Source of the DNA: Nonlabens xiamenensis
GTDB lineage: Bacteria > Bacteroidota > Bacteroidia > Flavobacteriales > Flavobacteriaceae
Assembly: GCF_003865345.1 (NCBI RefSeq)
Contig: NZ_RMVE01000004.1
Span: 372,001-436,000, forward strand
DNA length: 64,000 bases
Direction of reading: 5' to 3'
Below, piece after piece: positions 1 to 64,000 of the stretch. The stretch's first letter is position 1, and each line of letters opens with the position of its first letter. The notes beneath the pieces were generated by a model. It ran no database searches, was not told the DNA's origin, and saw only the letters and a program-made list of their open reading frames with translations. The position numbers and the translations under genes are program-made.

Positions 1-2287
1 CACCATATGTTTTGGCTTCTGCACTACCAAAGATATCGTCTGCACTTAACAGCTTAGTTACTTCGGTCGCATTCACTGGCTCTTGAAAACCTACAATAGC
101 TGTACGACCTCCAGTAAAGTCAATTCCTAAATTCAATTTATTAATCGCCAAGGAGGTCAAACTCACGGCAATAAGTAATCCAGAAATAATGTAAGCCACC
201 TTACGCTTTTTCAGGAAATCAATGTTGACATTCCTGAACCAGTTTTTAGTCACCGCGGTAGCAAACATCAAAGACTTTCCATTTTTACCATACCCATCAA
301 TGAATAATCTCGTGATAAAGATGGCCGTAAACAAAGAAGTAAGAATACCGATCATTAATGTGGTCGCAAATCCTTGGATCGGACCTGTACCAAATATATA
401 TAGGATCAAAGCGGTAAGAAAGGTCGTAATGTTGGCGTCAAGAATTGAACTCAAAGCATTGTTGAAACCATCTCTAATGCTATCTGCCTGAGATTTTCCT
501 TTGGCTAATTCTTCTCGTATACGCTCAAAGATAAGAACGTTGGCATCTACAGAAATACCAATCGTCAAAACGATACCTGCAATACCTGGTAAAGTTAATA
601 CAGCCTTCAGAGAGGCAAGTGCACCAAAAATAAACAGGATGTTCACCAATAAGGCAATATCTGCATAGAAACCAGCCCTACCGTAATAGAATATCATCCA
701 GATCAATACCAGCACCAAAGCAATGGCAAATGACCACAAACCACTATTAATAGCTTCTTGCCCTAAAGATGGTCCGATTACGTCACTTTGAATAATTTCA
801 GCACTTGCAGGAAGTTTCCCCGCTTTTAAGACAGTGGCCAGATCCTTGGCCTCATCTACCGTAAAGCTTCCAGAAATCTCAGTACGACCACCAGAAATTG
901 CTTGCCTGGCAGTTGGTGCGCTATACACCGTATTGTCCAATACAACTGAAACCTGAGTTCCATTGGTAGCCGCATAACCAGTCATCTCTTCCCAAATACG
1001 CGCACCTTCACCATTCATTGCCATGGTTACGATAGGCTCTGCATTGGCATTGAAATCTTGTGCTGCATCAGTGATCACTCCACCAGATAGTGGTGGTTCA
1101 TTTTGAACATTCCCTTTTAAAGCATATAAGTCAACGATTTCAGCGCCTACGCTTTCGTTAAAAACAGGCAATCCCCAAGCAAATTTCACATTACGCTGTT
1201 CTGGAGCTAATCTTGTCCTGGTCTGTGGATCATTTAAGTATCCCATGATTAGGTCCATATCATCTGCCTTAAACGCAGCTAAAGCCCCCATAGGGGACTG
1301 ATACATTCTTGAGAAGATAGGATTGGTATCATTGCCGCCCAATACTTCTTCAACATCTTCTTCTATGCTATTGTCGTTGTTCAAAAGATCAGAAATTCCT
1401 GTTTCAGTAGAATCCTGAGCAACCTCCTCGCCTTCGACCTCAGTTGTTGCACCTGCTGTGGCCTGCTCGATGTTGGCAGCAATTTTCTCAGCCCAGTAAC
1501 TATCGGCTGCGCTCAAATAAGGAGCAATTTCCTGTGCCTTGTATACGTGCCAGAACTCAAGTTGAGCAGATTTGGTTAAGATATCTCTGATACGTTTGAC
1601 GTCTGTTTCACCTGGTAACTCGATGAGAATTCGCCCAGAAGTACCGAGTTGTTGGATATTCGGTTGGGTCGTTCCGAACTGGTCAATACGCTTTCTTAAA
1701 ACTTCAAAAGCACTGGACATGTAGTCTTTTAACTCGGAACGAAGTTTACCGGCTACTTCATCATTACTCATATCATATTCGATATTTACAGCCGCCATTT
1801 CCTGGTTGGCAAAAATATCCGGAGAGGCAAGTCTAGCTCCCTCAATCTGATTAAACTCTTCAATGAAGTAGTCAAAGTAGTCATCCTGGCCATCTTTGAT
1901 ACGTTCATCTGCAGCGTCTAATGCCCGGCGGAAGTCTCCATCCGTTGAGCCATCTGCCATACCGATCAACAGGTCACGTACGGATATTTGAAGAATTACA
2001 TTAATTCCACCTTTAAGGTCAAGACCTTTCTTAAGCTCTTGTTCCTTGGCGTCATCATAGGTGGTAAAACCTCCCCAGACATCAGAACCTCCTAAACTAT
2101 CCAGGTATCTTTTACGGGCATCGTCCCTTAGTAAAGCCGAATTTTCAGCATCTTCACTGATTAAGCTAGAGGCAAATATCTCTGCATCGCTTTCTACCTT
2201 GTTGGTGATAAATGTATAGGTAAGTTGGTAGATACTTACCAAAGCAAAAATGATCGCAAAAAATCTGATCAATCCTTTATTTTGCAT
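1..2287 (-). CDS. secDF: SecDF protein translocase subunit (partial)
   Basis: Inner-membrane SecD-SecF fusion that uses the proton gradient to help complete Sec-dependent export. The gene starts at the ATG at 2287 and runs off the left edge, so about 762 N-terminal residues are visible. Seen: an N-terminal membrane anchor (MQNKGLIRFFAII), the SecD motif GLDLKGGINVILQ near 1990-2030, a long periplasmic part, a block of hydrophobic segments, and the SecF motif LGIDFTGGRTAIV near 90-135. Both halves lie in one open frame, as is usual in Bacteroidota. The SecF C-terminus lies outside the window. Family assignment is very safe. Confidence 0.95.
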   Translation of the reverse strand, partial: MQNKGLIRFFAIIFALVSIYQLTYTFITNKVESDAEIFASSLISEDAENSALLRDDARKRYLDSLGGSDVWGGFTTYDDAKEQELKKGLDLKGGINVILQISVRDLLIGMADGSTDGDFRRALDAADERIKDGQDDYFDYFIEEFNQIEGARLASPDIFANQEMAAVNIEYDMSNDEVAGKLRSELKDYMSSAFEVLRKRIDQFGTTQPNIQQLGTSGRILIELPGETDVKRIRDILTKSAQLEFWHVYKAQEIAPYLSAADSYWAEKIAANIEQATAGATTEVEGEEVAQDSTETGISDLLNNDNSIEEDVEEVLGGNDTNPIFSRMYQSPMGALAAFKADDMDLIMGYLNDPQTRTRLAPEQRNVKFAWGLPVFNESVGAEIVDLYALKGNVQNEPPLSGGVITDAAQDFNANAEPIVTMAMNGEGARIWEEMTGYAATNGTQVSVVLDNTVYSAPTARQAISGGRTEISGSFTVDEAKDLATVLKAGKLPASAEIIQSDVIGPSLGQEAINSGLWSFAIALVLVLIWMIFYYGRAGFYADIALLVNILFIFGALASLKAVLTLPGIAGIVLTIGISVDANVLIFERIREELAKGKSQADSIRDGFNNALSSILDANITTFLTALILYIFGTGPIQGFATTLMIGILTSLFTAIFITRLFIDGYGKNGKSLMFATAVTKNWFRNVNIDFLKKRKVAYIISGLLIAVSLTSLAINKLNLGIDFTGGRTAIVGFQEPVNATEVTKLLSADDIFGSAEAKTYG

Positions 2288-2421
2288 GTTATTGGATTTA
2301 AATTAAAATATAATCAGCAAGTCTTTGTGACTTCCTGTAATTGTAAATGTTGATGTTAAAATGATGCGCTGGAAAAATCCTGCCAATAAGAGTTTAGGCA
2401 TTGATCCAGCTATAGACAATA

Positions 2422-2982
2422 TTAAACCACGCGAGGTCCTGCACGAGTCTCGGGAACTTCTTGAAGCCTTCGCTCCAAAGAGAATTCTGTGGTACCTATC
2501 GCTTGAAGCGAAAAGAAAGAATATCCACAGGACAGATCCTGGGTATAGGATTGTGTTCCGGAATTGTATTTAAGATCAGTGGCACGCTGAAGATCCTGTT
2601 TGGCCTCGACAATGGATTTTCCATCCATGCCAATATCGCTACTTTTCGGTGCGCCAATCGAGGTCACCGCAAGATCTAAATCCTTCTTGTTTTCAGAGCC
2701 CCAGTTAGTATCTAACAACTCCTGAATACTCATCGGACTCAGGTCGATGTAATAGGTTATTGACCAACGGCCTTCAACCCAATGGGCTTTCACATCGGTA
2801 GCCCCTACTTTGACCAGCAATCGTGTAATCTGATCCAGGTGCTCTGGTGGGTTCTGTTCATCTTGCTGGATGCCAGCATCTGACCACTGGATTTGCTGAT
2901 TTGGTATATCCTCTCGCTGCAGGTCAAAAACCCACAGAGAGATCATAGCGACCATAGCGCTTAAGTACCATTTCAACTTCAT
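2422..2982 (-). CDS. Hypothetical membrane-anchored or exported protein
   Basis: A 186-residue protein I do not recognise. It begins MKLKWYLSAMVAMISLWVF, a single hydrophobic segment with basic N-terminus, so it is probably anchored in or exported across the inner membrane; the rest is soluble and polar. I chose the ATG at 2982 rather than the upstream start at 3003 because a good promoter (TTG at 3014-3016, 19-bp spacer, TATATTTG at 2987-2994) lies between them, leaving only 4 nt before this ATG. It lies downstream of mdh and upstream of secDF on the same strand. No function can be inferred. Confidence 0.7.
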   Translation of the reverse strand: MKLKWYLSAMVAMISLWVFDLQREDIPNQQIQWSDAGIQQDEQNPPEHLDQITRLLVKVGATDVKAHWVEGRWSITYYIDLSPMSIQELLDTNWGSENKKDLDLAVTSIGAPKSSDIGMDGKSIVEAKQDLQRATDLKYNSGTQSYTQDLSCGYSFFSLQAIGTTEFSLERRLQEVPETRAGPRVV

Positions 2983-2986
2983 GCGC

Positions 2987-3016
2987 CAAATATATACTTT
3001 CAAACCATTTTGGACA
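2987..3016 (-). promoter_or_regulatory. Bacteroidota-type promoter, near-leaderless
   Basis: On the minus strand: -33-like TTG (3014-3016), 19-bp spacer, -7-like TATATTTG (2987-2994), matching the TTG/TAnnTTTG consensus of Bacteroidota housekeeping promoters. The box ends 4 nt before the ATG at 2982, so transcription would start at or next to the start codon. It is the only promoter in the window with both elements well placed. Confidence 0.6.
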
Positions 3017-3167
3017 ATTTATCTTGCCTTAGTTTACCATCACGAACACATATAATAGTACACTGGCTGTCAAATACTTGCTGTCAGGAAGAATGCAGGT
3101 TGTGTTTCTAAGGATGGGATTTCGCCTTGAGCGGAAAAAAAATGGGAATAAAACCGCTAACTAGCAT

Positions 3168-3193
3168 AAAAAAAGCCGCTCTACAGAGCGGCT
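3168..3193 (-). terminator. Rho-independent terminator of mdh
   Basis: Perfect 8-bp stem AGCCGCTC/GAGCGGCT (3174-3181 and 3186-3193) with a 4-nt loop; on the minus strand it is followed by seven T (3168-3174). It lies 22 nt past the mdh stop codon. Confidence 0.85.
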
Positions 3194-3215
3194 AGATGTT
3201 ATATTTTATGAAAAG

Positions 3216-4139
3216 TTACTGAAGAAGTGAATTCGTAGCTTTAACTCCTTCTGCACTTTCCTGCATTGCTGCCTTTTCTTTATCGCTCAACTCAATCTCC
3301 ACCACCTTCTCGATTCCATTTTTCCCAAGAACAACAGGTACTCCAATGCAAAGATCAGACAGACCATATTCTCCGTCTAGCAATGTGCTACAAGGGAATA
3401 TTTTCTTTTGATCGCAGGCTATAGCTTGAACTAGTCCAGAAACTGCTGCACCTGGCGCGTACCAAGCACTTGTTCCCAACAAACCTGTAAGCGTGGCTCC
3501 TCCGACTTTCGTGTCCTGTAATACTTGTTCTAACCTCTCTTCAGAAATAAATTCGCTAGCCGGTACTGAATTACGGGTAGCTAATCTTGTCAATGGTACC
3601 ATTCCTTTATCCGAGTGACCACCGATGACCATACCATCTACATCAGAAATAGGAGCTTCTAAAGCTTCAGCTAATCGATACTTAAATCTGGCACTATCCA
3701 AAGCACCACCCATTCCGATGATTCTGTTTTTAGGAAGGCCAGTTTCCTTGTGTGCCAGGTAAGTCATGGTATCCATTGGATTGGACACAACGATCAAAAT
3801 GACATTGGGAGAATGTTCCACTAGACTGGCAGATACGGATTTGACAATCCCTGCATTGATTCCAATCAGCTCCTCGCGTGTCATTCCAGGCTTACGCGGA
3901 ATTCCAGAAGTAATTACTGCAATGTCGCTACCAGCAGTCTTGGTATAATCATTAGTCACCCCAGTAATTTTGGTGTCAAAACCATTGAGAGATGCGGTTT
4001 GCATCAAGTCCATGGCTTTCCCTTCGGCAAAACCTTCTTTGATATCCAGCAAAACGACTTCACTGGCAAAATTTTTAATAGCGATATACTCTGCACAACT
4101 GGCGCCTACAGCACCTGCTCCTACTACGGTAACTTTCAT
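3216..4139 (-). CDS. mdh: Malate dehydrogenase (LDH-like type)
   Basis: NAD-dependent malate/oxaloacetate interconversion in the TCA cycle, cytoplasmic. 307 residues, normal for the LDH-like class. Visible: N-terminal Rossmann loop VGAGAVG (residues 6-12), acidic residue D32 at the end of strand 2 (NAD rather than NADP), substrate-binding arginines in IPRKPGMTR (R82, R88) and in LDSARF (R151), and catalytic His175 in GGHSD paired with D148. The gene has its own terminator (3168-3193) and a candidate -7 box 50 nt upstream, so it is probably monocistronic. Confidence 0.96.
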   Translation of the reverse strand: MKVTVVGAGAVGASCAEYIAIKNFASEVVLLDIKEGFAEGKAMDLMQTASLNGFDTKITGVTNDYTKTAGSDIAVITSGIPRKPGMTREELIGINAGIVKSVSASLVEHSPNVILIVVSNPMDTMTYLAHKETGLPKNRIIGMGGALDSARFKYRLAEALEAPISDVDGMVIGGHSDKGMVPLTRLATRNSVPASEFISEERLEQVLQDTKVGGATLTGLLGTSAWYAPGAAVSGLVQAIACDQKKIFPCSTLLDGEYGLSDLCIGVPVVLGKNGIEKVVEIELSDKEKAAMQESAEGVKATNSLLQ

Positions 4140-4462
4140 TTGATTTTAATTTTTGGGTTTAGGTTGAGATCCTACTTTGGATTTACGGCAAAAATAAGCA
4201 TTAACAGCCTTTTAATTAGGTAAAAGGATCTTAAAATACGGTCTGCAAAGACCCCGAATGTACCCGAAAACAATATCCAACAGCTACTGCTAACAGTCGA
4301 TACTTTTTCAAATTTACAGATGTGTCTAGTAAGAAAGCACGATGCTATGACAGCCAAAAACTTCAACATGAAGCAGCAGAGTGATGGCTAACGTGATATG
4401 CCGCTTTATCTCACCTGTTCTGGCTTTAGGATCCAGCATAAGATAATAAGCCAAAGAAGGAT
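4140..4462. other. Intergenic region between mdh and the DUF6588 gene
   Basis: 323 bp without a convincing gene. It holds the candidate mdh promoter near its left end. A 65-codon frame on the minus strand (4172-4369) crosses that promoter and resembles nothing known. No terminator hairpin was found downstream of the DUF6588 gene. Confidence 0.5.
4189..4196 (-). promoter_or_regulatory. Candidate mdh -7 promoter box
   Basis: TATTTTTG on the minus strand matches the TAnnTTTG consensus and lies 49 nt upstream of the mdh ATG. No clear TTG is seen at -33, so this rests on the -7 box alone. Confidence 0.4.
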
Positions 4463-5551
4463 TTATATCCTTAAGAAAAGCGATGCACTGGCCGTGCTGT
4501 ATTCTCCAAAAGTAAAATCAGCATTAAGATTGAAGGCTCCCAGAGTGAGTTTGGCACCAATGGTACCTAGAGCTCCACTTACATCTGTAGAAATAGATAG
4601 CGGATCCTCTACGGTCGCAGCAACTGGAAAGAATACGGTACTGGACCTAAAGGTGTAAGTTCCTAACAAATCTGTCTGAGTAGTACCGGTCACATAATTT
4701 AAACCTCCATAAAGATTAAATACTTTGAAATTAGTACTGGCGATAGCTGCAAAGCTGAAACTATTGGCCTTGCTCTCGATGCGTTGATCACTTCCATCAA
4801 CCACCAGACCATCCTCAAAATCGTATGTCGCATCCAACCTAGAATAACCTACCAGGACAGAACCCGCAACAGGAAAACTTTCCGCCTGTTCTCCAAGTAT
4901 CAATTGGGTTAGTTCCCACTGCAATCCAGCGCCATACAATCCCGTTTCTACTTCATCTGTCTGAATTTTTGGAATAAATCTGGCTTTTAATTCCAATCCA
5001 GCTCCCAGTCCAATACCTCCCTGTAGAAAAACTGAGGGAACTATATCTAAACCAGTACTACCCAACCCCTGCGCCAGGGTGATCCTATCTTCTTGAATAA
5101 TCAATCCTGTGGTAGCGTCTCTACTACTGATGACCAATTGCTGATCTGGGTCGTTTTGGCCTAGAGCGGTAGCTACCAATCGAGGGAGATTGCTTCCATC
5201 TCCAAAAGTGACAGAAATATCGCCCGGCGGATTATTAGACGCGTCATAACTGTCTTGAATAATTTGTTCATATGCTTGCGGAGAAAGCAAAAAGCTTTTC
5301 TTCTCATCGGGCGCAAATGTCCCCTGTGCTTTTATTTGAATGGTAAATTTACCAGGCTTCAGAGCGTGTCCATCATCGTACCAACCAGACCCCAGATTAA
5401 AGGTAAAGGCTTCAGCAGCGGGTCGGGTATAATCGTTAGAATATTTATTTGCCGCTTCAATTCCTGCAGCGAGAATATCTGCAAAACCGTTTTGGGCGAT
5501 TCCCATCCAACCACATAAACAGACAAAAACGATACAAAAAGCACTTCTCAT
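4463..5551 (-). CDS. DUF6588 family envelope protein
   Basis: 362 residues with a Sec signal peptide (MRSAFCIVFVCLCGWMGIAQ) and a body rich in alternating hydrophobic/polar stretches and glycines (GIGLGAGLELKARFIP, LNADFTFGEY), as in small outer-membrane beta-barrels. It ends in an aromatic-containing strand (ASLFLRI). This layout matches the DUF6588 family of Bacteroidota, whose function is unknown. It lies 79 bp downstream of gyrB on the same strand, but a strong terminator hairpin sits in the gap, so co-transcription is likely to be weak. Confidence 0.75.
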   Translation of the reverse strand: MRSAFCIVFVCLCGWMGIAQNGFADILAAGIEAANKYSNDYTRPAAEAFTFNLGSGWYDDGHALKPGKFTIQIKAQGTFAPDEKKSFLLSPQAYEQIIQDSYDASNNPPGDISVTFGDGSNLPRLVATALGQNDPDQQLVISSRDATTGLIIQEDRITLAQGLGSTGLDIVPSVFLQGGIGLGAGLELKARFIPKIQTDEVETGLYGAGLQWELTQLILGEQAESFPVAGSVLVGYSRLDATYDFEDGLVVDGSDQRIESKANSFSFAAIASTNFKVFNLYGGLNYVTGTTQTDLLGTYTFRSSTVFFPVAATVEDPLSISTDVSGALGTIGAKLTLGAFNLNADFTFGEYSTASASLFLRI

Positions 5552-5575
5552 AATCGGGAGATTTTATTCAAAGAA

Positions 5576-5605
5576 AAACCCTTTGAACTGAATTTCAAAG
5601 GGTTT
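5576..5605 (-). terminator. Rho-independent terminator of gyrB
   Basis: Perfect 12-bp stem AAACCCTTTGAA/TTCAAAGGGTTT with a 6-nt loop (5588-5593), 26 nt past the gyrB stop; on the minus strand the stem ends in a T-rich tract. It precedes the DUF6588 start. Confidence 0.8.
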
Positions 5606-5630
5606 TGCAATCGGTTAACAATATTGTTAT

Positions 5631-7655
<2,025 letters not shown>

Positions 7656-7735
7656 CTATTTAAGTTATTAACAAACTATTAATAGGTATATGGCATTAAG
7701 ATTGCCATTTTTAGGCTTAAAATACACCTGCACCC

Positions 7736-8284
7736 ATGAATAGATATTTGTCGGCACTTGCCATTACATGCCTTGCGCTCTTTAGCGCAGCACAATCTCA
7801 AAATAACCTCAACTTCTCAGCCTTGGATAAGAGTCCGCTGGATGTGGTGATGTACCGAGATACTGATAGAAATGCGATCGCACGGGTCATCTACAGCCGG
7901 CCTAGCAAAAAGGACAGAGATATTTTTGGAAATTTGGTTCCATATGGAGAAATATGGCGAACTGGCGCCAACGAAGCCACCGAAATTGCTTTTTATCAAA
8001 ATGTATACATCAACGATCAACTGGTGCCTGCCGGGTCCTATTCCATTTACACTATCCCAGGACCTAATTCCTGGACTTTTATCCTGAACAAGGCAACCAC
8101 ACAGTCTGGGCTGGAATACGACAGTAGTCAAAACCTTCTGCAAGCAGAAATGGACATCATTCCTTCTCCACAAGAAATCGAATCCTTTTCCATCAGTTTT
8201 ATGGAGCAATCCAACGGCGGAATGATCTTCTTAGGCTGGGATGACACTATTGCCAGCTTGCCATTTACCTTGGAAAAATCTTAG
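7736..8284 (+). CDS. DUF2911 family secreted protein
   Basis: 182 residues with a signal peptide (MNRYLSALAITCLALFSAAQSQ). The body carries features of the DUF2911 family: YSRPSKKDRDIFG, VPYGEIWRTGANEATEI, VPAGSYSIYTIP and WTFILNK. The family is common in Bacteroidota and is exported; its role is unknown. The stop codon overlaps that of queE on the other strand by 4 bp, so the two genes are tail to tail without a terminator between them. Confidence 0.88.
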   Translation: MNRYLSALAITCLALFSAAQSQNNLNFSALDKSPLDVVMYRDTDRNAIARVIYSRPSKKDRDIFGNLVPYGEIWRTGANEATEIAFYQNVYINDQLVPAGSYSIYTIPGPNSWTFILNKATTQSGLEYDSSQNLLQAEMDIIPSPQEIESFSISFMEQSNGGMIFLGWDDTIASLPFTLEKS

Positions 8285-8913
8285 GGGATATTAAGGTATT
8301 TATGCGTTTGCAGAGAGACTTGCCAGTTTGGATTGTCCATCACAAACGCTGTAATCAAGGGAATCATTTTTTCCCTGACGGACCACTCGGGCTGGAGATA
8401 TAGTTTGCAGTCAGCCGATACTTTTTCTGATTCCGCTTTCGCGAAAGCGAAGTCATGCTTATTGTAAACTATCACTTTAAGCTCATGAGCAGCTTCATAG
8501 GCCTCATCCAAGGGCATTTTTGCTTTTTTGGGAGATAGACAAATCCAATCCCAAGAACCCGTTAACGGATAGGCGCCACTGGTTTCTATATGCACGTCCA
8601 GACCCTTTTCCTTAAGACCAGCGGTCAACGGCTCCATGTTCCAGGTCAAGGGCTCTCCTCCCGTTACCACAATGGTATTGCTATATTTTGCAGCATTTGC
8701 CACAATCTGATCCACTGCAGTGGGCGGGTGTTTCTCTGGCGCCCAACTCTCTTTCACATCACACCAATGACAACCTACATCGCATCCACCAACCCGGATA
8801 AAATACGCGGCTCGACCCGTATGGTAGCCTTCTCCCTGAATGGTATAGAATTCTTCCATCAGAGGCAACATGGTTCCTTTCTCTACTTCCTGCTGTACCG
8901 TTTTTTCTAGCAT
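8281..8913 (-). CDS. queE: 7-carboxy-7-deazaguanine synthase (radical SAM)
   Basis: Converts 6-carboxytetrahydropterin to 7-carboxy-7-deazaguanine on the path to preQ0 and queuosine. With the ATG at 8913 it has 210 residues: N-terminal substrate part FYTIQGEGYHTGRAA (22-36), the radical-SAM cluster C44-x3-C48-x2-C51, GGEP (85-88) and the end of the family near LQTHKYLNIP. An upstream start at 8952 is possible, but a TATCTTTG box (8918-8925) ends 4 nt before 8913 and favours this start. The chromosomal palindrome GCTTTCGCGAAAGC lies inside the gene and encodes AFAKA (156-160), near the less conserved C-terminal half. Its pathway partner queD is at 44.4 kb. Confidence 0.93.
   Translation of the reverse strand: MLEKTVQQEVEKGTMLPLMEEFYTIQGEGYHTGRAAYFIRVGGCDVGCHWCDVKESWAPEKHPPTAVDQIVANAAKYSNTIVVTGGEPLTWNMEPLTAGLKEKGLDVHIETSGAYPLTGSWDWICLSPKKAKMPLDEAYEAAHELKVIVYNKHDFAFAKAESEKVSADCKLYLQPEWSVREKMIPLITAFVMDNPNWQVSLQTHKYLNIP
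8435..8448. repeat. GCTTTCGCGAAAGC palindrome, copy 1
   Basis: Perfect copy inside queE; the palindrome extends to 16 bp (8434-8449). Read as AFAKA in the gene. Confidence 0.9.
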
Positions 8914-8917
8914 GCGA

Positions 8918-8925
8918 CAAAGATA
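8918..8925 (-). promoter_or_regulatory. Candidate queE -7 box, leaderless
   Basis: TATCTTTG on the minus strand ends 4 nt before the queE ATG at 8913, so the mRNA would begin at or next to the start codon. The nearest TTG (8950-8952) is 24 bp further upstream, slightly long for a -33 element. Confidence 0.45.
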
Positions 8926-9153
8926 AGCCAGTAGTTCTACACTGACCGCCAAGTTACTTCAAAATATAGCTGGCTGCTTTCTGCTGTAGTTCATCCAGTA
9001 TATGTAACATCTTCCTCATACGGTGCTCATGGATTTCTCCAGGATATAAAACCTTTATAATTTTGAAACAATCTCACTCATCAGGACTTGGTCTTTGAGG
9101 TTAACGAATCAAAATCATCCTATTAACGTATTTTTACGTGTAAATTAAAGTTG

Positions 9154-10668
9154 ATGTCTAAGCAAGAAAGTTTTTTTAAACATATTACTGAATCTTATCA
9201 ACCCAAAGGGAGGTCGATTACCATGGGTGCTGCGATGATTGACGGTCAGGCCTTAACTGGAGCCCACGTCAAAATTCCATTAAAAACAATGAACCGCCAT
9301 GGCCTTATCGCTGGCGCGACTGGAACCGGAAAGACCAAAACCTTACAAATTATCGCCGAGCAGTTATCCCAACAGGGGGTTCCAACTCTACTTATGGATA
9401 TCAAAGGTGATCTTTCTGGGATCGCTGCCGAGAGTCCGGGACACGTTAAGATAGATGAAAGGCATGAGAAGATAGGTCTTGAATTTAAGAAGAGAAAATC
9501 ACCTGTAGAGATCATGACCATTTCAGAGCAGGATGGTATCAGGTTACGAGCTACGGTGAGCGAATTTGGCCCGGTGCTGCTTTCGAGGATTCTAGACGTC
9601 ACCGAAACCCAAGCGGGTATTATCTCGGTTATTTTCAAATATTGCGACGACAACAAATTACCTCTACTGGATCTGGAGGACCTAAAAAAGGTACTTCACT
9701 ATGCCACTGGAGTCGGCAAAGCAGAATTTCAAGAGGCTTACGGGCGAATCTCTACCTCATCTACTGGAGCTATATTAAGACGCATCATTGAACTAGAACA
9801 ACAAGGAGCAGACTTGTTTTTTGGAGAGCGCAGTTTTGAAGTACAAGATTTGTTGCGTAAAAACAAAGATGGACACGGCTATGTCAATATCATTAGACTG
9901 ACAGACATCCAGGACAGACCAAAGCTATTTTCTACCTTTATGCTGAGTCTACTCGCCGAAATTTATAGCACTTTTCCTGAACAAGGTGATAGTGAGCAAC
10001 CTGAATTAGTGCTATTTATCGATGAAGCGCATCTCATTTTTGACAATGCGAGTCGTGCGTTGCTGGATCAAATAGAAAGCATTGTTAAACTTATCCGCTC
10101 CAAAGGTGTGGGCCTCTATTTTGTAACCCAGAATCCGACAGATATTCCAGACGGTGTCCTGGGACAGTTGGGATTGAAGGTGCAACACGCATTGCGTGCT
10201 TTTACTGCCAAGGATAGAAAAGCCATCAAATTGACCGCACAAAATTATCCCTTGACGGATTACTACGATACAGCCGAAGTGTTGACTTCATTAGGTATTG
10301 GAGAAGCCTTGATCAGTGCATTGGATGAAAAGGGAAGACCAAGCCCACTAGCGGCCACATTATTGCGCGCACCAGAAAGTAGAATGGACGTGCTAACAGA
10401 TCGGGAATTGGGAGACCTGATTGCCGATTCACCCCTGACTGACAAATACAATGAAGTCATTGATCGGGAAAGTGCAGAGGAATTACTCCAGGTAAAGATA
10501 GAAAAAGCCAACGAAGCTGAAATTAAAGCCAAAGCGAAAAAAGAAAGAGCCAAAGCAAGCCCTTCCAGGTCCAGAAGCCGTTCAAAAGAGAGTCCGTTGA
10601 TCAAGGTATTGACAAGCGCCACTTTTATTAGAGGCGTTATGGGCATTTTAGGCAAGGCATTGCGCTAA
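9154..10668 (+). CDS. HerA-like DUF853 helicase/ATPase
   Basis: 504-residue P-loop ATPase of the HerA/FtsK superfamily, DUF853 (YjgR-like) branch; thought to act on DNA but without a proven cellular role. Visible: Walker A GATGTGKT (54-61), a second conserved block LLMDIKGDLSGIA (79-91), Walker B LVLFIDEAHLIF (285-296), and a sensor-like stretch VGLYFVTQNPTDIP. The C-terminus is a lysine/alanine-rich helix followed by a basic serine/arginine segment (SPSRSRSRSKE). A TTG three bases upstream also opens the frame, but the ATG at 9154 is the natural start. It stands alone, divergent from queE. Confidence 0.88.
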   Translation: MSKQESFFKHITESYQPKGRSITMGAAMIDGQALTGAHVKIPLKTMNRHGLIAGATGTGKTKTLQIIAEQLSQQGVPTLLMDIKGDLSGIAAESPGHVKIDERHEKIGLEFKKRKSPVEIMTISEQDGIRLRATVSEFGPVLLSRILDVTETQAGIISVIFKYCDDNKLPLLDLEDLKKVLHYATGVGKAEFQEAYGRISTSSTGAILRRIIELEQQGADLFFGERSFEVQDLLRKNKDGHGYVNIIRLTDIQDRPKLFSTFMLSLLAEIYSTFPEQGDSEQPELVLFIDEAHLIFDNASRALLDQIESIVKLIRSKGVGLYFVTQNPTDIPDGVLGQLGLKVQHALRAFTAKDRKAIKLTAQNYPLTDYYDTAEVLTSLGIGEALISALDEKGRPSPLAATLLRAPESRMDVLTDRELGDLIADSPLTDKYNEVIDRESAEELLQVKIEKANEAEIKAKAKKERAKASPSRSRSRSKESPLIKVLTSATFIRGVMGILGKALR

Positions 10669-10763
10669 GAATCGTTAATTAAAAATTAACAATATCAAAA
10701 AAAACTATTGATTTCTCGTGTAGTTAAGAGAAGCCTCGTAATTTTACCCTTTAAACCCGATAC

Positions 10764-11312
10764 ATGAAAAAAGTATTTTTAATCACCTTCGCCATTGTAC
10801 TCTTTGCCAGTTGTGCCGACGAACAGAATCCGTTTGAGTGGAGCAAGGACCGCGTAGGACACTTGACCAAAGGAACCCAAGTCTATCAGCTGGACAGTTT
10901 ATATCAAAATGATAGTATAGTAAGAGCAATCAAAGGTGACGAGTTCAGCAATGGCGCCAATGCTATTGAGGTCTATGAAAAAGGAGGTGCTCATTTGTTG
11001 ACGCTGACTCCCAGTGAAGCCTTGGATAGTACGGCAGTAATAGAAAATATCATCATTCGTGACGACAGATTTATCACAGAAAAAGGAATTACCAAAAACA
11101 GTAGTTTTAAAGAAATCGATGAAGCCTACAAGATCTCAAGTGTAGACAATATGATTGATGATGCGGTAATTTGGGTGAATGACCAGAACTTTTACTTTAC
11201 TATTTCAAAAGAAGGTCTACCTACAGACGTCAAATTTGACATCAGTGCCAACATCGAAAAAACCATGATTCCAGACGACACCAAACCACAATACATGTTT
11301 GTGGCCTGGTAA
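10764..11312 (+). CDS. Hypothetical lipoprotein
   Basis: 182 residues with a lipoprotein signal (MKKVFLITFAIVLFASC; the cysteine is residue 17), so it is probably anchored in the outer membrane facing the periplasm or the surface. The mature part is soluble, acidic and beta-rich, with no motif I recognise. It ends 11 nt before the alpha/beta hydrolase gene on the same strand, and the two are likely co-transcribed. Confidence 0.8.
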   Translation: MKKVFLITFAIVLFASCADEQNPFEWSKDRVGHLTKGTQVYQLDSLYQNDSIVRAIKGDEFSNGANAIEVYEKGGAHLLTLTPSEALDSTAVIENIIIRDDRFITEKGITKNSSFKEIDEAYKISSVDNMIDDAVIWVNDQNFYFTISKEGLPTDVKFDISANIEKTMIPDDTKPQYMFVAW

Positions 11313-11322
11313 ATAAGAAAGG

Positions 11323-12180
11323 ATGAAGAGATTTATACAAAAAGCCATACCTAAGTTGTATGGCTTTTATTTTAACCTATTGCAACTGTTTTCTTCTCAA
11401 AAGGCTGCAGCATTGGCCCTAAGAGTATTCAGTATCCCACGCAGTGGCTTTCTCAAAGAGGATCAGCAGGCTTATTTGGATAAGGCCAGAAAACAACAAA
11501 TAGGCTATGAGGATGGTTTGATTATGTTGTACCATTGGAAAGGAGATGGCCCAACCGTTTTATTGAACCACGGATGGGAATCCAATTCTTGGAGATGGAA
11601 GTACCTGATCGAACCGCTCAAAGCAGAAGGATACAATATTGTCTCCATTGATGCTCCTGCGCACGGAAATAGTTCTGGGAAGCTATTTACTGCGGTCAAA
11701 TATTCCAAAGTCATCCGCACAGTAATGGAGTTGTACGAGCCCAGTATAGTCATAGCCCATAGTGTAGGCGCAATGGCAACAATTTATCAAGAATCACAGC
11801 ATCCTCACCCATTTCTGCGTCGTTTGGTGTTGCTGGGAAGCCCCAACAAACTCGAAGTGATCATGAAAGGCTATCAGAACATAGTTGGGTTCAATAAATC
11901 TGTCTATAGTAGCCTCAATCAACACCTGAACCAGCAGTTTGGCTTTCAAATCAAAGAATTCAATACCGCCGATTTTGCAAAAAAGGTAAATGTTCCTACA
12001 TTACTGATCCATCACACCGAAGATGCCATTGTAGGTTATGAAGCCATGCAAGAAATTGCAAGTCAAATGCCTAATGCCACCACCTACACCTCTTCCACCG
12101 GTGGTCACAGCTTGCACACGCAAGAAGTAATTGACCAAGTCATGGAATTCTTAAGGAAATCAGATTTGCCAAATAATTAA
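11323..12180 (+). CDS. Alpha/beta hydrolase
   Basis: 285-residue serine hydrolase fold, cytoplasmic or peripheral (no signal peptide, but the N-terminal 30 residues are amphipathic). Visible: oxyanion loop LLNHGWESNSWRW, nucleophile elbow AHSVGA (a relaxed G-x-S-x-G), the acid in LIHHTEDAIVG and the catalytic histidine in TGGHSLHT. The substrate is unknown. It lies 11 nt downstream of the lipoprotein gene and probably forms an operon with it. Confidence 0.87.
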   Translation: MKRFIQKAIPKLYGFYFNLLQLFSSQKAAALALRVFSIPRSGFLKEDQQAYLDKARKQQIGYEDGLIMLYHWKGDGPTVLLNHGWESNSWRWKYLIEPLKAEGYNIVSIDAPAHGNSSGKLFTAVKYSKVIRTVMELYEPSIVIAHSVGAMATIYQESQHPHPFLRRLVLLGSPNKLEVIMKGYQNIVGFNKSVYSSLNQHLNQQFGFQIKEFNTADFAKKVNVPTLLIHHTEDAIVGYEAMQEIASQMPNATTYTSSTGGHSLHTQEVIDQVMEFLRKSDLPNN

Positions 12181-12222
12181 CGGCATCAATAGAAGGCTTT
12201 TCATACTTTTAAATAAAAAGTA

Positions 12223-12462
12223 ATGGAACGACCGAGTATCAAAAACGAAGATCAATACGAGGCTTTAAGGGATCAAGGTTACAGTAAAGAGAAAGCTGCT
12301 AGAATCGCCAACACCCCAAACGCAGGCAAAAAGGGCGGGCAAGCAGAGCAGTATGAAAAACGCACCAAGGAAGAACTCTACGACAAAGCAAAAGAAGTAG
12401 ATATTGAAGGGCGTTCGACTATGAGCAAAGACGAATTAATTGAAGCCTTAAGAAACAACTGA
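12223..12462 (+). CDS. Small DUF7218/Rho_N-like protein
   Basis: 79 residues, very hydrophilic. The N-terminal half (YEALRDQGYSKEKAARIAN, then KKGG) resembles small Bacteroidota stress-type proteins. The C-terminal half (RTKEELYDKAKEVDIEGRST then MSKDELIEALRN) is the helix-extended-loop-helix of Rho-N/SAP-like nucleic-acid-binding modules. Binding to DNA or RNA is therefore plausible but not shown. It ends 2 nt before the GTG start of the permease gene. Confidence 0.8.
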   Translation: MERPSIKNEDQYEALRDQGYSKEKAARIANTPNAGKKGGQAEQYEKRTKEELYDKAKEVDIEGRSTMSKDELIEALRNN

Positions 12463-12464
12463 TC

Positions 12465-13487
12465 GTGAGCCGACAAATACCAGCCTCCATTATCCGACAA
12501 TTTTTTATTCTGCTTTTTTTGCTAGGATTATTATTCCTGATCTCTAGGGAAATGATGACCTATCTAGGCGGAGTGTTGGGTGCAGTGACCCTTTATGTCT
12601 TATTGGAACGCTTCCAGGTGTGGCTGGAAGACAGAAAATGGAAACCCGCTCTTGCTGCAAGCCTGTTGATATTTTTATCTTTTGTAATTATCCTCCTGCC
12701 TATTGCAGGTATAGGTATGATGCTTACCTCCAAAGTAAAGACGGCTATTAAAAATTCAGAGCAAATCACTGAAGCTGTCAAATCACAATTGGACAGTCTG
12801 GAAGAATTTATTGGCTTCAATTTGTCCGAAAGCATAAGTTCTTCTGAAGTGAGTACTTGGGTGTCTGACAATATTCAAAATCTGGCCAGTTCAGGAGTTA
12901 ATGTCATTATATCCGTAGGTATTATGTTTTTCCTGTTATACTTTATGTTGGTAGAACGAGATACTTGGAAAAAGGCAGCGATGACATATATGCCACTAAA
13001 AAAGAAAAACCTGGAAACCATTGCTGATGAAAGTGTAGACTTGGTAAAATCTAATGCGATTGGTATTCCACTGGTTGCCTTGCTTCAAGGTGTTGTAGCA
13101 TTGATTGGGTACTTTATATTTGGAATTGACAATCCATTTTTTTGGTTTGTAATCACAGTAATTGGCAGCATGATCCCTTTTGTGGGAACCGCTTTGGGAA
13201 TATTACCCGTCTGTATCCTGATGTATTCACAAGGTAATACTGGGGGAGCTATAGGCATGTTAATTTATGGAGCAGTGGTCGTAGGCTCGACCGATAATCT
13301 TTTTAGATTGGTGGTGCAAAAACGACTGGCTGACGTACATCCGCTGGTTACCCTGATCGGAGTCGTTGTAGGTGTTCCACTATTTGGGTTCATCGGACTG
13401 ATATTTGGCCCTCTACTGGTAAGTTTATTTTTATTACTGGTGAAAATTTATAAGAATGAATACGGAAAAGAAGGAGAAGGGATTTAA
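12465..13487 (+). CDS. AI-2E family transporter (UPF0118 permease)
   Basis: 340-residue polytopic inner-membrane protein of the AI-2 exporter-like / UPF0118 family; members export diverse substrates and the name does not prove AI-2 transport. About eight hydrophobic segments: three at the N-terminus, a soluble domain (about residues 80-140), then a C-terminal block with the family signature FWFVITVIGSMIPFVGTALG and VHPLVTLIGVVVGVPLFGF. The start is a GTG at 12465, only 2 nt after the small upstream gene, which suggests translational coupling. Confidence 0.9.
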   Translation: MSRQIPASIIRQFFILLFLLGLLFLISREMMTYLGGVLGAVTLYVLLERFQVWLEDRKWKPALAASLLIFLSFVIILLPIAGIGMMLTSKVKTAIKNSEQITEAVKSQLDSLEEFIGFNLSESISSSEVSTWVSDNIQNLASSGVNVIISVGIMFFLLYFMLVERDTWKKAAMTYMPLKKKNLETIADESVDLVKSNAIGIPLVALLQGVVALIGYFIFGIDNPFFWFVITVIGSMIPFVGTALGILPVCILMYSQGNTGGAIGMLIYGAVVVGSTDNLFRLVVQKRLADVHPLVTLIGVVVGVPLFGFIGLIFGPLLVSLFLLLVKIYKNEYGKEGEGI

Positions 13488-13545
13488 GCAATAGCCTGAC
13501 TTCAATTTTACGATAATGCGTATTTTTAACACAAACAAAATTTGA

Positions 13546-14088
13546 ATGAGTAAAGTAGCAAAACTTCAAGATAAGATAGATGAAAAGTTTATAGAACAGC
13601 GCAAGCTATTCATTTGGGGAATGGTCGATGACAAAACCGCCAAGCACTGTGTGGATCGATTGCTGTACCTGGATGCCCTGAGTGACGAGGAAATCACCTT
13701 TGTGATCAACAGCCCTGGAGGTTATGTGACCGCAGGTTTTTCTATATATGATACGATGCAATCCCTGAACAGCCCAGTAAGTACAGTATGTAGTGGTCTG
13801 GCTGCTTCCATGGGTTCCATTTTATTATCTGGTGGTGCAAAAGGACGCCGTTTTATCCAACAACACGGGCGAGTGATGATTCATCAGCCTAGTGGTGGTG
13901 CAAGAGGTACCAGTGTTGATATAGAAATTACCGCACAGGAAATCATGAAGACCAAAGAATTAAGCGCCCAACTGTTGGCCGAGAATTGTGGGCAGGACTT
14001 TGATAAAGTCATGAAAGATTTCAATCGCGATTACTGGATGGGTGCCGATGAAGCTGTGGACTACGGCATCGTAGACGGTATTCTCTAA
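13546..14088 (+). CDS. clpP: ClpP-like serine protease subunit
   Basis: 180-residue ClpP family peptidase, which would form the barrel-shaped proteolytic core fed by a Clp/Hsp100 ATPase. The catalytic triad is intact: S88 in GLAASMGS, H113 in MIHQP and D158 in MKDFNRD. The substrate-strand motif FVINSPGGYV (52-61) is also present. It is slightly short at the N-terminus, with no propeptide, and no clpX is adjacent, unlike the usual clpP-clpX layout. It is therefore probably a second ClpP paralogue; the canonical copy would be elsewhere. Confidence 0.88.
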   Translation: MSKVAKLQDKIDEKFIEQRKLFIWGMVDDKTAKHCVDRLLYLDALSDEEITFVINSPGGYVTAGFSIYDTMQSLNSPVSTVCSGLAASMGSILLSGGAKGRRFIQQHGRVMIHQPSGGARGTSVDIEITAQEIMKTKELSAQLLAENCGQDFDKVMKDFNRDYWMGADEAVDYGIVDGIL

Positions 14089-14249
14089 GGAAAACAAAAA
14101 AAGTTGGCACAGCCTCCAAAACAACTGAAGCTCAGAAAGCTGTTCAGATACTATTTCAGGATATTACGATTGTGCTTTTGGCATTGGTAGTGTGTGGCGG
14201 TTTACAAGGTATTAATAGCGAGTAGTAACTTCAATAATTTGCATTGAGG

Positions 14250-14336
14250 ATGAATAACCTTTCTCAATGGATGATTTGGATAATGGTTCCTCCTATGCTG
14301 ACTTATAAAGTATTAACAATAATAAAGTTCATATGA
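14250..14336 (+). CDS. Possible 28-residue hydrophobic micro-ORF
   Basis: A short frame from the ATG at 14250 encodes MNNLSQWMIWIMVPPML followed by YKVLTIIKFI, a single hydrophobic helix. Its stop overlaps the ATG of the VOC gene (ATGA-type coupling). Nothing else supports translation, so it may be chance. Confidence 0.2.
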   Translation: MNNLSQWMIWIMVPPMLTYKVLTIIKFI

Positions 14337-14749
14337 AGCTTACCCCTTTCCACCTGGCGATTCCGGTAAAGGAAATCACTACCACCCGAGCATTCTACAG
14401 AGATACGCTAGGTTGCGTAGAGGGCAGAAGTTCGGATCACTGGGTTGACTTTGATTTTTTTGGTCACCAACTGGTTATTCATATCAGCGAGGAACGGCAG
14501 AAGGAGGCAGTGAATCCAGTAGATGGAAAAGCCGTCCCAGTGCCACATTTTGGTGTGGTATTGGAATGGGAAGTTTTCCACGCTTTCGCGAAAGCGATCA
14601 AAGAAAAGGGAATCGAATTTATCATTGAACCATATACCAGATTCGAAGGTCAACCTGGCGAACAAGCCACTATGTTTTTTAAGGACCCCAGCGGAAATGC
14701 CTTAGAATTCAAATCATTCAAAGATTTTAATCAAATATTTGCCACATGA
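14333..14749 (+). CDS. VOC family (glyoxalase-like) protein
   Basis: 138-residue protein of the vicinal-oxygen-chelate fold, made of two beta-alpha-beta-beta-beta modules. Visible: FHLAIPV at the start with metal-ligand-type H7, the middle metal site near PHFGVVLEW, and the closing FFKDPSGNALEFKSF, where the glutamate of ALEF is the usual last ligand. Substrate unknown. The palindrome (14582-14595) encodes AFAKA inside a helix of the second module. It overlaps the next gene by 4 bp (ATGA), so the two are translated together. Confidence 0.9.
   Translation: MKLTPFHLAIPVKEITTTRAFYRDTLGCVEGRSSDHWVDFDFFGHQLVIHISEERQKEAVNPVDGKAVPVPHFGVVLEWEVFHAFAKAIKEKGIEFIIEPYTRFEGQPGEQATMFFKDPSGNALEFKSFKDFNQIFAT
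14582..14595. repeat. GCTTTCGCGAAAGC palindrome, copy 2
   Basis: Perfect copy (16 bp palindrome 14581-14596) inside the VOC gene, read as AFAKA. Confidence 0.9.
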
Positions 14750-15165
14750 AACTATTTAATCGATTAAAAAATTTACCTGACGAGGAATATACCTTACAGG
14801 AAATTGAAGCTACTTCTATCTCAGACGTGGATGAGGCCATTGAACAAGAAGAGTCTATCACCCACAAGATTGCCAACAGTGGTTTTCTGAAGAAGTATGC
14901 CAAAATGGGGCAGATCATGTTTATGATGATCAAGGATTATAGAAAAGGGATTTACACCAAAATACCCTGGTTTACCATTGCTGCCATTACAACAGGTTTG
15001 TTATATGTATTTAGTCCAATCGACTTAATACCTGACTTTATTCCAGGCTTGGGATTCATTGACGACCTCACCGTTCTTTCCTTTATTACAGGATGGATAG
15101 AAACAGATTTACACAGTTATCTAGACTGGAAGCTTAAACAAAAAGCCTACTTAGAAGCATCATAA
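14746..15165 (+). CDS. YkvA/DUF1232 family membrane protein
   Basis: 139 residues. The diagnostic DUF1232 stretch is present: a hydrophobic segment (WFTIAAITTGLLYVFSP) running into IDLIPDFIPGLGFIDDLTVL. The family is small, membrane-associated and of unknown function. It overlaps the VOC gene by 4 bp, and its 3' end overlaps the convergent amidohydrolase gene by 19 bp. Confidence 0.9.
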   Translation: MKLFNRLKNLPDEEYTLQEIEATSISDVDEAIEQEESITHKIANSGFLKKYAKMGQIMFMMIKDYRKGIYTKIPWFTIAAITTGLLYVFSPIDLIPDFIPGLGFIDDLTVLSFITGWIETDLHSYLDWKLKQKAYLEAS

Positions 15166-16784
15166 ACCTTTTGACCATTGATGTAGGTTTGCTCTACCGT
15201 GAGCTTTGGAATTTCATCAAGATCTACCTGCATGATATCTTTTTTCATCAGAATAAAATCTGCTGCTTTTCCTGGTTCAAGGCTTCCTTTTTCCTGTTCT
15301 TCAAAATTGGCATAAGCAGCCCAAATGGTCATGCCTTGTAATGCCTCTTTTCTAGTTAACGCCTGTTCTGGGAGAAACCCTTCTTCAGGAAAGCCAGAGG
15401 TGTCCTTTCTACCAACCGCAGCATAAAAGGTTAAAAATGGACTCACTTGTTCTACCGGATAATCAGTACCGAGGGCAAGCCTACCAGATTCATCAAGCAA
15501 TTTTTTATAAGCATAAGCACCTTTGATACGCTGGCTACCCACCCTATCTTCTGCCCAATACATATCGCTAGTCGCATGCGTTGGTTGTACAGAAGGAAGA
15601 ACATTGTCGTGATCAAAAAAATGGAAGTCCGCCGGATCAACTATTTGAGCATGTTCCACCCTCCAGCGTCTATCTGTTGAACCAGATAGCAATTTCTTGT
15701 AAGTTTTTAATACTACATAATTGGCACTATCACCGATGGCATGGGTATTCATTTGATAATCGGTTTGAGCGATACGCTGCGCTGTATTTTCAAATTCCTC
15801 CACACTGCTCAACAACGCACCAAAATGATTATGCTGATCTGAGTAGGGTTCTTTCATAGCTGCACCGCGACTTCCCAGCGCACCATCAGCATAGAATTTA
15901 ACCGATCTTACATGTAAACGATCAGTTTTAATAATTCCTTTGGAGAGAAAATAGTCCAGATTTTCTGGCGTATTACTCACCATGGCATAGATTTTAATAC
16001 GAAGATCGCCAGCCTGCTGTAGGCTATCAATCAATTCGATCGTCGCCTGATGCAGCCCAGCGTCATCCACTGTTGTCAACCCATAAGAAAGGTTGATTTG
16101 TTGGGCATCAAGCAAAGCCGTAATATCCTCTTGCCTCCCTGCACTGGGAAAAACAGCTTCAACTAGCTCCATTGGGTTATCGACAAGTATACCGGTTAGT
16201 TTTCCATCCTTACGCACGATATCTCCACCCTCTATTTTAGTATCTACATTGATTCCCGCCAGATCCAAAGCCGCTTGATTGGCAATCATAGCGTGACCAT
16301 CAATTCGTGTTAGCGCTACAGGTGTATCGGGGAACATCTCATTCAGTCTGGCATTGGTGGGAAATTCTTTTACCGACCAATCATTTTGATCCCATCCGCG
16401 GCCAATGATGAAATCAGGTTGGCGCTCCTCATTAAATTGCTGCACGCGATCCAGAACTTCTTGATAGCTTTGGGTCCCCACTAAGTCTACTCGTTGCAGC
16501 TGTTGACCCAATCCATAAAAATGGCAGTGAGCGTCAATAAAACCAGGATATATGTATTGTCCTTGCGCATCGATTATATCTTTGGATTCAAAATCTGCTA
16601 GCATATCTATGGAAGAGCCGAGCGCAACGACTTTGCCATCACGTATGGCCAAGGCCTCCGCTTGGGAAAATGCTTCATCCACAGTATATATATTAGCATT
16701 AGTGACAATTAAGTCGACCTTTTCTTGAACAGGTTGACAGGCAGTAAGTCCGAGAATACAGAATAAGAACAGTAGTTTTTTCAT
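15147..16784 (-). CDS. YtcJ-like amidohydrolase, lipoprotein
   Basis: 545-residue metal-dependent amidohydrolase of the YtcJ/N-substituted formamide deformylase-like family. I chose the ATG at 16784 because it opens a lipoprotein signal (MKKLLFLFCILGLTAC, cysteine 16), which the upstream start at 16832 would bury. Visible: metal-binding GFIDAHCHFYG (H86, H88), GRGWDQNDW, MNTHAIGDSAN, RVEHAQIV and LGTDYPVE in the canonical order, with the small beta-sandwich formed by both termini (ADFILMKKD at the end). It presumably acts in the periplasm or at the surface; the substrate is unknown. Convergent with the YkvA gene, overlapping by 19 bp. Confidence 0.9.
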   Translation of the reverse strand: MKKLLFLFCILGLTACQPVQEKVDLIVTNANIYTVDEAFSQAEALAIRDGKVVALGSSIDMLADFESKDIIDAQGQYIYPGFIDAHCHFYGLGQQLQRVDLVGTQSYQEVLDRVQQFNEERQPDFIIGRGWDQNDWSVKEFPTNARLNEMFPDTPVALTRIDGHAMIANQAALDLAGINVDTKIEGGDIVRKDGKLTGILVDNPMELVEAVFPSAGRQEDITALLDAQQINLSYGLTTVDDAGLHQATIELIDSLQQAGDLRIKIYAMVSNTPENLDYFLSKGIIKTDRLHVRSVKFYADGALGSRGAAMKEPYSDQHNHFGALLSSVEEFENTAQRIAQTDYQMNTHAIGDSANYVVLKTYKKLLSGSTDRRWRVEHAQIVDPADFHFFDHDNVLPSVQPTHATSDMYWAEDRVGSQRIKGAYAYKKLLDESGRLALGTDYPVEQVSPFLTFYAAVGRKDTSGFPEEGFLPEQALTRKEALQGMTIWAAYANFEEQEKGSLEPGKAADFILMKKDIMQVDLDEIPKLTVEQTYINGQKVYDASK

Positions 16785-17097
16785 TAGGTTAAAAATAAGG
16801 TGAACTGGGCATTCTAAAAAGCTTTTGTTCATAGACCGTTCACTTGCCTGGTCATTGACTTTGGTTCAGTGTACATTGGATATATAATCTTGGCATATTT
16901 ATGAAAACCCCTATCTAAATTCATGAATCCAGTGTCAATCAATCCTTTATAACTATGCCAATTGCCTTTTCCCTATTAGTTTTGGACAAACAAAAAGTTT
17001 GATCCCCATGAATTTTGAATAGCCATGGAATTTAAAAATGATCGGGTATCTACTTTAAGTTATTTCAATTTTAATCATTCGCTAAAACCATTTCAAC
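16785..17097. other. Intergenic region before the small Cys-rich gene
   Basis: 313 bp between divergent genes. It is AT-rich; the only ATG frames are 15 codons or fewer. No exact TAnnTTTG box was found for either flank. Confidence 0.4.
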
Positions 17098-17373
17098 ATG
17101 AAAACTTTAATCATTTCATTATTCGTACTCTCTGCAAGTATTTCATTCAAGGCCCAGCCTGTAGAATCACCTCTATCTGAAGGACAGCGATGCTGCACAG
17201 ATAAACAACAGTGCGACGAAAACCGAACAACGTCTAATCGTGTATGCGTCACGTTTTCAGACCATACGGATCGACTGGCAGCGTCAAGAGCTGAATTTTC
17301 TGCCTGTCTCAGTGCTCGGGCCATGAGTGTTGGTGCCTGTGGATCAAGCGCCTCGATTACGGTAAGTAAATGA
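17098..17373 (+). CDS. Small secreted six-cysteine protein
   Basis: 91 residues with a clear Sec signal peptide (MKTLIISLFVLSASISFKAQ) and a mature part of about 71 residues holding six cysteines (C32, C33, C39, C50, C70, C81). The end is rich in small residues (FSACLSARAMSVGACGSSAS). An even cysteine number in an exported protein suggests three disulphides or a modified peptide. I do not recognise the family. It is the first gene of a same-strand group with a GLPGLI protein and a TonB-receptor-like protein and could be their cargo; that link is inference from position only. Confidence 0.6.
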   Translation: MKTLIISLFVLSASISFKAQPVESPLSEGQRCCTDKQQCDENRTTSNRVCVTFSDHTDRLAASRAEFSACLSARAMSVGACGSSASITVSK

Positions 17374-17388
17374 TCGGGAATTAAAAGT

Positions 17389-17514
17389 TGTGGTAGAATA
17401 ATCTTTGAATAGAATGAGATAGCTATTGATGTTGGGAACTAAACGAATTGCTTTCTTTTTAAGGATTTCATCGATATTCTAGAAGATCACTTTTTGAAGA
17501 TTTTTTCTACCACA
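17389..17514. repeat. Long-range inverted repeat (possible MITE-like or RNA structure)
   Basis: TGTGGTAGAA at 17389-17398 and its exact complement TTCTACCACA at 17505-17514; the match extends inward to about 17 bp with one gap and one mismatch (AATCTT arms). The pair brackets about 106 bp of AT-rich sequence between the six-Cys gene and the GLPGLI gene. No clear target-site duplication was seen. Confidence 0.55.
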
Positions 17515-17539
17515 CATTAAATTAAAAATCTATTGAAAT

Positions 17540-18301
17540 ATGAAAATTTTACTTCCTCTCAGTTTGCTATGTTTTGCTCTCATACAACACGATCAGCCGC
17601 AAACAGAGATTCATCAGGTTGAATATCTATTTTATATCAACGATCCTGATCCCAATTGGGGCCTACATGATTCCTACATGACTAAGGTAGTGACTGATGG
17701 GAGTCTGTCGAATAGTTTATCGAAAGATGTAGATACAATCATACCCCTTTCCGATGGTTCTATCCTAGAAACTATGAATCCTTATTTCGTAAAAGACTAT
17801 CACTTGAAATCAATCTATAGCAGCACTGAAGATGAATTTGTATTGAATATGGGATCTATTTCGCGACCAATTTACATTTCAGATCAGGTACGTTTGGATT
17901 TCACATTAGGTACGGCCAAGAAAACCATATTGGGATATACTTGTGACCAGTACTATCTGAATTATGAGGGGCGTCAATATGAGGTGTATATCACGGATCA
18001 ACTTACTTATCCTATTGGTCCCTACAAATTTATTTCCCCAATAGGGGCAGTGCTTGAAGTACGGAGTTTTGATAATGCAGTGAGTATTGTCGCAAAGTCC
18101 CATACAATTTTGGAACAATATGAGTTACAAAGCTCGTTTGCCGAAAAGCCTAGCATGGATTTTCAATCCTTTGTGGCTCTTTACATGAAGCATTACACTG
18201 ATCTTAAGACCAAACTTGAGTCCGAATTTGAAAACTCTGAAAACTTCTTTACCAGCCGTAAAATCGAAATATATCCTAATAAATATGATAAACGCCAATA
18301 A
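17540..18301 (+). CDS. GLPGLI family secreted protein
   Basis: 253 residues with a short signal peptide (MKILLPLSLLCFALIQH). The family pattern is seen in the middle: KKTILGYTCDQYYLNYEGR, a YEVYITDQL stretch standing in for the usual W-Y-T motif, then GPYKF (160-164) and SPIGAVLEV (166-174), a divergent version of the naming motif GLPGLILEI. GLPGLI proteins are exported Bacteroidota proteins of unknown function, often seen near TonB-receptor-like barrels; one follows at 18.9 kb. The 3' end overlaps the next gene by 17 bp. Confidence 0.78.
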   Translation: MKILLPLSLLCFALIQHDQPQTEIHQVEYLFYINDPDPNWGLHDSYMTKVVTDGSLSNSLSKDVDTIIPLSDGSILETMNPYFVKDYHLKSIYSSTEDEFVLNMGSISRPIYISDQVRLDFTLGTAKKTILGYTCDQYYLNYEGRQYEVYITDQLTYPIGPYKFISPIGAVLEVRSFDNAVSIVAKSHTILEQYELQSSFAEKPSMDFQSFVALYMKHYTDLKTKLESEFENSENFFTSRKIEIYPNKYDKRQ

Positions 18302-18737
18302 CATACTTTGCTTGATTTTTATCTTTGGCTGCTCTCTGGCCACTGCACAAGAATCAACAAATCATCAGCAAATCATCGATGACACTTACCAAGAGCTTCT
18401 GGACAGTAAAAGAAGTTTTAGATTGTTATGTGTTTCCGATCAGGAAGATCTTACCACCGGACTTTTTATCGGCTTGAATAGGGATGGAAAAATAGGTGTT
18501 TCCTTCAGGGAATATAGTATGTCTAAAAATAAGTTTGCCAGCCTGCCCAATTTGTTTAAAGACTATGATCCCTATAAAGAAATAGACATCATGCATCATG
18601 GTGATCCTCCTAAAAGAACAGAGCTACTTTCCTATCGCATCAATTTTGTGTTATCTAAAGAAATACTCGCAGATGTTTTGAATAGATATTTTGACCTAAA
18701 ATCCGCTGACAGAAAACTTTATCTAATGTTCCCATGA
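18285..18737 (+). CDS. Hypothetical secreted protein
   Basis: 150 residues from the ATG at 18285, chosen because it opens a signal peptide (MINANNILCLIFIFGCSLATAQ); the longer frame from 18216 would place this inside the protein. The mature part is soluble with mixed charge and no known motif. It overlaps the GLPGLI gene by 17 bp in another frame, which implies translational coupling and a shared role. It could also be a lipoprotein (IFGC). Confidence 0.7.
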   Translation: MINANNILCLIFIFGCSLATAQESTNHQQIIDDTYQELLDSKRSFRLLCVSDQEDLTTGLFIGLNRDGKIGVSFREYSMSKNKFASLPNLFKDYDPYKEIDIMHHGDPPKRTELLSYRINFVLSKEILADVLNRYFDLKSADRKLYLMFP

Positions 18738-18940
18738 GCATGGTTGGTAGATTGTCATAAAGCATTCGTACATCAATGAGTCAACAATAAATCTCTACTA
18801 ATGCAAAATAAACCTAGAAGTCTGATTTTAAGGAATATCAACTGAATTGAGATGGTGAGTCTTATCCTTTCCTATGACCAGAAGCTTTAAGTTGGGTATT
18901 GTTTAATTAAAAGCTACCTGTTCCAACCAACTATCAACTT

Positions 18941-21448
18941 ATGTTTAAATGTATTTTAGGTCTGTTTATTTTCCTTGGTTTAGTTCAGTTTCTCCCTGCA
19001 CAAACCATAGAAGCGGTCAACGAAGCGGATATCGGCATTCCAGATGTTCGGATCCTGATTGAGGATGCGGACCATAAAATTCTATTTATGGGCAATACTG
19101 ATGCCCAGGGAACTTTACAACTTCCAGAGCTCAGTGGCTCCGTAAGCTTGCGAACTTTCCACCTGTCCTATGAAGAACATATACAGCGGTTGGAGCTTCC
19201 GCAAAAGCGGGTCAAAATACAATTGATAAAAAAAGTCAACCAGTTGGACGAAATCACCTTTCAATTGAGTGGGTTTATAAAAAGGTCTGGAGATACCACA
19301 ACAATTTCCCTCCCTAAAATCAAGGATGGAAAGGAAAGAAGTGTGTTGGATCTTTTGAAAAAAATTCCTGGCGTCGAATTATTGGAAGATGGTAGTGTGA
19401 TTTTTGAAAACCACAGAATCACCGATGTATTGATCAATGGAAAGAAGCTCTTTGACGAAAACTATAAAACGACCCTTGAAAATATCCAGCCACATAAAAT
19501 GACTGAGGTCCAGTTCATCACCAACTATGACGACGACAGTATTCTGGAAGAAAAGGAACATCCTGAAACCGCCATGAATTTGGGATTTGAAAGGGAGTAC
19601 TTTTCCTCAGCCAGCGTAGATATAGGTGCGGGAAACGCATTTGACATGGGCGGGACACTGTTGAACTCCAATTCCTTGACCTCCTCCTACCACTCTTATA
19701 AATTTAATAATTATGGAAAAGCTTTATACCGTAGAAGATTTAGCGGAAGTACATCTGGCTACTCAGAACCAGAAAAAGTTAACCTGCTTGAAGAGCATTC
19801 ATTAGATTACTTGAATTTTGCAGGTTCGAGTAAGAACGACGACATTAACGAGTCCCATTTTTTTGATAATAATATTGCGGTACAATGGGACAATAGTTTG
19901 GAGTTGAACATCAAGAACAATAATATTTGGGAGCAACTGGAGCGCGAAAACACTAATCTGTACCAATTTTTTGACGATGATAATACTATCCGAACAGACC
20001 GTAGGAGGCGGATGGTAGATTATACCCATAACGATTTTGCCATTAAACTGAAAAAGAAATGGAAAAAACGATTGATGGTGGTACAGCTTGATGGGCGACA
20101 ATTAAGGTATGGCAAAAACGAACGCAATCTTTTAAACAATATAGAAAACCTGAACACTATACGGACAAATGTGACCGATTTTGGCATCTATCTCAATTAT
20201 CAGGATATTGAAAACACCAAGCTTCCCTTTACGGTCCAAGGAAACTTTTATCAAACAGAACTTGATGAATCCTTTCAAAGCATCGGTTTGTCAAATTTTG
20301 ATCAAGAATTGAAAAAGAAGAATTCAAATCTTCATCTGGCGCTGGATAAAAGACTGTACTCCAGCCAGAAATTAGGCCTGCAATTAAGCAGTGAGAACCG
20401 CTTGGAATCCTATCATTTGAAATTGAACAACATGGATACGCTCAATGAGGAAACCTATTTCATTCATGGTTTGGAAGGACGATTATTTCAACCTCAAAAG
20501 CAGTTCCAAAACTACCTTTCTCTAGGGTATAGATTCTTACGATATCAATTAGACGACGACACAAAGGTTGCTATGTTTTATCCTTATCTGGATGCCAAAT
20601 GGTCCACTCAGAAAAAAAATAGAAAATGGAACTATCAGACTGCCTTGACCGCACAACCGCTTTTTATTCGGAATCAATGGTTCAATAGAGAAAACCTCTT
20701 TGTTGATTTCAATCGCATTGTACGGAATGACCTGATGAATGAAGTGGCCTACCGGGTAGATGGTAGATTTGAGGTCAGCTACCGTAACGGGCATTCCAAA
20801 TATACTTCCTTATTCAACTTTGAATTTCAGGACAAGTCCGTTTTTATAGATTTTGATATTGATGAAAACATCAGTATAATCAGTTATGCGCGTACGGATG
20901 CGATCGTGTATAGGTTGAACAAATCATTTTCTTTCGACACTTTACTCTGGAGCAGTTTTTTCTTAAAAATCAGCAACAGCAACTCGATTCAAAACTCTTA
21001 CTACCGACTGAATACAAGTAACTCTCAGATCGATGAAAACAGCATTTTGGGCAATAGCTTGGGAGTAGAACTTAAGCGTAGGCATAACAAACAACTATAT
21101 TTGGGCAGTAAGGCTTCCATCAATAGTTTTAGAATCATCAACCAGCCTGGCTTGCCGGCCAATTTTGACTATCACATTGAATTTTTTTCAGATGTGAATT
21201 GGCGCCAGTTCAAATTCTATCCGAAATGGAAAATGACCAAATTCAAGAACAGCGAAACCTACCAGAATCTTTCCCTCGAGATCAGCTACACTCCCGAGGG
21301 GTCTCAGTTTCACTTTGGTCTTAGAGCTTTCAATTTATTAGACAACACTGGGCTCAACAGCTTGAACATTAACAATATATATGAACTAAGAAGACAAACC
21401 AACATCTTGGAGCGCAGGGGGTTCGTTTATTTAAGTTATAACTTTTAA
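18941..21448 (+). CDS. TonB-receptor-like outer-membrane barrel protein
   Basis: 835 residues with a signal peptide (MFKCILGLFIFLGLVQFLPAQ), a short carboxypeptidase-regulatory-like domain (about residues 22-95; GIPDVRILIED, TDAQGTLQLPEL), a plug-like region (RSVLDLLKKIPGVEL, then ITDVLINGKKLF), and a long beta-barrel ending in an aromatic terminal strand (GFVYLSYNF). This is the architecture of TonB-dependent receptor-like proteins that accompany GLPGLI genes. It has no SusD partner and no visible TonB box. It is placed 203 bp after the secreted unknown, on the same strand. Ligand unknown. Confidence 0.82.
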   Translation: MFKCILGLFIFLGLVQFLPAQTIEAVNEADIGIPDVRILIEDADHKILFMGNTDAQGTLQLPELSGSVSLRTFHLSYEEHIQRLELPQKRVKIQLIKKVNQLDEITFQLSGFIKRSGDTTTISLPKIKDGKERSVLDLLKKIPGVELLEDGSVIFENHRITDVLINGKKLFDENYKTTLENIQPHKMTEVQFITNYDDDSILEEKEHPETAMNLGFEREYFSSASVDIGAGNAFDMGGTLLNSNSLTSSYHSYKFNNYGKALYRRRFSGSTSGYSEPEKVNLLEEHSLDYLNFAGSSKNDDINESHFFDNNIAVQWDNSLELNIKNNNIWEQLERENTNLYQFFDDDNTIRTDRRRRMVDYTHNDFAIKLKKKWKKRLMVVQLDGRQLRYGKNERNLLNNIENLNTIRTNVTDFGIYLNYQDIENTKLPFTVQGNFYQTELDESFQSIGLSNFDQELKKKNSNLHLALDKRLYSSQKLGLQLSSENRLESYHLKLNNMDTLNEETYFIHGLEGRLFQPQKQFQNYLSLGYRFLRYQLDDDTKVAMFYPYLDAKWSTQKKNRKWNYQTALTAQPLFIRNQWFNRENLFVDFNRIVRNDLMNEVAYRVDGRFEVSYRNGHSKYTSLFNFEFQDKSVFIDFDIDENISIISYARTDAIVYRLNKSFSFDTLLWSSFFLKISNSNSIQNSYYRLNTSNSQIDENSILGNSLGVELKRRHNKQLYLGSKASINSFRIINQPGLPANFDYHIEFFSDVNWRQFKFYPKWKMTKFKNSETYQNLSLEISYTPEGSQFHFGLRAFNLLDNTGLNSLNINNIYELRRQTNILERRGFVYLSYNF

Positions 21449-21512
21449 CAACCATCCAAAACTTCACCTAAGACCCTGGACAAATCATGGTAAATAAAAA
21501 CAATCTTTTGAG

Positions 21513-23249
21513 TTAGAAATCAAATTTATAAACCGCCCCTGCCATGACCTGTAAGTTTTGCACAGGATAATCTAGGTAATATTGGTAATTGCCACCAGTT
21601 AGATTATTGGCTCTCAAAAAGGCAGAAAGCTGTGGGTTGATTTTATAGTTGACATCAAAATTTAGGTCTACAAATGAATCCAGAGTTTCTGTCCCGATCC
21701 CATTTCTGAATACCTGCCTTTCACCAATATAATACAGAGTAGTTCCCACGCTCCATTGATCGTTGATTATATAATTACCGACCAAATCTGCTGTAAACTC
21801 AGGGAGTTGAGATGCTGTATTCTCAAAATCCCCTCCTTCTGATACCTCATAACTGAAACCTTGTGCATTCAGTGTTAAATTAAAATCAGTAGTCAAGTCA
21901 ACGCTTAGTGCCCCACCGTAAGAAGTCGTATTCAAATCTGCATATTGCGTGTAAAAAACGTTTCCTGAATGATAAGGCTGAACAGGCCCTACAGTAAAGG
22001 ATGCGCCTGTATCCTTGGTATAAAAATACCTTCCTTCTTCCATGCGATAACCGGCAAATACTTTGTAGCCCACGCGCTCTGCAATCTTACCTTTCAAACC
22101 AACCTGAGCATCAAGCTGCCTATTGGTAGGCGCAACGGCTACCGCAGGCGCTAGAAATAGATTCTCATCAGCAAACGAGCGCAACGAATTCATGTCCAAT
22201 CCACCGCCCAAATTAAGATAAGGAATCAAATTTTCTGGAACCAGTGCATAACTTGCGACAATATCCGGGTAAATGAATACTTCTCCTTCTGACAACTCCA
22301 AATCGTTAAGGTAATTGACCGTGGCTCCTAGTTCAACTTTATATTTATCTCCGTACAGATTAATACTGGGATTCAGACCAGTCTTCAAATAAGCGTATTC
22401 TTCTGGTGCGGGAAAAAGCCCTTGGGTATTAAAACTACCTTGAAGATAGTCCACTTCCAACCCTAAAGCTACTTCTGTATCTACAATTTCAAAAGCCAAC
22501 CTTGGCAAGGCGCTCACCCTTATTTCACTGGCGTCTTCACCAGATTTAGTTCCAGAGAACTGCACATCCACATCTTTGAAAATACCATCAAAAAACTGGG
22601 CTTTTCCACCAAGCGCATAAGAGAGGTAGTTCAGACCTACGTCGCTGTCCTCAGTCAACATATTGGGCGTATTTTCGTAAGAACCGTACCAATTGGCAGT
22701 CTGATACCTTGCCCCAGCACTAATCCCCCAATTAAAGTCCCGATTGCGCATACCGTAAGAAACATCCAGTGAGGTATCTGAAAAAGAATCATCAGTAACT
22801 ACATCCTGAATGCCGCCCTGAGACGAATTGTGATTAAAGAAAACTCCAACATCACTGTCACGATCTACTTCAAAATTAGCCGCAAATTCGCCCAGAACAT
22901 TGAAATAATTACCCAGTCCCAATCGCGCATAATTGGTAAAATACTTCTCACGCTTTTTAGGTCTTAATTTTGAAAGACCGGCTTTAACTGGCGTAAAAGT
23001 ACTGGCCACAGGAACTGAAAAGATACTGTAAGTGACAGGTTTCTTCTCAATCTTAGTGGTATCATTAAATACAGGAACACTTTTTACTTTAAAGGCATCA
23101 CTGATTGTTGGGTCATAAGAAGTAGTTACGGTAATAGAACCGCCGTTCAATCGATTTTCCTCTTCCTCTTCGGGGGTTTGGGCCAGAGCAATAGAACTCG
23201 TGCTTCCCAAAAGGGCACAGAATAAATATAATTTATGGGATACTTGCAT
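21513..23249 (-). CDS. TonB-dependent receptor-like outer-membrane barrel protein
   Basis: 578 residues with a signal peptide (MQVSHKLYLFCALLGSTSSIALAQ) and a body of repeated amphipathic strands typical of an outer-membrane barrel, with the receptor-type C-terminal part (VDLNFDVNYKINPQLSAFLRANNLTGGNYQYY) and terminal AVYKFDF. The N-terminus lacks a recognisable plug. It follows the TPR gene by 10 nt on the same strand, so the two products probably work together in the envelope. Confidence 0.82.
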   Translation of the reverse strand: MQVSHKLYLFCALLGSTSSIALAQTPEEEEENRLNGGSITVTTSYDPTISDAFKVKSVPVFNDTTKIEKKPVTYSIFSVPVASTFTPVKAGLSKLRPKKREKYFTNYARLGLGNYFNVLGEFAANFEVDRDSDVGVFFNHNSSQGGIQDVVTDDSFSDTSLDVSYGMRNRDFNWGISAGARYQTANWYGSYENTPNMLTEDSDVGLNYLSYALGGKAQFFDGIFKDVDVQFSGTKSGEDASEIRVSALPRLAFEIVDTEVALGLEVDYLQGSFNTQGLFPAPEEYAYLKTGLNPSINLYGDKYKVELGATVNYLNDLELSEGEVFIYPDIVASYALVPENLIPYLNLGGGLDMNSLRSFADENLFLAPAVAVAPTNRQLDAQVGLKGKIAERVGYKVFAGYRMEEGRYFYTKDTGASFTVGPVQPYHSGNVFYTQYADLNTTSYGGALSVDLTTDFNLTLNAQGFSYEVSEGGDFENTASQLPEFTADLVGNYIINDQWSVGTTLYYIGERQVFRNGIGTETLDSFVDLNFDVNYKINPQLSAFLRANNLTGGNYQYYLDYPVQNLQVMAGAVYKFDF

Positions 23250-23259
23250 AGAGATAGGC

Positions 23260-26200
23260 TTAGTTTTGACCTGTCGGTACTACAGACGAATTTGTTTTGG
23301 CTGCGTTGGTTTTGATCTTGTTTAATTCGGTTTGGGCCTCATTGACCACATCTGGATATTGTTTAAAATTGGCAATCACTGCCTCCAGGATAGTGGTGGC
23401 GTTTAAGGTTTCCTTTTTGGCCTGATATGATTTGGCCATCACGACCAATCCTTTGGCACTCCACAGTTTATATCCACCATAATTTTTACTCAACTCATTA
23501 ACCGTGCTGATAGCAGCGTCATGTTTACCTTCTTTATTTTCAAAATAGGCTTTGTAGTAAATGGATTCGGCAGCAAGGCTTCCAGTAGCTGTTTTTCTCA
23601 CGGCCTCGTAAGCGGTCTTGGCGGCAGACTCATTCCCGCGTTTCCACGAGCTCCTGGCAATAATGATTTGTGCATCTGACTGAAGGTTGTTATCAATATT
23701 TGAATTGGCCAGGACTTTTTCAGCATAGGTAGCCGCTTTGTCAAACTGTTCTAATCCATAGTAGGCTTTCATCAAATTGGATTGGGCATAAATAACATTT
23801 TGCGGAAAATCAGCCATTTGCTCCAATTGTTGTAGGACAGGTACTGCAAGCACATAGTCCTTTTTACCCAGATGTATTTCACTTAACCTAGCCAAGGCTT
23901 GCTCTGTATATTCATTTTTTTGTTTACTCACCACAAAATCATAATGGGCAATACTCTGGTCTTTTTGCCCATCCGTATAAAGTGCCTGGGCAAGATAAAA
24001 GTGAGCTTTCAGTGCATTGGCGCCGTTTGGAAACTCCTCCAAATATTTACGCATTCCTCTTATCGTGCCTTTGGTATCTTCCCTGAGTAGTGGTTGCTCC
24101 GCACTTTCATAGGCCGCCTCTTCCAGCTCGTTATCTGTGATTTCAACGCCGTCTATGGTTCTGGCCCAGGCAGCATAATCACTTACTCTTCCTTGATCAA
24201 TATAAATTTGCTTGGCACTGGTCAATGCCTGATTGGCCTGAGGGGTTCCGGAATATTTCTCCGCAACCTTCTTAAATTCGGTCAATGCTGCATCCAGGTT
24301 ACCGCTGTTGTATAACTGCAAACCTTTACGCATCATAGCCGGAGCGGTATAAATGCTGTTGGGAAACTCGCGGGTCAACTGGTCATAGGTTTTGATTCCC
24401 TTACTCATCTGATCGTTGTTGATATAGGTATTCCCCAATTCATAAAGGACATCATCCCTGTATTGCGAGGTTTTGAATCTTCGGATAAAGCCCTCAAGAT
24501 CCTCGATTTTACGATCCACCTTACCGACAAATCCATAGGAAATTCCCTTTTGAAAAGCTGCATAGTCACCGTTGACTGTATTCATTTCGATGGCCTTGTT
24601 ATAAGCTTCCATGGCTGGCCAATAATTTTTAGTAACAAAGTTGGCATCACCAATACGTAAATAAGCATCATTCAATCTCACCTTATCGGTCCCAGCATCG
24701 GCGGCGCGGGTAAATGACTCAAATGAGCTGATGGCCTCATCGTATTTCTTTAATTTAAATTGAGTGTAACCCATATCATAAGCAAAAAGCTGATCTTCCT
24801 CGATACGGGCATTCATTCCTTTGACAGTTTGAAAGGCCTCAAAAGCCGCACTAAAATTATTACTCTGATAAAGACTTTCGGCTTTCCAGAAGACGGCTTT
24901 CTTTTTCAATTCTGGATCGGTCAGGTTATCAATGGCTTTATTCAATTGAACAATGGCCTCAGCATAGTCAGCGTTGGTAAAAAGATTCAGACCGTGGTAC
25001 AAAGCTACTTTACCATACACCGCTTCATTGCCTTTGATCCTTCCATCTTCCAGCAATTTAAGAGCTTCGGCATAATTTTTAGAAGAGAAGTAGGAATCAA
25101 TAAGGAAACCATTCATTTCTTCTTGGTGTTCTGAATCCGGATAGCTTTCCAGATAATTGAGAATGACCGCAGGAACACTGTCATAAGGATTCCCATATTC
25201 ATAACTCAACTTGGCGTAATTATAACTGGCATCCTCTTTAATTTGTGGATCCAATTCCATTTCGCTGGCTTTTTTAAACGCCGTCAGTGCATCTTCATTC
25301 CTATCCAGCTTGATATAACTCTGCCCTAAGTGGTAATAAGCATTTTGCGCGGTTTTGTTTTCCCCATCCACAATCTTATTAAAGGTCTCTACCGCTTTTT
25401 CCAAGTTTCCTTGTTTATAATAAGCGTAGCCCAGTTGGTAATAATCGTTGTTATTCCACTTCCCTCTTGTCCCTTCATATTTTTCTAGATATGGCAAGGA
25501 TTCATCATAGCGTTCTAAATTAAATAAGGATTGGCCGATAATACGATTCAGTTGAGATTGCTCTCTTCGGTTGGATTTCGGCATTTGCTGCTCGGCCAGA
25601 TCGATGGCTTTTTCAAACTTCCCCAATTTATAATTGAGATCAGCCTGGTAGTAGGAAAGCTTTTCATCCTCTTCTGGTGAAGTTCCGGCTTGATCAAACA
25701 AATCACTCGCTTCTTGAAGTTCATCCCCTTCATAAGCAATATACCCCAGATAATATTTGGCTTTAGAGCCATATTCAGGGTCATCGCTCACCCGATTCAG
25801 GTAAGGTTTGGCCTCGTCGTATTTTCGACTTTGTACCAGGGTATAACCCGTATTGAAATTGTAACGAGATATTTGCTTTCGCGAAAGCGTACTCTTATCC
25901 ACTTTTTCATACCACACGGAAGCTTTTCGATAATTACCGTTATCAAAATAATAATCGGCCACATCGATAATGGCAGAACTCTTTTTGGTCGAAGTCGGAT
26001 ATTCCTCTACAAAATTCTCTACCAATTCATCGGCATTTCTTTGATTCAGACGCACGGCACAATTGGCGATATAGTAAGCTGCGTTTGCTTTGATCGTCTC
26101 GTCGGTAGTTGTTTCCTTTACTTGTTCAAAGAGTCTTTGCGAGGCCAGATACTGATCTTCTTGATACAGATCCAACGCCTGGTTGTATTCTGCCAGATCA

Positions 26201-26289
26201 TCCGTAAAGATCCTGGATTGTTGCGCCGTCACAAAGGACCCGGCAAAGACGGCAATCATCAGTGCCGTTACAATTTTTCCCATAGCCAT
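23260..26289 (-). CDS. Large periplasmic tetratricopeptide-repeat protein
   Basis: 1009 residues with a signal peptide (GKIVTALMIAVFAGSFVTAQ). Nearly the whole protein is made of TPR-like helical pairs (for example YYLGYIAYEGDELQEASDLF, YYQLGYAYYKQGNLEKAVETF, AYYHLGQSYIKLDRNEDAL). Such solenoids act as protein-binding scaffolds in the periplasm. It is the upstream partner of a barrel gene 10 nt away and lies divergent from ftsE, 118 bp apart. The palindrome (25875-25888) is read here as TLSRKQ. Binding partner unknown. Confidence 0.9.
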   Translation of the reverse strand: MAMGKIVTALMIAVFAGSFVTAQQSRIFTDDLAEYNQALDLYQEDQYLASQRLFEQVKETTTDETIKANAAYYIANCAVRLNQRNADELVENFVEEYPTSTKKSSAIIDVADYYFDNGNYRKASVWYEKVDKSTLSRKQISRYNFNTGYTLVQSRKYDEAKPYLNRVSDDPEYGSKAKYYLGYIAYEGDELQEASDLFDQAGTSPEEDEKLSYYQADLNYKLGKFEKAIDLAEQQMPKSNRREQSQLNRIIGQSLFNLERYDESLPYLEKYEGTRGKWNNNDYYQLGYAYYKQGNLEKAVETFNKIVDGENKTAQNAYYHLGQSYIKLDRNEDALTAFKKASEMELDPQIKEDASYNYAKLSYEYGNPYDSVPAVILNYLESYPDSEHQEEMNGFLIDSYFSSKNYAEALKLLEDGRIKGNEAVYGKVALYHGLNLFTNADYAEAIVQLNKAIDNLTDPELKKKAVFWKAESLYQSNNFSAAFEAFQTVKGMNARIEEDQLFAYDMGYTQFKLKKYDEAISSFESFTRAADAGTDKVRLNDAYLRIGDANFVTKNYWPAMEAYNKAIEMNTVNGDYAAFQKGISYGFVGKVDRKIEDLEGFIRRFKTSQYRDDVLYELGNTYINNDQMSKGIKTYDQLTREFPNSIYTAPAMMRKGLQLYNSGNLDAALTEFKKVAEKYSGTPQANQALTSAKQIYIDQGRVSDYAAWARTIDGVEITDNELEEAAYESAEQPLLREDTKGTIRGMRKYLEEFPNGANALKAHFYLAQALYTDGQKDQSIAHYDFVVSKQKNEYTEQALARLSEIHLGKKDYVLAVPVLQQLEQMADFPQNVIYAQSNLMKAYYGLEQFDKAATYAEKVLANSNIDNNLQSDAQIIIARSSWKRGNESAAKTAYEAVRKTATGSLAAESIYYKAYFENKEGKHDAAISTVNELSKNYGGYKLWSAKGLVVMAKSYQAKKETLNATTILEAVIANFKQYPDVVNEAQTELNKIKTNAAKTNSSVVPTGQN
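25875..25888. repeat. GCTTTCGCGAAAGC palindrome, copy 3
   Basis: Perfect 14-bp copy inside the TPR gene, in a different codon phase (LSRK) from the queE and VOC copies. Confidence 0.9.
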
Positions 26290-26407
26290 TCAGTTATTAT
26301 TCTGTAAGTAAAATTAGGAGTTCCCAAAATAGAACGTCTTAATCCTTCATTAATTATTCAGAATCTTATTCACATCTTGATTAACTTTACCTCAAATTAA
26401 GCTTTTC

Positions 26408-27091
26408 ATGTCTGAACACGTATTATCCTTGAGCCAAGTTGATGTATTCCAAAAGGATAACCTGATCCTCAAAAATGTCAACCTGGAAATCAAAAAAGGT
26501 GAATTTGTTTACCTGATCGGAAAAACCGGAAGTGGTAAAAGTTCGCTCATGAAAACGCTCTACGGCGATATTCCTTTAAAAAAAGGAAAGGGAACCATTG
26601 TAGATTTTGATTTGGCTCGCTTACGCGAAAAAGAAATTCCTCACCTGCGACGTAAATTGGGGGTGGTATTTCAGGATTTTAAGTTATTGACTGACCGTAC
26701 CATCAATGAAAACTTGAAATTTGTACTCAGAGCAACTGGCTGGAAAGACAAAAAACAAATGGCCGAGCGCATGGAACAGGTTCTGGATAAAGTGGGCATG
26801 AAAACCAAAGGCTTTAAATATCCACACGAACTTTCAGGAGGAGAACAACAACGTATCGCAATTGCGAGAGCACTTCTGAATGAACCAGAACTTATCATCG
26901 CCGATGAACCTACTGGAAACCTCGATCCACAAACCAGTGTGGAAATCATGGAAGTATTGCAGCAAATCAATAAAAATGGTAATACTATTTTGATGGCTAC
27001 CCATGATTATGCATTGATACTTAAATACCCTTCAAAAACCCTGAAATGTGATGATGGAGAAATTTTTGAAGTGGTTCAAAAAGCGGTATAA
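26408..27091 (+). CDS. ftsE: Cell-division ATP-binding protein FtsE
   Basis: 227-residue ABC ATPase; with membrane partner FtsX it controls periplasmic peptidoglycan hydrolases at division. Visible: Walker A GKTGSGKS (38-45), Q-loop VVFQDF, signature LSGGEQQR (141-148), Walker B LIIADEP (161-167) and the H-loop ATHDY. ftsX is not adjacent, as is common in Bacteroidota. It ends 12 nt before a glycosyltransferase gene on the same strand. LolD-like transport ATPases are the main alternative, but the length and the TLYGDIPLKKG region fit FtsE best. Confidence 0.9.
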   Translation: MSEHVLSLSQVDVFQKDNLILKNVNLEIKKGEFVYLIGKTGSGKSSLMKTLYGDIPLKKGKGTIVDFDLARLREKEIPHLRRKLGVVFQDFKLLTDRTINENLKFVLRATGWKDKKQMAERMEQVLDKVGMKTKGFKYPHELSGGEQQRIAIARALLNEPELIIADEPTGNLDPQTSVEIMEVLQQINKNGNTILMATHDYALILKYPSKTLKCDDGEIFEVVQKAV

Positions 27092-27103
27092 TCCTTCAAA
27101 ATC

Positions 27104-27976
27104 ATGATCAGCATTTGTATTCCAGCCTATAAAGACAACCCTAATCCGCTGGTGAAATCTTTGCTCGATCAAAACAAGAATCTCAACGCTGTTAAGGAAA
27201 TTTTGATCTATGATGATGCCTCTCCAGTACCTATTGAACTGGAAATGGATCACGATTTAGTTTCTATCACTAGAGGAGAAAAAAATTTAAATAACTTTTT
27301 TGCACGCAGGTATCTCGCTCAATTGGCTCAATCGGACTATGTATTATTCATGGATGCCGACTTGTTGCCGGCCCAAGAGGATTTCTTGCAACAATATCAT
27401 CAGTTGATCCCCACAACTTACGACATTATCCATTCCACCATCAGCTATGAGACATCCCCACCTGCGCAAGATGGCATGCTCAGGTGGAAATACGGTCGTG
27501 AGAGGGAAATGAGAACTGCTACACGACCCGATAATAATTACGAATTATTTGTTTCGGCTTGTTTTATGGTCAAAAAGGATTTGTTTTTAGCCCGCACCTC
27601 TGCTACATTTCCCGATACAAGATATGGGAGCGATATATTTTTATCGGCCCTATGGAGACGAGCGGGACTACAATTATTTTTGATGGACAACCCGGTAATA
27701 CATTTAGGGCTAGAAGACAATCAGTCTTTTCTTAACAAATCACTGAAAGCTATTGAAACCACAGTCGCCAATGAACGTGCTGGTTTAATCCCAGAAAACC
27801 ATCGACCGGTTCAACGCGCATACCTCAGATTAAAAAGCTATGGTTTGACCATCCCTTTTTTAGGACTTATCAGCAGATGCAAAGCTTTTATGTGGCGCAA
27901 CTTGGTCTCTAAAAAGCCAAAACTTCTTTATCTTGATCTTTTAAAGTTACACCACTATGCTCAGTTGAAACGATGA
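27104..27976 (+). CDS. Family 2 glycosyltransferase
   Basis: 290-residue GT-A fold transferase: N-terminal nucleotide-sugar strand ISICIPAYKDNP, then FMDADLLP (the DxD metal site, near residue 86), acceptor region WKYGRERE and a C-terminal basic helix. Predicted to add a sugar from an NDP donor to a surface glycan; donor and acceptor unknown. It ends with a 4-bp ATGA overlap with the next glycosyltransferase, so they form one transcription unit with ftsE upstream. Confidence 0.9.
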   Translation: MISICIPAYKDNPNPLVKSLLDQNKNLNAVKEILIYDDASPVPIELEMDHDLVSITRGEKNLNNFFARRYLAQLAQSDYVLFMDADLLPAQEDFLQQYHQLIPTTYDIIHSTISYETSPPAQDGMLRWKYGREREMRTATRPDNNYELFVSACFMVKKDLFLARTSATFPDTRYGSDIFLSALWRRAGLQLFLMDNPVIHLGLEDNQSFLNKSLKAIETTVANERAGLIPENHRPVQRAYLRLKSYGLTIPFLGLISRCKAFMWRNLVSKKPKLLYLDLLKLHHYAQLKR

Positions 27977-28911
27977 TTCGCCACCTAGTTGCCATACCGC
28001 TATACAATAAAGCAGATACCATTCAACGGGCCATAGCTTCTGTGAACCGTCAGTCGGTTCGGGCAGATATTTTGGTGATCGACGATGGCTCTACCGATTT
28101 GAGCGCTGTACTTGTTGAGCGAATTGAATTGGAAAATCTCACTTTTGTCAAAAGACAAAACAAAGGAGTCAGCGCCACACGCAATGAGGCCATGAGTTAT
28201 GCATTGGCCCACGAATACACTCATCTCAGCTTTTTGGACGCGGATGATTTCTGGCTGGAAAAACACCTCGAACAAATTGAGGAAATGATCCATTCTTTTC
28301 CCAATGCCGATGTTTTTGCCTGTAACTATCAATTGCAAATCAGGAAGCGTAAGCGTATAAACACTGAGATTTCTGGATTGACCACTTCTCAAGCTTTTTT
28401 GGTTGAAAATTTCTTTACCTACAATCATCTCCATTCCTTACTGAGCAGTTCAAGTATCTGTTTAGCTTTAAAAAATACTGATTTGCCCAATTTCCGAAAG
28501 GATATATCACACGGCGAGGATACCGACTATTGGATACGTTTGGGCTTACAATACAAGATCGCCTATCACCCACAACCTACTGTGGTGGTAGATCGCACAG
28601 CCAGTGGAAGAGTTGGAAACCTACAGATGAAAAAACGGAAATTGCTGGACCTGGACCAATATGAACCTCACACCTCAACTTATCCCGGACTTGCACGCTA
28701 CCTGGACCTGAATCGGTTTGCCATTGCCATTGGCTTTAGATTGGAAAATGACATTAAAAATGCCACAGACTACCAACATAAGATTGATCCCAAGAACTTG
28801 AGCGATCGCCAAAATAAATTGTTGAAAATGAATCGGGTACAATTGAAGTCTCTGAAAAAGACTCAGCAGATTCTCGGCCACCTGGGCTTACGTCTACGGA
28901 CGGGCCGCTGA
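27973..28911 (+). CDS. Family 2 glycosyltransferase
   Basis: 312-residue GT-A transferase starting MIRHLVAIPLYNKADTI, with ILVIDDGSTD, GVSATRNEAMSYA and the DxD-type site FLDADDFW (near residue 93), then HGEDTDYWIRL as the catalytic-base region. Probably cytoplasmic and membrane-peripheral. It overlaps the previous gene by 4 bp and its end overlaps the convergent cupin gene by 18 bp. Sugar specificity cannot be read. Confidence 0.92.
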   Translation: MIRHLVAIPLYNKADTIQRAIASVNRQSVRADILVIDDGSTDLSAVLVERIELENLTFVKRQNKGVSATRNEAMSYALAHEYTHLSFLDADDFWLEKHLEQIEEMIHSFPNADVFACNYQLQIRKRKRINTEISGLTTSQAFLVENFFTYNHLHSLLSSSSICLALKNTDLPNFRKDISHGEDTDYWIRLGLQYKIAYHPQPTVVVDRTASGRVGNLQMKKRKLLDLDQYEPHTSTYPGLARYLDLNRFAIAIGFRLENDIKNATDYQHKIDPKNLSDRQNKLLKMNRVQLKSLKKTQQILGHLGLRLRTGR

Positions 28912-29289
28912 AACAAACGCTTGCTTGTCCCTGATATAATCGGCTTCATCAAATTCTTCAGAGGCCAATACCAAACATACCGCCCCACTGGAAAAATCAG
29001 ACAATTCCCTCCACATCATTTGAGGTATCAACAAACCTTTATCAGGTTTATTCAGTACCAATTCAGTGTGTTGCTCACCATCGTCCAGATGAACCGTAAA
29101 GCTTCCAGAAAGGGCTACCAACAATTCCATACATTCTTTATGGGCGTGACCACCTCTATAGGAATCACTGGGAACGTCATAGAGATAATAAGCCCGCTTG
29201 ATCGTGTACGGAATTACCTCCTTTTCCACCACGGCCAAATTGCCCCTGGGATCTGAAATTTTAGGAATGTCGATAATGCGGTGTTGCAT
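28894..29289 (-). CDS. FdtA/QdtA-like sugar 3,4-ketoisomerase (cupin)
   Basis: 131 residues, a single cupin of the WxcM-like/FdtA group. Visible: DPRGNLAVVE at the start, RGGHAHKECMELL (metal/substrate histidines), LLIPQMMWREL and YIRDKQAFV near the end, all in family order. Characterised relatives isomerise dTDP-4-keto-6-deoxyglucose to the 3-keto sugar, the step before amination to Fuc3NAc or Qui3NAc. No rml, aminotransferase or acetyltransferase gene is nearby, so the pathway must be completed elsewhere or the substrate differs. A TATATTTG box ends 4 nt before its ATG. Confidence 0.87.
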   Translation of the reverse strand: MQHRIIDIPKISDPRGNLAVVEKEVIPYTIKRAYYLYDVPSDSYRGGHAHKECMELLVALSGSFTVHLDDGEQHTELVLNKPDKGLLIPQMMWRELSDFSSGAVCLVLASEEFDEADYIRDKQAFVSAARP

Positions 29290-29293
29290 GGAT

Positions 29294-29301
29294 CAAATAT
29301 A
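29294..29301 (-). promoter_or_regulatory. Candidate -7 box of the FdtA-like gene, leaderless
   Basis: TATATTTG on the minus strand ends 4 nt before the ATG at 29289; transcription would start at the start codon. No clear -33 TTG. Confidence 0.45.
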
Positions 29302-30147
29302 CTATTGTTTAGGGTGATTGATGCGGTGGCCCTCAAAACCCGTGATATAGTCATTAGCACCGTGATTGAACACCATATATTTATGCCAGAGTTCTCCGAG
29401 CGACCTGACATATCCCTTCCTCCAGAGAAAAAACACATACTTCAATTGATAAAAGCCGGCCGTCCAAATATTGCGACGTCCAGCCAATGCTCCTCTGGCA
29501 TACACCACCCGATTACTGGCTACCTCATCACTGCTGGTCATACTGGAATGTCGAACGACGAATTCGGGAACGAAAGAAATGCTGAGTCCTGCGCTGAGGG
29601 CATCTTCCAAAAAAATAAAATTTTCGCTGTCCTGAAACTGCGCTCCCAACCCAAATCTGGTGTCAAACCAAAGCTCTCTTTCCCGAACAGCCGATCGCTT
29701 TAAGCATATCTCGGGAGAAAGCACTTTCCTTATCAGCCTTAGGTTCATGGGTTGATTTGTTGTTGGATAGTCCCAAAATTTTTGCCCTTCATCATTTATG
29801 GTCTGAAAACAAATTATCGCTGTCGAATCGGCAGAATGAGCATCAACGATATTCTGAAAGGCATCATCGATAATTTTACAATCATCATCCATAATCCAGC
29901 AAAGTTTTTTTTGGGCATTTTTCAGGGCTAGATTCCGACTCTTACTCAATCCGTAACTCCTGCTATTGATGACCCTAATGTGTGCGTGTGTACTTTTTGC
30001 CTGAAACTGCTTGCTCTGATTGACCACAAGAACAGAACAAGGTATTTCTTCAAGTGATCGCCCAAAAACCACCTCTAAAAAAGATAAGTCTTCCCGATCC
30101 ATAGTGGACAGTAGTATTTCGAGGTCTTCGATGTGGTATGTAGCCAA
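29302..30147 (-). CDS. Family 2 glycosyltransferase
   Basis: About 281 residues. The usual N-terminal strand is DLEILLSTMDREDLSFLE; other marks are VLVVNQS, GLSKSRNLAL and the DxD site WIMDDDCKI. I place the start at a TTG (30147), because a TATCTTTG box (30164-30171) lies just upstream and the longer frame to 30231 runs into the divergent gene; the ATG at 30102 would cut the first strand. It ends 12 nt upstream of the cupin gene's ATG, so the two could be co-transcribed. Donor sugar unknown. Confidence 0.82.
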   Translation of the reverse strand: MATYHIEDLEILLSTMDREDLSFLEVVFGRSLEEIPCSVLVVNQSKQFQAKSTHAHIRVINSRSYGLSKSRNLALKNAQKKLCWIMDDDCKIIDDAFQNIVDAHSADSTAIICFQTINDEGQKFWDYPTTNQPMNLRLIRKVLSPEICLKRSAVRERELWFDTRFGLGAQFQDSENFIFLEDALSAGLSISFVPEFVVRHSSMTSSDEVASNRVVYARGALAGRRNIWTAGFYQLKYVFFLWRKGYVRSLGELWHKYMVFNHGANDYITGFEGHRINHPKQ

Positions 30148-30163
30148 CTGCTTATCTTTACCC

Positions 30164-30171
30164 CAAAGATA
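30164..30171 (-). promoter_or_regulatory. Candidate -7 box of the minus-strand glycosyltransferase
   Basis: TATCTTTG on the minus strand, 16 nt before the proposed TTG start at 30147. No TTG at -33. Confidence 0.4.
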
Positions 30172-30177
30172 CCTTTT

Positions 30178-31332
30178 ATGCGCATATTGCTGGTGGGAGA
30201 ATACAGTGGGTTTCACAACTCCCTCAAACACGGTCTGGAACTGTTAGGGCATGAGGTGTGCATTATCGGCGATGGAGACGGCTTTAAAGGCTATCCGGTC
30301 GACATTGATATCAGTAGTCAATTCTTCCGAAAATATTGGCTGACTCATAAACTCAAAGTCGCTTGGTGGAAATTAACTGGTCACAACCTGGAGGATAGAT
30401 TGAAATATGTTCGCTTTCGCGAAAGCGAACACCAGATCCAAGATTATGACATCGTCCAATTTATCAATAGCAACGCTTTTAACTGCAATGCACGTACGGA
30501 GCGTAAAATGATTGATCGATTGTTGAAAATCAAAGCCAGGTTTTTTCTGGTCGCCTGTGGTGACGATTATGAATATACCAGATATCTTACTGAAACGCAT
30601 CAGGGTTACAGTATTCTGGAGTCCGTAAAAAACGGTGATCAACAACAAGCAGATTTTCAGCACACCTTTAAATACCTGCAACCGGAATATCGGGACAATT
30701 ATGAACATATTGTCAATGCTGCCTCGCAAATCATTCCCAGTAATGTGGATTATGCCATGGCATTAACGCAACAGCCTAAAGCGACAGATATAATTCCTGC
30801 TCCAATCAATTGCGCGAAATTCCCGTTGGACATCAATGCAGACTTTTCCATTATCCAAATTTTCTTGGGAATCAATCGGGCCAATTATTGGAAAAAAGGC
30901 ATCAATTATTTTGAACAGGCATTGAACGAAATCAAACGACGCTATCCTGATAAAGTAAGGATTCATGTGGTAGAAAATGTGCCCTATGCAGCCTATATCA
31001 AAAAATATCATACTGCGCATATCCTACTGGATCAGGTGTTGTGTTATGATCAAGGCTATAACGCCCTTGAAGCCATGCTACAGGGAAAAGTGGTCTTCAG
31101 CGGTGGCAGCGAGAGCTATCTAAAAGGTCATGGCTTTGAAAGCGTTCCCGTTATTGATGCGCGACCAGATGTAGATTACCTAATCGAAAAAATATCCCAC
31201 TTGATTGAACATCCAGAGGACCTATTAAAGATCGGAAAAGCTGCCCGCAATCATGTTCTGGAGCATCATGAGAGCCTGATGATTGCCCAGCGCTATGAAG
31301 CATTATACACAGCAGCGACTACACATCAGTAA
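30178..31332 (+). CDS. GT-B type glycosyltransferase
   Basis: 384 residues from the ATG at 30178, which opens the expected first strand MRILLVGEYSGFHNSL (the upstream start at 30133 adds a non-conserved tail). Two Rossmann halves: the N-terminal acceptor domain, and a C-terminal donor domain with the GT4-like stretch DQGYNALEAMLQGKVVFSGG (E in the donor site). The palindrome (30413-30426) is read as RFRESE in the first domain. It probably adds a sugar to a surface glycan; specificity unknown. Its 3' end overlaps the convergent FkbM gene by 7 bp. Confidence 0.87.
   Translation: MRILLVGEYSGFHNSLKHGLELLGHEVCIIGDGDGFKGYPVDIDISSQFFRKYWLTHKLKVAWWKLTGHNLEDRLKYVRFRESEHQIQDYDIVQFINSNAFNCNARTERKMIDRLLKIKARFFLVACGDDYEYTRYLTETHQGYSILESVKNGDQQQADFQHTFKYLQPEYRDNYEHIVNAASQIIPSNVDYAMALTQQPKATDIIPAPINCAKFPLDINADFSIIQIFLGINRANYWKKGINYFEQALNEIKRRYPDKVRIHVVENVPYAAYIKKYHTAHILLDQVLCYDQGYNALEAMLQGKVVFSGGSESYLKGHGFESVPVIDARPDVDYLIEKISHLIEHPEDLLKIGKAARNHVLEHHESLMIAQRYEALYTAATTHQ
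30413..30426. repeat. GCTTTCGCGAAAGC palindrome, copy 4
   Basis: Perfect copy (16 bp palindrome 30412-30427) inside the GT-B gene; the third codon phase (FRES). Confidence 0.9.
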
Positions 31333-32120
31333 GAACGGAAAAGAAATGCTGGGTATCCGTTTAAATACTTCGGATCAGCGAGAGAACTGATTTGAATTTC
31401 CTCCATCTTTTCATTAAAACAGTGTGGATAATGTTCCAGAAGACCGATCAATTCCTGTATTTTTTGCTGGCGTAGTTCATCTGCAATCAGCTCAGGGTGA
31501 ATGGACAAAAGCAAGGTAGGCTGAAACTTTTTGAGATATGTGGCCATGGCTGGTATCAACGCAAACTCACTTCCTTCCACATCGATTTTGATCATTTGGG
31601 GATGTTTGTTCACCAACAGTTCTTCAATGGTATGCCAACTCAGCACCAACGCATCAAAACCTTGCTTCTGAGTCTTGGGATCTGCGAGCAGGCTAGTCAT
31701 GCTGTCGCCCAGATGGGCATTAAGGCTGGACATACGACTGATTTGATTCTGATCAGATACAGCGGCTTGAAACGGCTGAACATTTGAAAAATTATTCAGC
31801 CTGATGTTTTTGCGCAACTCTTGAAAGGCGATTGGATCTGGTTCAAAACAGATCACTTCCTTACATTTTCGCGCGGCATACAGCACGGTAGGGCCGATCC
31901 AAGCACCTATGTCGAGAAATAGACTATTTGCATCGAGATGTTGATCCAATATCCTTAAAGTTTCCGGTTCCCATTGGCCTCTGGACGCCACCTTCCAAAA
32001 CCCAATATGATCCAGGCCTACTTTGAACCTTTGATCCAGCAATTTTGCCGGGTAATAGCCCTTGAAGCGATACAACAGTTTTCTAGCTTGTCTTAATCTC
32101 TTGTTTACGGCAGTCCTCAT
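31326..32120 (-). CDS. FkbM family methyltransferase
   Basis: 264-residue SAM-dependent methyltransferase. Visible: SAM-binding motif LFLDIGAWIGPTVLYAA, acidic loop VICFEPDPIAF, MIKIDVEGSEF (the FkbM hallmark) and the C-terminal LLSIHPEL. FkbM enzymes O-methylate polyketides or glycans; among these glycosyltransferases a glycan-capping role is the best guess. It has a basic N-terminal 45-residue extension. Convergent with the GT-B gene, with a 7-bp overlap. Confidence 0.9.
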   Translation of the reverse strand: MRTAVNKRLRQARKLLYRFKGYYPAKLLDQRFKVGLDHIGFWKVASRGQWEPETLRILDQHLDANSLFLDIGAWIGPTVLYAARKCKEVICFEPDPIAFQELRKNIRLNNFSNVQPFQAAVSDQNQISRMSSLNAHLGDSMTSLLADPKTQKQGFDALVLSWHTIEELLVNKHPQMIKIDVEGSEFALIPAMATYLKKFQPTLLLSIHPELIADELRQQKIQELIGLLEHYPHCFNEKMEEIQISSLADPKYLNGYPAFLFRSY

Positions 32121-32150
32121 GGCGATGGTTGAAACAGATCAGTTAGCCTA

Positions 32151-32435
32151 TTATTTATTCTTCCATTGGATATCGACACCTTGGAAATCGGAGGCCGCTT
32201 GATCCTTTGCCTGGTTCGGAATTAAGAATTCCATTTCATGAACGATCTCTAGATCATCGTCCAAGTAAAATAACATGGTTTCTTCTCCCTCATAATCACA
32301 TATAGTCAGCGCATGGATCTCATGGACATTGAAATAGTCATCCTTGTACTCTTGAGGCTCTGTCAACTCGGCATAGTTCAATACTCTTGCGCCTTTGAAG
32401 TAATCGATTTGTTGAAGATAGATGTCTTTTTCCAT
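32151..32435 (-). CDS. Conserved-looking hypothetical protein
   Basis: 94 residues, acidic (YDYEGEE- and DDDLEIVHEME-type stretches), no signal peptide. I do not recognise the family. I prefer the ATG at 32435 (MEKDIYLQQIDYF) over the frame start at 32462 because a TACCTTTG box (32440-32447) ends 4 nt before it. It lies 31 nt upstream of the FkbM gene on the same strand and may be co-transcribed with it. Confidence 0.65.
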   Translation of the reverse strand: MEKDIYLQQIDYFKGARVLNYAELTEPQEYKDDYFNVHEIHALTICDYEGEETMLFYLDDDLEIVHEMEFLIPNQAKDQAASDFQGVDIQWKNK

Positions 32436-32439
32436 ATTA

Positions 32440-32447
32440 CAAAGGTA
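32440..32447 (-). promoter_or_regulatory. Candidate -7 box, leaderless
   Basis: TACCTTTG on the minus strand ends 4 nt before the ATG at 32435. No clear -33 TTG. Confidence 0.4.
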
Positions 32448-32526
32448 GTGGTAATTGTGCATTGAACGCTGACCATACTGATGAAGACATTGGAACTCAA
32501 AATGATTCCCATCCTTATATTAAAAC

Positions 32527-32557
32527 AAAAAGCCGTTGCTCCAATAGCAACGGCTTT
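32527..32557 (-). terminator. Rho-independent terminator of the E2 gene
   Basis: Perfect 12-bp stem AAAGCCGTTGCT/AGCAACGGCTTT (32529-32540, 32546-32557), 5-nt loop, followed by a T-rich tract on the minus strand. It is 24 nt past the E2 stop codon. Confidence 0.85.
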
Positions 32558-32581
32558 ATAATTTTCCGTTCTTGATATCGA

Positions 32582-33922
32582 TCAGATCTTGCGATCAGGA
32601 TCAAATCCTTCCAGCAATTGAGCTACGCGTTGTACAAATTGTCCACCCAAAGCGCCGTTGACCACGCGATGATCATAACTGTGGGATAGGAACATCTTCA
32701 TGCGTATCCCGATAAAATCTCCATCTGGAGTTTCTACCACTGCTGGGACTTTTCTAATGGCACCTAGTGCCAAAATAGCTACTTGCGGCTGATTGATGAT
32801 GGGAGTTCCCAAGACAGAACCAAAGGTTCCTACATTGGTGACTGTATAGGTACCACCCTGCGTATCATCCGGTTTCAATTTTCCATCACGCGCCCTTTGC
32901 GCCAGGTCGTTGACTGACTTGGCCATCCCAACCAGATTGAGCTGATCGGCATTTTTGATTACCGGAACGATCAGATTACCGTCTGGCAATGCCGCTGCCA
33001 TCCCTAGATTGATATTCTTACGCTTGATGATTTTATCACCATCAACCGAGATATTGATCATCGGGAATTCTTTAATGGCTTGGGCCACAGCTTCCATAAA
33101 GATAGGCGTGAAGGTAAGGTTCTCCCCTTCTCTTCTCTTGAATTCTTCCTTATGCTTCTTTCTCCAATTCCAAATGGTGGTTACATCACACTCAATAAAA
33201 CTTTGAACATGGGCACTGGTCTGTACTGATGCCACCATATGGTGCGATATCATCTTGCCCATTCTGGACATTTCGATGATCTCATCTTCTCCATTGACCG
33301 AGATCGGAGCAGCTTTTGGAGCTTGCTTGGGTGCTGCGCTGTGTGATGCAGGAGCAGCTGGCGTATTGGATTGAGTAGCGGTGGTAGCGGTCTTGCCTGC
33401 TTTTTTATCAGCTACATAATCCAAAATATCATTTTTGGTTACCCGACCATCTTTACCCGTTCCTTGAATAGCCTCAAGCTCTTCCAAAGAAATACCTTCT
33501 TCTTTGGCGATATTTTTAACCAACGGAGAGTAAAAAGAATCTGACCCTGAAAAATCTACAGTGGCGGTGGCCTGTTGTGCCTGATCCATTTGAGCGACTG
33601 CCTTCTCAGCGGCCTGATTCACCACTTGTTGTTCATCTGATGACGTGGTATCATCTTCTACATCTACTTGAGGTGCATCGCCATCTGTTTCTATAATAGC
33701 AATGGTTTGACCTACCTGAACAACATCATCTACTTCAAATAAGACTTCGACCAATGTACCATCTACCTCACTAGGCACCTCGCTATCTACCTTATCGGTG
33801 GCAATCTCCAACACCGGTTCATCCATCTCAATGGAATCGCCCACGTTTTTGAGCCATGAAGTAATGGTAGCCTCGGCAACCGATTCTCCCATTTTAGGTA
33901 ATTTGAGTTCAAATTTTGCCAT
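32582..33922 (-). CDS. 2-oxoacid dehydrogenase E2 (dihydrolipoyl acyltransferase)
   Basis: 446-residue core subunit of a 2-oxoglutarate- or branched-chain-type dehydrogenase complex. In order: lipoyl domain with K44 in ATDKVDS, an acidic/Ala-rich linker, the E1/E3-binding domain (about 131-170; SPLVKNIAKEEGI, GTGKDGRVTKNDI), an Ala/Pro linker, and the acyltransferase domain ending SHSYDHRVV. The catalytic histidine is H418, but the usual DHRxxDG motif reads DHRVVNG (N422). No E1 or E3 gene is adjacent. Whether it serves 2-oxoglutarate (odhB) or branched-chain acids (bkdB) cannot be decided from sequence, so I give no symbol. Confidence 0.92.
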   Translation of the reverse strand: MAKFELKLPKMGESVAEATITSWLKNVGDSIEMDEPVLEIATDKVDSEVPSEVDGTLVEVLFEVDDVVQVGQTIAIIETDGDAPQVDVEDDTTSSDEQQVVNQAAEKAVAQMDQAQQATATVDFSGSDSFYSPLVKNIAKEEGISLEELEAIQGTGKDGRVTKNDILDYVADKKAGKTATTATQSNTPAAPASHSAAPKQAPKAAPISVNGEDEIIEMSRMGKMISHHMVASVQTSAHVQSFIECDVTTIWNWRKKHKEEFKRREGENLTFTPIFMEAVAQAIKEFPMINISVDGDKIIKRKNINLGMAAALPDGNLIVPVIKNADQLNLVGMAKSVNDLAQRARDGKLKPDDTQGGTYTVTNVGTFGSVLGTPIINQPQVAILALGAIRKVPAVVETPDGDFIGIRMKMFLSHSYDHRVVNGALGGQFVQRVAQLLEGFDPDRKI

Positions 33923-33957
33923 AACAAGTAGGTACTATAACGTTTTCAATTATTTTG

Positions 33958-33965
33958 CAAAAGTA
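33958..33965 (-). promoter_or_regulatory. Candidate E2 gene -7 box
   Basis: TACTTTTG on the minus strand, 35 nt upstream of the E2 ATG. No -33 TTG; a near-copy of the chromosomal palindrome (33995-34006) lies 29 bp further upstream. Confidence 0.45.
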
Positions 33966-33994
33966 GTGATTTCACACCACAGAATCTTTGCATC

Positions 33995-34006
33995 CTTTCG
34001 CGAAAG
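33995..34006. repeat. Partial palindrome CTTTCGCGAAAG
   Basis: 12-bp core of the repeated palindrome; the outer pair is broken on one side (C instead of G at 33994). Intergenic, upstream of the E2 promoter box. Confidence 0.75.
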
Positions 34007-34126
34007 CATAATTTTAAGAATCGTTTAAGGATCACTAGACTGGAAAAAAGACTTTCAACTGAAGCAGTTTGCAGCTATAACTTGAAGGCCCAGCAATACC
34101 ATCTATCAAGGACCATATCCTATAGC

Positions 34127-35245
34127 TTACACTGAAACGCGCACCCCTTTTCTATCGCTAGTATCACTGCCAATATAAAACTTACCTGAGGGCGACAAAA
34201 ATCTATATCGCTTGCTTGGATGAGTTTGCATGTAGAGAATGATTTTGGCAAAAGAAAGGTTTTGAACGTCCCAAAGTACAGCCGCTGAATTGCGTTGATC
34301 TAGCTCTTCCCAAGTAGAATGGGAAATATTTAAAGATTCGGCGCGGTCTTCATCATTGGTCACCAGCATTAAGTCCTGCGGTTCTGGTTTTAGAGGTGGT
34401 AATTCCACCGTCTTTAACTGCATAGCCAGCCACAAAGCTGCCTGAATCATATATTTCCCTATCGGATGAGGCTTGAAATATTTATCATAAAATAAACCCA
34501 TCGCACCGTAGAAACGCTGCAGGTATTGCTTGTTTTTGACGGTACTTTCTCCCTTAAAATGTACGACAGTTAGCCTTCCGAGATAGTGATTTTGATAACC
34601 TTTCAACAGGGCAGTATAACTCAGATCGATATCCTCTCCGTACATAAAATAGCGTTGGTCGAATCCGCCGCAAGTCGTAAAAACCTCCTTTGCACAGAAC
34701 ATGAATGCTCCAACTAATATCTCTACAGGTCCAGATGCATGCTGATCTAGTTCATTGAAATAATAGAGGGAATCCCTACCCAATAATTTTTGACGTGCTA
34801 CCTTCGGCGTGGGTACATGACGTTTGGATTCAGGCAGGAATGATCCTGTGCCGTCTATCAATTGTACGCCTATAAAACCCGGTGGAGCGATCCGATCAGC
34901 ATGGGAATTGGCATTTGTGGTTTCGCTTTTCGCGAAAGCGATACATTCCTCAAAGATATGCTCTGGCACCAGCGTATCTGGATTGAGTATACAGAGGTAT
35001 TCACCATTAGCTTGATCGATAGCCAGATTATTACCTTTGGAGAATCCATGATTCTGATCAAAAGGCAGCACCTTAATCTGCCGGCCGAATTGACGCTCTA
35101 ACATAGCCAAACTATCATCTTGGGACTGATTGTCTGCTACGATAATTTCGGCCTGAATATGCTGGGTTGCCCTCAGTACACTGTGAATACAAAGCTCCAG
35201 AAAAGCACTGGCATTATAATTCAAGATAACAACCGAAAGCTCCAA
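34127..35245 (-). CDS. Family 2 glycosyltransferase (rhamnosyltransferase-like)
   Basis: About 372 residues: ELSVVILNYNASAFLE at the N-terminus, IIVADNQSQDDS, NHGFSKGNNLA, the DxD-type site LNPDTLVPE and GGFDQRYFMYGEDIDLSY, the pattern of GT2 enzymes related to rhamnosyltransferases. The C-terminal 100 residues are an added region without a known motif. The start is unclear: a TTG at 35245 gives the normal N-terminus without overlapping recR, while a GTG at 35281 would overlap recR by 32 bp. It follows recR on the same strand. The near-palindrome at 34925-34940 encodes AFAKSE. Confidence 0.88.
   Translation of the reverse strand: MELSVVILNYNASAFLELCIHSVLRATQHIQAEIIVADNQSQDDSLAMLERQFGRQIKVLPFDQNHGFSKGNNLAIDQANGEYLCILNPDTLVPEHIFEECIAFAKSETTNANSHADRIAPPGFIGVQLIDGTGSFLPESKRHVPTPKVARQKLLGRDSLYYFNELDQHASGPVEILVGAFMFCAKEVFTTCGGFDQRYFMYGEDIDLSYTALLKGYQNHYLGRLTVVHFKGESTVKNKQYLQRFYGAMGLFYDKYFKPHPIGKYMIQAALWLAMQLKTVELPPLKPEPQDLMLVTNDEDRAESLNISHSTWEELDQRNSAAVLWDVQNLSFAKIILYMQTHPSKRYRFLSPSGKFYIGSDTSDRKGVRVSV
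34924..34940. repeat. Palindrome variant with one inserted T
   Basis: CGCTTTTCGCGAAAGCG: the repeated palindrome with one extra T on the left arm. It keeps the glycosyltransferase frame open, reading AFAKSE. Confidence 0.75.
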
Positions 35246-35249
35246 AAGG

Positions 35250-35867
35250 CTAGTTTTTAAGTGAGTTTTCGTAAGGCACACGGTGCAGTATACTGCGGCC
35301 TAAGGTTACCTCATCGGCAAACTCGAGTTCGTCACCCACAGCAATCCCCCTGGCAATGGTAGAGGTATTGACCTCCAATCCATTTAATTGTTTGAAGATA
35401 TAAAAATTGGTAGTATCGCCTTCAATCGTTGGGCTTAAGGCAAAAATTATTTCATTAACACCGTCATTTTTGACCCGATCCACCAATGACTTCACCTTTA
35501 AATCCTGTGGACCTACTCCATCCATGGGACTAATTTTCCCTCCTAGCACGTGGTAGAGTCCGCGGTATTGACTGGTGTTTTCAATAGCCATCACATCCCG
35601 GATATCCTCGACCACACATACCAGACTCCGATCGCGATTGTGACTGCTACAAATTTCACAGATTTCAGTATCGCTTACATTGTGACAGGTGCGGCAAAAA
35701 TTAAGATCATGCCTCATCTTTAACAAGGCCTCAGAAAGCGCATCGGTTTGGTGCTCTGGCTGCCGCATCAGGTGCAATACCAATCTCAAGGCGGTACGCT
35801 TACCTATCCCGGGCAATTGAGAGACCTGATCCACCGCCGTTTCCAGTATTTTTGAGGAAAAATTCAT
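35250..35867 (-). CDS. recR: Recombination mediator protein RecR
   Basis: 205-residue RecR, which with RecO/RecF loads RecA at gaps. Visible: N-terminal helix-hairpin-helix [12 protein letters not shown] (18-29), four-cysteine zinc finger C58, C61, C70, C73, TOPRIM strand [15 protein letters not shown] (82-96) and the C-terminal [15 protein letters not shown]. The ATG at 35867 gives the standard N-terminus; a TATCTTTG box ends 6 nt before it. It is followed directly by a glycosyltransferase gene. Confidence 0.96.
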
Positions 35868-35873
35868 GTCCTA

Positions 35874-35881
35874 CAAAGATA
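35874..35881 (-). promoter_or_regulatory. Candidate recR -7 box, near-leaderless
   Basis: TATCTTTG on the minus strand ends 6 nt before the recR ATG. No clear -33 TTG. Confidence 0.45.
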
Positions 35882-35942
35882 GTGAAGATGTAGATGGATG
35901 TAGAAGGCTTTCTCCGTGTAATATGATTTGCAATCCGCTATA

Positions 35943-36989
35943 TTATTCTGGCGCTTGGGTAATGGGTAGCTCCAACAACTGAATAAATTTCTTCCTGGGT
36001 GCGTACACTAAAAACGAGTTTTCCACAGGTCCAGGCGTACTGTAGATGTGAAAAGAGTTGGTGTCTTTAAGTTGCTTCAAAGCTTCCAAAGGAAATGCCT
36101 TTTGAAACTCTTCTTTGCTCAATTCCGGATCCGATTTGAACAAATCATACACTGTTTGATACATGCTTATTCTAGAAAAATAGGTAGACTCTGCCTCCTT
36201 GTAGGTAGGATCATTTTCTTGAAGTTCCTTCAACGCAACGAGCGAATAGGCAGCGTACTGCTTTTTACCATTTTTAGTCAGATTGACCAGCTTAACATCT
36301 TCCAGTTCATCCGGTTTTTCAAGGACAACTTTGTTGTGGAAGACATCTACCAATTTGATTTGATGCTCCCCTAATTTGAGATATTGACCTACTTGATTCC
36401 TGTTGACCAAAACAAAATCATAACCGGTATGGAACTCAAAACTATAGATTACCTTTCCTGTAACTAACGCTGGATTGAGGCTATCTCCGTCCAATTGAAA
36501 TTGTCTAGTTATGGTCCTATAATTCAGGTCAAGCTGTTTTTCTGGCGTATATATCAACCGCTGTTTTGAACCAAAGCTAGTGGCACCAACATTGCGCACT
36601 TCGACCGAATCGTCCTCATGAAATAAGATAGATGCATGCAACTCGATATCCAACAATTCCTGTAATTCCTCAGGATCAAAATAGCTGGGAAAATAGCCTT
36701 TCAGCATTAAATTGGTTCCCCAGGATCCTTCCTCCACATAGGTCTGCGCATTAGTTCTCAAGCTGTCCATGCTTGATTGAATAATATCTTTTGGTGGTGA
36801 ATCGATGCTGAACGGAGTAAGCTCGACGGTTTTATAAGCTAGTTTTCTCTCCTTAAAAACCTCTTCCCCCGTGGCGTAGAGCATATTGTAAATCATATCT
36901 TGCTCTTCTGGCGTAGGGCTCGGTGTTTCCTGCGCCATCCCAGTCCAACCCAGTGAGACCGTTAACGATATAACGATAAATTTCTTCAT
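35943..36989 (-). CDS. Hypothetical secreted protein
   Basis: 348 residues with a signal peptide (MKKFIVISLTVSLGWTGMAQ). The mature part is soluble, mixed alpha/beta and rich in Glu, Leu and Tyr, with stretches such as KVIYSFEFHTGYDFVLVNRN. No domain recognised; it probably resides in the periplasm. It stands alone: the gap to recR is 75 bp and to the DUF1599 gene 138 bp, with no terminator seen. Confidence 0.8.
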   Translation of the reverse strand: MKKFIVISLTVSLGWTGMAQETPSPTPEEQDMIYNMLYATGEEVFKERKLAYKTVELTPFSIDSPPKDIIQSSMDSLRTNAQTYVEEGSWGTNLMLKGYFPSYFDPEELQELLDIELHASILFHEDDSVEVRNVGATSFGSKQRLIYTPEKQLDLNYRTITRQFQLDGDSLNPALVTGKVIYSFEFHTGYDFVLVNRNQVGQYLKLGEHQIKLVDVFHNKVVLEKPDELEDVKLVNLTKNGKKQYAAYSLVALKELQENDPTYKEAESTYFSRISMYQTVYDLFKSDPELSKEEFQKAFPLEALKQLKDTNSFHIYSTPGPVENSFLVYAPRKKFIQLLELPITQAPE

Positions 36990-37127
36990 GTATAGTATTG
37001 AAAAAAAACTCTCATATTATATTCAATAAAATTAAGCTTAGATAGCTACCTATAATATCCACATTGATTAAGATCAGATTTCTTCAAGAAACGAGGCAAT
37101 GGGAAATGTATTCTTCCATACCATCTA

Positions 37128-37661
37128 TCAAGATAGGTGGATCATGGCAAAAACCGCATAATTCACCATATCCTGATAATTGGCATCCAGCCCCTCAGAA
37201 ACGATGGTTTTTCCGGCGTTGTCTTCAATTTGTTTGACCCTTAGAAGCTTTTGTAAAATCAGATCGGTAAGCGAACTCACCCTCATATCTCTCCATGCTT
37301 CACCGTAGTCATGATTTTTATCCATCATCAATTTTTTGGTGATAGAAACTTGTTCATCATAAGCTTTCAGCGCCTCTTCCAAACTGAGATCAGGCTGTTC
37401 TACAACGCCCAACTGAAGTTGGATCAGCGCCATGATAGAGTAATTGATGATTCCTATAAATTCGCTTTCCTGCCCTTCATCTACCTTAGACTCGGATAAT
37501 GTTTGTAGTCCCCTGATACGTTGGGCCTTGATAAAGATCTGATCGGTCAGTGAGGGTAATCTGAGAATGCGCCAGGCACTACCATAATCTTTCATTTTAT
37601 TGGAAAACAAATCGCGACATTGGGCGATGACGGCATCGTATTGCTGACTGGTTTGGGACAT
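37128..37661 (-). CDS. DUF1599 (Nmad1) protein with two repeats
   Basis: 177 residues from the ATG at 37661 (MSQTSQQYDAVIAQC); the longer frame would overlap folP on the other strand. It contains two copies of the DUF1599 unit: KMKDYGSAWRILRLPSLTDQ and NHDYGEAWRDMRVSSLTDLI, each followed by an RI/RV-x-QL-type helix. Pfam names this unit nucleotide modification associated domain 1, from its links with modified-base systems in phages; the cellular role in flavobacteria is unknown. It is divergent from folP, 55 bp apart. Confidence 0.88.
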   Translation of the reverse strand: MSQTSQQYDAVIAQCRDLFSNKMKDYGSAWRILRLPSLTDQIFIKAQRIRGLQTLSESKVDEGQESEFIGIINYSIMALIQLQLGVVEQPDLSLEEALKAYDEQVSITKKLMMDKNHDYGEAWRDMRVSSLTDLILQKLLRVKQIEDNAGKTIVSEGLDANYQDMVNYAVFAMIHLS

Positions 37662-37716
37662 ACGGGCTTTAAATTTTGCGTAAATTTCGCACTTAATCAG
37701 CAAACCAGCATCATTC

Positions 37717-38565
37717 ATGTCTGTTATTAATTGTTCCGGCCAACTCGTGGATCTTTCCCTACCCAAGGTGATGGGGATCGTCAATACCACACCAGATTCA
37801 TTTTACGACGGCGGAAAACTCAAGACAGACGCTCATATTTTAAATCAAGTAGGCAGCATGCTCGAGGAAGGTGCTACCTTTATTGATGTAGGCGCTTATA
37901 GTTCGCGTCCCGATGGAAGCCACATTTCAGTAGACGAGGAATTGCGCCGATTACTTCCCGTATTAGATGTGATTGTCAAGGAATTTGATATCATGGGGTT
38001 GAGTTGCGATAGCTTTCGCGGAAGCGTCATCCAAAAATCTCTAGAGCACGGTGCCAATATGGTCAACGATATTAGCGCAGGTCTTCTGGATCCAAAAATG
38101 ATGGAAATTGTTGCCCAAGCACAGGTGCCATATATCATGATGCACATGAGGGGAACTCCTCAAACCATGCGGCAATACACAGACTATGACAATATAGTTC
38201 TTGATCTGAACTTGTACTTTTCAGAACGCATTGCCAGTGCAAGAGCTTTCGGCATTAATGATGTGATCATCGATCCAGGATTTGGATTTGCTAAAACCAG
38301 GGAGCAAAATTTTGAATTGCTATCACAATTGGAGTTGCTACAAGCCCAAGAAGTTCCTATACTGGCGGGAATCTCCAGAAAATCCATGATTTACAAAACT
38401 TTGGACATAGAGGCCAAAGAAGCATTGAATGGCACCACCGCTTTACACATGGTGTGTTTGCAGCAAGGTGCCAACATTCTACGGGTTCACGATGTAAGAG
38501 AAGCCATGGAGACGATCCGCTTGTTTGAGCAGCTCAACCTGTCTCATCCTAAAAAGAATATTTGA
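37717..38565 (+). CDS. folP: Dihydropteroate synthase
   Basis: Joins p-aminobenzoate to 6-hydroxymethyl-dihydropterin diphosphate in folate synthesis. 282 residues, TIM barrel: VMGIVNTTPDSF (18-29), the signature GATFIDVGAYSSRPD, the pterin-binding D in LSCDSFRG, NDISAG, MHMRGTPQTM, DPGFGFAKT, GISRKSM and LRVHDVREA near the end. The variant palindrome (38012-38025) lies in the CDSFRGS stretch, which is itself a functional region. Convergent with fabH, gap 27 bp. Confidence 0.96.
   Translation: MSVINCSGQLVDLSLPKVMGIVNTTPDSFYDGGKLKTDAHILNQVGSMLEEGATFIDVGAYSSRPDGSHISVDEELRRLLPVLDVIVKEFDIMGLSCDSFRGSVIQKSLEHGANMVNDISAGLLDPKMMEIVAQAQVPYIMMHMRGTPQTMRQYTDYDNIVLDLNLYFSERIASARAFGINDVIIDPGFGFAKTREQNFELLSQLELLQAQEVPILAGISRKSMIYKTLDIEAKEALNGTTALHMVCLQQGANILRVHDVREAMETIRLFEQLNLSHPKKNI
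38012..38025. repeat. Palindrome variant GCTTTCGCGGAAGC
   Basis: One mismatch from the repeated 14-mer (A to G), inside folP, read as SFRGS. The residues encoded look conserved in the family, so this could be chance similarity. Confidence 0.55.
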
Positions 38566-38592
38566 ATTTCCTAAAGAAATCTATTTTTGGTA

Positions 38593-39600
38593 TTACCATC
38601 TAATGATGGCACTACCCCAGGTAAATCCACTTCCAAACGCCGCCAGGACTACGGTATCTCCTTCTTTGACTTTTCCTTCTTCCCAGGCTTCACACAATGC
38701 AATAGGAATGGAAGCTGCCGTGGTATTTCCATAGCGCTGAATATTGTTGTAAACCTGATCATCAGCTAACTGAAATTTCTTCTGAATAAACTGGCTGATC
38801 CTCAAATTGGCCTGATGCGGTACCAGCATATCGATATCAGCTACTTCCAGTTTGTTGGTCTTTAAACCTTCCATGATCACCTCCGCAAAGCGCACCACTG
38901 CATTTTTGAATACAAATTGTCCGTTCATATAGGGATAATAAGGAATGTCTTCCTGTGGATTATCGGCAATGATTTCTGGCACCCAATATTCGGTAGAAGG
39001 TCCTTTCAGCGAAAGCTCCATGGCATGCTTCCCTTCACTGTGTAAGTGAGTAGAGAGAATTCCATGACCTTCTTTTTCAGATCGGGTCAATACCGCTGCT
39101 CCTGCTCCATCACCAAAAATGACAGAAACACTGCGTCCTCTAGTGGTAAAATCTAAACCACCACTGTGATTTTCTGAACCGATCACCAGCACGTTCTTGT
39201 ACATTCCAGTTTTTATAAACTGGTCAGCTACACTGAGACCGTAGATAAAACCACTACACTGGTTACGTACATCCAGGGCTGGACAGGTATGGATATCCAG
39301 CATCTCCTGTACCTGAACACCACATCCAGGAAAATAATAGTCAGGGGACAGCGTGGCAAAAACGATCAGGTCAACTTCGTCCTTGGAAATTTCGGCGCGT
39401 TCTAGGGCTATTTTGGCCGCTTTAACACCCATTACCGCAGTTGAGTTCCCATCTCCCTTTTTGATATGTCGTCTTTCTTTGATACCAGTACGTTCCTGGA
39501 TCCAGGCATCATTGGTCTCCATTATATTGGAAAGATCATCGTTGGTAACTACATTTTCTGGGACATATTTGCCCATTCCGACAATACGAGAGGTATACAT
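38593..39600 (-). CDS. fabH: Beta-ketoacyl-ACP synthase III
   Basis: Starts fatty-acid synthesis by condensing acyl-CoA with malonyl-ACP. 335 residues, thiolase fold. Catalytic triad visible: C115 in VRNQCSGF, His in LVPHQANLRI and Asn in RYGNTTAAS; the C-terminal GSGFTWGSAIIRW is typical. The N-terminal SRIVGMGKYVPENVVTN fits the ATG at 39600. It is not next to plsX/rpmF here, so it could be one of several FabH copies (Bacteroidota often have more than one). Confidence 0.93.
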   Translation of the reverse strand: MYTSRIVGMGKYVPENVVTNDDLSNIMETNDAWIQERTGIKERRHIKKGDGNSTAVMGVKAAKIALERAEISKDEVDLIVFATLSPDYYFPGCGVQVQEMLDIHTCPALDVRNQCSGFIYGLSVADQFIKTGMYKNVLVIGSENHSGGLDFTTRGRSVSVIFGDGAGAAVLTRSEKEGHGILSTHLHSEGKHAMELSLKGPSTEYWVPEIIADNPQEDIPYYPYMNGQFVFKNAVVRFAEVIMEGLKTNKLEVADIDMLVPHQANLRISQFIQKKFQLADDQVYNNIQRYGNTTAASIPIALCEAWEEGKVKEGDTVVLAAFGSGFTWGSAIIRW

Positions 39601-39674
39601 AAAAGAATTTCTAGCATTGCAAGATACGGGACAGGATCACTATCTTGCTAGGTCTAAGCCATCTTTTGATATGC

Positions 39675-40286
39675 ATGCATAACAAGTTATTCCTGCCTGA
39701 ATTCCCTAATATTCCTGATGCCACAGTGATATATACGCCTGGTTTTTACGCTTTCGCGAAAGCGGAACAGCTCAAAAACCTATTACTTAAGGAAACACCC
39801 TGGAGACAAAACCAAATCAAATTATTTGGAAAAACACATCTTGAACCTAGACTAACTCAGTTATACGGCGATCCTAGCACCCAATACAGTTACAGCGGTA
39901 TCCAATTTGAAGCATTGGAATGGACCGACACGCTAGCGGCCATTAAAAAAGATGTAGAAAAGGCCACCGGAGATCAGTACAATGTTTGCCTGCTGAATCA
40001 ATACAGGGATGGTGCCGATTCAAACGGCTGGCACGCCGATAACGAAGCTGAGCTAGGTGTCAACCCTAGTATTGCCTCCTTAAGTCTGGGCGCTACACGT
40101 AATTTTCACTTGCGTCATCATAGCAATAAAGAATGGCGATTTAAATTTGAATTGGAACACGGTAGCCTGCTGGTCATGAAGGACCAAACCCAACATACCT
40201 ATCAACATCAAATTGCCAAAACCAAGAAACAGGTAGGCTTGCGCATCAACCTTACCTTTAGAAAAACACTAAAAGATGCAACGTAA
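39675..40286 (+). CDS. AlkB-like 2-oxoglutarate/Fe(II) dioxygenase
   Basis: 203 residues from the ATG at 39675 (MHNKLFLPEFPNIPD). AlkB-family oxidative demethylase, probably repairing alkylated bases. Visible: NQYRDGADSNGWHADNEAEL with the iron ligands H-x-D, SLSLGATRNFHLRH, LLVMKDQTQHTYQH (second His) and LRINLTFR (2-oxoglutarate arginine). The palindrome (39750-39763) encodes AFAKA near the N-terminus, before the catalytic core. Divergent from fabH. Confidence 0.92.
   Translation: MHNKLFLPEFPNIPDATVIYTPGFYAFAKAEQLKNLLLKETPWRQNQIKLFGKTHLEPRLTQLYGDPSTQYSYSGIQFEALEWTDTLAAIKKDVEKATGDQYNVCLLNQYRDGADSNGWHADNEAELGVNPSIASLSLGATRNFHLRHHSNKEWRFKFELEHGSLLVMKDQTQHTYQHQIAKTKKQVGLRINLTFRKTLKDAT
39750..39763. 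repeat. GCTTTCGCGAAAGC palindrome, copy 5
   Basis: Perfect copy (16 bp palindrome 39749-39764) in the N-terminal part of the AlkB-like gene, read as AFAKA. Confidence 0.9.
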
Positions 40287-40350
40287 GTTTAGGTTTTTGT
40301 AAACAGCCTTCTGGTTGATCTATTGTATTTTACAAAATCGAAAAATAAGT

Positions 40351-40650
40351 ATGATGGCAAGAGCAAAAGATTTATTGAAAGAATTAGACGAGCGTTCAAT
40401 CGACCGTATCATTGAAATGGGTTGGGAAGATCGTACGCCATTCGGTGCTATCAAGGATCAATTTGGGTTGACCGAAAGCGAAGTCATCAAAATCATGCGA
40501 CATGAAATGAAACCCAGTAGTTTTAGGATGTGGCGTGAACGCGTACAAGGAAGACCGACCAAGCATCGGGCTCTGCGCGATCCTGAAATGGACACTTTCA
40601 AATCTTCCAGGCAGCGGCATATCAGCCATAATAAAATCAGTAAGAGATAA
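40351..40650 (+). CDS. TIGR03643/DUF2805 family small protein
   Basis: 99 residues from the ATG at 40351. The middle, IIEMGWEDRTPFGAIKDQFGLTESEVIKIMR, is a helix-turn-helix-like segment and SSFRMWRERVQGRPTKH follows it, the pattern of the DUF2805/TIGR03643 family. DNA binding is plausible from the basic C-terminus but unproven. Two ATGs in a row (40351, 40354) are both possible; the upstream frame start is a TTG and less likely. It lies 64 bp after the alkB-like gene. Confidence 0.85.
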   Translation: MMARAKDLLKELDERSIDRIIEMGWEDRTPFGAIKDQFGLTESEVIKIMRHEMKPSSFRMWRERVQGRPTKHRALRDPEMDTFKSSRQRHISHNKISKR

Positions 40651-40677
40651 GATTTAAGTGTTTGGCACGTTGGTATC

Positions 40678-40693
40678 TTGGCACGAGCTTTGC
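40678..40693 (+). promoter_or_regulatory. Sigma-54-type -24/-12 promoter
   Basis: TTGGCACG (40678-40685), four bases AGCT, then TTGC (40690-40693). This fits the sigma-54 consensus TTGGCACG-N4-TTGC with correct spacing. Transcription would start near 40705, about 19 nt before the hydrolase ATG at 40724. A second TTGGCACG half-element lies just upstream at 40662-40669. I saw no other full match in the window. Confidence 0.6.
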
Positions 40694-40723
40694 CTATTCC
40701 AAAACGCTAATTGAATTGGTTAT

Positions 40724-41686
40724 ATGAAACACCTGATTGTCTTATTTCTTTTCATCTCGCCTGTGATGCTTTTGGCGCAAAATGTTTTTAGCAAAGAATA
40801 CGCACAACAAAATCCTGACCTGCGTGAAGAAGTGGTCATTGGATCAGATATAAACGGCTCCTTATGGTTGCCTGAAATAAAAAAAAGGCATCCACTACTC
40901 ATCATGATTGGCGGTAGTGGTGTGGTTGATCGCAACGGGAATGAACCACGATCCAAAAGTTTTCATCTACAGCAATTGGCCGACAGTCTAGCTGTCCGAG
41001 GGGTAGCTACTTTTAGATACGACAAACGCACCTTCACCCAAATGAAGATGCGTAAAAACAATGAATCTACCTTATTTACCGACTTTGTTAAAGACGCTAG
41101 GGAGGTGATCCGCCATTTTTCAGAGGATCCCAGGTTTACGGATATTTATGTATTGGGACATGATCAAGGGTCGCTGGTAGCCATGCTAGCCGCAGAACCA
41201 TCTGTAAAAGGAATTATTTCCATTGCTGGGGCAGGTGAATCCATCGATCAATTAATCATTCGTCAAATTGCCGGACAGCAACCAGGACTAGATAAAGTAG
41301 CCCGTGAAACCTTTGCGCGTGTCAAACAGTCCGATAAGCCGGTAGAGCAAATCGAGCGTGATCTGTATATGATTATCGGCCCGCCAGTACAAGACTTTAT
41401 GAAGTCATGGATGGCTTTTGATCCAGCTCATGAATTGACTCAACTATCCATTCCTACTTTATTGATTAACGGTTCCTACAACAGACAAGTGGATACCCTG
41501 CAAACCAAATTATTAAAGAAAGCAGCCCCAAAGTCAAAGCTCTTGATTATTAAGGAAATGAATCATGTCTTGAAAAAAGTACCAGAGGACGAAATAATGG
41601 CTTCCAAAAGCTATGTAAACCCCAACTTTCCCTTACACCCAGAATTGATTGCTAGCATCCTTGAATTTATTGAATCCGAGAAATAA
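40724..41686 (+). CDS. Exported alpha/beta hydrolase with Asp at the nucleophile
   Basis: 320 residues with a signal peptide (MKHLIVLFLFISPVMLLAQ). Alpha/beta hydrolase fold: oxyanion loop IMIGGSGVVDRNGN, FRYDKRTFTQ, nucleophile elbow VLGHDQGS, acid region LLINGSYNRQVD and catalytic His in IKEMNHVLKK. The elbow residue is D147 where Ser is expected (GHSEG in related exported hydrolases), like the GHDWG elbow of epoxide hydrolases and dehalogenases. A sigma-54-like promoter lies just upstream. The substrate is unknown; periplasmic location is likely. Confidence 0.85.
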   Translation: MKHLIVLFLFISPVMLLAQNVFSKEYAQQNPDLREEVVIGSDINGSLWLPEIKKRHPLLIMIGGSGVVDRNGNEPRSKSFHLQQLADSLAVRGVATFRYDKRTFTQMKMRKNNESTLFTDFVKDAREVIRHFSEDPRFTDIYVLGHDQGSLVAMLAAEPSVKGIISIAGAGESIDQLIIRQIAGQQPGLDKVARETFARVKQSDKPVEQIERDLYMIIGPPVQDFMKSWMAFDPAHELTQLSIPTLLINGSYNRQVDTLQTKLLKKAAPKSKLLIIKEMNHVLKKVPEDEIMASKSYVNPNFPLHPELIASILEFIESEK

Positions 41687-41761
41687 TTCTATCCATAGAC
41701 TAGGCTCCCCTGAAAGGCTATTCAGAAAATTGTATTTTGTAGTCTTTTAAAAGCTGCATAG

Positions 41762-43090
41762 ATGCCATTAATATCCTTGATTCAAGAGGTTGAAAAACAC
41801 CCGCCTGTCATCACCCAAGACACCATTGTCTTTGGGTTACTCATGCTTTGTCTGGCCGTTGTCTTTTATCTTTCCTCTAAAAAGACCGGGTTTTGGGCCT
41901 TATTTTTCAAATATGTTCCGGCCTTGTTGATGTGTTATCTACTACCCAGTATTTTAAGTTCGCTGGGGTTAATATCAGGTATGGAATGGGAAGTGCTGGT
42001 TGACGGTGAAATACAGCAGCGGGAATCATCACTTTATTTTATGGCCTCAAGGTATTTACTCCCGGCTGCCCTTGTGCTCATGACCTTATCGATTGACTTA
42101 AAAGCTGTCTTCAACTTAGGTCCCAAAGCCTTGATCATGTTTCTTACTGGTACCGCTGGCATTATTTTGGGAGGCCCGCTTGCTGTGCTCATCATTGGGA
42201 CTATCTGGCCAGAGACTGTAGGTGGTGAGGGGGCTGATGCCGTATGGCGAGGCTTGTCTACATTGGCAGGAAGCTGGATTGGTGGTGGCGCTAATCAGGC
42301 AGCGATGCTGGAGGTCTATGAGTTTAATGAAGCCAAATACGGCGGGATGGTCTTGGTGGATATTGTGGTCGCCAATCTGTGGATGGCTGTTATATTGTTC
42401 GGTATTGCTTATAGCGAAAGGCTGGATGAGTGGTTTGGTGCCGATGCCAGTTCGATTGAGCATTTAAAGAAAAAAGTGTCGGATTACTCGGCCAGTGTAA
42501 AAAGGGAAGCCAGTTTGACCGATTATATGGTGATGTTGGGCATTGCATTTGCTACGGTAAGTTTAGCTCATTTTGCAGCTAATTATTTGAGTGAATGGGT
42601 TGAAAGCATGAAAACTATTAGTTCAAATATTTACTTAAGTTTTCTGGGAAGCCAATTCTTCTGGTTGATTTCTATAGCGACTATCATTGGCATCCTGCTG
42701 TCCTACACGCCTTTGAAACGATATGAAGGAACTGGAGCCAGTCGATTGGGCAGCATATTTATCTACATTCTTGTCGCCACCATAGGTATGAAAATGGACC
42801 TTACCCAAATCTTTCAAAATCCGCTGTTGATCGTTGTCGGCTTGGTTTGGATGTCTATACATGCTGGGTTGTTGATCCTAACGGCAAAAATCATCAAAGC
42901 TCCTTATTTTTTCTTGGCAGTAGGTAGTCAGGCCAATGTTGGAGGAGCAGCCAGTGCGCCAGTGGTGGCAGCCGAATTTCACCCTGCCCTAGCGACGGTA
43001 GGGGTTTTGTTGGCGGTATTTGGGTATGTAGTGGGCACTGTAGGAGCAATTGCTTGCACCATCTTGATGCAAATGGCAGCGGTTTCTTAA
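41762..43090 (+). CDS. DUF819 family membrane protein
   Basis: 442 residues, polytopic inner-membrane protein with about ten hydrophobic segments. Family marks include SWIGGGANQAAM, LVDIVVANLWMA, VATIGMKMDL and FFLAVGSQANVGGAASAPVV. DUF819 proteins look like secondary transporters, but no substrate is known; they are unrelated to the hydrolase gene 75 bp upstream. The ATG at 41762 gives a short polar N-terminus before the first segment. Confidence 0.92.
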   Translation: MPLISLIQEVEKHPPVITQDTIVFGLLMLCLAVVFYLSSKKTGFWALFFKYVPALLMCYLLPSILSSLGLISGMEWEVLVDGEIQQRESSLYFMASRYLLPAALVLMTLSIDLKAVFNLGPKALIMFLTGTAGIILGGPLAVLIIGTIWPETVGGEGADAVWRGLSTLAGSWIGGGANQAAMLEVYEFNEAKYGGMVLVDIVVANLWMAVILFGIAYSERLDEWFGADASSIEHLKKKVSDYSASVKREASLTDYMVMLGIAFATVSLAHFAANYLSEWVESMKTISSNIYLSFLGSQFFWLISIATIIGILLSYTPLKRYEGTGASRLGSIFIYILVATIGMKMDLTQIFQNPLLIVVGLVWMSIHAGLLILTAKIIKAPYFFLAVGSQANVGGAASAPVVAAEFHPALATVGVLLAVFGYVVGTVGAIACTILMQMAAVS

Positions 43091-43149
43091 GGGTTGTTCC
43101 TGCCTGTTTCAGACAAAAAATGCATATTTGCAGCCGTTAAAATTCAATC

Positions 43150-43863
43150 ATGAAAAAATTATTACTGCTCAGCTGCTTAATTAGCGTACTTGCCTCTTGT
43201 GGACCTGATAAAGAGAGTGGCTTTTCTATTGCCGGAGAAGTGGAAGGTATCAAAATAGGTAAGATCTACCTTCAAAAAGTGGATGACTCTGTTCTGATTA
43301 ATTTGGACAGTGCAGAATTTAAAGGAAATGCGGATTTTAAATTGATGACTTCCCTGGACCAGCCACAACCACTATACTTGTATTTGGATGTCAAAGATGG
43401 AGCAGAATTTGACGATCGTTTCCAATTCTTTGCCGAGGATACGACAATGACCGCCAACACAACGCTGGAAGATTTTGAAGGCGATATGAAAATATCTGGA
43501 TCAAAGAACCATGAAGTACTTCAGGTTTTTAAAGATAACAACAGGAAGTTAAATCAGACCTATACTGCTCTATTGAAAAGAGGAATGGAATTAGATGCTG
43601 CCCCAGAGGCAAATGAAGAGGTTAACGATTCATTATTTGTCGCTTATGATAAGTATTTGCGTAAGAAAGTATTGTATGCCATCAATTATGCCCAGCTTCA
43701 CAAAGACCTGGAGGTAGCTCCTTTTATACTGATGGAACATGCGACAGAAGCGAATCCAGTTTTACTGGATAGTGTATATTATAAAATGCCAAAAAAAATT
43801 CAGACGAGTCGTTTTGGAAAACAACTGTCTGAATTTCTAGAAAGTACTGAACGCTTAGATTAA
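43150..43863 (+). CDS. DUF4369 domain lipoprotein
   Basis: 237 residues with a lipoprotein signal (MKKLLLLSCLISVLASC, cysteine 17). The N-terminal domain (FSIAGEVEGIKIGKIYLQKV, then DSAEFKGNADFKL) is DUF4369, normally found at the N-terminus of Bacteroidota thioredoxin-like proteins. Here the thioredoxin domain is missing: the C-terminal half is helical and has no CxxC. It is a stand-alone DUF4369 lipoprotein of unknown function. Convergent with the next gene; the ends overlap by 4 bp. Confidence 0.85.
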   Translation: MKKLLLLSCLISVLASCGPDKESGFSIAGEVEGIKIGKIYLQKVDDSVLINLDSAEFKGNADFKLMTSLDQPQPLYLYLDVKDGAEFDDRFQFFAEDTTMTANTTLEDFEGDMKISGSKNHEVLQVFKDNNRKLNQTYTALLKRGMELDAAPEANEEVNDSLFVAYDKYLRKKVLYAINYAQLHKDLEVAPFILMEHATEANPVLLDSVYYKMPKKIQTSRFGKQLSEFLESTERLD

Positions 43864-44126
43864 AGCGCGTTTACTCTTTCTACCAATTCTCTACCTTTGG
43901 TTTCAAGATCCTGACGTACTTGCTTCAGGTGTGCCTTGCGGTTATCTACCTTACGGTCATTTACTTTGGCGATCAAATCATCAAATACTGCGATGGCGTC
44001 ATCGACAATAGCTTCTGATTTCTTGTCATCCTCTTTAGGATTCACCGCCTGATGGATTAAAGCCGCTTCTATTATATCACCCAATACAAAGTTGATATCT
44101 TGTTTGAGGTCTCTTATACTTGCCAT
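43860..44126 (-). CDS. Small helical hypothetical protein
   Basis: 88 residues, predicted all-helical and highly charged, starting MASIRDLKQDINFVLGDIIE. No signal peptide; cytoplasmic. I do not recognise a named family. A TATTTTTG box lies 16 nt upstream of the ATG. Its stop overlaps that of the DUF4369 gene by 4 bp. Confidence 0.78.
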   Translation of the reverse strand: MASIRDLKQDINFVLGDIIEAALIHQAVNPKEDDKKSEAIVDDAIAVFDDLIAKVNDRKVDNRKAHLKQVRQDLETKGRELVERVNAL

Positions 44127-44142
44127 AATTATAAATTTGCTG

Positions 44143-44150
44143 CAAAAATA
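44143..44150 (-). promoter_or_regulatory. Candidate -7 box of the small helical gene
   Basis: TATTTTTG on the minus strand, 16 nt upstream of the ATG at 44126. No clear -33 TTG. Confidence 0.4.
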
Positions 44151-44357
44151 GCGAATTATTCATCAGTAAAGATGGGCTATTTATCACGCTTCAACTAAGC
44201 CTGGTATTCCATCATTAATTCTGTGAAAGGGTTGAACGATCTCAATTGGTGATTTTGGACATAAGATTCTTTCATGTATCCAAAATATACCTCAGGTAGA
44301 GTGAGTAGTCAAAGAAAAGGGGGTTGAAAAATTGTTTCATCAGTAAAGACAAGAAGT

Positions 44358-44768
44358 TTATTCCCCACGATAGATCACAAAATTGCGATCGGTTTCAAAC
44401 AGCTTGACTTCCAGATCATATTTGTTATCGAGATGCTTTCTGATGCGGTTATAAATAACGTAGGCAATATGTTCAACCGTCGGATTCAATTCCTGAAATT
44501 CGCTGACTTGCTCATTGAGATTTTTGTGATCCAGATAATCTTCCACTTCATTCTTAATAAGGTCTTTCAGAATTTTTAGATCAATCAAATATCCGGTTTC
44601 AGGATCTACATTACCGGTTACGCCTACCTCCAGGTTATAATTATGACCGTGATAATGCGGATTACTACACTTTCCAAAAACTTGTTCGTTCTTTTCATCG
44701 CTCCAGTCATTTCTATAGAGTCGATGTGCGGCATTGAAGTGGGCTTTGCGGTATGCGGTCAGTCTCAT
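44358..44768 (-). CDS. queD: 6-carboxytetrahydropterin synthase
   Basis: 136-residue T-fold enzyme that makes 6-carboxytetrahydropterin, the substrate of QueE, in queuosine synthesis. Visible: zinc ligands H15 (FNAAHRL), H40 and H42 (HYHGHNYN), catalytic C34 (GKCSNPH), and the C-terminal glutamate in KLFETDRNFVIYRG. It overlaps idi by 4 bp and is translated after it. A folate-type 6-pyruvoyl-tetrahydropterin synthase is the alternative, but the presence of queE in the same window supports QueD. Confidence 0.93.
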   Translation of the reverse strand: MRLTAYRKAHFNAAHRLYRNDWSDEKNEQVFGKCSNPHYHGHNYNLEVGVTGNVDPETGYLIDLKILKDLIKNEVEDYLDHKNLNEQVSEFQELNPTVEHIAYVIYNRIRKHLDNKYDLEVKLFETDRNFVIYRGE

Positions 44769-45295
44769 GAGATGTGGGCATAATATTTATCAAAAATGAT
44801 TTTGAACCACTCGGTATAGTTTTGAGGTTGGTGCAACATATCTTCTTTGATATCTTCGGCGGACATCCATTTGTAGTCGGCCACTTCATCGGGATTGATC
44901 TTTGGTTCATCATTGTATTTACCTATCATCACATGGTCAAATTCGTGTTCAGTTAAACCATTTTCAAATGGTGCGATGTAGATAAAATTGAACAATTCTT
45001 CTAATTCAGTCGTGAAGCCCATCTCCTCCATCAAGCGCCTTTTTCCAGCAGCGATATTGGATTCTCCCTCGCGTTGATGACTGCAACAGGTATTGGTCCA
45101 CAAGCCAGGTGAATGGTACTTACCAAAAGCGCGCTGTTGTAACATAATTTCATTCTTGTCATTCAGTACAAAAACAGAAAAAGCCCGATGCAACAAAGCC
45201 TTTTCATGCGCCTCAATCTTTTCCATGAGCCCTACTTGCTCATCTTTTTCGTTGACTAGGATTACTTGTTCTATGATTTCTAGATTTTCAAACAA
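44765..45295 (-). CDS. idi: Isopentenyl-diphosphate delta-isomerase, type I
   Basis: Interconverts isopentenyl and dimethylallyl diphosphate. 176-residue Nudix-fold enzyme: HRAFSVFVLNDKNE, WTNTCCSHQREGE (active-site cysteine C70/C71 and a metal His), ELFNFIYIAPFENG and the glutamates of LTEHEFDHVMIG. The start is odd: the only usable start near the expected N-terminus is a TTG at 45295 that lies inside a TACTTTTG promoter-like box. It overlaps queD by 4 bp in an apparent two-gene operon linking isoprenoid and queuosine genes. Confidence 0.93.
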   Translation of the reverse strand: MFENLEIIEQVILVNEKDEQVGLMEKIEAHEKALLHRAFSVFVLNDKNEIMLQQRAFGKYHSPGLWTNTCCSHQREGESNIAAGKRRLMEEMGFTTELEELFNFIYIAPFENGLTEHEFDHVMIGKYNDEPKINPDEVADYKWMSAEDIKEDMLHQPQNYTEWFKIIFDKYYAHIS

Positions 45296-45492
45296 AAGTA
45301 CAAAAGGAAAAATGGTGTTTACTTAAAGATTTATTAAGTACAATAATGCAACAGTAGAACCTTTAATTTTTATTGTTTATGCAGACTTTCCCGTCAACAG
45401 AACAACTCTATATTCAGTGGGTCAGGTAATTTTTCTGTCCGCTGGTTAATTAAGCAAATTGGTTTATTTTACATCTAATAAAATGGCAACAA

Positions 45493-47604
45493 TTGAAAAC
45501 AATATTTAGGCTGGGAATAACATTGTTAACGGTATGTTTTTTACTGACAGCTTGTGATCAACAGGAACCCAAAGTAGACTTAACAACCAATAATCTGGAT
45601 CAGGCCAGCAGCCCATATCTATTGCAACACGCCACCAATCCAGTTCACTGGCAGGAATGGAAGGAACCGGTGTTGGTAGAAGCCCAAAAAACAAACAAGC
45701 CCCTTCTGATCAGCATAGGCTATGCTGCCTGTCATTGGTGTCATGTCATGGAGGAAGAAAGCTTTGAAGATGTAGAAACCGCTTCTTATATGAATGAACA
45801 TTTTGTCAATATCAAAGTAGACCGAGAAGAACGACCAGATGTAGATCAAGTTTACCTCAAAACTTTGGAACTGATGACGGGTAGTGGCGGATGGCCGTTA
45901 AATGTGATTGCCCTGCCCGATGGCAGACCTGTATGGGCAGGTACTTATTTGCCCCAGGAGGAATGGTTATCCACCTTAAAGCAAACCCGTGGTATTTTAC
46001 AAAACACCCCCAATAAAGCTGAGGAGTACGCGCAAAAAATCCACGAAGGGCTATTAGCCGAAAGTTTATTACCAGCATCTGGAAACAAAGCCAGGTTCCG
46101 CCAAGACGAGGTTGAAAGCGCAGTCAACCGATGGCGACAATATCTTGATCTCAATAACGGCGGATTAAAAACATCAGAAAAATTTATGCTACCTGCCAGT
46201 CAAGAATTTTTATTACAATATGCCTACCTCAACAACGACAATCAACTATTGAATTATATGGATATCACCCTAACCAATATGTCTCGTGGAGGTATTTATG
46301 ATGTAGTGGGTGGTGGTTTTTCCAGATATACGACCGACTCGCTTTGGCGGGTGCCCCATTTTGAAAAGATGCTGTATGACAATGCCCAACTGGCCAGTCT
46401 ATATGCCAAAGCATTTAAAGCAACTGGTGATGCCGATTATTTGAAAGTAGCTGAGCAGACGCTGAATTTTGTTCAATCAGAACTTGCCCTGAAAAACGGT
46501 CTTTATGCTTCCTCGCTGGATGCAGACAGTCAAAATGAGCAAGGAGAAAAAATAGAAGGCGCCTATTATACCTGGTCTGAAAATGAATTAAAACAATTGC
46601 TTCAAGATGATTTTGAAGCTTTTGCCCTTACCTACGATATCAATCCAGAAGCTGTTTGGGAAGAAGACCAATACATCCTTTATCAAAGCCAATCCGATCA
46701 AGAGCTGGCCGAGGCTCTGGACATGGAATTGACCATATTTCAACAGCAGAAAAAACATTGGCTGGAGGTATTGAAAACAGCGCGTCTGCAAAGAGCTCAA
46801 CCCTCAAGGGATGATAAGGCCTTAGTATCATGGAATGCACTCACGGTCATTGCCTTTCTGCAAGTGTATGAAGCCCAACCCAAAAGCCATTATCTAACCG
46901 ACGCCAAGGAACTTATAGCGTCCATAGAACGTCATTATTTCAGAGAGGGCGGTCGTCTTTTCCACTCTTTCAAAGACGACAAAGCGAGTATCAACGCTTA
47001 TCTATTGGACTACGCCAGCCTTGCTTCGGCTTATATCCAACTATATCAACATACTGGTGAACAAAGCTGGTTGGACAAATCACGCGAATTGGTAGAGATT
47101 GCGCTAGAAGATTTTGATAATCCAGACCAGGCCTTATTGTATTTCGCTTCAAGCGAAAACCAGCAACTCATGATCAGAACTACAGAGATTTTGGATCAAG
47201 TCATACCTTCTTCCAACGCTCTGATGGCAGAGAACTTATTTCTTCTCTCCCACTACTACGGGATTAAAACATATGATGAACGCGCCCGTGCCATGCTCAA
47301 CCTGGTTAAGGAACAAGCCATTCAGTCCGGAGCTGGGCATGCCAAATGGTTGGATGTTATGAATAACTACAGTCAGCCTTTTTATGAAATAGCCGTTGTG
47401 GGTAAAGATGCGGTGTCGCTTTCGCGAAAGCTAAAACAAGAATATCTGCCACAAAGTTTGCTGGCTCAAGGAAGCAGCCCTTCAGATTCCTATTTGCTTA
47501 AAAATAGATTCCTGAAGGACAAAACCTTGATATATGTATGCCGAAACAATACCTGTAAACTACCTGTAACCAGTGTGGCAGAAGCCATGGAATTATTGCA
47601 ATAA
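45493..47604 (+). CDS. DUF255 thioredoxin-domain lipoprotein (YyaL/SSP411-like)
   Basis: 703 residues starting at a TTG (45493), the only codon that opens the lipoprotein signal MKTIFRLGITLLTVCFLLTAC. N-terminal DUF255 thioredoxin-like domain with YLLQHATNPVHWQEW, GYAACHWCHVMEEESF (CxxC) and VDREERPDVD, then a long alpha/alpha-toroid similar to N-acylglucosamine 2-epimerases (GGIYDVVGGGFSRYT, PHFEKMLYDNAQLA). Function in bacteria is unknown; most relatives are cytoplasmic, so a lipid-anchored form is notable. The palindrome (47418-47431) is read as LSRK near the C-terminus. Ends 4 nt from the convergent FG-GAP gene. Confidence 0.88.
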   Translation: MKTIFRLGITLLTVCFLLTACDQQEPKVDLTTNNLDQASSPYLLQHATNPVHWQEWKEPVLVEAQKTNKPLLISIGYAACHWCHVMEEESFEDVETASYMNEHFVNIKVDREERPDVDQVYLKTLELMTGSGGWPLNVIALPDGRPVWAGTYLPQEEWLSTLKQTRGILQNTPNKAEEYAQKIHEGLLAESLLPASGNKARFRQDEVESAVNRWRQYLDLNNGGLKTSEKFMLPASQEFLLQYAYLNNDNQLLNYMDITLTNMSRGGIYDVVGGGFSRYTTDSLWRVPHFEKMLYDNAQLASLYAKAFKATGDADYLKVAEQTLNFVQSELALKNGLYASSLDADSQNEQGEKIEGAYYTWSENELKQLLQDDFEAFALTYDINPEAVWEEDQYILYQSQSDQELAEALDMELTIFQQQKKHWLEVLKTARLQRAQPSRDDKALVSWNALTVIAFLQVYEAQPKSHYLTDAKELIASIERHYFREGGRLFHSFKDDKASINAYLLDYASLASAYIQLYQHTGEQSWLDKSRELVEIALEDFDNPDQALLYFASSENQQLMIRTTEILDQVIPSSNALMAENLFLLSHYYGIKTYDERARAMLNLVKEQAIQSGAGHAKWLDVMNNYSQPFYEIAVVGKDAVSLSRKLKQEYLPQSLLAQGSSPSDSYLLKNRFLKDKTLIYVCRNNTCKLPVTSVAEAMELLQ
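47418..47431. repeat. GCTTTCGCGAAAGC palindrome, copy 6
   Basis: Perfect 14-bp copy in the C-terminal part of the DUF255 gene, read as LSRK. Confidence 0.9.
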
Positions 47605-47608
47605 AAAC

Positions 47609-50600
47609 TTAAGAACGAATTTTTACAAATTGCAAGTAGTCGTCATTTTTAACGGCAACAATATACTCACCATTCTTGGTGGACATGCGCTTGAGCCTTT
47701 TTACATCTCCAGGAATATAAACTCCGCTTTCTGATGCAGGCACCGGCTGGAAGCTTCCCTTTCCATCACCTAACATCAATAATCCATAACCTGCATCATT
47801 CCGTGGAGTCTCGACTTCGGAAACATAAAGATTACCAGCAATAAGAACATCCAGATGTCCATCCTGATTGAAGTCCTCGGTTTGAATTCCCGTAATATTG
47901 GACAATTGAGCCAGGCGCGGTAATTGGTGAATAATCATTTTCCCTTCTTTATTTTCCAAATAAATACTGGCAAAGGACTTTACTTGATAGTGCAACGAAT
48001 TCTCCAGCGCTTCTTCTGAATATACATCAGACAAGGTAGCTTCAGAAAAGGTTTCATAATTCTCAAACTTCTTTTTAATACCAGGAATTTGCTGGGAAGA
48101 ACACTCCCTTCCTCTTACGGGAAATTGTTTGCCCTCACTGTGATAACTCAAGACGATATCCGTGCGCTGATTGCCATCAAAATCGTTGGCATATATATCA
48201 AAAGTGGCATCTGCACTCGCTTTGTATTTATAGTTGAGACCGTTATTGCCCAATATATAATCCGTATCTCCATCTCCGTCAAAATCTCCTCCATTTATAC
48301 TCCACCACCATCCAGTAGTATCTTCGTTAAGCCCCCAATCCTGAGAAACATCTTTTAATGTACCTTTCTGGTTATTGAAGATCTTGATAGGCATCCACTC
48401 ACCTACAACAATCAGGTCTTCCCAGCCATCTTGATCCACGTCAGTTACCAGTGCATCAGTAGCCATACCCAATTCATTGAATGCGGGCGCTACCTGATCG
48501 GTTACTATATTTAAGCGAACCTGTCCTGGCTGACTCAAATTCTTGAGTATTACCGACTGGGCTGGTGCAGGATAATTCCAAGGGACATGACGACCCAAAA
48601 CTACCAAGTCCATCTTTCCGTTCTTGTCATAATCATAAGGAACAACTTTTCCACCGCTGATTTGCATTGTCGGTAAGTCGGTATACTTAGCAAAATTATT
48701 GTTACCATCATTGAGATAAAGTCGGTCTTGGTAATACTTACTGGTCTTGATAAATTCATTACCTCCACTGACCACATAAAGATCTTGGTCACCATCTGCA
48801 TCAATGTCAATGAATATGGCATCCACGTCCTCACTAAGTCGATCATCCTTATTGGTTGTGATAGTTATTTCATTCCATTCTCCTGATTTTTCTGAGATAA
48901 AAAGTCGACCATTTTTATTGTAGGCTCCTCCCAGATAAAAATCGTCCACACCATCCTGATTCAAATCGGCTATGGCCATAGCTGGTCCAAATTGCGACAT
49001 TTTGTGCGGTAAGAGGATTTGTTCCTGATAATCGTCATATTGGTTCTCCTCAGCTTTGATACGAGGCATTTCTGCCAGGCTGGATGCAAATAATTGACTG
49101 GATTTATTTAAGTCTTTTTGGTTATCTATTTTTTTACTGGCTAGAGCATAATCCAACACCAGCATTTCTCCAGCTTTAATATCTTCCAATTGTTGGTAGC
49201 TTCCATCAGGCCAGAAGACCTCCAGATTTTCTACCCTATTTTCTTCACCAAGGCCAAAGTGAAGTTTAGGGGCGACAGAGGACTGAAATCCTCGTGTTGT
49301 GGTCAATTCCTGTAATTGGGTCTGGTTTTGGTTTTTAAGGATGACCCTGGCACCTATCCCAAAAGGATTACTTTCAGAGCCTTTAAAGGAAATTGTCAGG
49401 GATTTGTTGGCGGGCGTATCGTTTCTGAAAATGCTGATGGGATCATCGACGTTGCAGGTAATGATCTCAAGATCACCATCATTGTCCAGATCTGCATAGG
49501 CACTTCCAGTAGAAAAGCCTTTGTATTTTAAATTCCATTGATCGTTAACTTGTTTAAAATCAAGATCACCCTGGTTTTTAAAGACAAAATTATCAATACG
49601 TTCAGAAGGTATTTTTTTGACGGCCTCTACTTTGGTAGTTTTATCCCAATCCCAATTGCTATGGTCTCTAAAATAATCCTTGTTGTTCACCTCACGTCGT
49701 GTGCCGTTTGTAACAAAAAGATCCTTGAGACCATCGTTGTCTAAATCGGCTAAAAGAGGTCCCCAGCTCCAATCTGTAGAAGAAGTTCCAGTAAGTCTAG
49801 ACACATTACTGAACTGAGGGACACCATTTATTTCATAGCCAGAATTGATTTGAAAACTGTTGTGCATATGCTGGCGCTGAAAGTCAAATAGGGCCAGCTC
49901 CCTAAAGATGCGCGGATTCATACTAGCCATATTGGCCTTTTGACGACGGTTATTATTAGAATCCATATCTACCTGAAAGATGTCCAATTGTCCGTCGTTA
50001 TTTACATCGGCTATATCAACACCCATTCCGTAATAAGAAGTGTGTTTGAATGCTTCCGTGGCTTTGTTTGTAAAAGTACCATCGCCATTGTTGTAGTAAT
50101 AGGCATCTGGCGTAGCATAATCGTTGGAGACGTAGAGATCGGTCCACCCGTCGTTGTTGATATCGGCGGCACTAACTCCTAAGGTAAAACTATAGTCATT
50201 GACCCCAGCTTCTCTGGTAACGTCAATGAAGGAATTGCCATCATTTCTATAGAGTCGGTTGGAGTTTTCAATTTCATCTTGCTTGATACGCGTATAGAAC
50301 TGCAACATGGTTGCATTGGTATGGGACAATGGATAAACAGCCTGATATAAATCGAGGTCGCCATCATTGTCATAATCAAAAAATACCGCTTGGGTGCAAG
50401 TGGAATTGTTGTCTAGCCCGTATTGAGCGGCTTGCTCGGTAAAAGTAGTATCCCCATTATTAATGAATAACTGGTTACGTCGATTTTCCTGTATTCCTCC
50501 AACGGAACAATAAATATCTAGCAACCCATCGGCATTGATATCTACCATGGTTGCCCCCACGTACCAACGGTCATCTCCTTCAATTCCTGATTCAGCTGAG

Positions 50601-50929
50601 ATGTTTTCAAAAACCATTTTGCCTTTATTCAAATACAAGCCATTCTTGACCTGGTTACCAGTAAAGAACAGATCATCCCAACCATCATTATTAATATCAC
50701 CAACAGCTACACCACCACCCATATAGATAGAAGGATAATCAAAGTAATTGATAGCATCAGTCTCTGTCAGAATGTTAGAAAAGTCAACGCCCGAACTTTC
50801 TGGCTCAACTTCTGTGAAAGAGGTTGAAGGGCTTGTTGTGCTAATAGCATCATCATGTTGCGTTTTTTCTTGGCAACTAAAGATCACGAAAAGGGATAAG
50901 CAGAAAAAAATTAAGGTTTTATGACGCAT
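47609..50929 (-). CDS. FG-GAP/VCBS repeat and ASPIC/UnbV lipoprotein
   Basis: 1106 residues from the ATG at 50929, which opens a lipoprotein signal (MRHKTLIFFCLSLFVIFSC); the frame start at 50977 is less likely. I count about 14 calcium-loop repeats of the form D-x-[DN]-x-[DN]-G-x3-D (DINNDGWDDLFF, DYDNDGDLDLY, DLDNDGLKDLFV, DFDGDGDTDYIL), forming one or two beta-propellers. An ASPIC/UnbV-like piece (NPFGIGARVILK, LHFGLGEENRVENLEVFWPDG) sits between the two repeat blocks. It lies at the cell surface next to susCD and may bind carbohydrate. A terminator separates it from susD. Confidence 0.9.
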   Translation of the reverse strand: MRHKTLIFFCLSLFVIFSCQEKTQHDDAISTTSPSTSFTEVEPESSGVDFSNILTETDAINYFDYPSIYMGGGVAVGDINNDGWDDLFFTGNQVKNGLYLNKGKMVFENISAESGIEGDDRWYVGATMVDINADGLLDIYCSVGGIQENRRNQLFINNGDTTFTEQAAQYGLDNNSTCTQAVFFDYDNDGDLDLYQAVYPLSHTNATMLQFYTRIKQDEIENSNRLYRNDGNSFIDVTREAGVNDYSFTLGVSAADINNDGWTDLYVSNDYATPDAYYYNNGDGTFTNKATEAFKHTSYYGMGVDIADVNNDGQLDIFQVDMDSNNNRRQKANMASMNPRIFRELALFDFQRQHMHNSFQINSGYEINGVPQFSNVSRLTGTSSTDWSWGPLLADLDNDGLKDLFVTNGTRREVNNKDYFRDHSNWDWDKTTKVEAVKKIPSERIDNFVFKNQGDLDFKQVNDQWNLKYKGFSTGSAYADLDNDGDLEIITCNVDDPISIFRNDTPANKSLTISFKGSESNPFGIGARVILKNQNQTQLQELTTTRGFQSSVAPKLHFGLGEENRVENLEVFWPDGSYQQLEDIKAGEMLVLDYALASKKIDNQKDLNKSSQLFASSLAEMPRIKAEENQYDDYQEQILLPHKMSQFGPAMAIADLNQDGVDDFYLGGAYNKNGRLFISEKSGEWNEITITTNKDDRLSEDVDAIFIDIDADGDQDLYVVSGGNEFIKTSKYYQDRLYLNDGNNNFAKYTDLPTMQISGGKVVPYDYDKNGKMDLVVLGRHVPWNYPAPAQSVILKNLSQPGQVRLNIVTDQVAPAFNELGMATDALVTDVDQDGWEDLIVVGEWMPIKIFNNQKGTLKDVSQDWGLNEDTTGWWWSINGGDFDGDGDTDYILGNNGLNYKYKASADATFDIYANDFDGNQRTDIVLSYHSEGKQFPVRGRECSSQQIPGIKKKFENYETFSEATLSDVYSEEALENSLHYQVKSFASIYLENKEGKMIIHQLPRLAQLSNITGIQTEDFNQDGHLDVLIAGNLYVSEVETPRNDAGYGLLMLGDGKGSFQPVPASESGVYIPGDVKRLKRMSTKNGEYIVAVKNDDYLQFVKIRS

Positions 50930-50952
50930 AAAAAATAAAATAATTAAAGTAA

Positions 50953-50984
50953 AAAAAGCGTGCTTAAAAATAAGCACGCTTTTT
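50953..50984 (-). terminator. Rho-independent terminator downstream of susD
   Basis: Perfect 14-bp stem AAAAAGCGTGCTTA/TAAGCACGCTTTTT with a 4-nt loop and a T tract on the minus strand, 19 nt past the susD stop and 24 nt before the FG-GAP gene start. It would reduce transcription into that gene. Confidence 0.85.
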
Positions 50985-51003
50985 CCAAACTATCTAACTA
51001 AAA

Positions 51004-52536
51004 CTAATAACCAGGATTTTGGTCTTCTTGATTGATCTGGTCATTCTTTTCTATTTCTTCACGCGGAATTGGCATCAAGTTATGACGTGGTTCTTTACCT
51101 CTAGCAACGAGTTCTGGAGATTCAATACCCCATCTTACGAGATCCCAGTAGCGTTGACCTTCTTGTGATAACTCAAGGAACTTATCATCTACCATAGTGT
51201 CAAACAAGGCCTGACCAGATACCGTTGCCGCGATAGGAGTTGCTCCTGCGCGTGTTCTAATCTTGTTCAATTCAGTACGTGCATTTCCATCTTGTCCAAG
51301 CTCGATATAAGCCTCAGCCGCTAAGAAAAGTACTTCGGCATATCTCATCAAATGAAAATTGTTACCATAGTTCAGTTGAGTCGTAGCAGCGGGATTGGAG
51401 TTGTCGGCACGTGGTGCATACTTCACCCTGATGGCTCCTTCATAATCATAAGGAGAACCTACAGAGCCCCCAGCAGCCTGAAGTTCAGCAGTTGTAAGAA
51501 TCGAAGCAGATTTACGCGCATTATCACCACCAGCCTCGAAAGCATCAATCAATTTCCGCGATGGCAGATTAAAGCCCCAACCTTCTATAATTCCAGTGTT
51601 CCCTAGATTGAATTCACCTTCTCTAGGACCCATCAACTGGATGTACAAATTACTTTCCTGACCTCCGGCCCAGTCAGCCTCACGACCTCCCCAAGCGTAA
51701 CCAATAGACGATACAGCACCAACTTCCACTAATGATTCCTGACCATATTCTCTAGTACCGTTCCAAACATCTGCCACATTAGGCTCCAAGTCATGAGCTG
51801 GATTATTGATCACGTCCTGCAAGAATGGAAGAGCTTCAGCATGACGACCTTGATACACCAAAACTTTACCCATCAATGCTTGAGCCGCTCCTTTAGAAAA
51901 CCTAAATGCTTGTTCCAGATTGGACTTGTCTGCCATATTTGGAATAGCGTCCATCAAATCCTGCTCAATTTGAGCATATACTTCAGCTTGAGAGCTTTTT
52001 GCAATTGAAAAACCTTCAATAGTAGTCGTAAATTCACTTTTTAGAGGAATGTCACCGTACATTTTAGTCAATTCGAAGAGATTCCAGGCTTTTATAAATT
52101 TAGCCTCGGCAATCACCTCTTCTTTATTGGCAAAGTCGGTCTTTTCCATTTCGTTAATGACAAAATTGGCAAAGTTTACCGATTTGTACATCGCTCGCCA
52201 CATACCTGTAGTATACAAGTTGTTGGGGTCAATATTAAAGTTATGTAAGTCAAAATATTGGGATTGATCGGCAGCGTCACCGCCACCTTTGTTCATATCG
52301 TCTCCAAATATTTGACGGGTCAAAAATGCACCTTGACCTAAATCCCAAAGTCCGATATAAGTCTCTTGCATCGTATCATATAATCCTACCAATGCTTTAT
52401 CGGCATTTTCTTCTGACGCAAAGAACTCTTCAATAGGCTGAACCCCTATGCGCTGTTGTTCCGTAAATTCATCTTCACAGGCGGTGATAAAAATCGCCAC
52501 ACAGAAAATAAAAAATATTACTTTTTTCATATCCAT
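51004..52536 (-). CDS. SusD/RagB family glycan-binding lipoprotein
   Basis: About 510 residues. Lipoprotein signal KKVIFFIFCVAIFITAC; starts possible at 52536 (MDMKK) or 52530 (MKK). SusD marks: AKFIKAWNLFELTKMYGDIPL (TPR helices), RFSKGAAQALMGKVLVYQ, NFHLMRYAEVLFLAAEAY, ELNKIRTRAGA and the C-terminal ERYW-like block QEGQRYWDLVRWG, PIPREEIEKN. It forms the surface lid of the SusC importer and binds the incoming oligosaccharide. It starts 10 nt after susC, so the two are co-transcribed. Confidence 0.95.
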   Translation of the reverse strand: MDMKKVIFFIFCVAIFITACEDEFTEQQRIGVQPIEEFFASEENADKALVGLYDTMQETYIGLWDLGQGAFLTRQIFGDDMNKGGGDAADQSQYFDLHNFNIDPNNLYTTGMWRAMYKSVNFANFVINEMEKTDFANKEEVIAEAKFIKAWNLFELTKMYGDIPLKSEFTTTIEGFSIAKSSQAEVYAQIEQDLMDAIPNMADKSNLEQAFRFSKGAAQALMGKVLVYQGRHAEALPFLQDVINNPAHDLEPNVADVWNGTREYGQESLVEVGAVSSIGYAWGGREADWAGGQESNLYIQLMGPREGEFNLGNTGIIEGWGFNLPSRKLIDAFEAGGDNARKSASILTTAELQAAGGSVGSPYDYEGAIRVKYAPRADNSNPAATTQLNYGNNFHLMRYAEVLFLAAEAYIELGQDGNARTELNKIRTRAGATPIAATVSGQALFDTMVDDKFLELSQEGQRYWDLVRWGIESPELVARGKEPRHNLMPIPREEIEKNDQINQEDQNPGY

Positions 52537-52546
52537 AGTATTTAAG

Positions 52547-55500
52547 TTAGAATCTTGCTTGTAATCCAAAAATTATTTTTCCAGTAATCGGGTTAGTCCC
52601 TCGATCTACACCAATGGCATTCCCACCAGAATTCACTTCTGGATCAATTCCACGGTATTTGGTAAATGTGAAATAATCATCCATAGAAGCGTATATACGC
52701 AGATTGTTGAGTGACAATTTTGATATTAAGTCGTTAGGAAGTGAATAACCTAACTGCAATTGCTTAATTCTCATGTAAGAACCGTCCTGAACCACCAAAT
52801 CCGATTGGTATGCTTGGGCTACGTTGGCAGCTCCCGGCAAGGTTGCATCAGTGTCTCCAGGTCCAGTCCAGCGATTATTAAAGAAGTCTACCGGCTTATT
52901 GGTTATTGGTCTGTCAGGTCTGTAAAAGGTTTCGAATATATCATTACCTTCTGTCCCTTGCAAGAGCAAATTAAAATCAAAACCTTTATATCCTAAAGCA
53001 ATATTAGCGCCGTAAGAAAAGTCAGGAAGCGGCTTACCGATTCTTGTTTTGTCTGCAGAAGAAATCATACCATCTCCATTCATATCCACAAAGTTCACGG
53101 TTCCATCATCAGGGTTAATTCCGTCTGTACGGAATCCATAAAAGTACCAAACAGGCTGACCCTCTTCAAATCTGGTAACCCCATCTTGATTCAGTGGAGC
53201 ACCTGCACCAACTAATGACGTACCTTCAGGTACAAAGGCGATATCCGTCACCTCATTATCTATGGTAGAGAAGTTTACATTAAAGTCATAGCGGAATCCA
53301 GAATCAGTGGTATCACCATAACCCAATTCCAATTCAAAACCTTTGTTACGGATGGTACCTCCATTAAATGAAGCAAAGGGGAATCCAGCACTAGGCGGTG
53401 TGATCAAGGAACCATTTCCAATGATAATATCCTTGGTATCCTTGATAAAATAATCGGCAGTAATTCTCAATTTATTGTTCAATAATCTCAAATCCAAACC
53501 AATATCTAATTGTTCTGTAGTTTCCCATCTCAAATTTGTATTAGGAAAGTTGGAGATGGATATACCAGGAAGACCGTCATAGGAAATTCCAAATCCAGAA
53601 TTGGTATTTGTTACGATACCAATGATATCAGAGTTTCCACCGATACCACCTTTAAACCCATTTTGTCCAAATGAAGCTCTAAGTTTGGCGAAATTAATAG
53701 GGTTGTCATCACCCCAAAAGTTTTCTTTACTCATTACCCAACCCAAGGCTCCAGAATAAAAGTTGGCAGCTCTATTATCTGGTGGGAAAATATCAGCCCT
53801 ATCTCTTCTAAAGGTACCTTCAAACAAGTACTTTTCATCATAGTTATAGGAAACACGACCGAATATGGAGGTCTGGCTATTTTGTCCTCGACCACCAGTC
53901 GTAGTTCGGGTTTCATCAGCACGGTCTCCTGTAAAGAAGGAGAAGAACGGCTCAGTATAATCACTAGGAGCAACAGCTGCAGATAGGTTTACACCTTCAC
54001 CAACAGTGCGCTCGGCACTATAACCTACTAATATCTGACCACTGTGTTTTCCGTAGGTTTTTGAATAACTAGCAAAGTTCTCCCAGAAATAACGGTTGTT
54101 CCCAAACCATATTTCGCTTAAAGCAAAGGCGTCACTATTGGACTCTGGACTTACGAAATAAGGCTGCAATAGTTGTTTTACATTTCCTGATTGACGATCG
54201 TAACTGTATCGGGTAGTAAAATCAAGACCATCCAATAATTTAAATTTACCATAAGCGGTAAGCAATAAGTTATCATCACGCTGCTCGCGATTACTTAATG
54301 GATCGGCATAAGCCACCGGATTCAATATCTCACCAGTTGAATAGGTAGGGTAACCATACACATCTCCATTGTCGTTACGCAATAGATATAAGTCCCCGTC
54401 AATCATACCATTATCCAACACCTCCTGTGGAACGGCGCCTTCATCATAAAGTACTGGAGTTAATGGGTCAATGGCTATCGCATTTTGAACAACTCCTCTA
54501 AAAGAGTCATTTTCTGCGATTGTATTGTTAAAACTGTTAACATAAGTAGTGTTAATCCCTACTTCCAACCAGTCAGTAGCTTGTGCAGAAATATTTAATC
54601 GCACATTGTTACGTTCATAACCAGAGTTTTCACCTCCTACGAGACCTTCTTGATCCAATCGACCTCCAGATAAATAATAGTTGATTTTATCAGTTGCACC
54701 AGAAACGCTTAAATCATGTCTTTGATAGAAGGCATCCTGGAAAGTCGCATCCAACCAATCTGTATCAATACCATTATCTACTACTTGTGTCTCTCCTGCT
54801 TCCTGCATATACTGTACAAACTGATCGGCGTTCAGTAATTCGGCATCACCTCTATAGGTTTCGTACCCTATCTGCGTATTATAGGAAACCCTAGGCTTTC
54901 CTTGCTTTCCTTTTTTGGTCGTCACTACGATTACCCCATTGGCACCATCAGCACCGTAAATGGCAGTAGAGGCAGCATCTTTAAGTACTTCAATACTTTC
55001 AATATCAGAAGGTGGCAAATAACCAATTCCATCACGCACTTTGGCTCCATCTACAATATAGATAGGTTCTGAATTCCCGTTGGTACCAATACCACGAATT
55101 CGTACTGAAGCACCAGATCCAGGAGATCCTGACCCAGAGACTACAGTCACACCAGCAGTACGACCCTGTAATACGGTTTGTACGTTTTGGTTAGTAGCAG
55201 ACTCAAACTCTTTGTTATTTACACTGGAAATTGCACCAGTGACCACACTTTTCTTTTTGGCACCGTATCCAACCACAACAATTCTGTCTAATTCATCAAC
55301 GGATACTGTCATAACCATATCCAACGTCTCTTGGCCAGAATACACAACATCCTTAGTTGCATAGCCCACCGAACTAAATACGATGACGTCACCCGTACTT
55401 ACATTGGACAATTCATATTTTCCATCCAGGTCAGTGGTAGTACCGTTTGTCGATCCTTGAACACTTACGGTAACCCCTAATAAAGGTCCGTCAGAATCTC

Positions 55501-55591
55501 TTACGGTTCCTGATATAGTTTGCGCCAGGGATGTAACTCCAATGACCATAGTCAGGATAAAAATCAATTTCTTTACGTGTTGTTTAATCAT
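52547..55591 (-). CDS. SusC/RagA family TonB-dependent transporter
   Basis: 1014-residue outer-membrane importer. In order: signal peptide (LIFILTMVIGVTSLAQ), carboxypeptidase-regulatory-like domain (about 24-105; SGTVRDSDGPLLGVTVSVQG, GKYELSNV), the SusC signature VVVGYGAKKKSVVTGAISSV, plug with VLQGRTAGV, SVRIRGIGT, GYLPPSDIESIEVLKDA and ANGVIVVTTKKGK, then the barrel ending in FGLQARF. With SusD it takes up an oligosaccharide using TonB energy. The AraC-type gene is divergent, 206 bp away; the leader carries a dyad (55639-55673). Confidence 0.96.
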   Translation of the reverse strand: MIKQHVKKLIFILTMVIGVTSLAQTISGTVRDSDGPLLGVTVSVQGSTNGTTTDLDGKYELSNVSTGDVIVFSSVGYATKDVVYSGQETLDMVMTVSVDELDRIVVVGYGAKKKSVVTGAISSVNNKEFESATNQNVQTVLQGRTAGVTVVSGSGSPGSGASVRIRGIGTNGNSEPIYIVDGAKVRDGIGYLPPSDIESIEVLKDAASTAIYGADGANGVIVVTTKKGKQGKPRVSYNTQIGYETYRGDAELLNADQFVQYMQEAGETQVVDNGIDTDWLDATFQDAFYQRHDLSVSGATDKINYYLSGGRLDQEGLVGGENSGYERNNVRLNISAQATDWLEVGINTTYVNSFNNTIAENDSFRGVVQNAIAIDPLTPVLYDEGAVPQEVLDNGMIDGDLYLLRNDNGDVYGYPTYSTGEILNPVAYADPLSNREQRDDNLLLTAYGKFKLLDGLDFTTRYSYDRQSGNVKQLLQPYFVSPESNSDAFALSEIWFGNNRYFWENFASYSKTYGKHSGQILVGYSAERTVGEGVNLSAAVAPSDYTEPFFSFFTGDRADETRTTTGGRGQNSQTSIFGRVSYNYDEKYLFEGTFRRDRADIFPPDNRAANFYSGALGWVMSKENFWGDDNPINFAKLRASFGQNGFKGGIGGNSDIIGIVTNTNSGFGISYDGLPGISISNFPNTNLRWETTEQLDIGLDLRLLNNKLRITADYFIKDTKDIIIGNGSLITPPSAGFPFASFNGGTIRNKGFELELGYGDTTDSGFRYDFNVNFSTIDNEVTDIAFVPEGTSLVGAGAPLNQDGVTRFEEGQPVWYFYGFRTDGINPDDGTVNFVDMNGDGMISSADKTRIGKPLPDFSYGANIALGYKGFDFNLLLQGTEGNDIFETFYRPDRPITNKPVDFFNNRWTGPGDTDATLPGAANVAQAYQSDLVVQDGSYMRIKQLQLGYSLPNDLISKLSLNNLRIYASMDDYFTFTKYRGIDPEVNSGGNAIGVDRGTNPITGKIIFGLQARF

Positions 55592-55638
55592 AATAGTAGT
55601 TAAAGGTTAGTCTAATCTCAATTATTAATAGTTTTGAC

Positions 55639-55673
55639 TGGTAATTCAGTAGTTTTAAGTGTTGAAATTACCA
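55639..55673. promoter_or_regulatory. Inverted repeat in the susC leader
   Basis: TGGTAATT (55639-55646) and AATTACCA (55666-55673) form a perfect 8-bp dyad with a 19-bp spacer, between the candidate susC promoter box and the susC ATG. It could be an operator for the neighbouring AraC-type regulator or a leader hairpin. Confidence 0.35.
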
Positions 55674-55701
55674 TATTGATAATTACAACGTTTTAGTATT
55701 A

Positions 55702-55709
55702 CAAATCTA
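55702..55709 (-). promoter_or_regulatory. Candidate susC -7 promoter box
   Basis: TAGATTTG on the minus strand, 110 nt upstream of the susC ATG, with a TTG 15 bp further upstream (55725-55727), slightly close for a -33 element. It predicts a leader of about 105 nt. Confidence 0.45.
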
Positions 55710-55797
55710 ATTTGACCAATCAGGCAATGGTAATCCTATTTTATCATTTATTACTCTATTTTTAATAAATCATTAACTTTTTTCATAAAATTGCAGC

Positions 55798-56667
55798 ATG
55801 CTAAACATACATAGAGAAATAACACAGCTTACTCCCGAGGACAGTTTCATCGTCTATGATCGTATAAAAGACGACTTTGACTTTCCTATACACTTTCATC
55901 CTGAAATCGAACTTAACTTTATAAAAGATGGTGCGGGAGTGCGCCGTACAGTAGGTGATCATATGGGCGTCATTGATGATTTGGAATTGGTACTGGTAGG
56001 CTCCAACTTACCGCACGTCTGGGAACTACATCAATGCAAATGCAAGGAGATTCACGAAATAACTGTACATATTGATAAGGATTTATTGGATCAAAAAATG
56101 TTGTCCCGGAAGATCTTTAAACCCATCAAAGATATGTTAAGTCGTGCCAGCCATGGGATATTGTTCTCCAAACGCATCACCAAGGAAATCATGCCTCGCC
56201 TGACCCAACTCTCTAAAACTTCAGGGATTGACTATTACCTGGAATTTGTATCTATTATGTATGACCTTTCCAATTCCAGGAACCAGAAGATGCTTTCTAC
56301 CTCTCCTTCGCAGGTCAAAGATTTTGAAAACAGCTCCAACATCAAGAAGGTTTATGATTACGTTCAAAAAAACTATCACCAAAAAATCACCCTCAACGAG
56401 ATTTCGGAGCTGGTAAATATGAGTCCAGTATCATTCAATCGATTCATCAAGAAACGTACGGGTAGGACCTTTGTCGCTTTTGTCAATAATATAAGGATCA
56501 GCCACGCCACCAGATTGCTATTGGAAACAGACCTCAGTATTGGAGAAATCAGTTACAAGTGTGGTTTTAATAATGTAGCCAACTTCAATAGAGTTTTTAA
56601 AAAGGAAAAGAATTGTACCCCAAGCGAATTCAAAGACGAATTTATTGGCATCAAGCGAGTTCTTTAA
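55798..56667 (+). CDS. AraC family transcriptional regulator
   Basis: 289 residues: N-terminal cupin-like sensor domain (DFPIHFHPEIELNFIKDG, VLVGSNLPHVW) and a C-terminal double helix-turn-helix (about 185-285; ITLNEISELVNMSPVSFNRF and LSIGEISYKCGFNNVANFNRVFKKEKNCTPSEF). No membrane segment, so it senses a cytoplasmic ligand, unlike the hybrid two-component regulators common in PULs. Divergent from susC across a 206-bp region with a dyad, so control of susCD and perhaps of the downstream beta-glucosidase is the natural inference. Confidence 0.93.
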   Translation: MLNIHREITQLTPEDSFIVYDRIKDDFDFPIHFHPEIELNFIKDGAGVRRTVGDHMGVIDDLELVLVGSNLPHVWELHQCKCKEIHEITVHIDKDLLDQKMLSRKIFKPIKDMLSRASHGILFSKRITKEIMPRLTQLSKTSGIDYYLEFVSIMYDLSNSRNQKMLSTSPSQVKDFENSSNIKKVYDYVQKNYHQKITLNEISELVNMSPVSFNRFIKKRTGRTFVAFVNNIRISHATRLLLETDLSIGEISYKCGFNNVANFNRVFKKEKNCTPSEFKDEFIGIKRVL

Positions 56668-56752
56668 TAATTCTACACTATATCGATTGAATTCTGCATA
56701 AATAATACTACATAATGTATTTTTATGCATAATCATCAATATCTTAGATTCC

Positions 56753-56760
56753 TATTTTTG
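56753..56760 (+). promoter_or_regulatory. Candidate beta-glucosidase -7 box
   Basis: TATTTTTG, 122 nt upstream of the ATG at 56883, with no TTG at -33. The predicted leader contains palindrome copy 7. Confidence 0.35.
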
Positions 56761-56837
56761 TACACGGATAATTTTTTCCGAGGTCCAATGTATCAGGTAA
56801 GTCTTTCTTAGGAATTCCTTATTTGATCCAATGTTTT

Positions 56838-56851
56838 GCTTTCGCGAAAGC
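56838..56851. repeat. GCTTTCGCGAAAGC palindrome, copy 7
   Basis: Perfect 14-bp copy, the only perfect one outside a gene; it lies 31 bp upstream of the beta-glucosidase ATG. In RNA it would be a stable hairpin. Confidence 0.9.
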
Positions 56852-56882
56852 GTGACCGCCAACATCATTGCGCACTAGCACC

Positions 56883-59195
56883 ATGAAAAAAACACCTATT
56901 AGTTTATTGCCTGTACTGGTATTGACCATTCTTTGGTCTTGTGCAGGAAATCGATCCAATTCCATGAACACAACCGCCACCGCAACCAATACCGACCCCA
57001 TCGACAAAAAAGTTGACTCACTGCTTGCACTGATGACTTTAGAGGAAAAGGTAGGCCAAATGAATCAATACAATGGTTTTTTTGATGCTACTGGTCCAAC
57101 TCCTCAAGAAGGAAATAGTAAAACTAAATACGAACACATCCAAAAAGGCTGGGTGGGTTCTATGTTAAATGTAAGAGGTGTTGATGAAGTTAGGGCGGTT
57201 CAGAAAATAGCGGTAGAGCAAAGTCGTTTGGGTATACCCTTGATCTTTGGTTCAGATATCATTCATGGCTATAAAACTCTAGCGCCCATTCCTTTGGCAG
57301 AAAGTGCCAGCTGGGACCTGGAAGCCATTGAAAAATCAGCTCGTAATGCGGCTATCGAGGCCAGCGCTACAGGACTGAATTGGACGTTTGCCCCTAACGT
57401 CGATATCTCAAGAGATGCGAGATGGGGACGTGTCATGGAGGGAGCTGGTGAAGATCCATACTACGGTAGCCTAGTGGCTGCTGCTAGAGTCAGAGGTTTT
57501 CAAGGAGATGACCTTAGCGCCCACAATACAATCCTGGCTTGTGCAAAACATTTTGCTGGATATGGGTTTTCTGAAGCTGGAAGAGATTACAATACGGTTG
57601 ACATCAACAGATCCACCTTGCATAATGTCGTACTACCACCTTTTAAAGCTGCGGTAGATGCCAATGTAAAAACCTTAATGAATTCCTTTAATGAATTGGA
57701 TGGCATTCCCGCCACGGCCAACTCCTATCTACAAAGAGAGCTATTAAAAGAAAAATGGGGATTTGACGGCTTTGTAGTCTCAGATTGGGGTTCGATTGGA
57801 GAAATAGCTATCTGGGGTGCCGCCGAAAATTTGAGGGAAGCCGCTAAAAAGGCTGCTATCGCCGGGTCTGATATGGATATGGAATCTTATGCTTATGTGG
57901 AGCATCTCGTAGCCTTGGTAAAAGATGGAGAAGTGCCTGAATCAGTCATCGATGAAGCCGCGGGAAGAATACTGAAAGCCAAGTTTGAACTAGGCCTTTT
58001 TGACGACCCTTACAAATATTGTGATGAAACAAGAGAAATCACACTGATTGGAAGCGAACAGCAAAACCAAGACGCCTTAGACATCGCTAAAAAATCCATC
58101 GTACTTCTCAAAAATCAAAACAACTTACTTCCACTTAAAAAATCTGGACAGGACGTATTGGTGATCGGTGACCTTGCTGATGATAAAAACAGCCCGTTAG
58201 GAAGCTGGCGCATTGGATCTGATAATGAGACCGCAGTGTCCATATTGGAAGGTATGAAACAGTATGATGCCAATATTTCTTACCAACAAGGTGTGCGCTT
58301 GACTGATGCCAACGCAGAGTTTACCCTGGAGGTTCAAGTCAATGAAACTGATCCTAGCGGAATTGACGCTGCCGTTCAGGCCGCCAAAGGAAAGGATGTC
58401 GTTGTCATGGTACTGGGCGAACACGGATTTCAAAGTGGAGAAGGAAGAAGTAGAACCGACCTGGACCTTCCGGGACTTCAACAGGAATTATTGGAAGCGG
58501 TTTATGCCGTCAATAAGAATATTGTCCTGGTATTGAACAATGGTAGACCGCTTGCTATCAGCTGGGCGGATGAGAATATTCCTGCGATCGTAGAAGCCTG
58601 GCACCTGGGAACACAAGCGGGAAATGCGGTAGCCGCCGTACTTTATGGCGATCATAATCCAGGTGGAAAACTTACCCTTTCCTTTCCTCGTAATATTGGA
58701 CAAGTTCCTATCTATTACAATTATAAAATGACGGGACGTCCGACCAATTTACCCGGAGCGCCGGATGACCTGGTATTTTGGTCTCATTACAGTGATGTGG
58801 AAAATACCCCCTTGTATCCCTTTGGCTACGGACTGAGTTATACCACATTTGACTATGATCAGTTGAGCTTAAGCAACCAAGAAATTGGAATGAACGATAA
58901 AATCGAGATACAGGTGAGATTGACCAACACTGGCGAGGTTGCAGGGACGGAAGTCGCTCAATTATACATCAGGGATAAAGTGGCCAGCATAACGAGACCT
59001 GTTCGCGAGCTCAAAGGGTTCAAGAAGGTAAGTTTAGCGCCTGGTGAATCAACGATCATTACCTTTGAGTTAGATCAATCTACCTTGGGCTATTATAATA
59101 ATGACGGAGAATATATGGTCGAGCCAGGAACTTTTGAGATTTTTGTAGGTGGTGATTCTTATGCAGACCTCACCAGCTCCTTCCGTTTGAAATAA
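56883..59195 (+). CDS. bglX: GH3 beta-glucosidase (BglX-like) lipoprotein
   Basis: 770 residues from the ATG at 56883, which opens a lipoprotein signal ending LWSC (C20). Glycoside hydrolase family 3 with all domains: TIM barrel with substrate motifs GSDIIHGY, CAKHFAGYG (KHF 222-224) and GRDYNTVDI, nucleophile D301 in GFVVSDWGSI; alpha/beta sandwich with GEHGFQSGEGRSRTDLDLPG, where the acid/base glutamate lies; C-terminal fibronectin-III-like domain (NTGEVAGTEVAQLYI to the end). It removes terminal beta-linked glucose from oligosaccharides in the periplasm or at the surface, fitting the SusCD locus. Confidence 0.95.
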   Translation: MKKTPISLLPVLVLTILWSCAGNRSNSMNTTATATNTDPIDKKVDSLLALMTLEEKVGQMNQYNGFFDATGPTPQEGNSKTKYEHIQKGWVGSMLNVRGVDEVRAVQKIAVEQSRLGIPLIFGSDIIHGYKTLAPIPLAESASWDLEAIEKSARNAAIEASATGLNWTFAPNVDISRDARWGRVMEGAGEDPYYGSLVAAARVRGFQGDDLSAHNTILACAKHFAGYGFSEAGRDYNTVDINRSTLHNVVLPPFKAAVDANVKTLMNSFNELDGIPATANSYLQRELLKEKWGFDGFVVSDWGSIGEIAIWGAAENLREAAKKAAIAGSDMDMESYAYVEHLVALVKDGEVPESVIDEAAGRILKAKFELGLFDDPYKYCDETREITLIGSEQQNQDALDIAKKSIVLLKNQNNLLPLKKSGQDVLVIGDLADDKNSPLGSWRIGSDNETAVSILEGMKQYDANISYQQGVRLTDANAEFTLEVQVNETDPSGIDAAVQAAKGKDVVVMVLGEHGFQSGEGRSRTDLDLPGLQQELLEAVYAVNKNIVLVLNNGRPLAISWADENIPAIVEAWHLGTQAGNAVAAVLYGDHNPGGKLTLSFPRNIGQVPIYYNYKMTGRPTNLPGAPDDLVFWSHYSDVENTPLYPFGYGLSYTTFDYDQLSLSNQEIGMNDKIEIQVRLTNTGEVAGTEVAQLYIRDKVASITRPVRELKGFKKVSLAPGESTIITFELDQSTLGYYNNDGEYMVEPGTFEIFVGGDSYADLTSSFRLK

Positions 59196-59534
59196 TACAT
59201 ATATCATCCCAAAAGTAAAAAACCTCTTTAAGCCTCAAGCGCTAAGAGGTTTTTTACTTTGGGAATGATTCAATCTTAGTTGATCGGATGGCATCAAGAT
59301 TCCACCGCTGAGACAAATCCGATGATTATTTGCAGATCAACAGCTTATTAAAATGATCTCCCTCTTATGAGATTGAATGATAGGATTTAGCTGATTCATA
59401 AACAAATGAATTGATTCCATCATACACCATCGACAAGTCCATAAGCCTCCGGAAAGGTAGTCGAGCAAAGTACCTCAACTCAACGTATTAAAACTGATGG
59501 TTCGTGCATAGGACTCAACTAAAAGTACTGGCGT
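59196..59534. other. Intergenic region between convergent bglX and symporter genes
   Basis: 339 bp. It contains the long hairpin at 59208-59263; the remaining 270 bp show no ORF, promoter box or repeat I can support. Confidence 0.5.
59208..59263. terminator. Long bidirectional terminator hairpin
   Basis: Arms CCCAAAAGTAAAAAACCTCTT (59208-59228) and AAGAGGTTTTTTACTTTGGG (59244-59263) pair over 20 bp with one bulged A. The T tract follows on the plus strand and an equivalent one on the minus strand, so it can stop bglX transcripts and possibly those of the convergent symporter gene. Confidence 0.75.
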
Positions 59535-60947
59535 TTACTTAGTAGAAGAAATTTTGGCCTGCCGTAATCTTTCCAGTTCGTTCTCGATGTCTTTCATACG
59601 TTTAGCTGTGAGTGGATACATGGCCAATAACACTACACCTATCAGCACAAAAACTGCTGGTACGATACTCATATTCAATTTGATTCCTTCCAACATTTGC
59701 GCTGTTTTGGTAGCGATGTTACCGTCGTACTCAAAAATTCCCAATACGAACAAAGTAATGGCTCCGGCAGCTCCACTACCAAATTTCATTGCCAATGTTC
59801 CCGCACTAAATATCATCCCAGTAGGTCTGGAACCTGTTCTGAGCTCTGTGTCATCGGCTGCATCACCCAGCATAGCAAAAAACAAGACAGGCATTATTCC
59901 TGCTCCAAACTCAGATAGCATTCCCAAAATAAAAACAGCTACTACATCTTGTGGCTCTAAGAAAAAAATCAGAGCTGCACAGGCAGAAGAACTAATAATA
60001 CATATGTGAAAAAGGCTAACCTTTCCCAGCCAACGCGTGAGAATTGGCGCAAAAAAAGTAGAAATCATCGCCACCACCAATAAAGAAATCAGATAAAGCC
60101 CCAACAAGCCCTTATCCCCACCCCAAGAGGTCAATGCTCCAAAGGTTCCCTGGGAATCATCTATATAATGTTCAAAATAAAAAGCCGCAGCTCCTCCTTT
60201 GATGATGTTGTAGGTTACAAATACAAAGCCAATAAATAATAGAATTAACCAGGCCTTGTTGGTGATGATCGATTTTACATCCTCTACCAGCGGAGCAGGT
60301 TTCCTTTCCAAAGGCTTAACCCTTTCTCTAGTGGTAGCAAAAGTGATGATGGAAAACACTGCCAGAATAGCAGCCAGTATGTACATGGTATACTGATAGC
60401 CCAATATCTCATTACCACCTCCCAATTTGTCTACCAAAGCAATAACTCCAATCGTGGCAATAATCCCTCCAAAATAGGCCCCAAAAAATCGGTAAGAACT
60501 CAACACGGTACGCTCCTCAACATCTGCGGTCATCACCCCCATCAAAGCCGAATAGGGAACATTGTTTGCGGTATAAGTCAGCGTATAAAGGATGGAAGTG
60601 GCATACGCCCAAATGATTTTACCATTCATGCTCAAATCAGGTGTCGTAAACTGAAGAACCAAGGCGATCCCAAAAGGTAAGGCAGTCCACAGCAACCAAG
60701 GCCTGAATTTACCCCATTTGGTCCTGGTACGATCGGCAATACGCCCCATGACAAGATCGGTAAACCCATCGCCTATCCGGATCACAAAAAAAAGTATTCC
60801 TGTCACTGCTGCCTCCAGGCCAAATACGTCGGTGTAAAAGATGGGTAGAAATGGTCCAATGGTACGCCAGGCAATATTGGCAGCTGTATCTCCTAGGGCA
60901 TAGCCTAGTTTCTCCTTGATGGACAGTTTTTGGGTGGCAGTTTTCAT
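59535..60947 (-). CDS. GPH family glycoside/cation symporter (MFS)
   Basis: 470-residue inner-membrane transporter with 12 predicted segments. GPH marks: KEKLGYALGDTAANIAWR near the N-terminus, IGDGFTDLVMGRIADRTRTKWGKFRPW (loop 2-3) and FGAGIMPVLFFAMLGDAADDTE. These symporters move glycosides or hexuronides with protons or sodium. It follows the lacI-type gene by 9 nt, so it is the last gene of the gnd-gntP-lacI run. It could import the sugar released by the GH3 enzyme. Confidence 0.92.
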   Translation of the reverse strand: MKTATQKLSIKEKLGYALGDTAANIAWRTIGPFLPIFYTDVFGLEAAVTGILFFVIRIGDGFTDLVMGRIADRTRTKWGKFRPWLLWTALPFGIALVLQFTTPDLSMNGKIIWAYATSILYTLTYTANNVPYSALMGVMTADVEERTVLSSYRFFGAYFGGIIATIGVIALVDKLGGGNEILGYQYTMYILAAILAVFSIITFATTRERVKPLERKPAPLVEDVKSIITNKAWLILLFIGFVFVTYNIIKGGAAAFYFEHYIDDSQGTFGALTSWGGDKGLLGLYLISLLVVAMISTFFAPILTRWLGKVSLFHICIISSSACAALIFFLEPQDVVAVFILGMLSEFGAGIMPVLFFAMLGDAADDTELRTGSRPTGMIFSAGTLAMKFGSGAAGAITLFVLGIFEYDGNIATKTAQMLEGIKLNMSIVPAVFVLIGVVLLAMYPLTAKRMKDIENELERLRQAKISSTK

Positions 60948-60956
60948 GGTTTGGTT

Positions 60957-61973
60957 TTATTGAGGTAAGGTTGTACCGCGCAAGTCGATGGAAAAATCAA
61001 CGGTTGCCGTGGTGGTATCTCTTTTATCCTTGTCTTCTAAGCGTTCTACCAACATCCTCACCGATTGCTGGCCAATCTGCTCAGCATGCTGAGTGACGGT
61101 AGATAATTGAGGATAGGACATATGTGAAATATCATCTGAGGAAAAGCCTAGAATGGACAAATCCTGAGGAACTTTTTTACCCATTCGCTGAGCGACATTT
61201 GTCGCAATGATTCCAGATATATTATCAATACATAATAGACCATCTACATCCTTGTGCTGGGCAAAAAGACCTTCCAACTGATCGTTGAGCAGCGCATCAT
61301 TGTCATCCATGTTGACCACATGCACTTCCCCTTTATAATCTGGTGAATTTTCAATAGCTTTTTTATACCCCAATACCCGGAGTTTTCCAACACTTAGATT
61401 GCCCAATCGATTGAGCAACATGATTTTTTTTCGTCCTTCTTTGATCAGTACCTCAGCACCTTTGAAGGCAGCGTTGAAGTCATCGATGATCACTTTATCG
61501 CATTCTACTTCATTAGAGACCCGATCAAACATCACGATGGGCACCTCCTGCCCAATGGTGTCTTTTAAATGATTTACTTCGCCTTTGACCTGTGTCTCCT
61601 CGGCAATCGACATGATAAACCCATCCACACTACCATTGGCCAACAAATTAAGGCTGTCATTCTCCTTGTCGTAAGACTCATTGGATAAACAAGTAATGAT
61701 ATTATATCCCAATCTGTTGGATTCCTGCTCAATACCGTAAAGGATACGGGCAAAGAAACCGTTGAGAATATCCGGTATGATCACGCCTATTGTTTTTGTC
61801 TTCCGGTTTTTAAGACTTAATGCTAGGGTGTTGGGCCGGTAATTTAATTCTTTGGCGATTTCCTTAACACGGGCAATGGTCTCTTTACTAATTTCTGGGC
61901 TGTCTTTTAAAGCCTTTGAAACAGTAGATACTGAAACGCCAAGCGTAGCTGCTAAATCCTTAAGGGTGATCAT
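60957..61973 (-). CDS. LacI family transcriptional regulator
   Basis: 338 residues: N-terminal helix-turn-helix with hinge (ITLKDLAATLGVSVSTVSKA, then LNYRPNTLALSL) and a periplasmic-binding-protein-like sensor (TIGVIIPDILNGFFARIL, DGLLCIDNISGIIA, SILGFSSDDISHMSYPQLSTV). It likely represses the surrounding gluconate/sugar genes and is released by a sugar or sugar acid. It lies between gntP (gap 19 nt) and the GPH symporter gene (gap 9 nt) on the same strand, so it is probably autoregulated. Confidence 0.95.
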   Translation of the reverse strand: MITLKDLAATLGVSVSTVSKALKDSPEISKETIARVKEIAKELNYRPNTLALSLKNRKTKTIGVIIPDILNGFFARILYGIEQESNRLGYNIITCLSNESYDKENDSLNLLANGSVDGFIMSIAEETQVKGEVNHLKDTIGQEVPIVMFDRVSNEVECDKVIIDDFNAAFKGAEVLIKEGRKKIMLLNRLGNLSVGKLRVLGYKKAIENSPDYKGEVHVVNMDDNDALLNDQLEGLFAQHKDVDGLLCIDNISGIIATNVAQRMGKKVPQDLSILGFSSDDISHMSYPQLSTVTQHAEQIGQQSVRMLVERLEDKDKRDTTTATVDFSIDLRGTTLPQ

Positions 61974-61992
61974 GTGGTAAAATTTTTATTAC

Positions 61993-63366
61993 TTATAAAA
62001 ATAGGCTTAACAAGCACACACTTGCAAATCCAGAAATAGATAGCAATGTAGTCATTACTGACCAGCTTTTGAGTGTCTGGGCTTCATTTAAGCCTAAATA
62101 CTTACCCACCAGCCAGAATCCGCTATCATTGACATGGGAAAAAATTGAAGCTCCAGAGGCGATTGCAATGACCAGTAGGGCAAGCTCTGGAGCAGAGACT
62201 TGAAGTGTATCTAAACTTCCGCCCGAATCTGGATATAGCACTGAAGCCAGAATACCTGCAGCGGTAATCATCGCGACTGTAGCACTACCTTGCAAAAGCC
62301 TTACTATTACCGCCGTCGCATACCCAAGCAGAAGCATCCCCCAATCCGCTTTCGCGAAAGCGTCTGCCATCATCACTCCAGCTCCAGTATCTATCAACAC
62401 CTGTTTAAACACTCCACCTGCACCTGTGAGCAAAATAATTATTCCAGCCTTTTCCATGGAGAAGGTCGAGATGTCCATGAGTTTTTTCAATTCCACCTTC
62501 CTCTGGATACCCAAAAAATACCAAGCCAGCAGGTTAGCCAGGATCAATGCGGTAAATGGATGGCCTACAAATTTGATCCAACTGATCAATTCATTTCTAT
62601 CTCCTGATGAATCCACAAAAACATAAGTCGATAAAGTGTTCATTACGATCAGTAGGATAGGAAAACCTATGATGGCCAATATCAGTCCTACCGACGGCTG
62701 GTTTTCCCTGACCTTTGAAGCGGTCTCGGTAAATCCGGGAGCTTTGATATCAAGTCTCGAACCGATATACTTCCCAAAAAGCGGCCCACATACAATGGCG
62801 GTTGGAACTCCTACGGCAAAACCAAAAACGATCACCCACCCCAAATCGGCCTTTAAAATATCGGCTACAGCTACTGGCCCAGGTGTAGGTGGTATAAAAC
62901 TATGGGTAATGGCAAGTCCTGCCAGTAATGGTATGGCATATAGTAATAATGATTTACCAGACTTTCGCTGCAATGAATAAATAACTGGTACCAAAATGAT
63001 AAACGCTACATCAAAGAAAACTGGTATCGCCACTACAAAACCTGTAATCATCACAGCCCAACTGGCTCGTTTTTCTCCAAACAACTTAAGTAAAAATTGG
63101 GCAAGTGCCTCAGCGCCACCTGAATGCTCAAGCATCGCCCCAAACATGGCTCCCAGTCCTACTACCACAGCGACAAAACCCAAAGTACTTGCCATACCTT
63201 GTTGAATAGCAGAAATCAGGTCCATCGGGTGCATTCCTGAAGCGATTCCAACAATGATACTGGAAATCAATAAGGCAATGAATGCCTGCAATTTGCAACG
63301 CAAAATCAAAAAAAGTAGAACAGCGATACCAAGAACTATGGCCAGTAAAAGTGAATAATCAATCAT
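61993..63366 (-). CDS. gntP: GntP family gluconate:H+ symporter
   Basis: 457 residues from the ATG at 63366 (MIDYSLLLAIVLGIAV), which overlaps the gnd stop by 8 bp; the longer frame to 63468 runs back into gnd and is not real. GntP family marks: SGMHPMDLISAIQQGMASTLG, FIPPTPGPVAVADIL, GLLGYATAVIVRLLQGSATVAM-like region and ASIFSHVNDSGFWLVGKYLG. About 12-14 membrane segments. It imports gluconate or a related sugar acid, matching the adjacent gnd. The palindrome (62348-62361) encodes AFAKA in the DAFAKADWG loop. Confidence 0.94.
   Translation of the reverse strand: MIDYSLLLAIVLGIAVLLFLILRCKLQAFIALLISSIIVGIASGMHPMDLISAIQQGMASTLGFVAVVVGLGAMFGAMLEHSGGAEALAQFLLKLFGEKRASWAVMITGFVVAIPVFFDVAFIILVPVIYSLQRKSGKSLLLYAIPLLAGLAITHSFIPPTPGPVAVADILKADLGWVIVFGFAVGVPTAIVCGPLFGKYIGSRLDIKAPGFTETASKVRENQPSVGLILAIIGFPILLIVMNTLSTYVFVDSSGDRNELISWIKFVGHPFTALILANLLAWYFLGIQRKVELKKLMDISTFSMEKAGIIILLTGAGGVFKQVLIDTGAGVMMADAFAKADWGMLLLGYATAVIVRLLQGSATVAMITAAGILASVLYPDSGGSLDTLQVSAPELALLVIAIASGASIFSHVNDSGFWLVGKYLGLNEAQTLKSWSVMTTLLSISGFASVCLLSLFL
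62348..62361. repeat. GCTTTCGCGAAAGC palindrome, copy 8
   Basis: Perfect copy (16 bp palindrome 62347-62362) inside gntP, read as AFAKA in a loop. Confidence 0.9.
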
Positions 63367-64000
63367 TTGTATCCCAATTGGTATGGTGTGTTCTAAGCGG
63401 ATCATCATCGGTCCTGCGATACGTATGCGCCCCAAAGAAATCGCGCTGCGCTTGTATAATGGAAGCACTGGATCTTTTCTCTGTCATAGCATCCCAATAT
63501 TGCAGGGCCGTTGAAAAGGCAGGTATCGGAACCTGACTTTTTACAGATTTGATCACCACGTCTGCCAACGATGTTCTGGACTCAAATAACAGATTCAAAA
63601 TTTTCTGATCTCGGAATAAATTATCTTGAGTTGCCAACAAATCCACGCAGGAAGCCATAAGTTTTGATTTGATGATACATCCGTTTGTCCAGATGCGGGA
63701 CAGCTGGCCTAGATGAATGTTCCAGCCCTGTTGTTCCGACTTTTTCCTGATCAGTTCAAATCCTTGGTGATGATTAAGCCATCTGACCATCCTATATGCC
63801 TGTTCCAATGCAAAGAGATCAATCTTGACATTTCTGAAACCTTCTGGCCTGGAGGGGTTGTTGACTGAAAGATAGAGGCGCTCTGATTTTAAAAAAGAAG
63901 TATGTCTAGCAAATACGGCAGCAGTCATGATGGTCGCCGGTTCACCAGCTTCCATGGCCATTGTACTGGACCATACTCCTGTACCTTTACTAGAGGCCTG
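63359..64000 (-). CDS. gnd: 6-phosphogluconate dehydrogenase (partial, C-terminal part)
   Basis: Oxidises 6-phosphogluconate to ribulose 5-phosphate. The gene enters from the right edge; about 213 C-terminal residues are visible. Typical blocks: SSKGTGVWSSTMAMEAGEP, LIRKKSEQQGWNIHLGQLSRIWTNGCIIKS-type region, VPIPAFSTALQYWDAM and IIQAQRDFFGAHTYRR. The N-terminal NADP domain lies outside. It overlaps gntP by 8 bp and is the first visible gene of the gnd-gntP-lacI-symporter run; a gluconate kinase might lie upstream. Confidence 0.95.
   Translation of the reverse strand, partial: QASSKGTGVWSSTMAMEAGEPATIMTAAVFARHTSFLKSERLYLSVNNPSRPEGFRNVKIDLFALEQAYRMVRWLNHHQGFELIRKKSEQQGWNIHLGQLSRIWTNGCIIKSKLMASCVDLLATQDNLFRDQKILNLLFESRTSLADVVIKSVKSQVPIPAFSTALQYWDAMTEKRSSASIIQAQRDFFGAHTYRRTDDDPLRTHHTNWDTND

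Follow-up and report, generated by a model that had tools for sequence, protein, structure and literature searches.

The genome of Nonlabens xiamenensis contains 553 copies of a palindrome in 3.68 Mb, and none of the reversed control. We tentatively regard this palindrome as a self mark resembling a DNA uptake sequence, a role in uptake being quite possible. The count is so far from random expectation that the non-chance claim of an earlier sequence-only reading of the window (the whole stretch of 64,000 nucleotides analyzed) holds genome-wide.

The eight perfect 14-mers listed below all lie where that reading had placed them, and its three near-copies (33994, 34926, and 38012) are genuine. 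The strand given is that of the gene.

8435 to 8448, perfect 14-mer in a QueE-like radical SAM gene (8281 to 8952, minus strand), read as AFAKA
14582 to 14595, perfect 14-mer in a glyoxalase-family gene (14333 to 14749, plus strand), read as AFAKA
25875 to 25888, perfect 14-mer in a TPR-repeat protein gene (23260 to 26289, minus strand), read as LSRK
30413 to 30426, perfect 14-mer in a glycosyltransferase-like gene (30133 to 31332, plus strand), read as RFRES
33994 to 34007, one-mismatch copy CCTTTCGCGAAAGC, intergenic, between open reading frames 32582 to 33922 and 34127 to 35281
34926 to 34939, near-copy with one extra T, with the neighboring base GCTTTTCGCGAAAGC, in a family-2 glycosyltransferase gene (34127 to 35281, minus strand)
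38012 to 38025, one-mismatch variant GCTTTCGCGGAAGC in a pterin-binding (folP-like) gene (37717 to 38565, plus strand)
39750 to 39763, perfect 14-mer in an AlkB-like 2OG-Fe(II) oxygenase gene (39645 to 40286, plus strand), read as AFAKA
47418 to 47431, perfect 14-mer in a DUF255/thioredoxin-domain gene (45493 to 47604, plus strand), read as LSRK
56838 to 56851, perfect 14-mer, intergenic, directly upstream of a BglX-like beta-glucosidase gene (56868 to 59195, plus strand)
62348 to 62361, perfect 14-mer in a GntP-family permease gene (61993 to 63468, minus strand), read as AFAKA

A scan of the window added a weaker match at 19195, with two mismatches. At two mismatches or fewer there are 12 matches, whereas 100 shuffles gave 0.16 on average and never more than 2.

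The palindromic nature of the unit was borne out, but its proposed length of 14 bp was not, the actual unit being the 16-mer CGCTTTCGCGAAAGCG. Among 73 sampled 14-mers, C precedes in 65 and G follows in 64. The consensus is sharp: 464 kb of sequence from the same genome held the 16-mer in exact form 56 times, with a single mismatch 21 times (at the outermost base in 17), and with two mismatches 5 times. Ten order-3 Markov simulations gave a mean of 0 exact 16-mers, and the excess therefore survives local oligonucleotide composition. Shuffles, the reversed control, and these simulations together reject a chance origin, and the presence of a short exact motif genome-wide far above expectation is a feature of DNA uptake sequences. 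The sampled sites are genic in 57 of 73 cases, and the genic ones are spread over all three frames. In mappings of sites between orthologues, 44 of 45 were gapless, i.e., showed no change in length, which indicates that most sites arose by substitution. These two counts reject insertion of an IS or REP element and differ from what is expected of REP/BIME sequences, which are intergenic hairpins spread by insertion. A terminator is rejected as well, since A-rich sequence lies to the right and T-rich sequence to the left, opposite to the arrangement at an intrinsic terminator. As the earlier reading held, neither IS, terminator, nor gene family accounts for the copies, and the motif is a chromosome-wide one at the DNA level.

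The palindrome is abundant throughout the genus, with 288 to 857 copies in each of the 22 other genomes searched, and rare in the family at large. Among 397 Flavobacteriaceae genomes, more than 100 copies were found in 6, 16 to 19 in 3, and 0 to 9 in 388. Motif-rich genomes carry one site per 4.3 to 7.3 kb. For 13 of 20 single-copy loci of distant genomes, the flanks were unlike those of any other locus in the set. Plasmid records held no near match to positions 1 to 20000 of the window.

The regular spacing noticed in the window is genuine, in that short gaps are rare or absent. Over a 600-kb stretch of the same genome, the coefficient of variation (CV) of the gaps was 0.565 versus 0.986 for random placement, and none of 99 gaps was shorter than 1.5 kb (21.7 expected). 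A genome of a second genus, G622, gave a CV of 0.643 versus 0.988, with 7 short gaps where 31.3 were expected. In G004, the CV was not unusual (P = 0.25), with two gaps of 20 to 30 kb, and gaps below 1.5 kb numbered 6 versus 26 expected. The even spacing of uptake sequences is thus seen in the genome under study and in G622, the CV of G004 not being significant. Along the complete chromosome of G606, each of 23 sampled 20-kb stretches held 1 to 6 sites, which rejects a regional bias; 1 of 20 such stretches in G002 held none.

Comparison of orthologues showed that individual sites can be strongly retained. The site of the AlkB-like gene (39750) is present in all 23 genomes of the genus, perfect in 18 and with the same A-to-G variant in 5, so that GCT TTC GCG (A/G)AA GCG is kept throughout at a local DNA identity of 66 to 79%. 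The rows of the codon table for this gene were picked by the site pattern itself, and a protein match retrieved the same 22 loci, in agreement. Flanking codons are invariant in this table at −18 (TAT) and −6 (TTT, in all 21 Phe rows), and therefore not all flanking codons vary. For the folP-like gene, eight sequences were compared, with the site perfect in six, variant in one, and lost in one; the 7 fetched from the 22 other genomes of the genus comprise six with a perfect 14-mer and one with five mismatches. In both genes (the AlkB-like one across 23 genomes), the site is more conserved than its flanks. At the 34926 locus, the 14-mer is perfect in two (G007 and G014) of the three other genomes aligned; in the third, G005, a 24-bp insertion splits it.

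Retention is not universal, since only two of four distinct sampled sites are common to the genome under study and G002. At the 8435 and 25875 sites, the motif was missing from the aligned position in all six other-genus genomes compared in each case. Between motif-rich genera, most site positions differ: 2 of 12 distinct sites are common to G606 and G622, and 1 of 5 to G002 and G622. In one genus, g321, the sites have a worn look, and three that can still be recognized there coincide in position with sites of G606 and G622. The genus with worn sites is a natural lineage in which to seek a lost reader.

Sites also occur on mobile DNA. Mobile islands carry them, including a 78-kb island stretch, and 18 of 30 viral contigs retrieved with the 16-mer have at least two within the DNA examined, with up to six in 27.9 kb. 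These contigs were found through the motif itself and their life style is known only by inference, the phages with sites being presumably temperate. Where site-bearing phage proteins could be aligned in pairs, down to 41% identity, the site fell at the same codon. Nonlabens phages P12024S and P12024L, which have no sites, share 97.9% identity across 32,050 of 35,700 bases and were therefore counted as one case. Both encode their own recombination proteins, annotated as ERF and YqaJ-like. Phage HP1, by comparison, holds 17 USS cores in 32 kb, with 3 for the reversed control. According to PMC6776037, uptake sequences accumulate in almost every Pasteurellaceae prophage, and the USS-poor phages include every one above 150 kb, which are likely lytic.

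Among the options raised by the sequence-only reading, a DNA-uptake-type sequence fits these observations best. Since the motif is a palindrome with a sharp consensus, a trans-acting DNA-binding factor would recognize its 16 bp as double-stranded DNA. This factor is presumably symmetric (dimeric), and a link to transformation is likewise presumed. In natural transformation, fragments bearing the self mark would be at an advantage in entry or recombination, and such biased uptake would allow perfect sites to spread and persist. The palindrome resembles the DUS of Neisseria and the USS of Pasteurellaceae in its hundreds of exact copies, both genic and intergenic, in its even spacing, strong conservation, and few near-copies, and apparently also in its presence on some phages and absence from others. 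It differs from them in being a 16-bp palindrome, in its flavobacterial hosts, in its lower density, and in that six of the eight motif-rich genomes tested have no pilus platform gene, and it is not filed within the known DUS/USS families. We know of no palindromic uptake sequence. Known uptake sequences are described in parts of PMC2397512 and PMC7811141 as highly conserved and relatively evenly distributed, and the density of roughly 1 per kb stated for Haemophilus influenzae in a section of PMC7811141 exceeds that found here. Within the family, Riemerella columbina (placed in the Flavobacteriaceae by PMC7965970) favors its own DNA in transformation, according to portions of that paper that leave candidate marks open.

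The following findings speak against this reading. The T2SSF (PilC/GspF) gene was found in two of the eight motif-rich genomes tested and was absent from six; a pilus-type uptake machine is therefore not common to motif-rich genomes, and competence of that type as their shared trait is rejected. ComEC occurs in all 20 genomes examined, whether or not they are rich in the motif, and so does not discriminate between them. Literature searches found nothing linking Dokdonia to natural competence or Nonlabens to natural transformation. Inspection by eye of the genes adjoining intergenic sites gave no obvious candidate for a reader of the motif, and none was found otherwise. The sites common to phages at 41 to 56% protein identity are also more than transformation alone would be expected to predict.

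On a broader proposal, it is plausible, if less than probable, that the palindrome is an orientation-free, genome-wide self mark of an undescribed kind. The 16-bp sites, one about every 5 kb, would be read by a dimeric protein that either organizes the whole chromosome or licenses DNA as self. Resident phages and conjugative elements would retain the mark because their persistence depends on it.

The main rival to an uptake role is a chromosome-organizing or domain-marking site, which we consider doubtful. A nucleoid protein would bind every few kilobases, each site serving the 1 to 2 kb to its left and to its right, and selection would act against long stretches free of sites, new prophages and islands included. 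Over-dispersion with loss of redundant neighbors would follow from such a role, as would the even counts round the G606 chromosome and the keeping of sites on phages and on the 78-kb island stretch, and no pilus would be needed. The site-free stretch of G002 speaks against it, as do the mostly differing positions between motif-rich genera, though spacing could still be the relevant property. To our knowledge, no bacterial protein has about 500 strict 16-bp sites. Noc, SlmA, MatP, and parS-type sites are likewise palindromes, of comparable length and recognized by dimers; the present sites, unlike those, number in the hundreds and lie evenly round the chromosome. No uneven origin/terminus distribution of the Noc/SlmA/MatP kind was seen in the G606 stretches, on which origin and terminus were not located. 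A ParB-family reader beyond the chromosomal ParB was not found, each of the seven motif-rich genomes having a single PF17762 match, and an extra ParB/Noc-type reader is rejected on this ground.

A Chi-like protection signal, at which a nuclease acting on broken or incoming DNA would be halted or redirected so that the site marks self, is unlikely. Known Chi sites, which are both short and polar, occur in Escherichia coli about once per 5 kb. The density of the palindrome is similar, viral-contig phages carry it, and P12024S and P12024L, which lack it, have recombination proteins of their own. However, the motif is much longer (14 to 16 bp) and over-dispersed, and as a palindrome it has no polarity and shows no polar, one-strand recognition. 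Its half-site GCGAAAGC is hardly enriched after masking, with 8 seen versus 5.7 expected.

Maintenance of the motif by a DNA methyltransferase and methyl-directed repair, in the manner of cyanobacterial HIP1, is disfavored and very improbable. HIP1 and the alternate HIPs are also palindromic and highly iterated, and passages of PMC4390886 connect HIP1 with methyltransferases that act on GATC and CGATCG within it. HIP1 is, however, 8 bp long versus 16 here, and no inner core of the kind that a methyltransferase would recognize is enriched: with the 14-mer masked, TCGCGA occurred 44 times versus 39.9 expected and CGCG 507 times versus 663. This rejects a methyltransferase core, and a methyltransferase site of 14 to 16 bp would in any case be unusual. 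A tiny inserted REP-like repeat or an mRNA hairpin is already largely refuted and hardly credible: the 16-mer can form a 6-bp hairpin, hairpin elements insert at the motif center, and an idealized 26-mer drawn from the flank trend, present in no fetched sequence, outperforms 198 of 200 shuffles in folding, but the 16-mer itself folds no better than shuffles (z = −0.94), the palindrome is compensated in 0 of 33 copies with one to three mismatches, the genic sites use all frames, and all but one of the orthologue mappings are gapless. Of the earlier interpretation, the chromosome-wide motif is supported and the uptake-type option fits best, whereas HIP1-style methylation and the mRNA hairpin are not supported.

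Highly iterated motifs have in each case pointed the way to a central process, Chi to recombination, uptake sequences to bacterial sex, and KOPS and matS to chromosome segregation. In the literature searched, no highly iterated motif was found for flavobacteria and the 14-mer had no match; its inner 10-mer occurs in 10 papers, one of which concerns words that genomes, the human genome among them, lack. Should the palindrome prove to be a chromosome site, it would represent an architectural element of a new kind. As an uptake sequence, it would be the first known to us that is palindromic, and natural transformation would become directly testable in this marine group.

All eight perfect copies of the 14-bp palindrome GCTTTCGCGAAAGC and all three near-copies reported for the window by the sequence-only reading were found, and a further copy with two mismatches lies at position 19195. 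The genome-wide count that this reading had called for gave 553 copies of the 14-mer in the 3,684,258 bases of the genome, compared with none for the reversed control (the letters of the motif in reverse order, counted in the same way). The genome-wide signal is real, and no earlier description of a genome-wide flavobacterial motif was found in the literature searched. The proteins of the window, SusC/RagA among them, are Bacteroidota in type.

Within 464 kb of sequence from the same genome there are 73 14-mers, 56 of which form the full 16-bp palindrome CGCTTTCGCGAAAGCG. Copies with zero, one, two, and three mismatches to this 16-mer number 56, 21, 5, and 7, versus 0, 0, 0.2, and 0.6 expected from an order-3 Markov model (mean of 10 simulations), and 17 of the 21 one-mismatch copies are altered at the outermost base. 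None of the 33 imperfect copies (one to three mismatches) forms a new palindrome. Once the 14-mers are masked, inner cores and half-sites occur about as often as expected: 44 versus 39.9 for TCGCGA, 8 versus 5.7 for GCGAAAGC, and 7 versus 3.5 for TTCGCGAA. Together, these two observations indicate that the unit is the palindrome as a whole and that base identity counts beyond pairing. The left flank of the 16-mer is C-poor and rich in T and G, with the right flank approximately its mirror image (73 sampled sites). Base composition switches at the site, from T/G-rich to A/C-rich, over about 15 bp on each side outside the 16-mer.

The motif was counted in related genomes, as had also been proposed, and all 22 other genomes of the window's genus carry 288 to 857 copies; none occur in 16 genomes from 16 other genera (1 of the same family, 15 of the same order). 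An even sample of 397 genomes from the family contains six with more than 100 copies: four of the window's genus, G606 (408 copies), and G622 (857 copies). Three others hold 16 to 19 copies and 388 hold 0 to 9. Among 395 phylum genomes, only the genome holding the window exceeds 6 copies. These family, order, and phylum counts show that the motif is confined to a few genera. Searching named genomes for the 16-mer with four flanking bases returned ten stretches, from Dokdonia (five), Nonlabens (four), and a MAG labelled Cytophagaceae (one). Judged by protein identity, G622 may belong to Dokdonia (88.9% across a single 513-aa protein) and the window's genus may be Nonlabens (86% across a single 188-aa stretch, though its neighbours reach 45 to 61%).

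Predicted genes of the window's genome contain 57 of the 73 sites, in every reading frame (AFAKA, 29; FRES, 16; LSRK, 12). The sites between genes number 16 of 73 in this genome, 7 of 63 in G606, 43 of 107 in G622, and 36 of 83 in G002, another motif-rich genome, with coding fractions of 0.89 to 0.91 in all four according to a home-made gene finder. Density ranges from 1 to 6 sites per 20 kb in 23 stretches around the complete chromosome of G606 and from 0 to 7 in 20 stretches of G002. On contig C5 of the window's genome, 100 sites in 600 kb are separated by gaps of 1,594 to 18,454 bp, with a coefficient of variation (CV) of 0.565 versus a random mean of 0.986 (0 of 5000 simulations that low) and no gaps below 1.5 kb versus 21.7 expected. 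Likewise, 460 kb of G622 gave a CV of 0.643 versus 0.988 and 7 such gaps versus 31.3. On contig C4 of the motif-rich genome G004, 94 listed sites give an ordinary CV (0.915; P = 0.25), but short gaps are still scarce (6 versus 26 expected). A second nearby site is rarely retained. In G004 a T2SSF gene lies between a 20-kb and a 30-kb gap. Genes in a 12.9-kb gap on C5 (62000-72600; L053) resemble, by eye, a type I restriction system, an IS transposase, and an integrase; recent DNA lacking sites is the probable explanation. The longest C5 gap (170099-188553) appears to hold ordinary core genes.

Site 39750 is present in all 23 genomes of the genus, perfect in 18 and with one shared change (AAA to GAA, K to E) in five, at a local DNA identity of 66 to 79%. 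Its codons GCT, TTC, GCG, and GCG are constant, as are two flanking codons, whereas four and five different codons occur at two neighbouring leucine positions; the rows compared were picked by site pattern and checked against loci retrieved by protein match. The near-copy at 38012 is an A-to-G variant, and six of seven other orthologues fetched have the perfect site. The same variant, GCTTTCGCGGAAGC, turns up repeatedly, as such or as its mirror image, at orthologous positions (38012 in the window; loci L121, L122, L125, L126, and L142), perhaps as a second signal form that is tolerated. Orthologues in the window's genome and G002 share two of four distinct sampled sites, so that sites differ in age and not every one is as old as 39750. 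Between genera most positions are unlike. The window's genome shares 0 of 6 distinct sites with G606 (one matched by a one-mismatch variant) and 0 of 2 with G622; G002 shares 0 of 11 with G606 and 1 of 5 with G622; and G606 and G622 share 2 of 12. Three window genes compared with G606 and G622 share 0 of 6. Mappings between orthologues are gapless in 44 of 45 cases (shared sites counted from both sides), which indicates that sites arise by substitution.

Genus g321 (G566 and G741) carries sparse and worn copies, with 9 perfect and 20 one-mismatch copies in G566 (reversed control, 0). Eight G566 genes were selected from among 20 sites retrieved; seven of them have orthologues in G606 or G622, and in three of the seven both genomes have a site, perfect or one letter off, at the same place. 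Several of those genes have an altered site in G741, and the three positions are empty in the genomes of the window's genus examined, except for one gene in G020. From these sequences, g321 may have lost the force that maintains sites. The one-mismatch site of G020 (L288) aligns with the site of G566 (L232) in a protein 36% identical, and reflects either convergence or a site of great age common to both genera.

A 16-mer scan of 2.9 million viral contigs returned 41 stretches in 30 contigs, 18 of which have at least two sites in the DNA available. Seven of the other 12 have a G+C content above 0.5 and are probably chance matches. Three of four contigs tested gave portal, head, terminase, or tape-measure families, and the fourth only a family of unknown function. 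Aligned phage proteins have the site at the same codon position in every listed pair, at identities down to 41%, in a viral set ascertained by the motif itself and limited to site-bearing proteins. The Nonlabens phages P12024S and P12024L, a single case given their 97.9% identity over 32 kb, have no site, no copy within two mismatches, and no annotated integrase. Hairpin-like inserts of 20, 24, about 20, and 33 bp (CCTGCCTGCCGGCAGGCAGG type) split the motif precisely between TTTC and GCGAAA (L135:4612, L149:1919, L194 near 17200, and perhaps L193:12528), and these elements, which also occur within another near-palindrome (L088) and, by eye, beside a tRNA-like sequence (L179), seem to target the motif.

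Known uptake sequences are described as strongly conserved (PMC2397512) and relatively evenly spread, the expected outcome of biased uptake (PMC7811141). Nearly all Pasteurellaceae prophages studied, one cluster excepted, are reported to accumulate them, with all phages over 150 kb, likely lytic, among the USS-poor ones (PMC6776037); we counted 17 USS cores along the 32 kb of phage HP1, compared with 3 for the reversed control. Conservation and relatively even distribution are also seen for the 16-bp motif, as is accumulation in phages among viral contigs that were themselves found by the motif; it differs, however, in being a palindrome. The motif behaves like an uptake sequence, and we tentatively propose this as its candidate role without classing it as a member of the DUS/USS. 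The main rival, a chromosome-organising site, is considered less likely. Two further points do not fit an uptake sequence: a T2SSF/PilC gene is not common to the motif-rich genomes (2 of 8 tested), and a literature search found no report of competence in Nonlabens or Dokdonia. Riemerella columbina is described as favouring its own DNA, in an account that leaves open what mark, if any, is used (PMC7965970), which makes a non-standard flavobacterial uptake system conceivable. The motif would have a putative reader protein.

Where a genome lacks the genome-wide motif, its copies often form clusters with the same spacing (933 bp; 10,754 bp) on an island that encodes AcrB/CusA-type pumps, a heavy-metal (HMA) P-type ATPase, and a tyrosine integrase (G167 was the genome tested for these families). 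Related motif-bearing island genes were seen in such flavobacterial genomes at loci L070-L081 (G167, G631, G504, G513, G617, G749, and G440). In G502 a 78-kb stretch of one contig holds all 16 copies along with 9 of the 10 one-mismatch copies, and three G566 copies (C15:33637-37029) are spaced like those of the island. The motif acts as a provenance tag for this heavy-metal efflux island.
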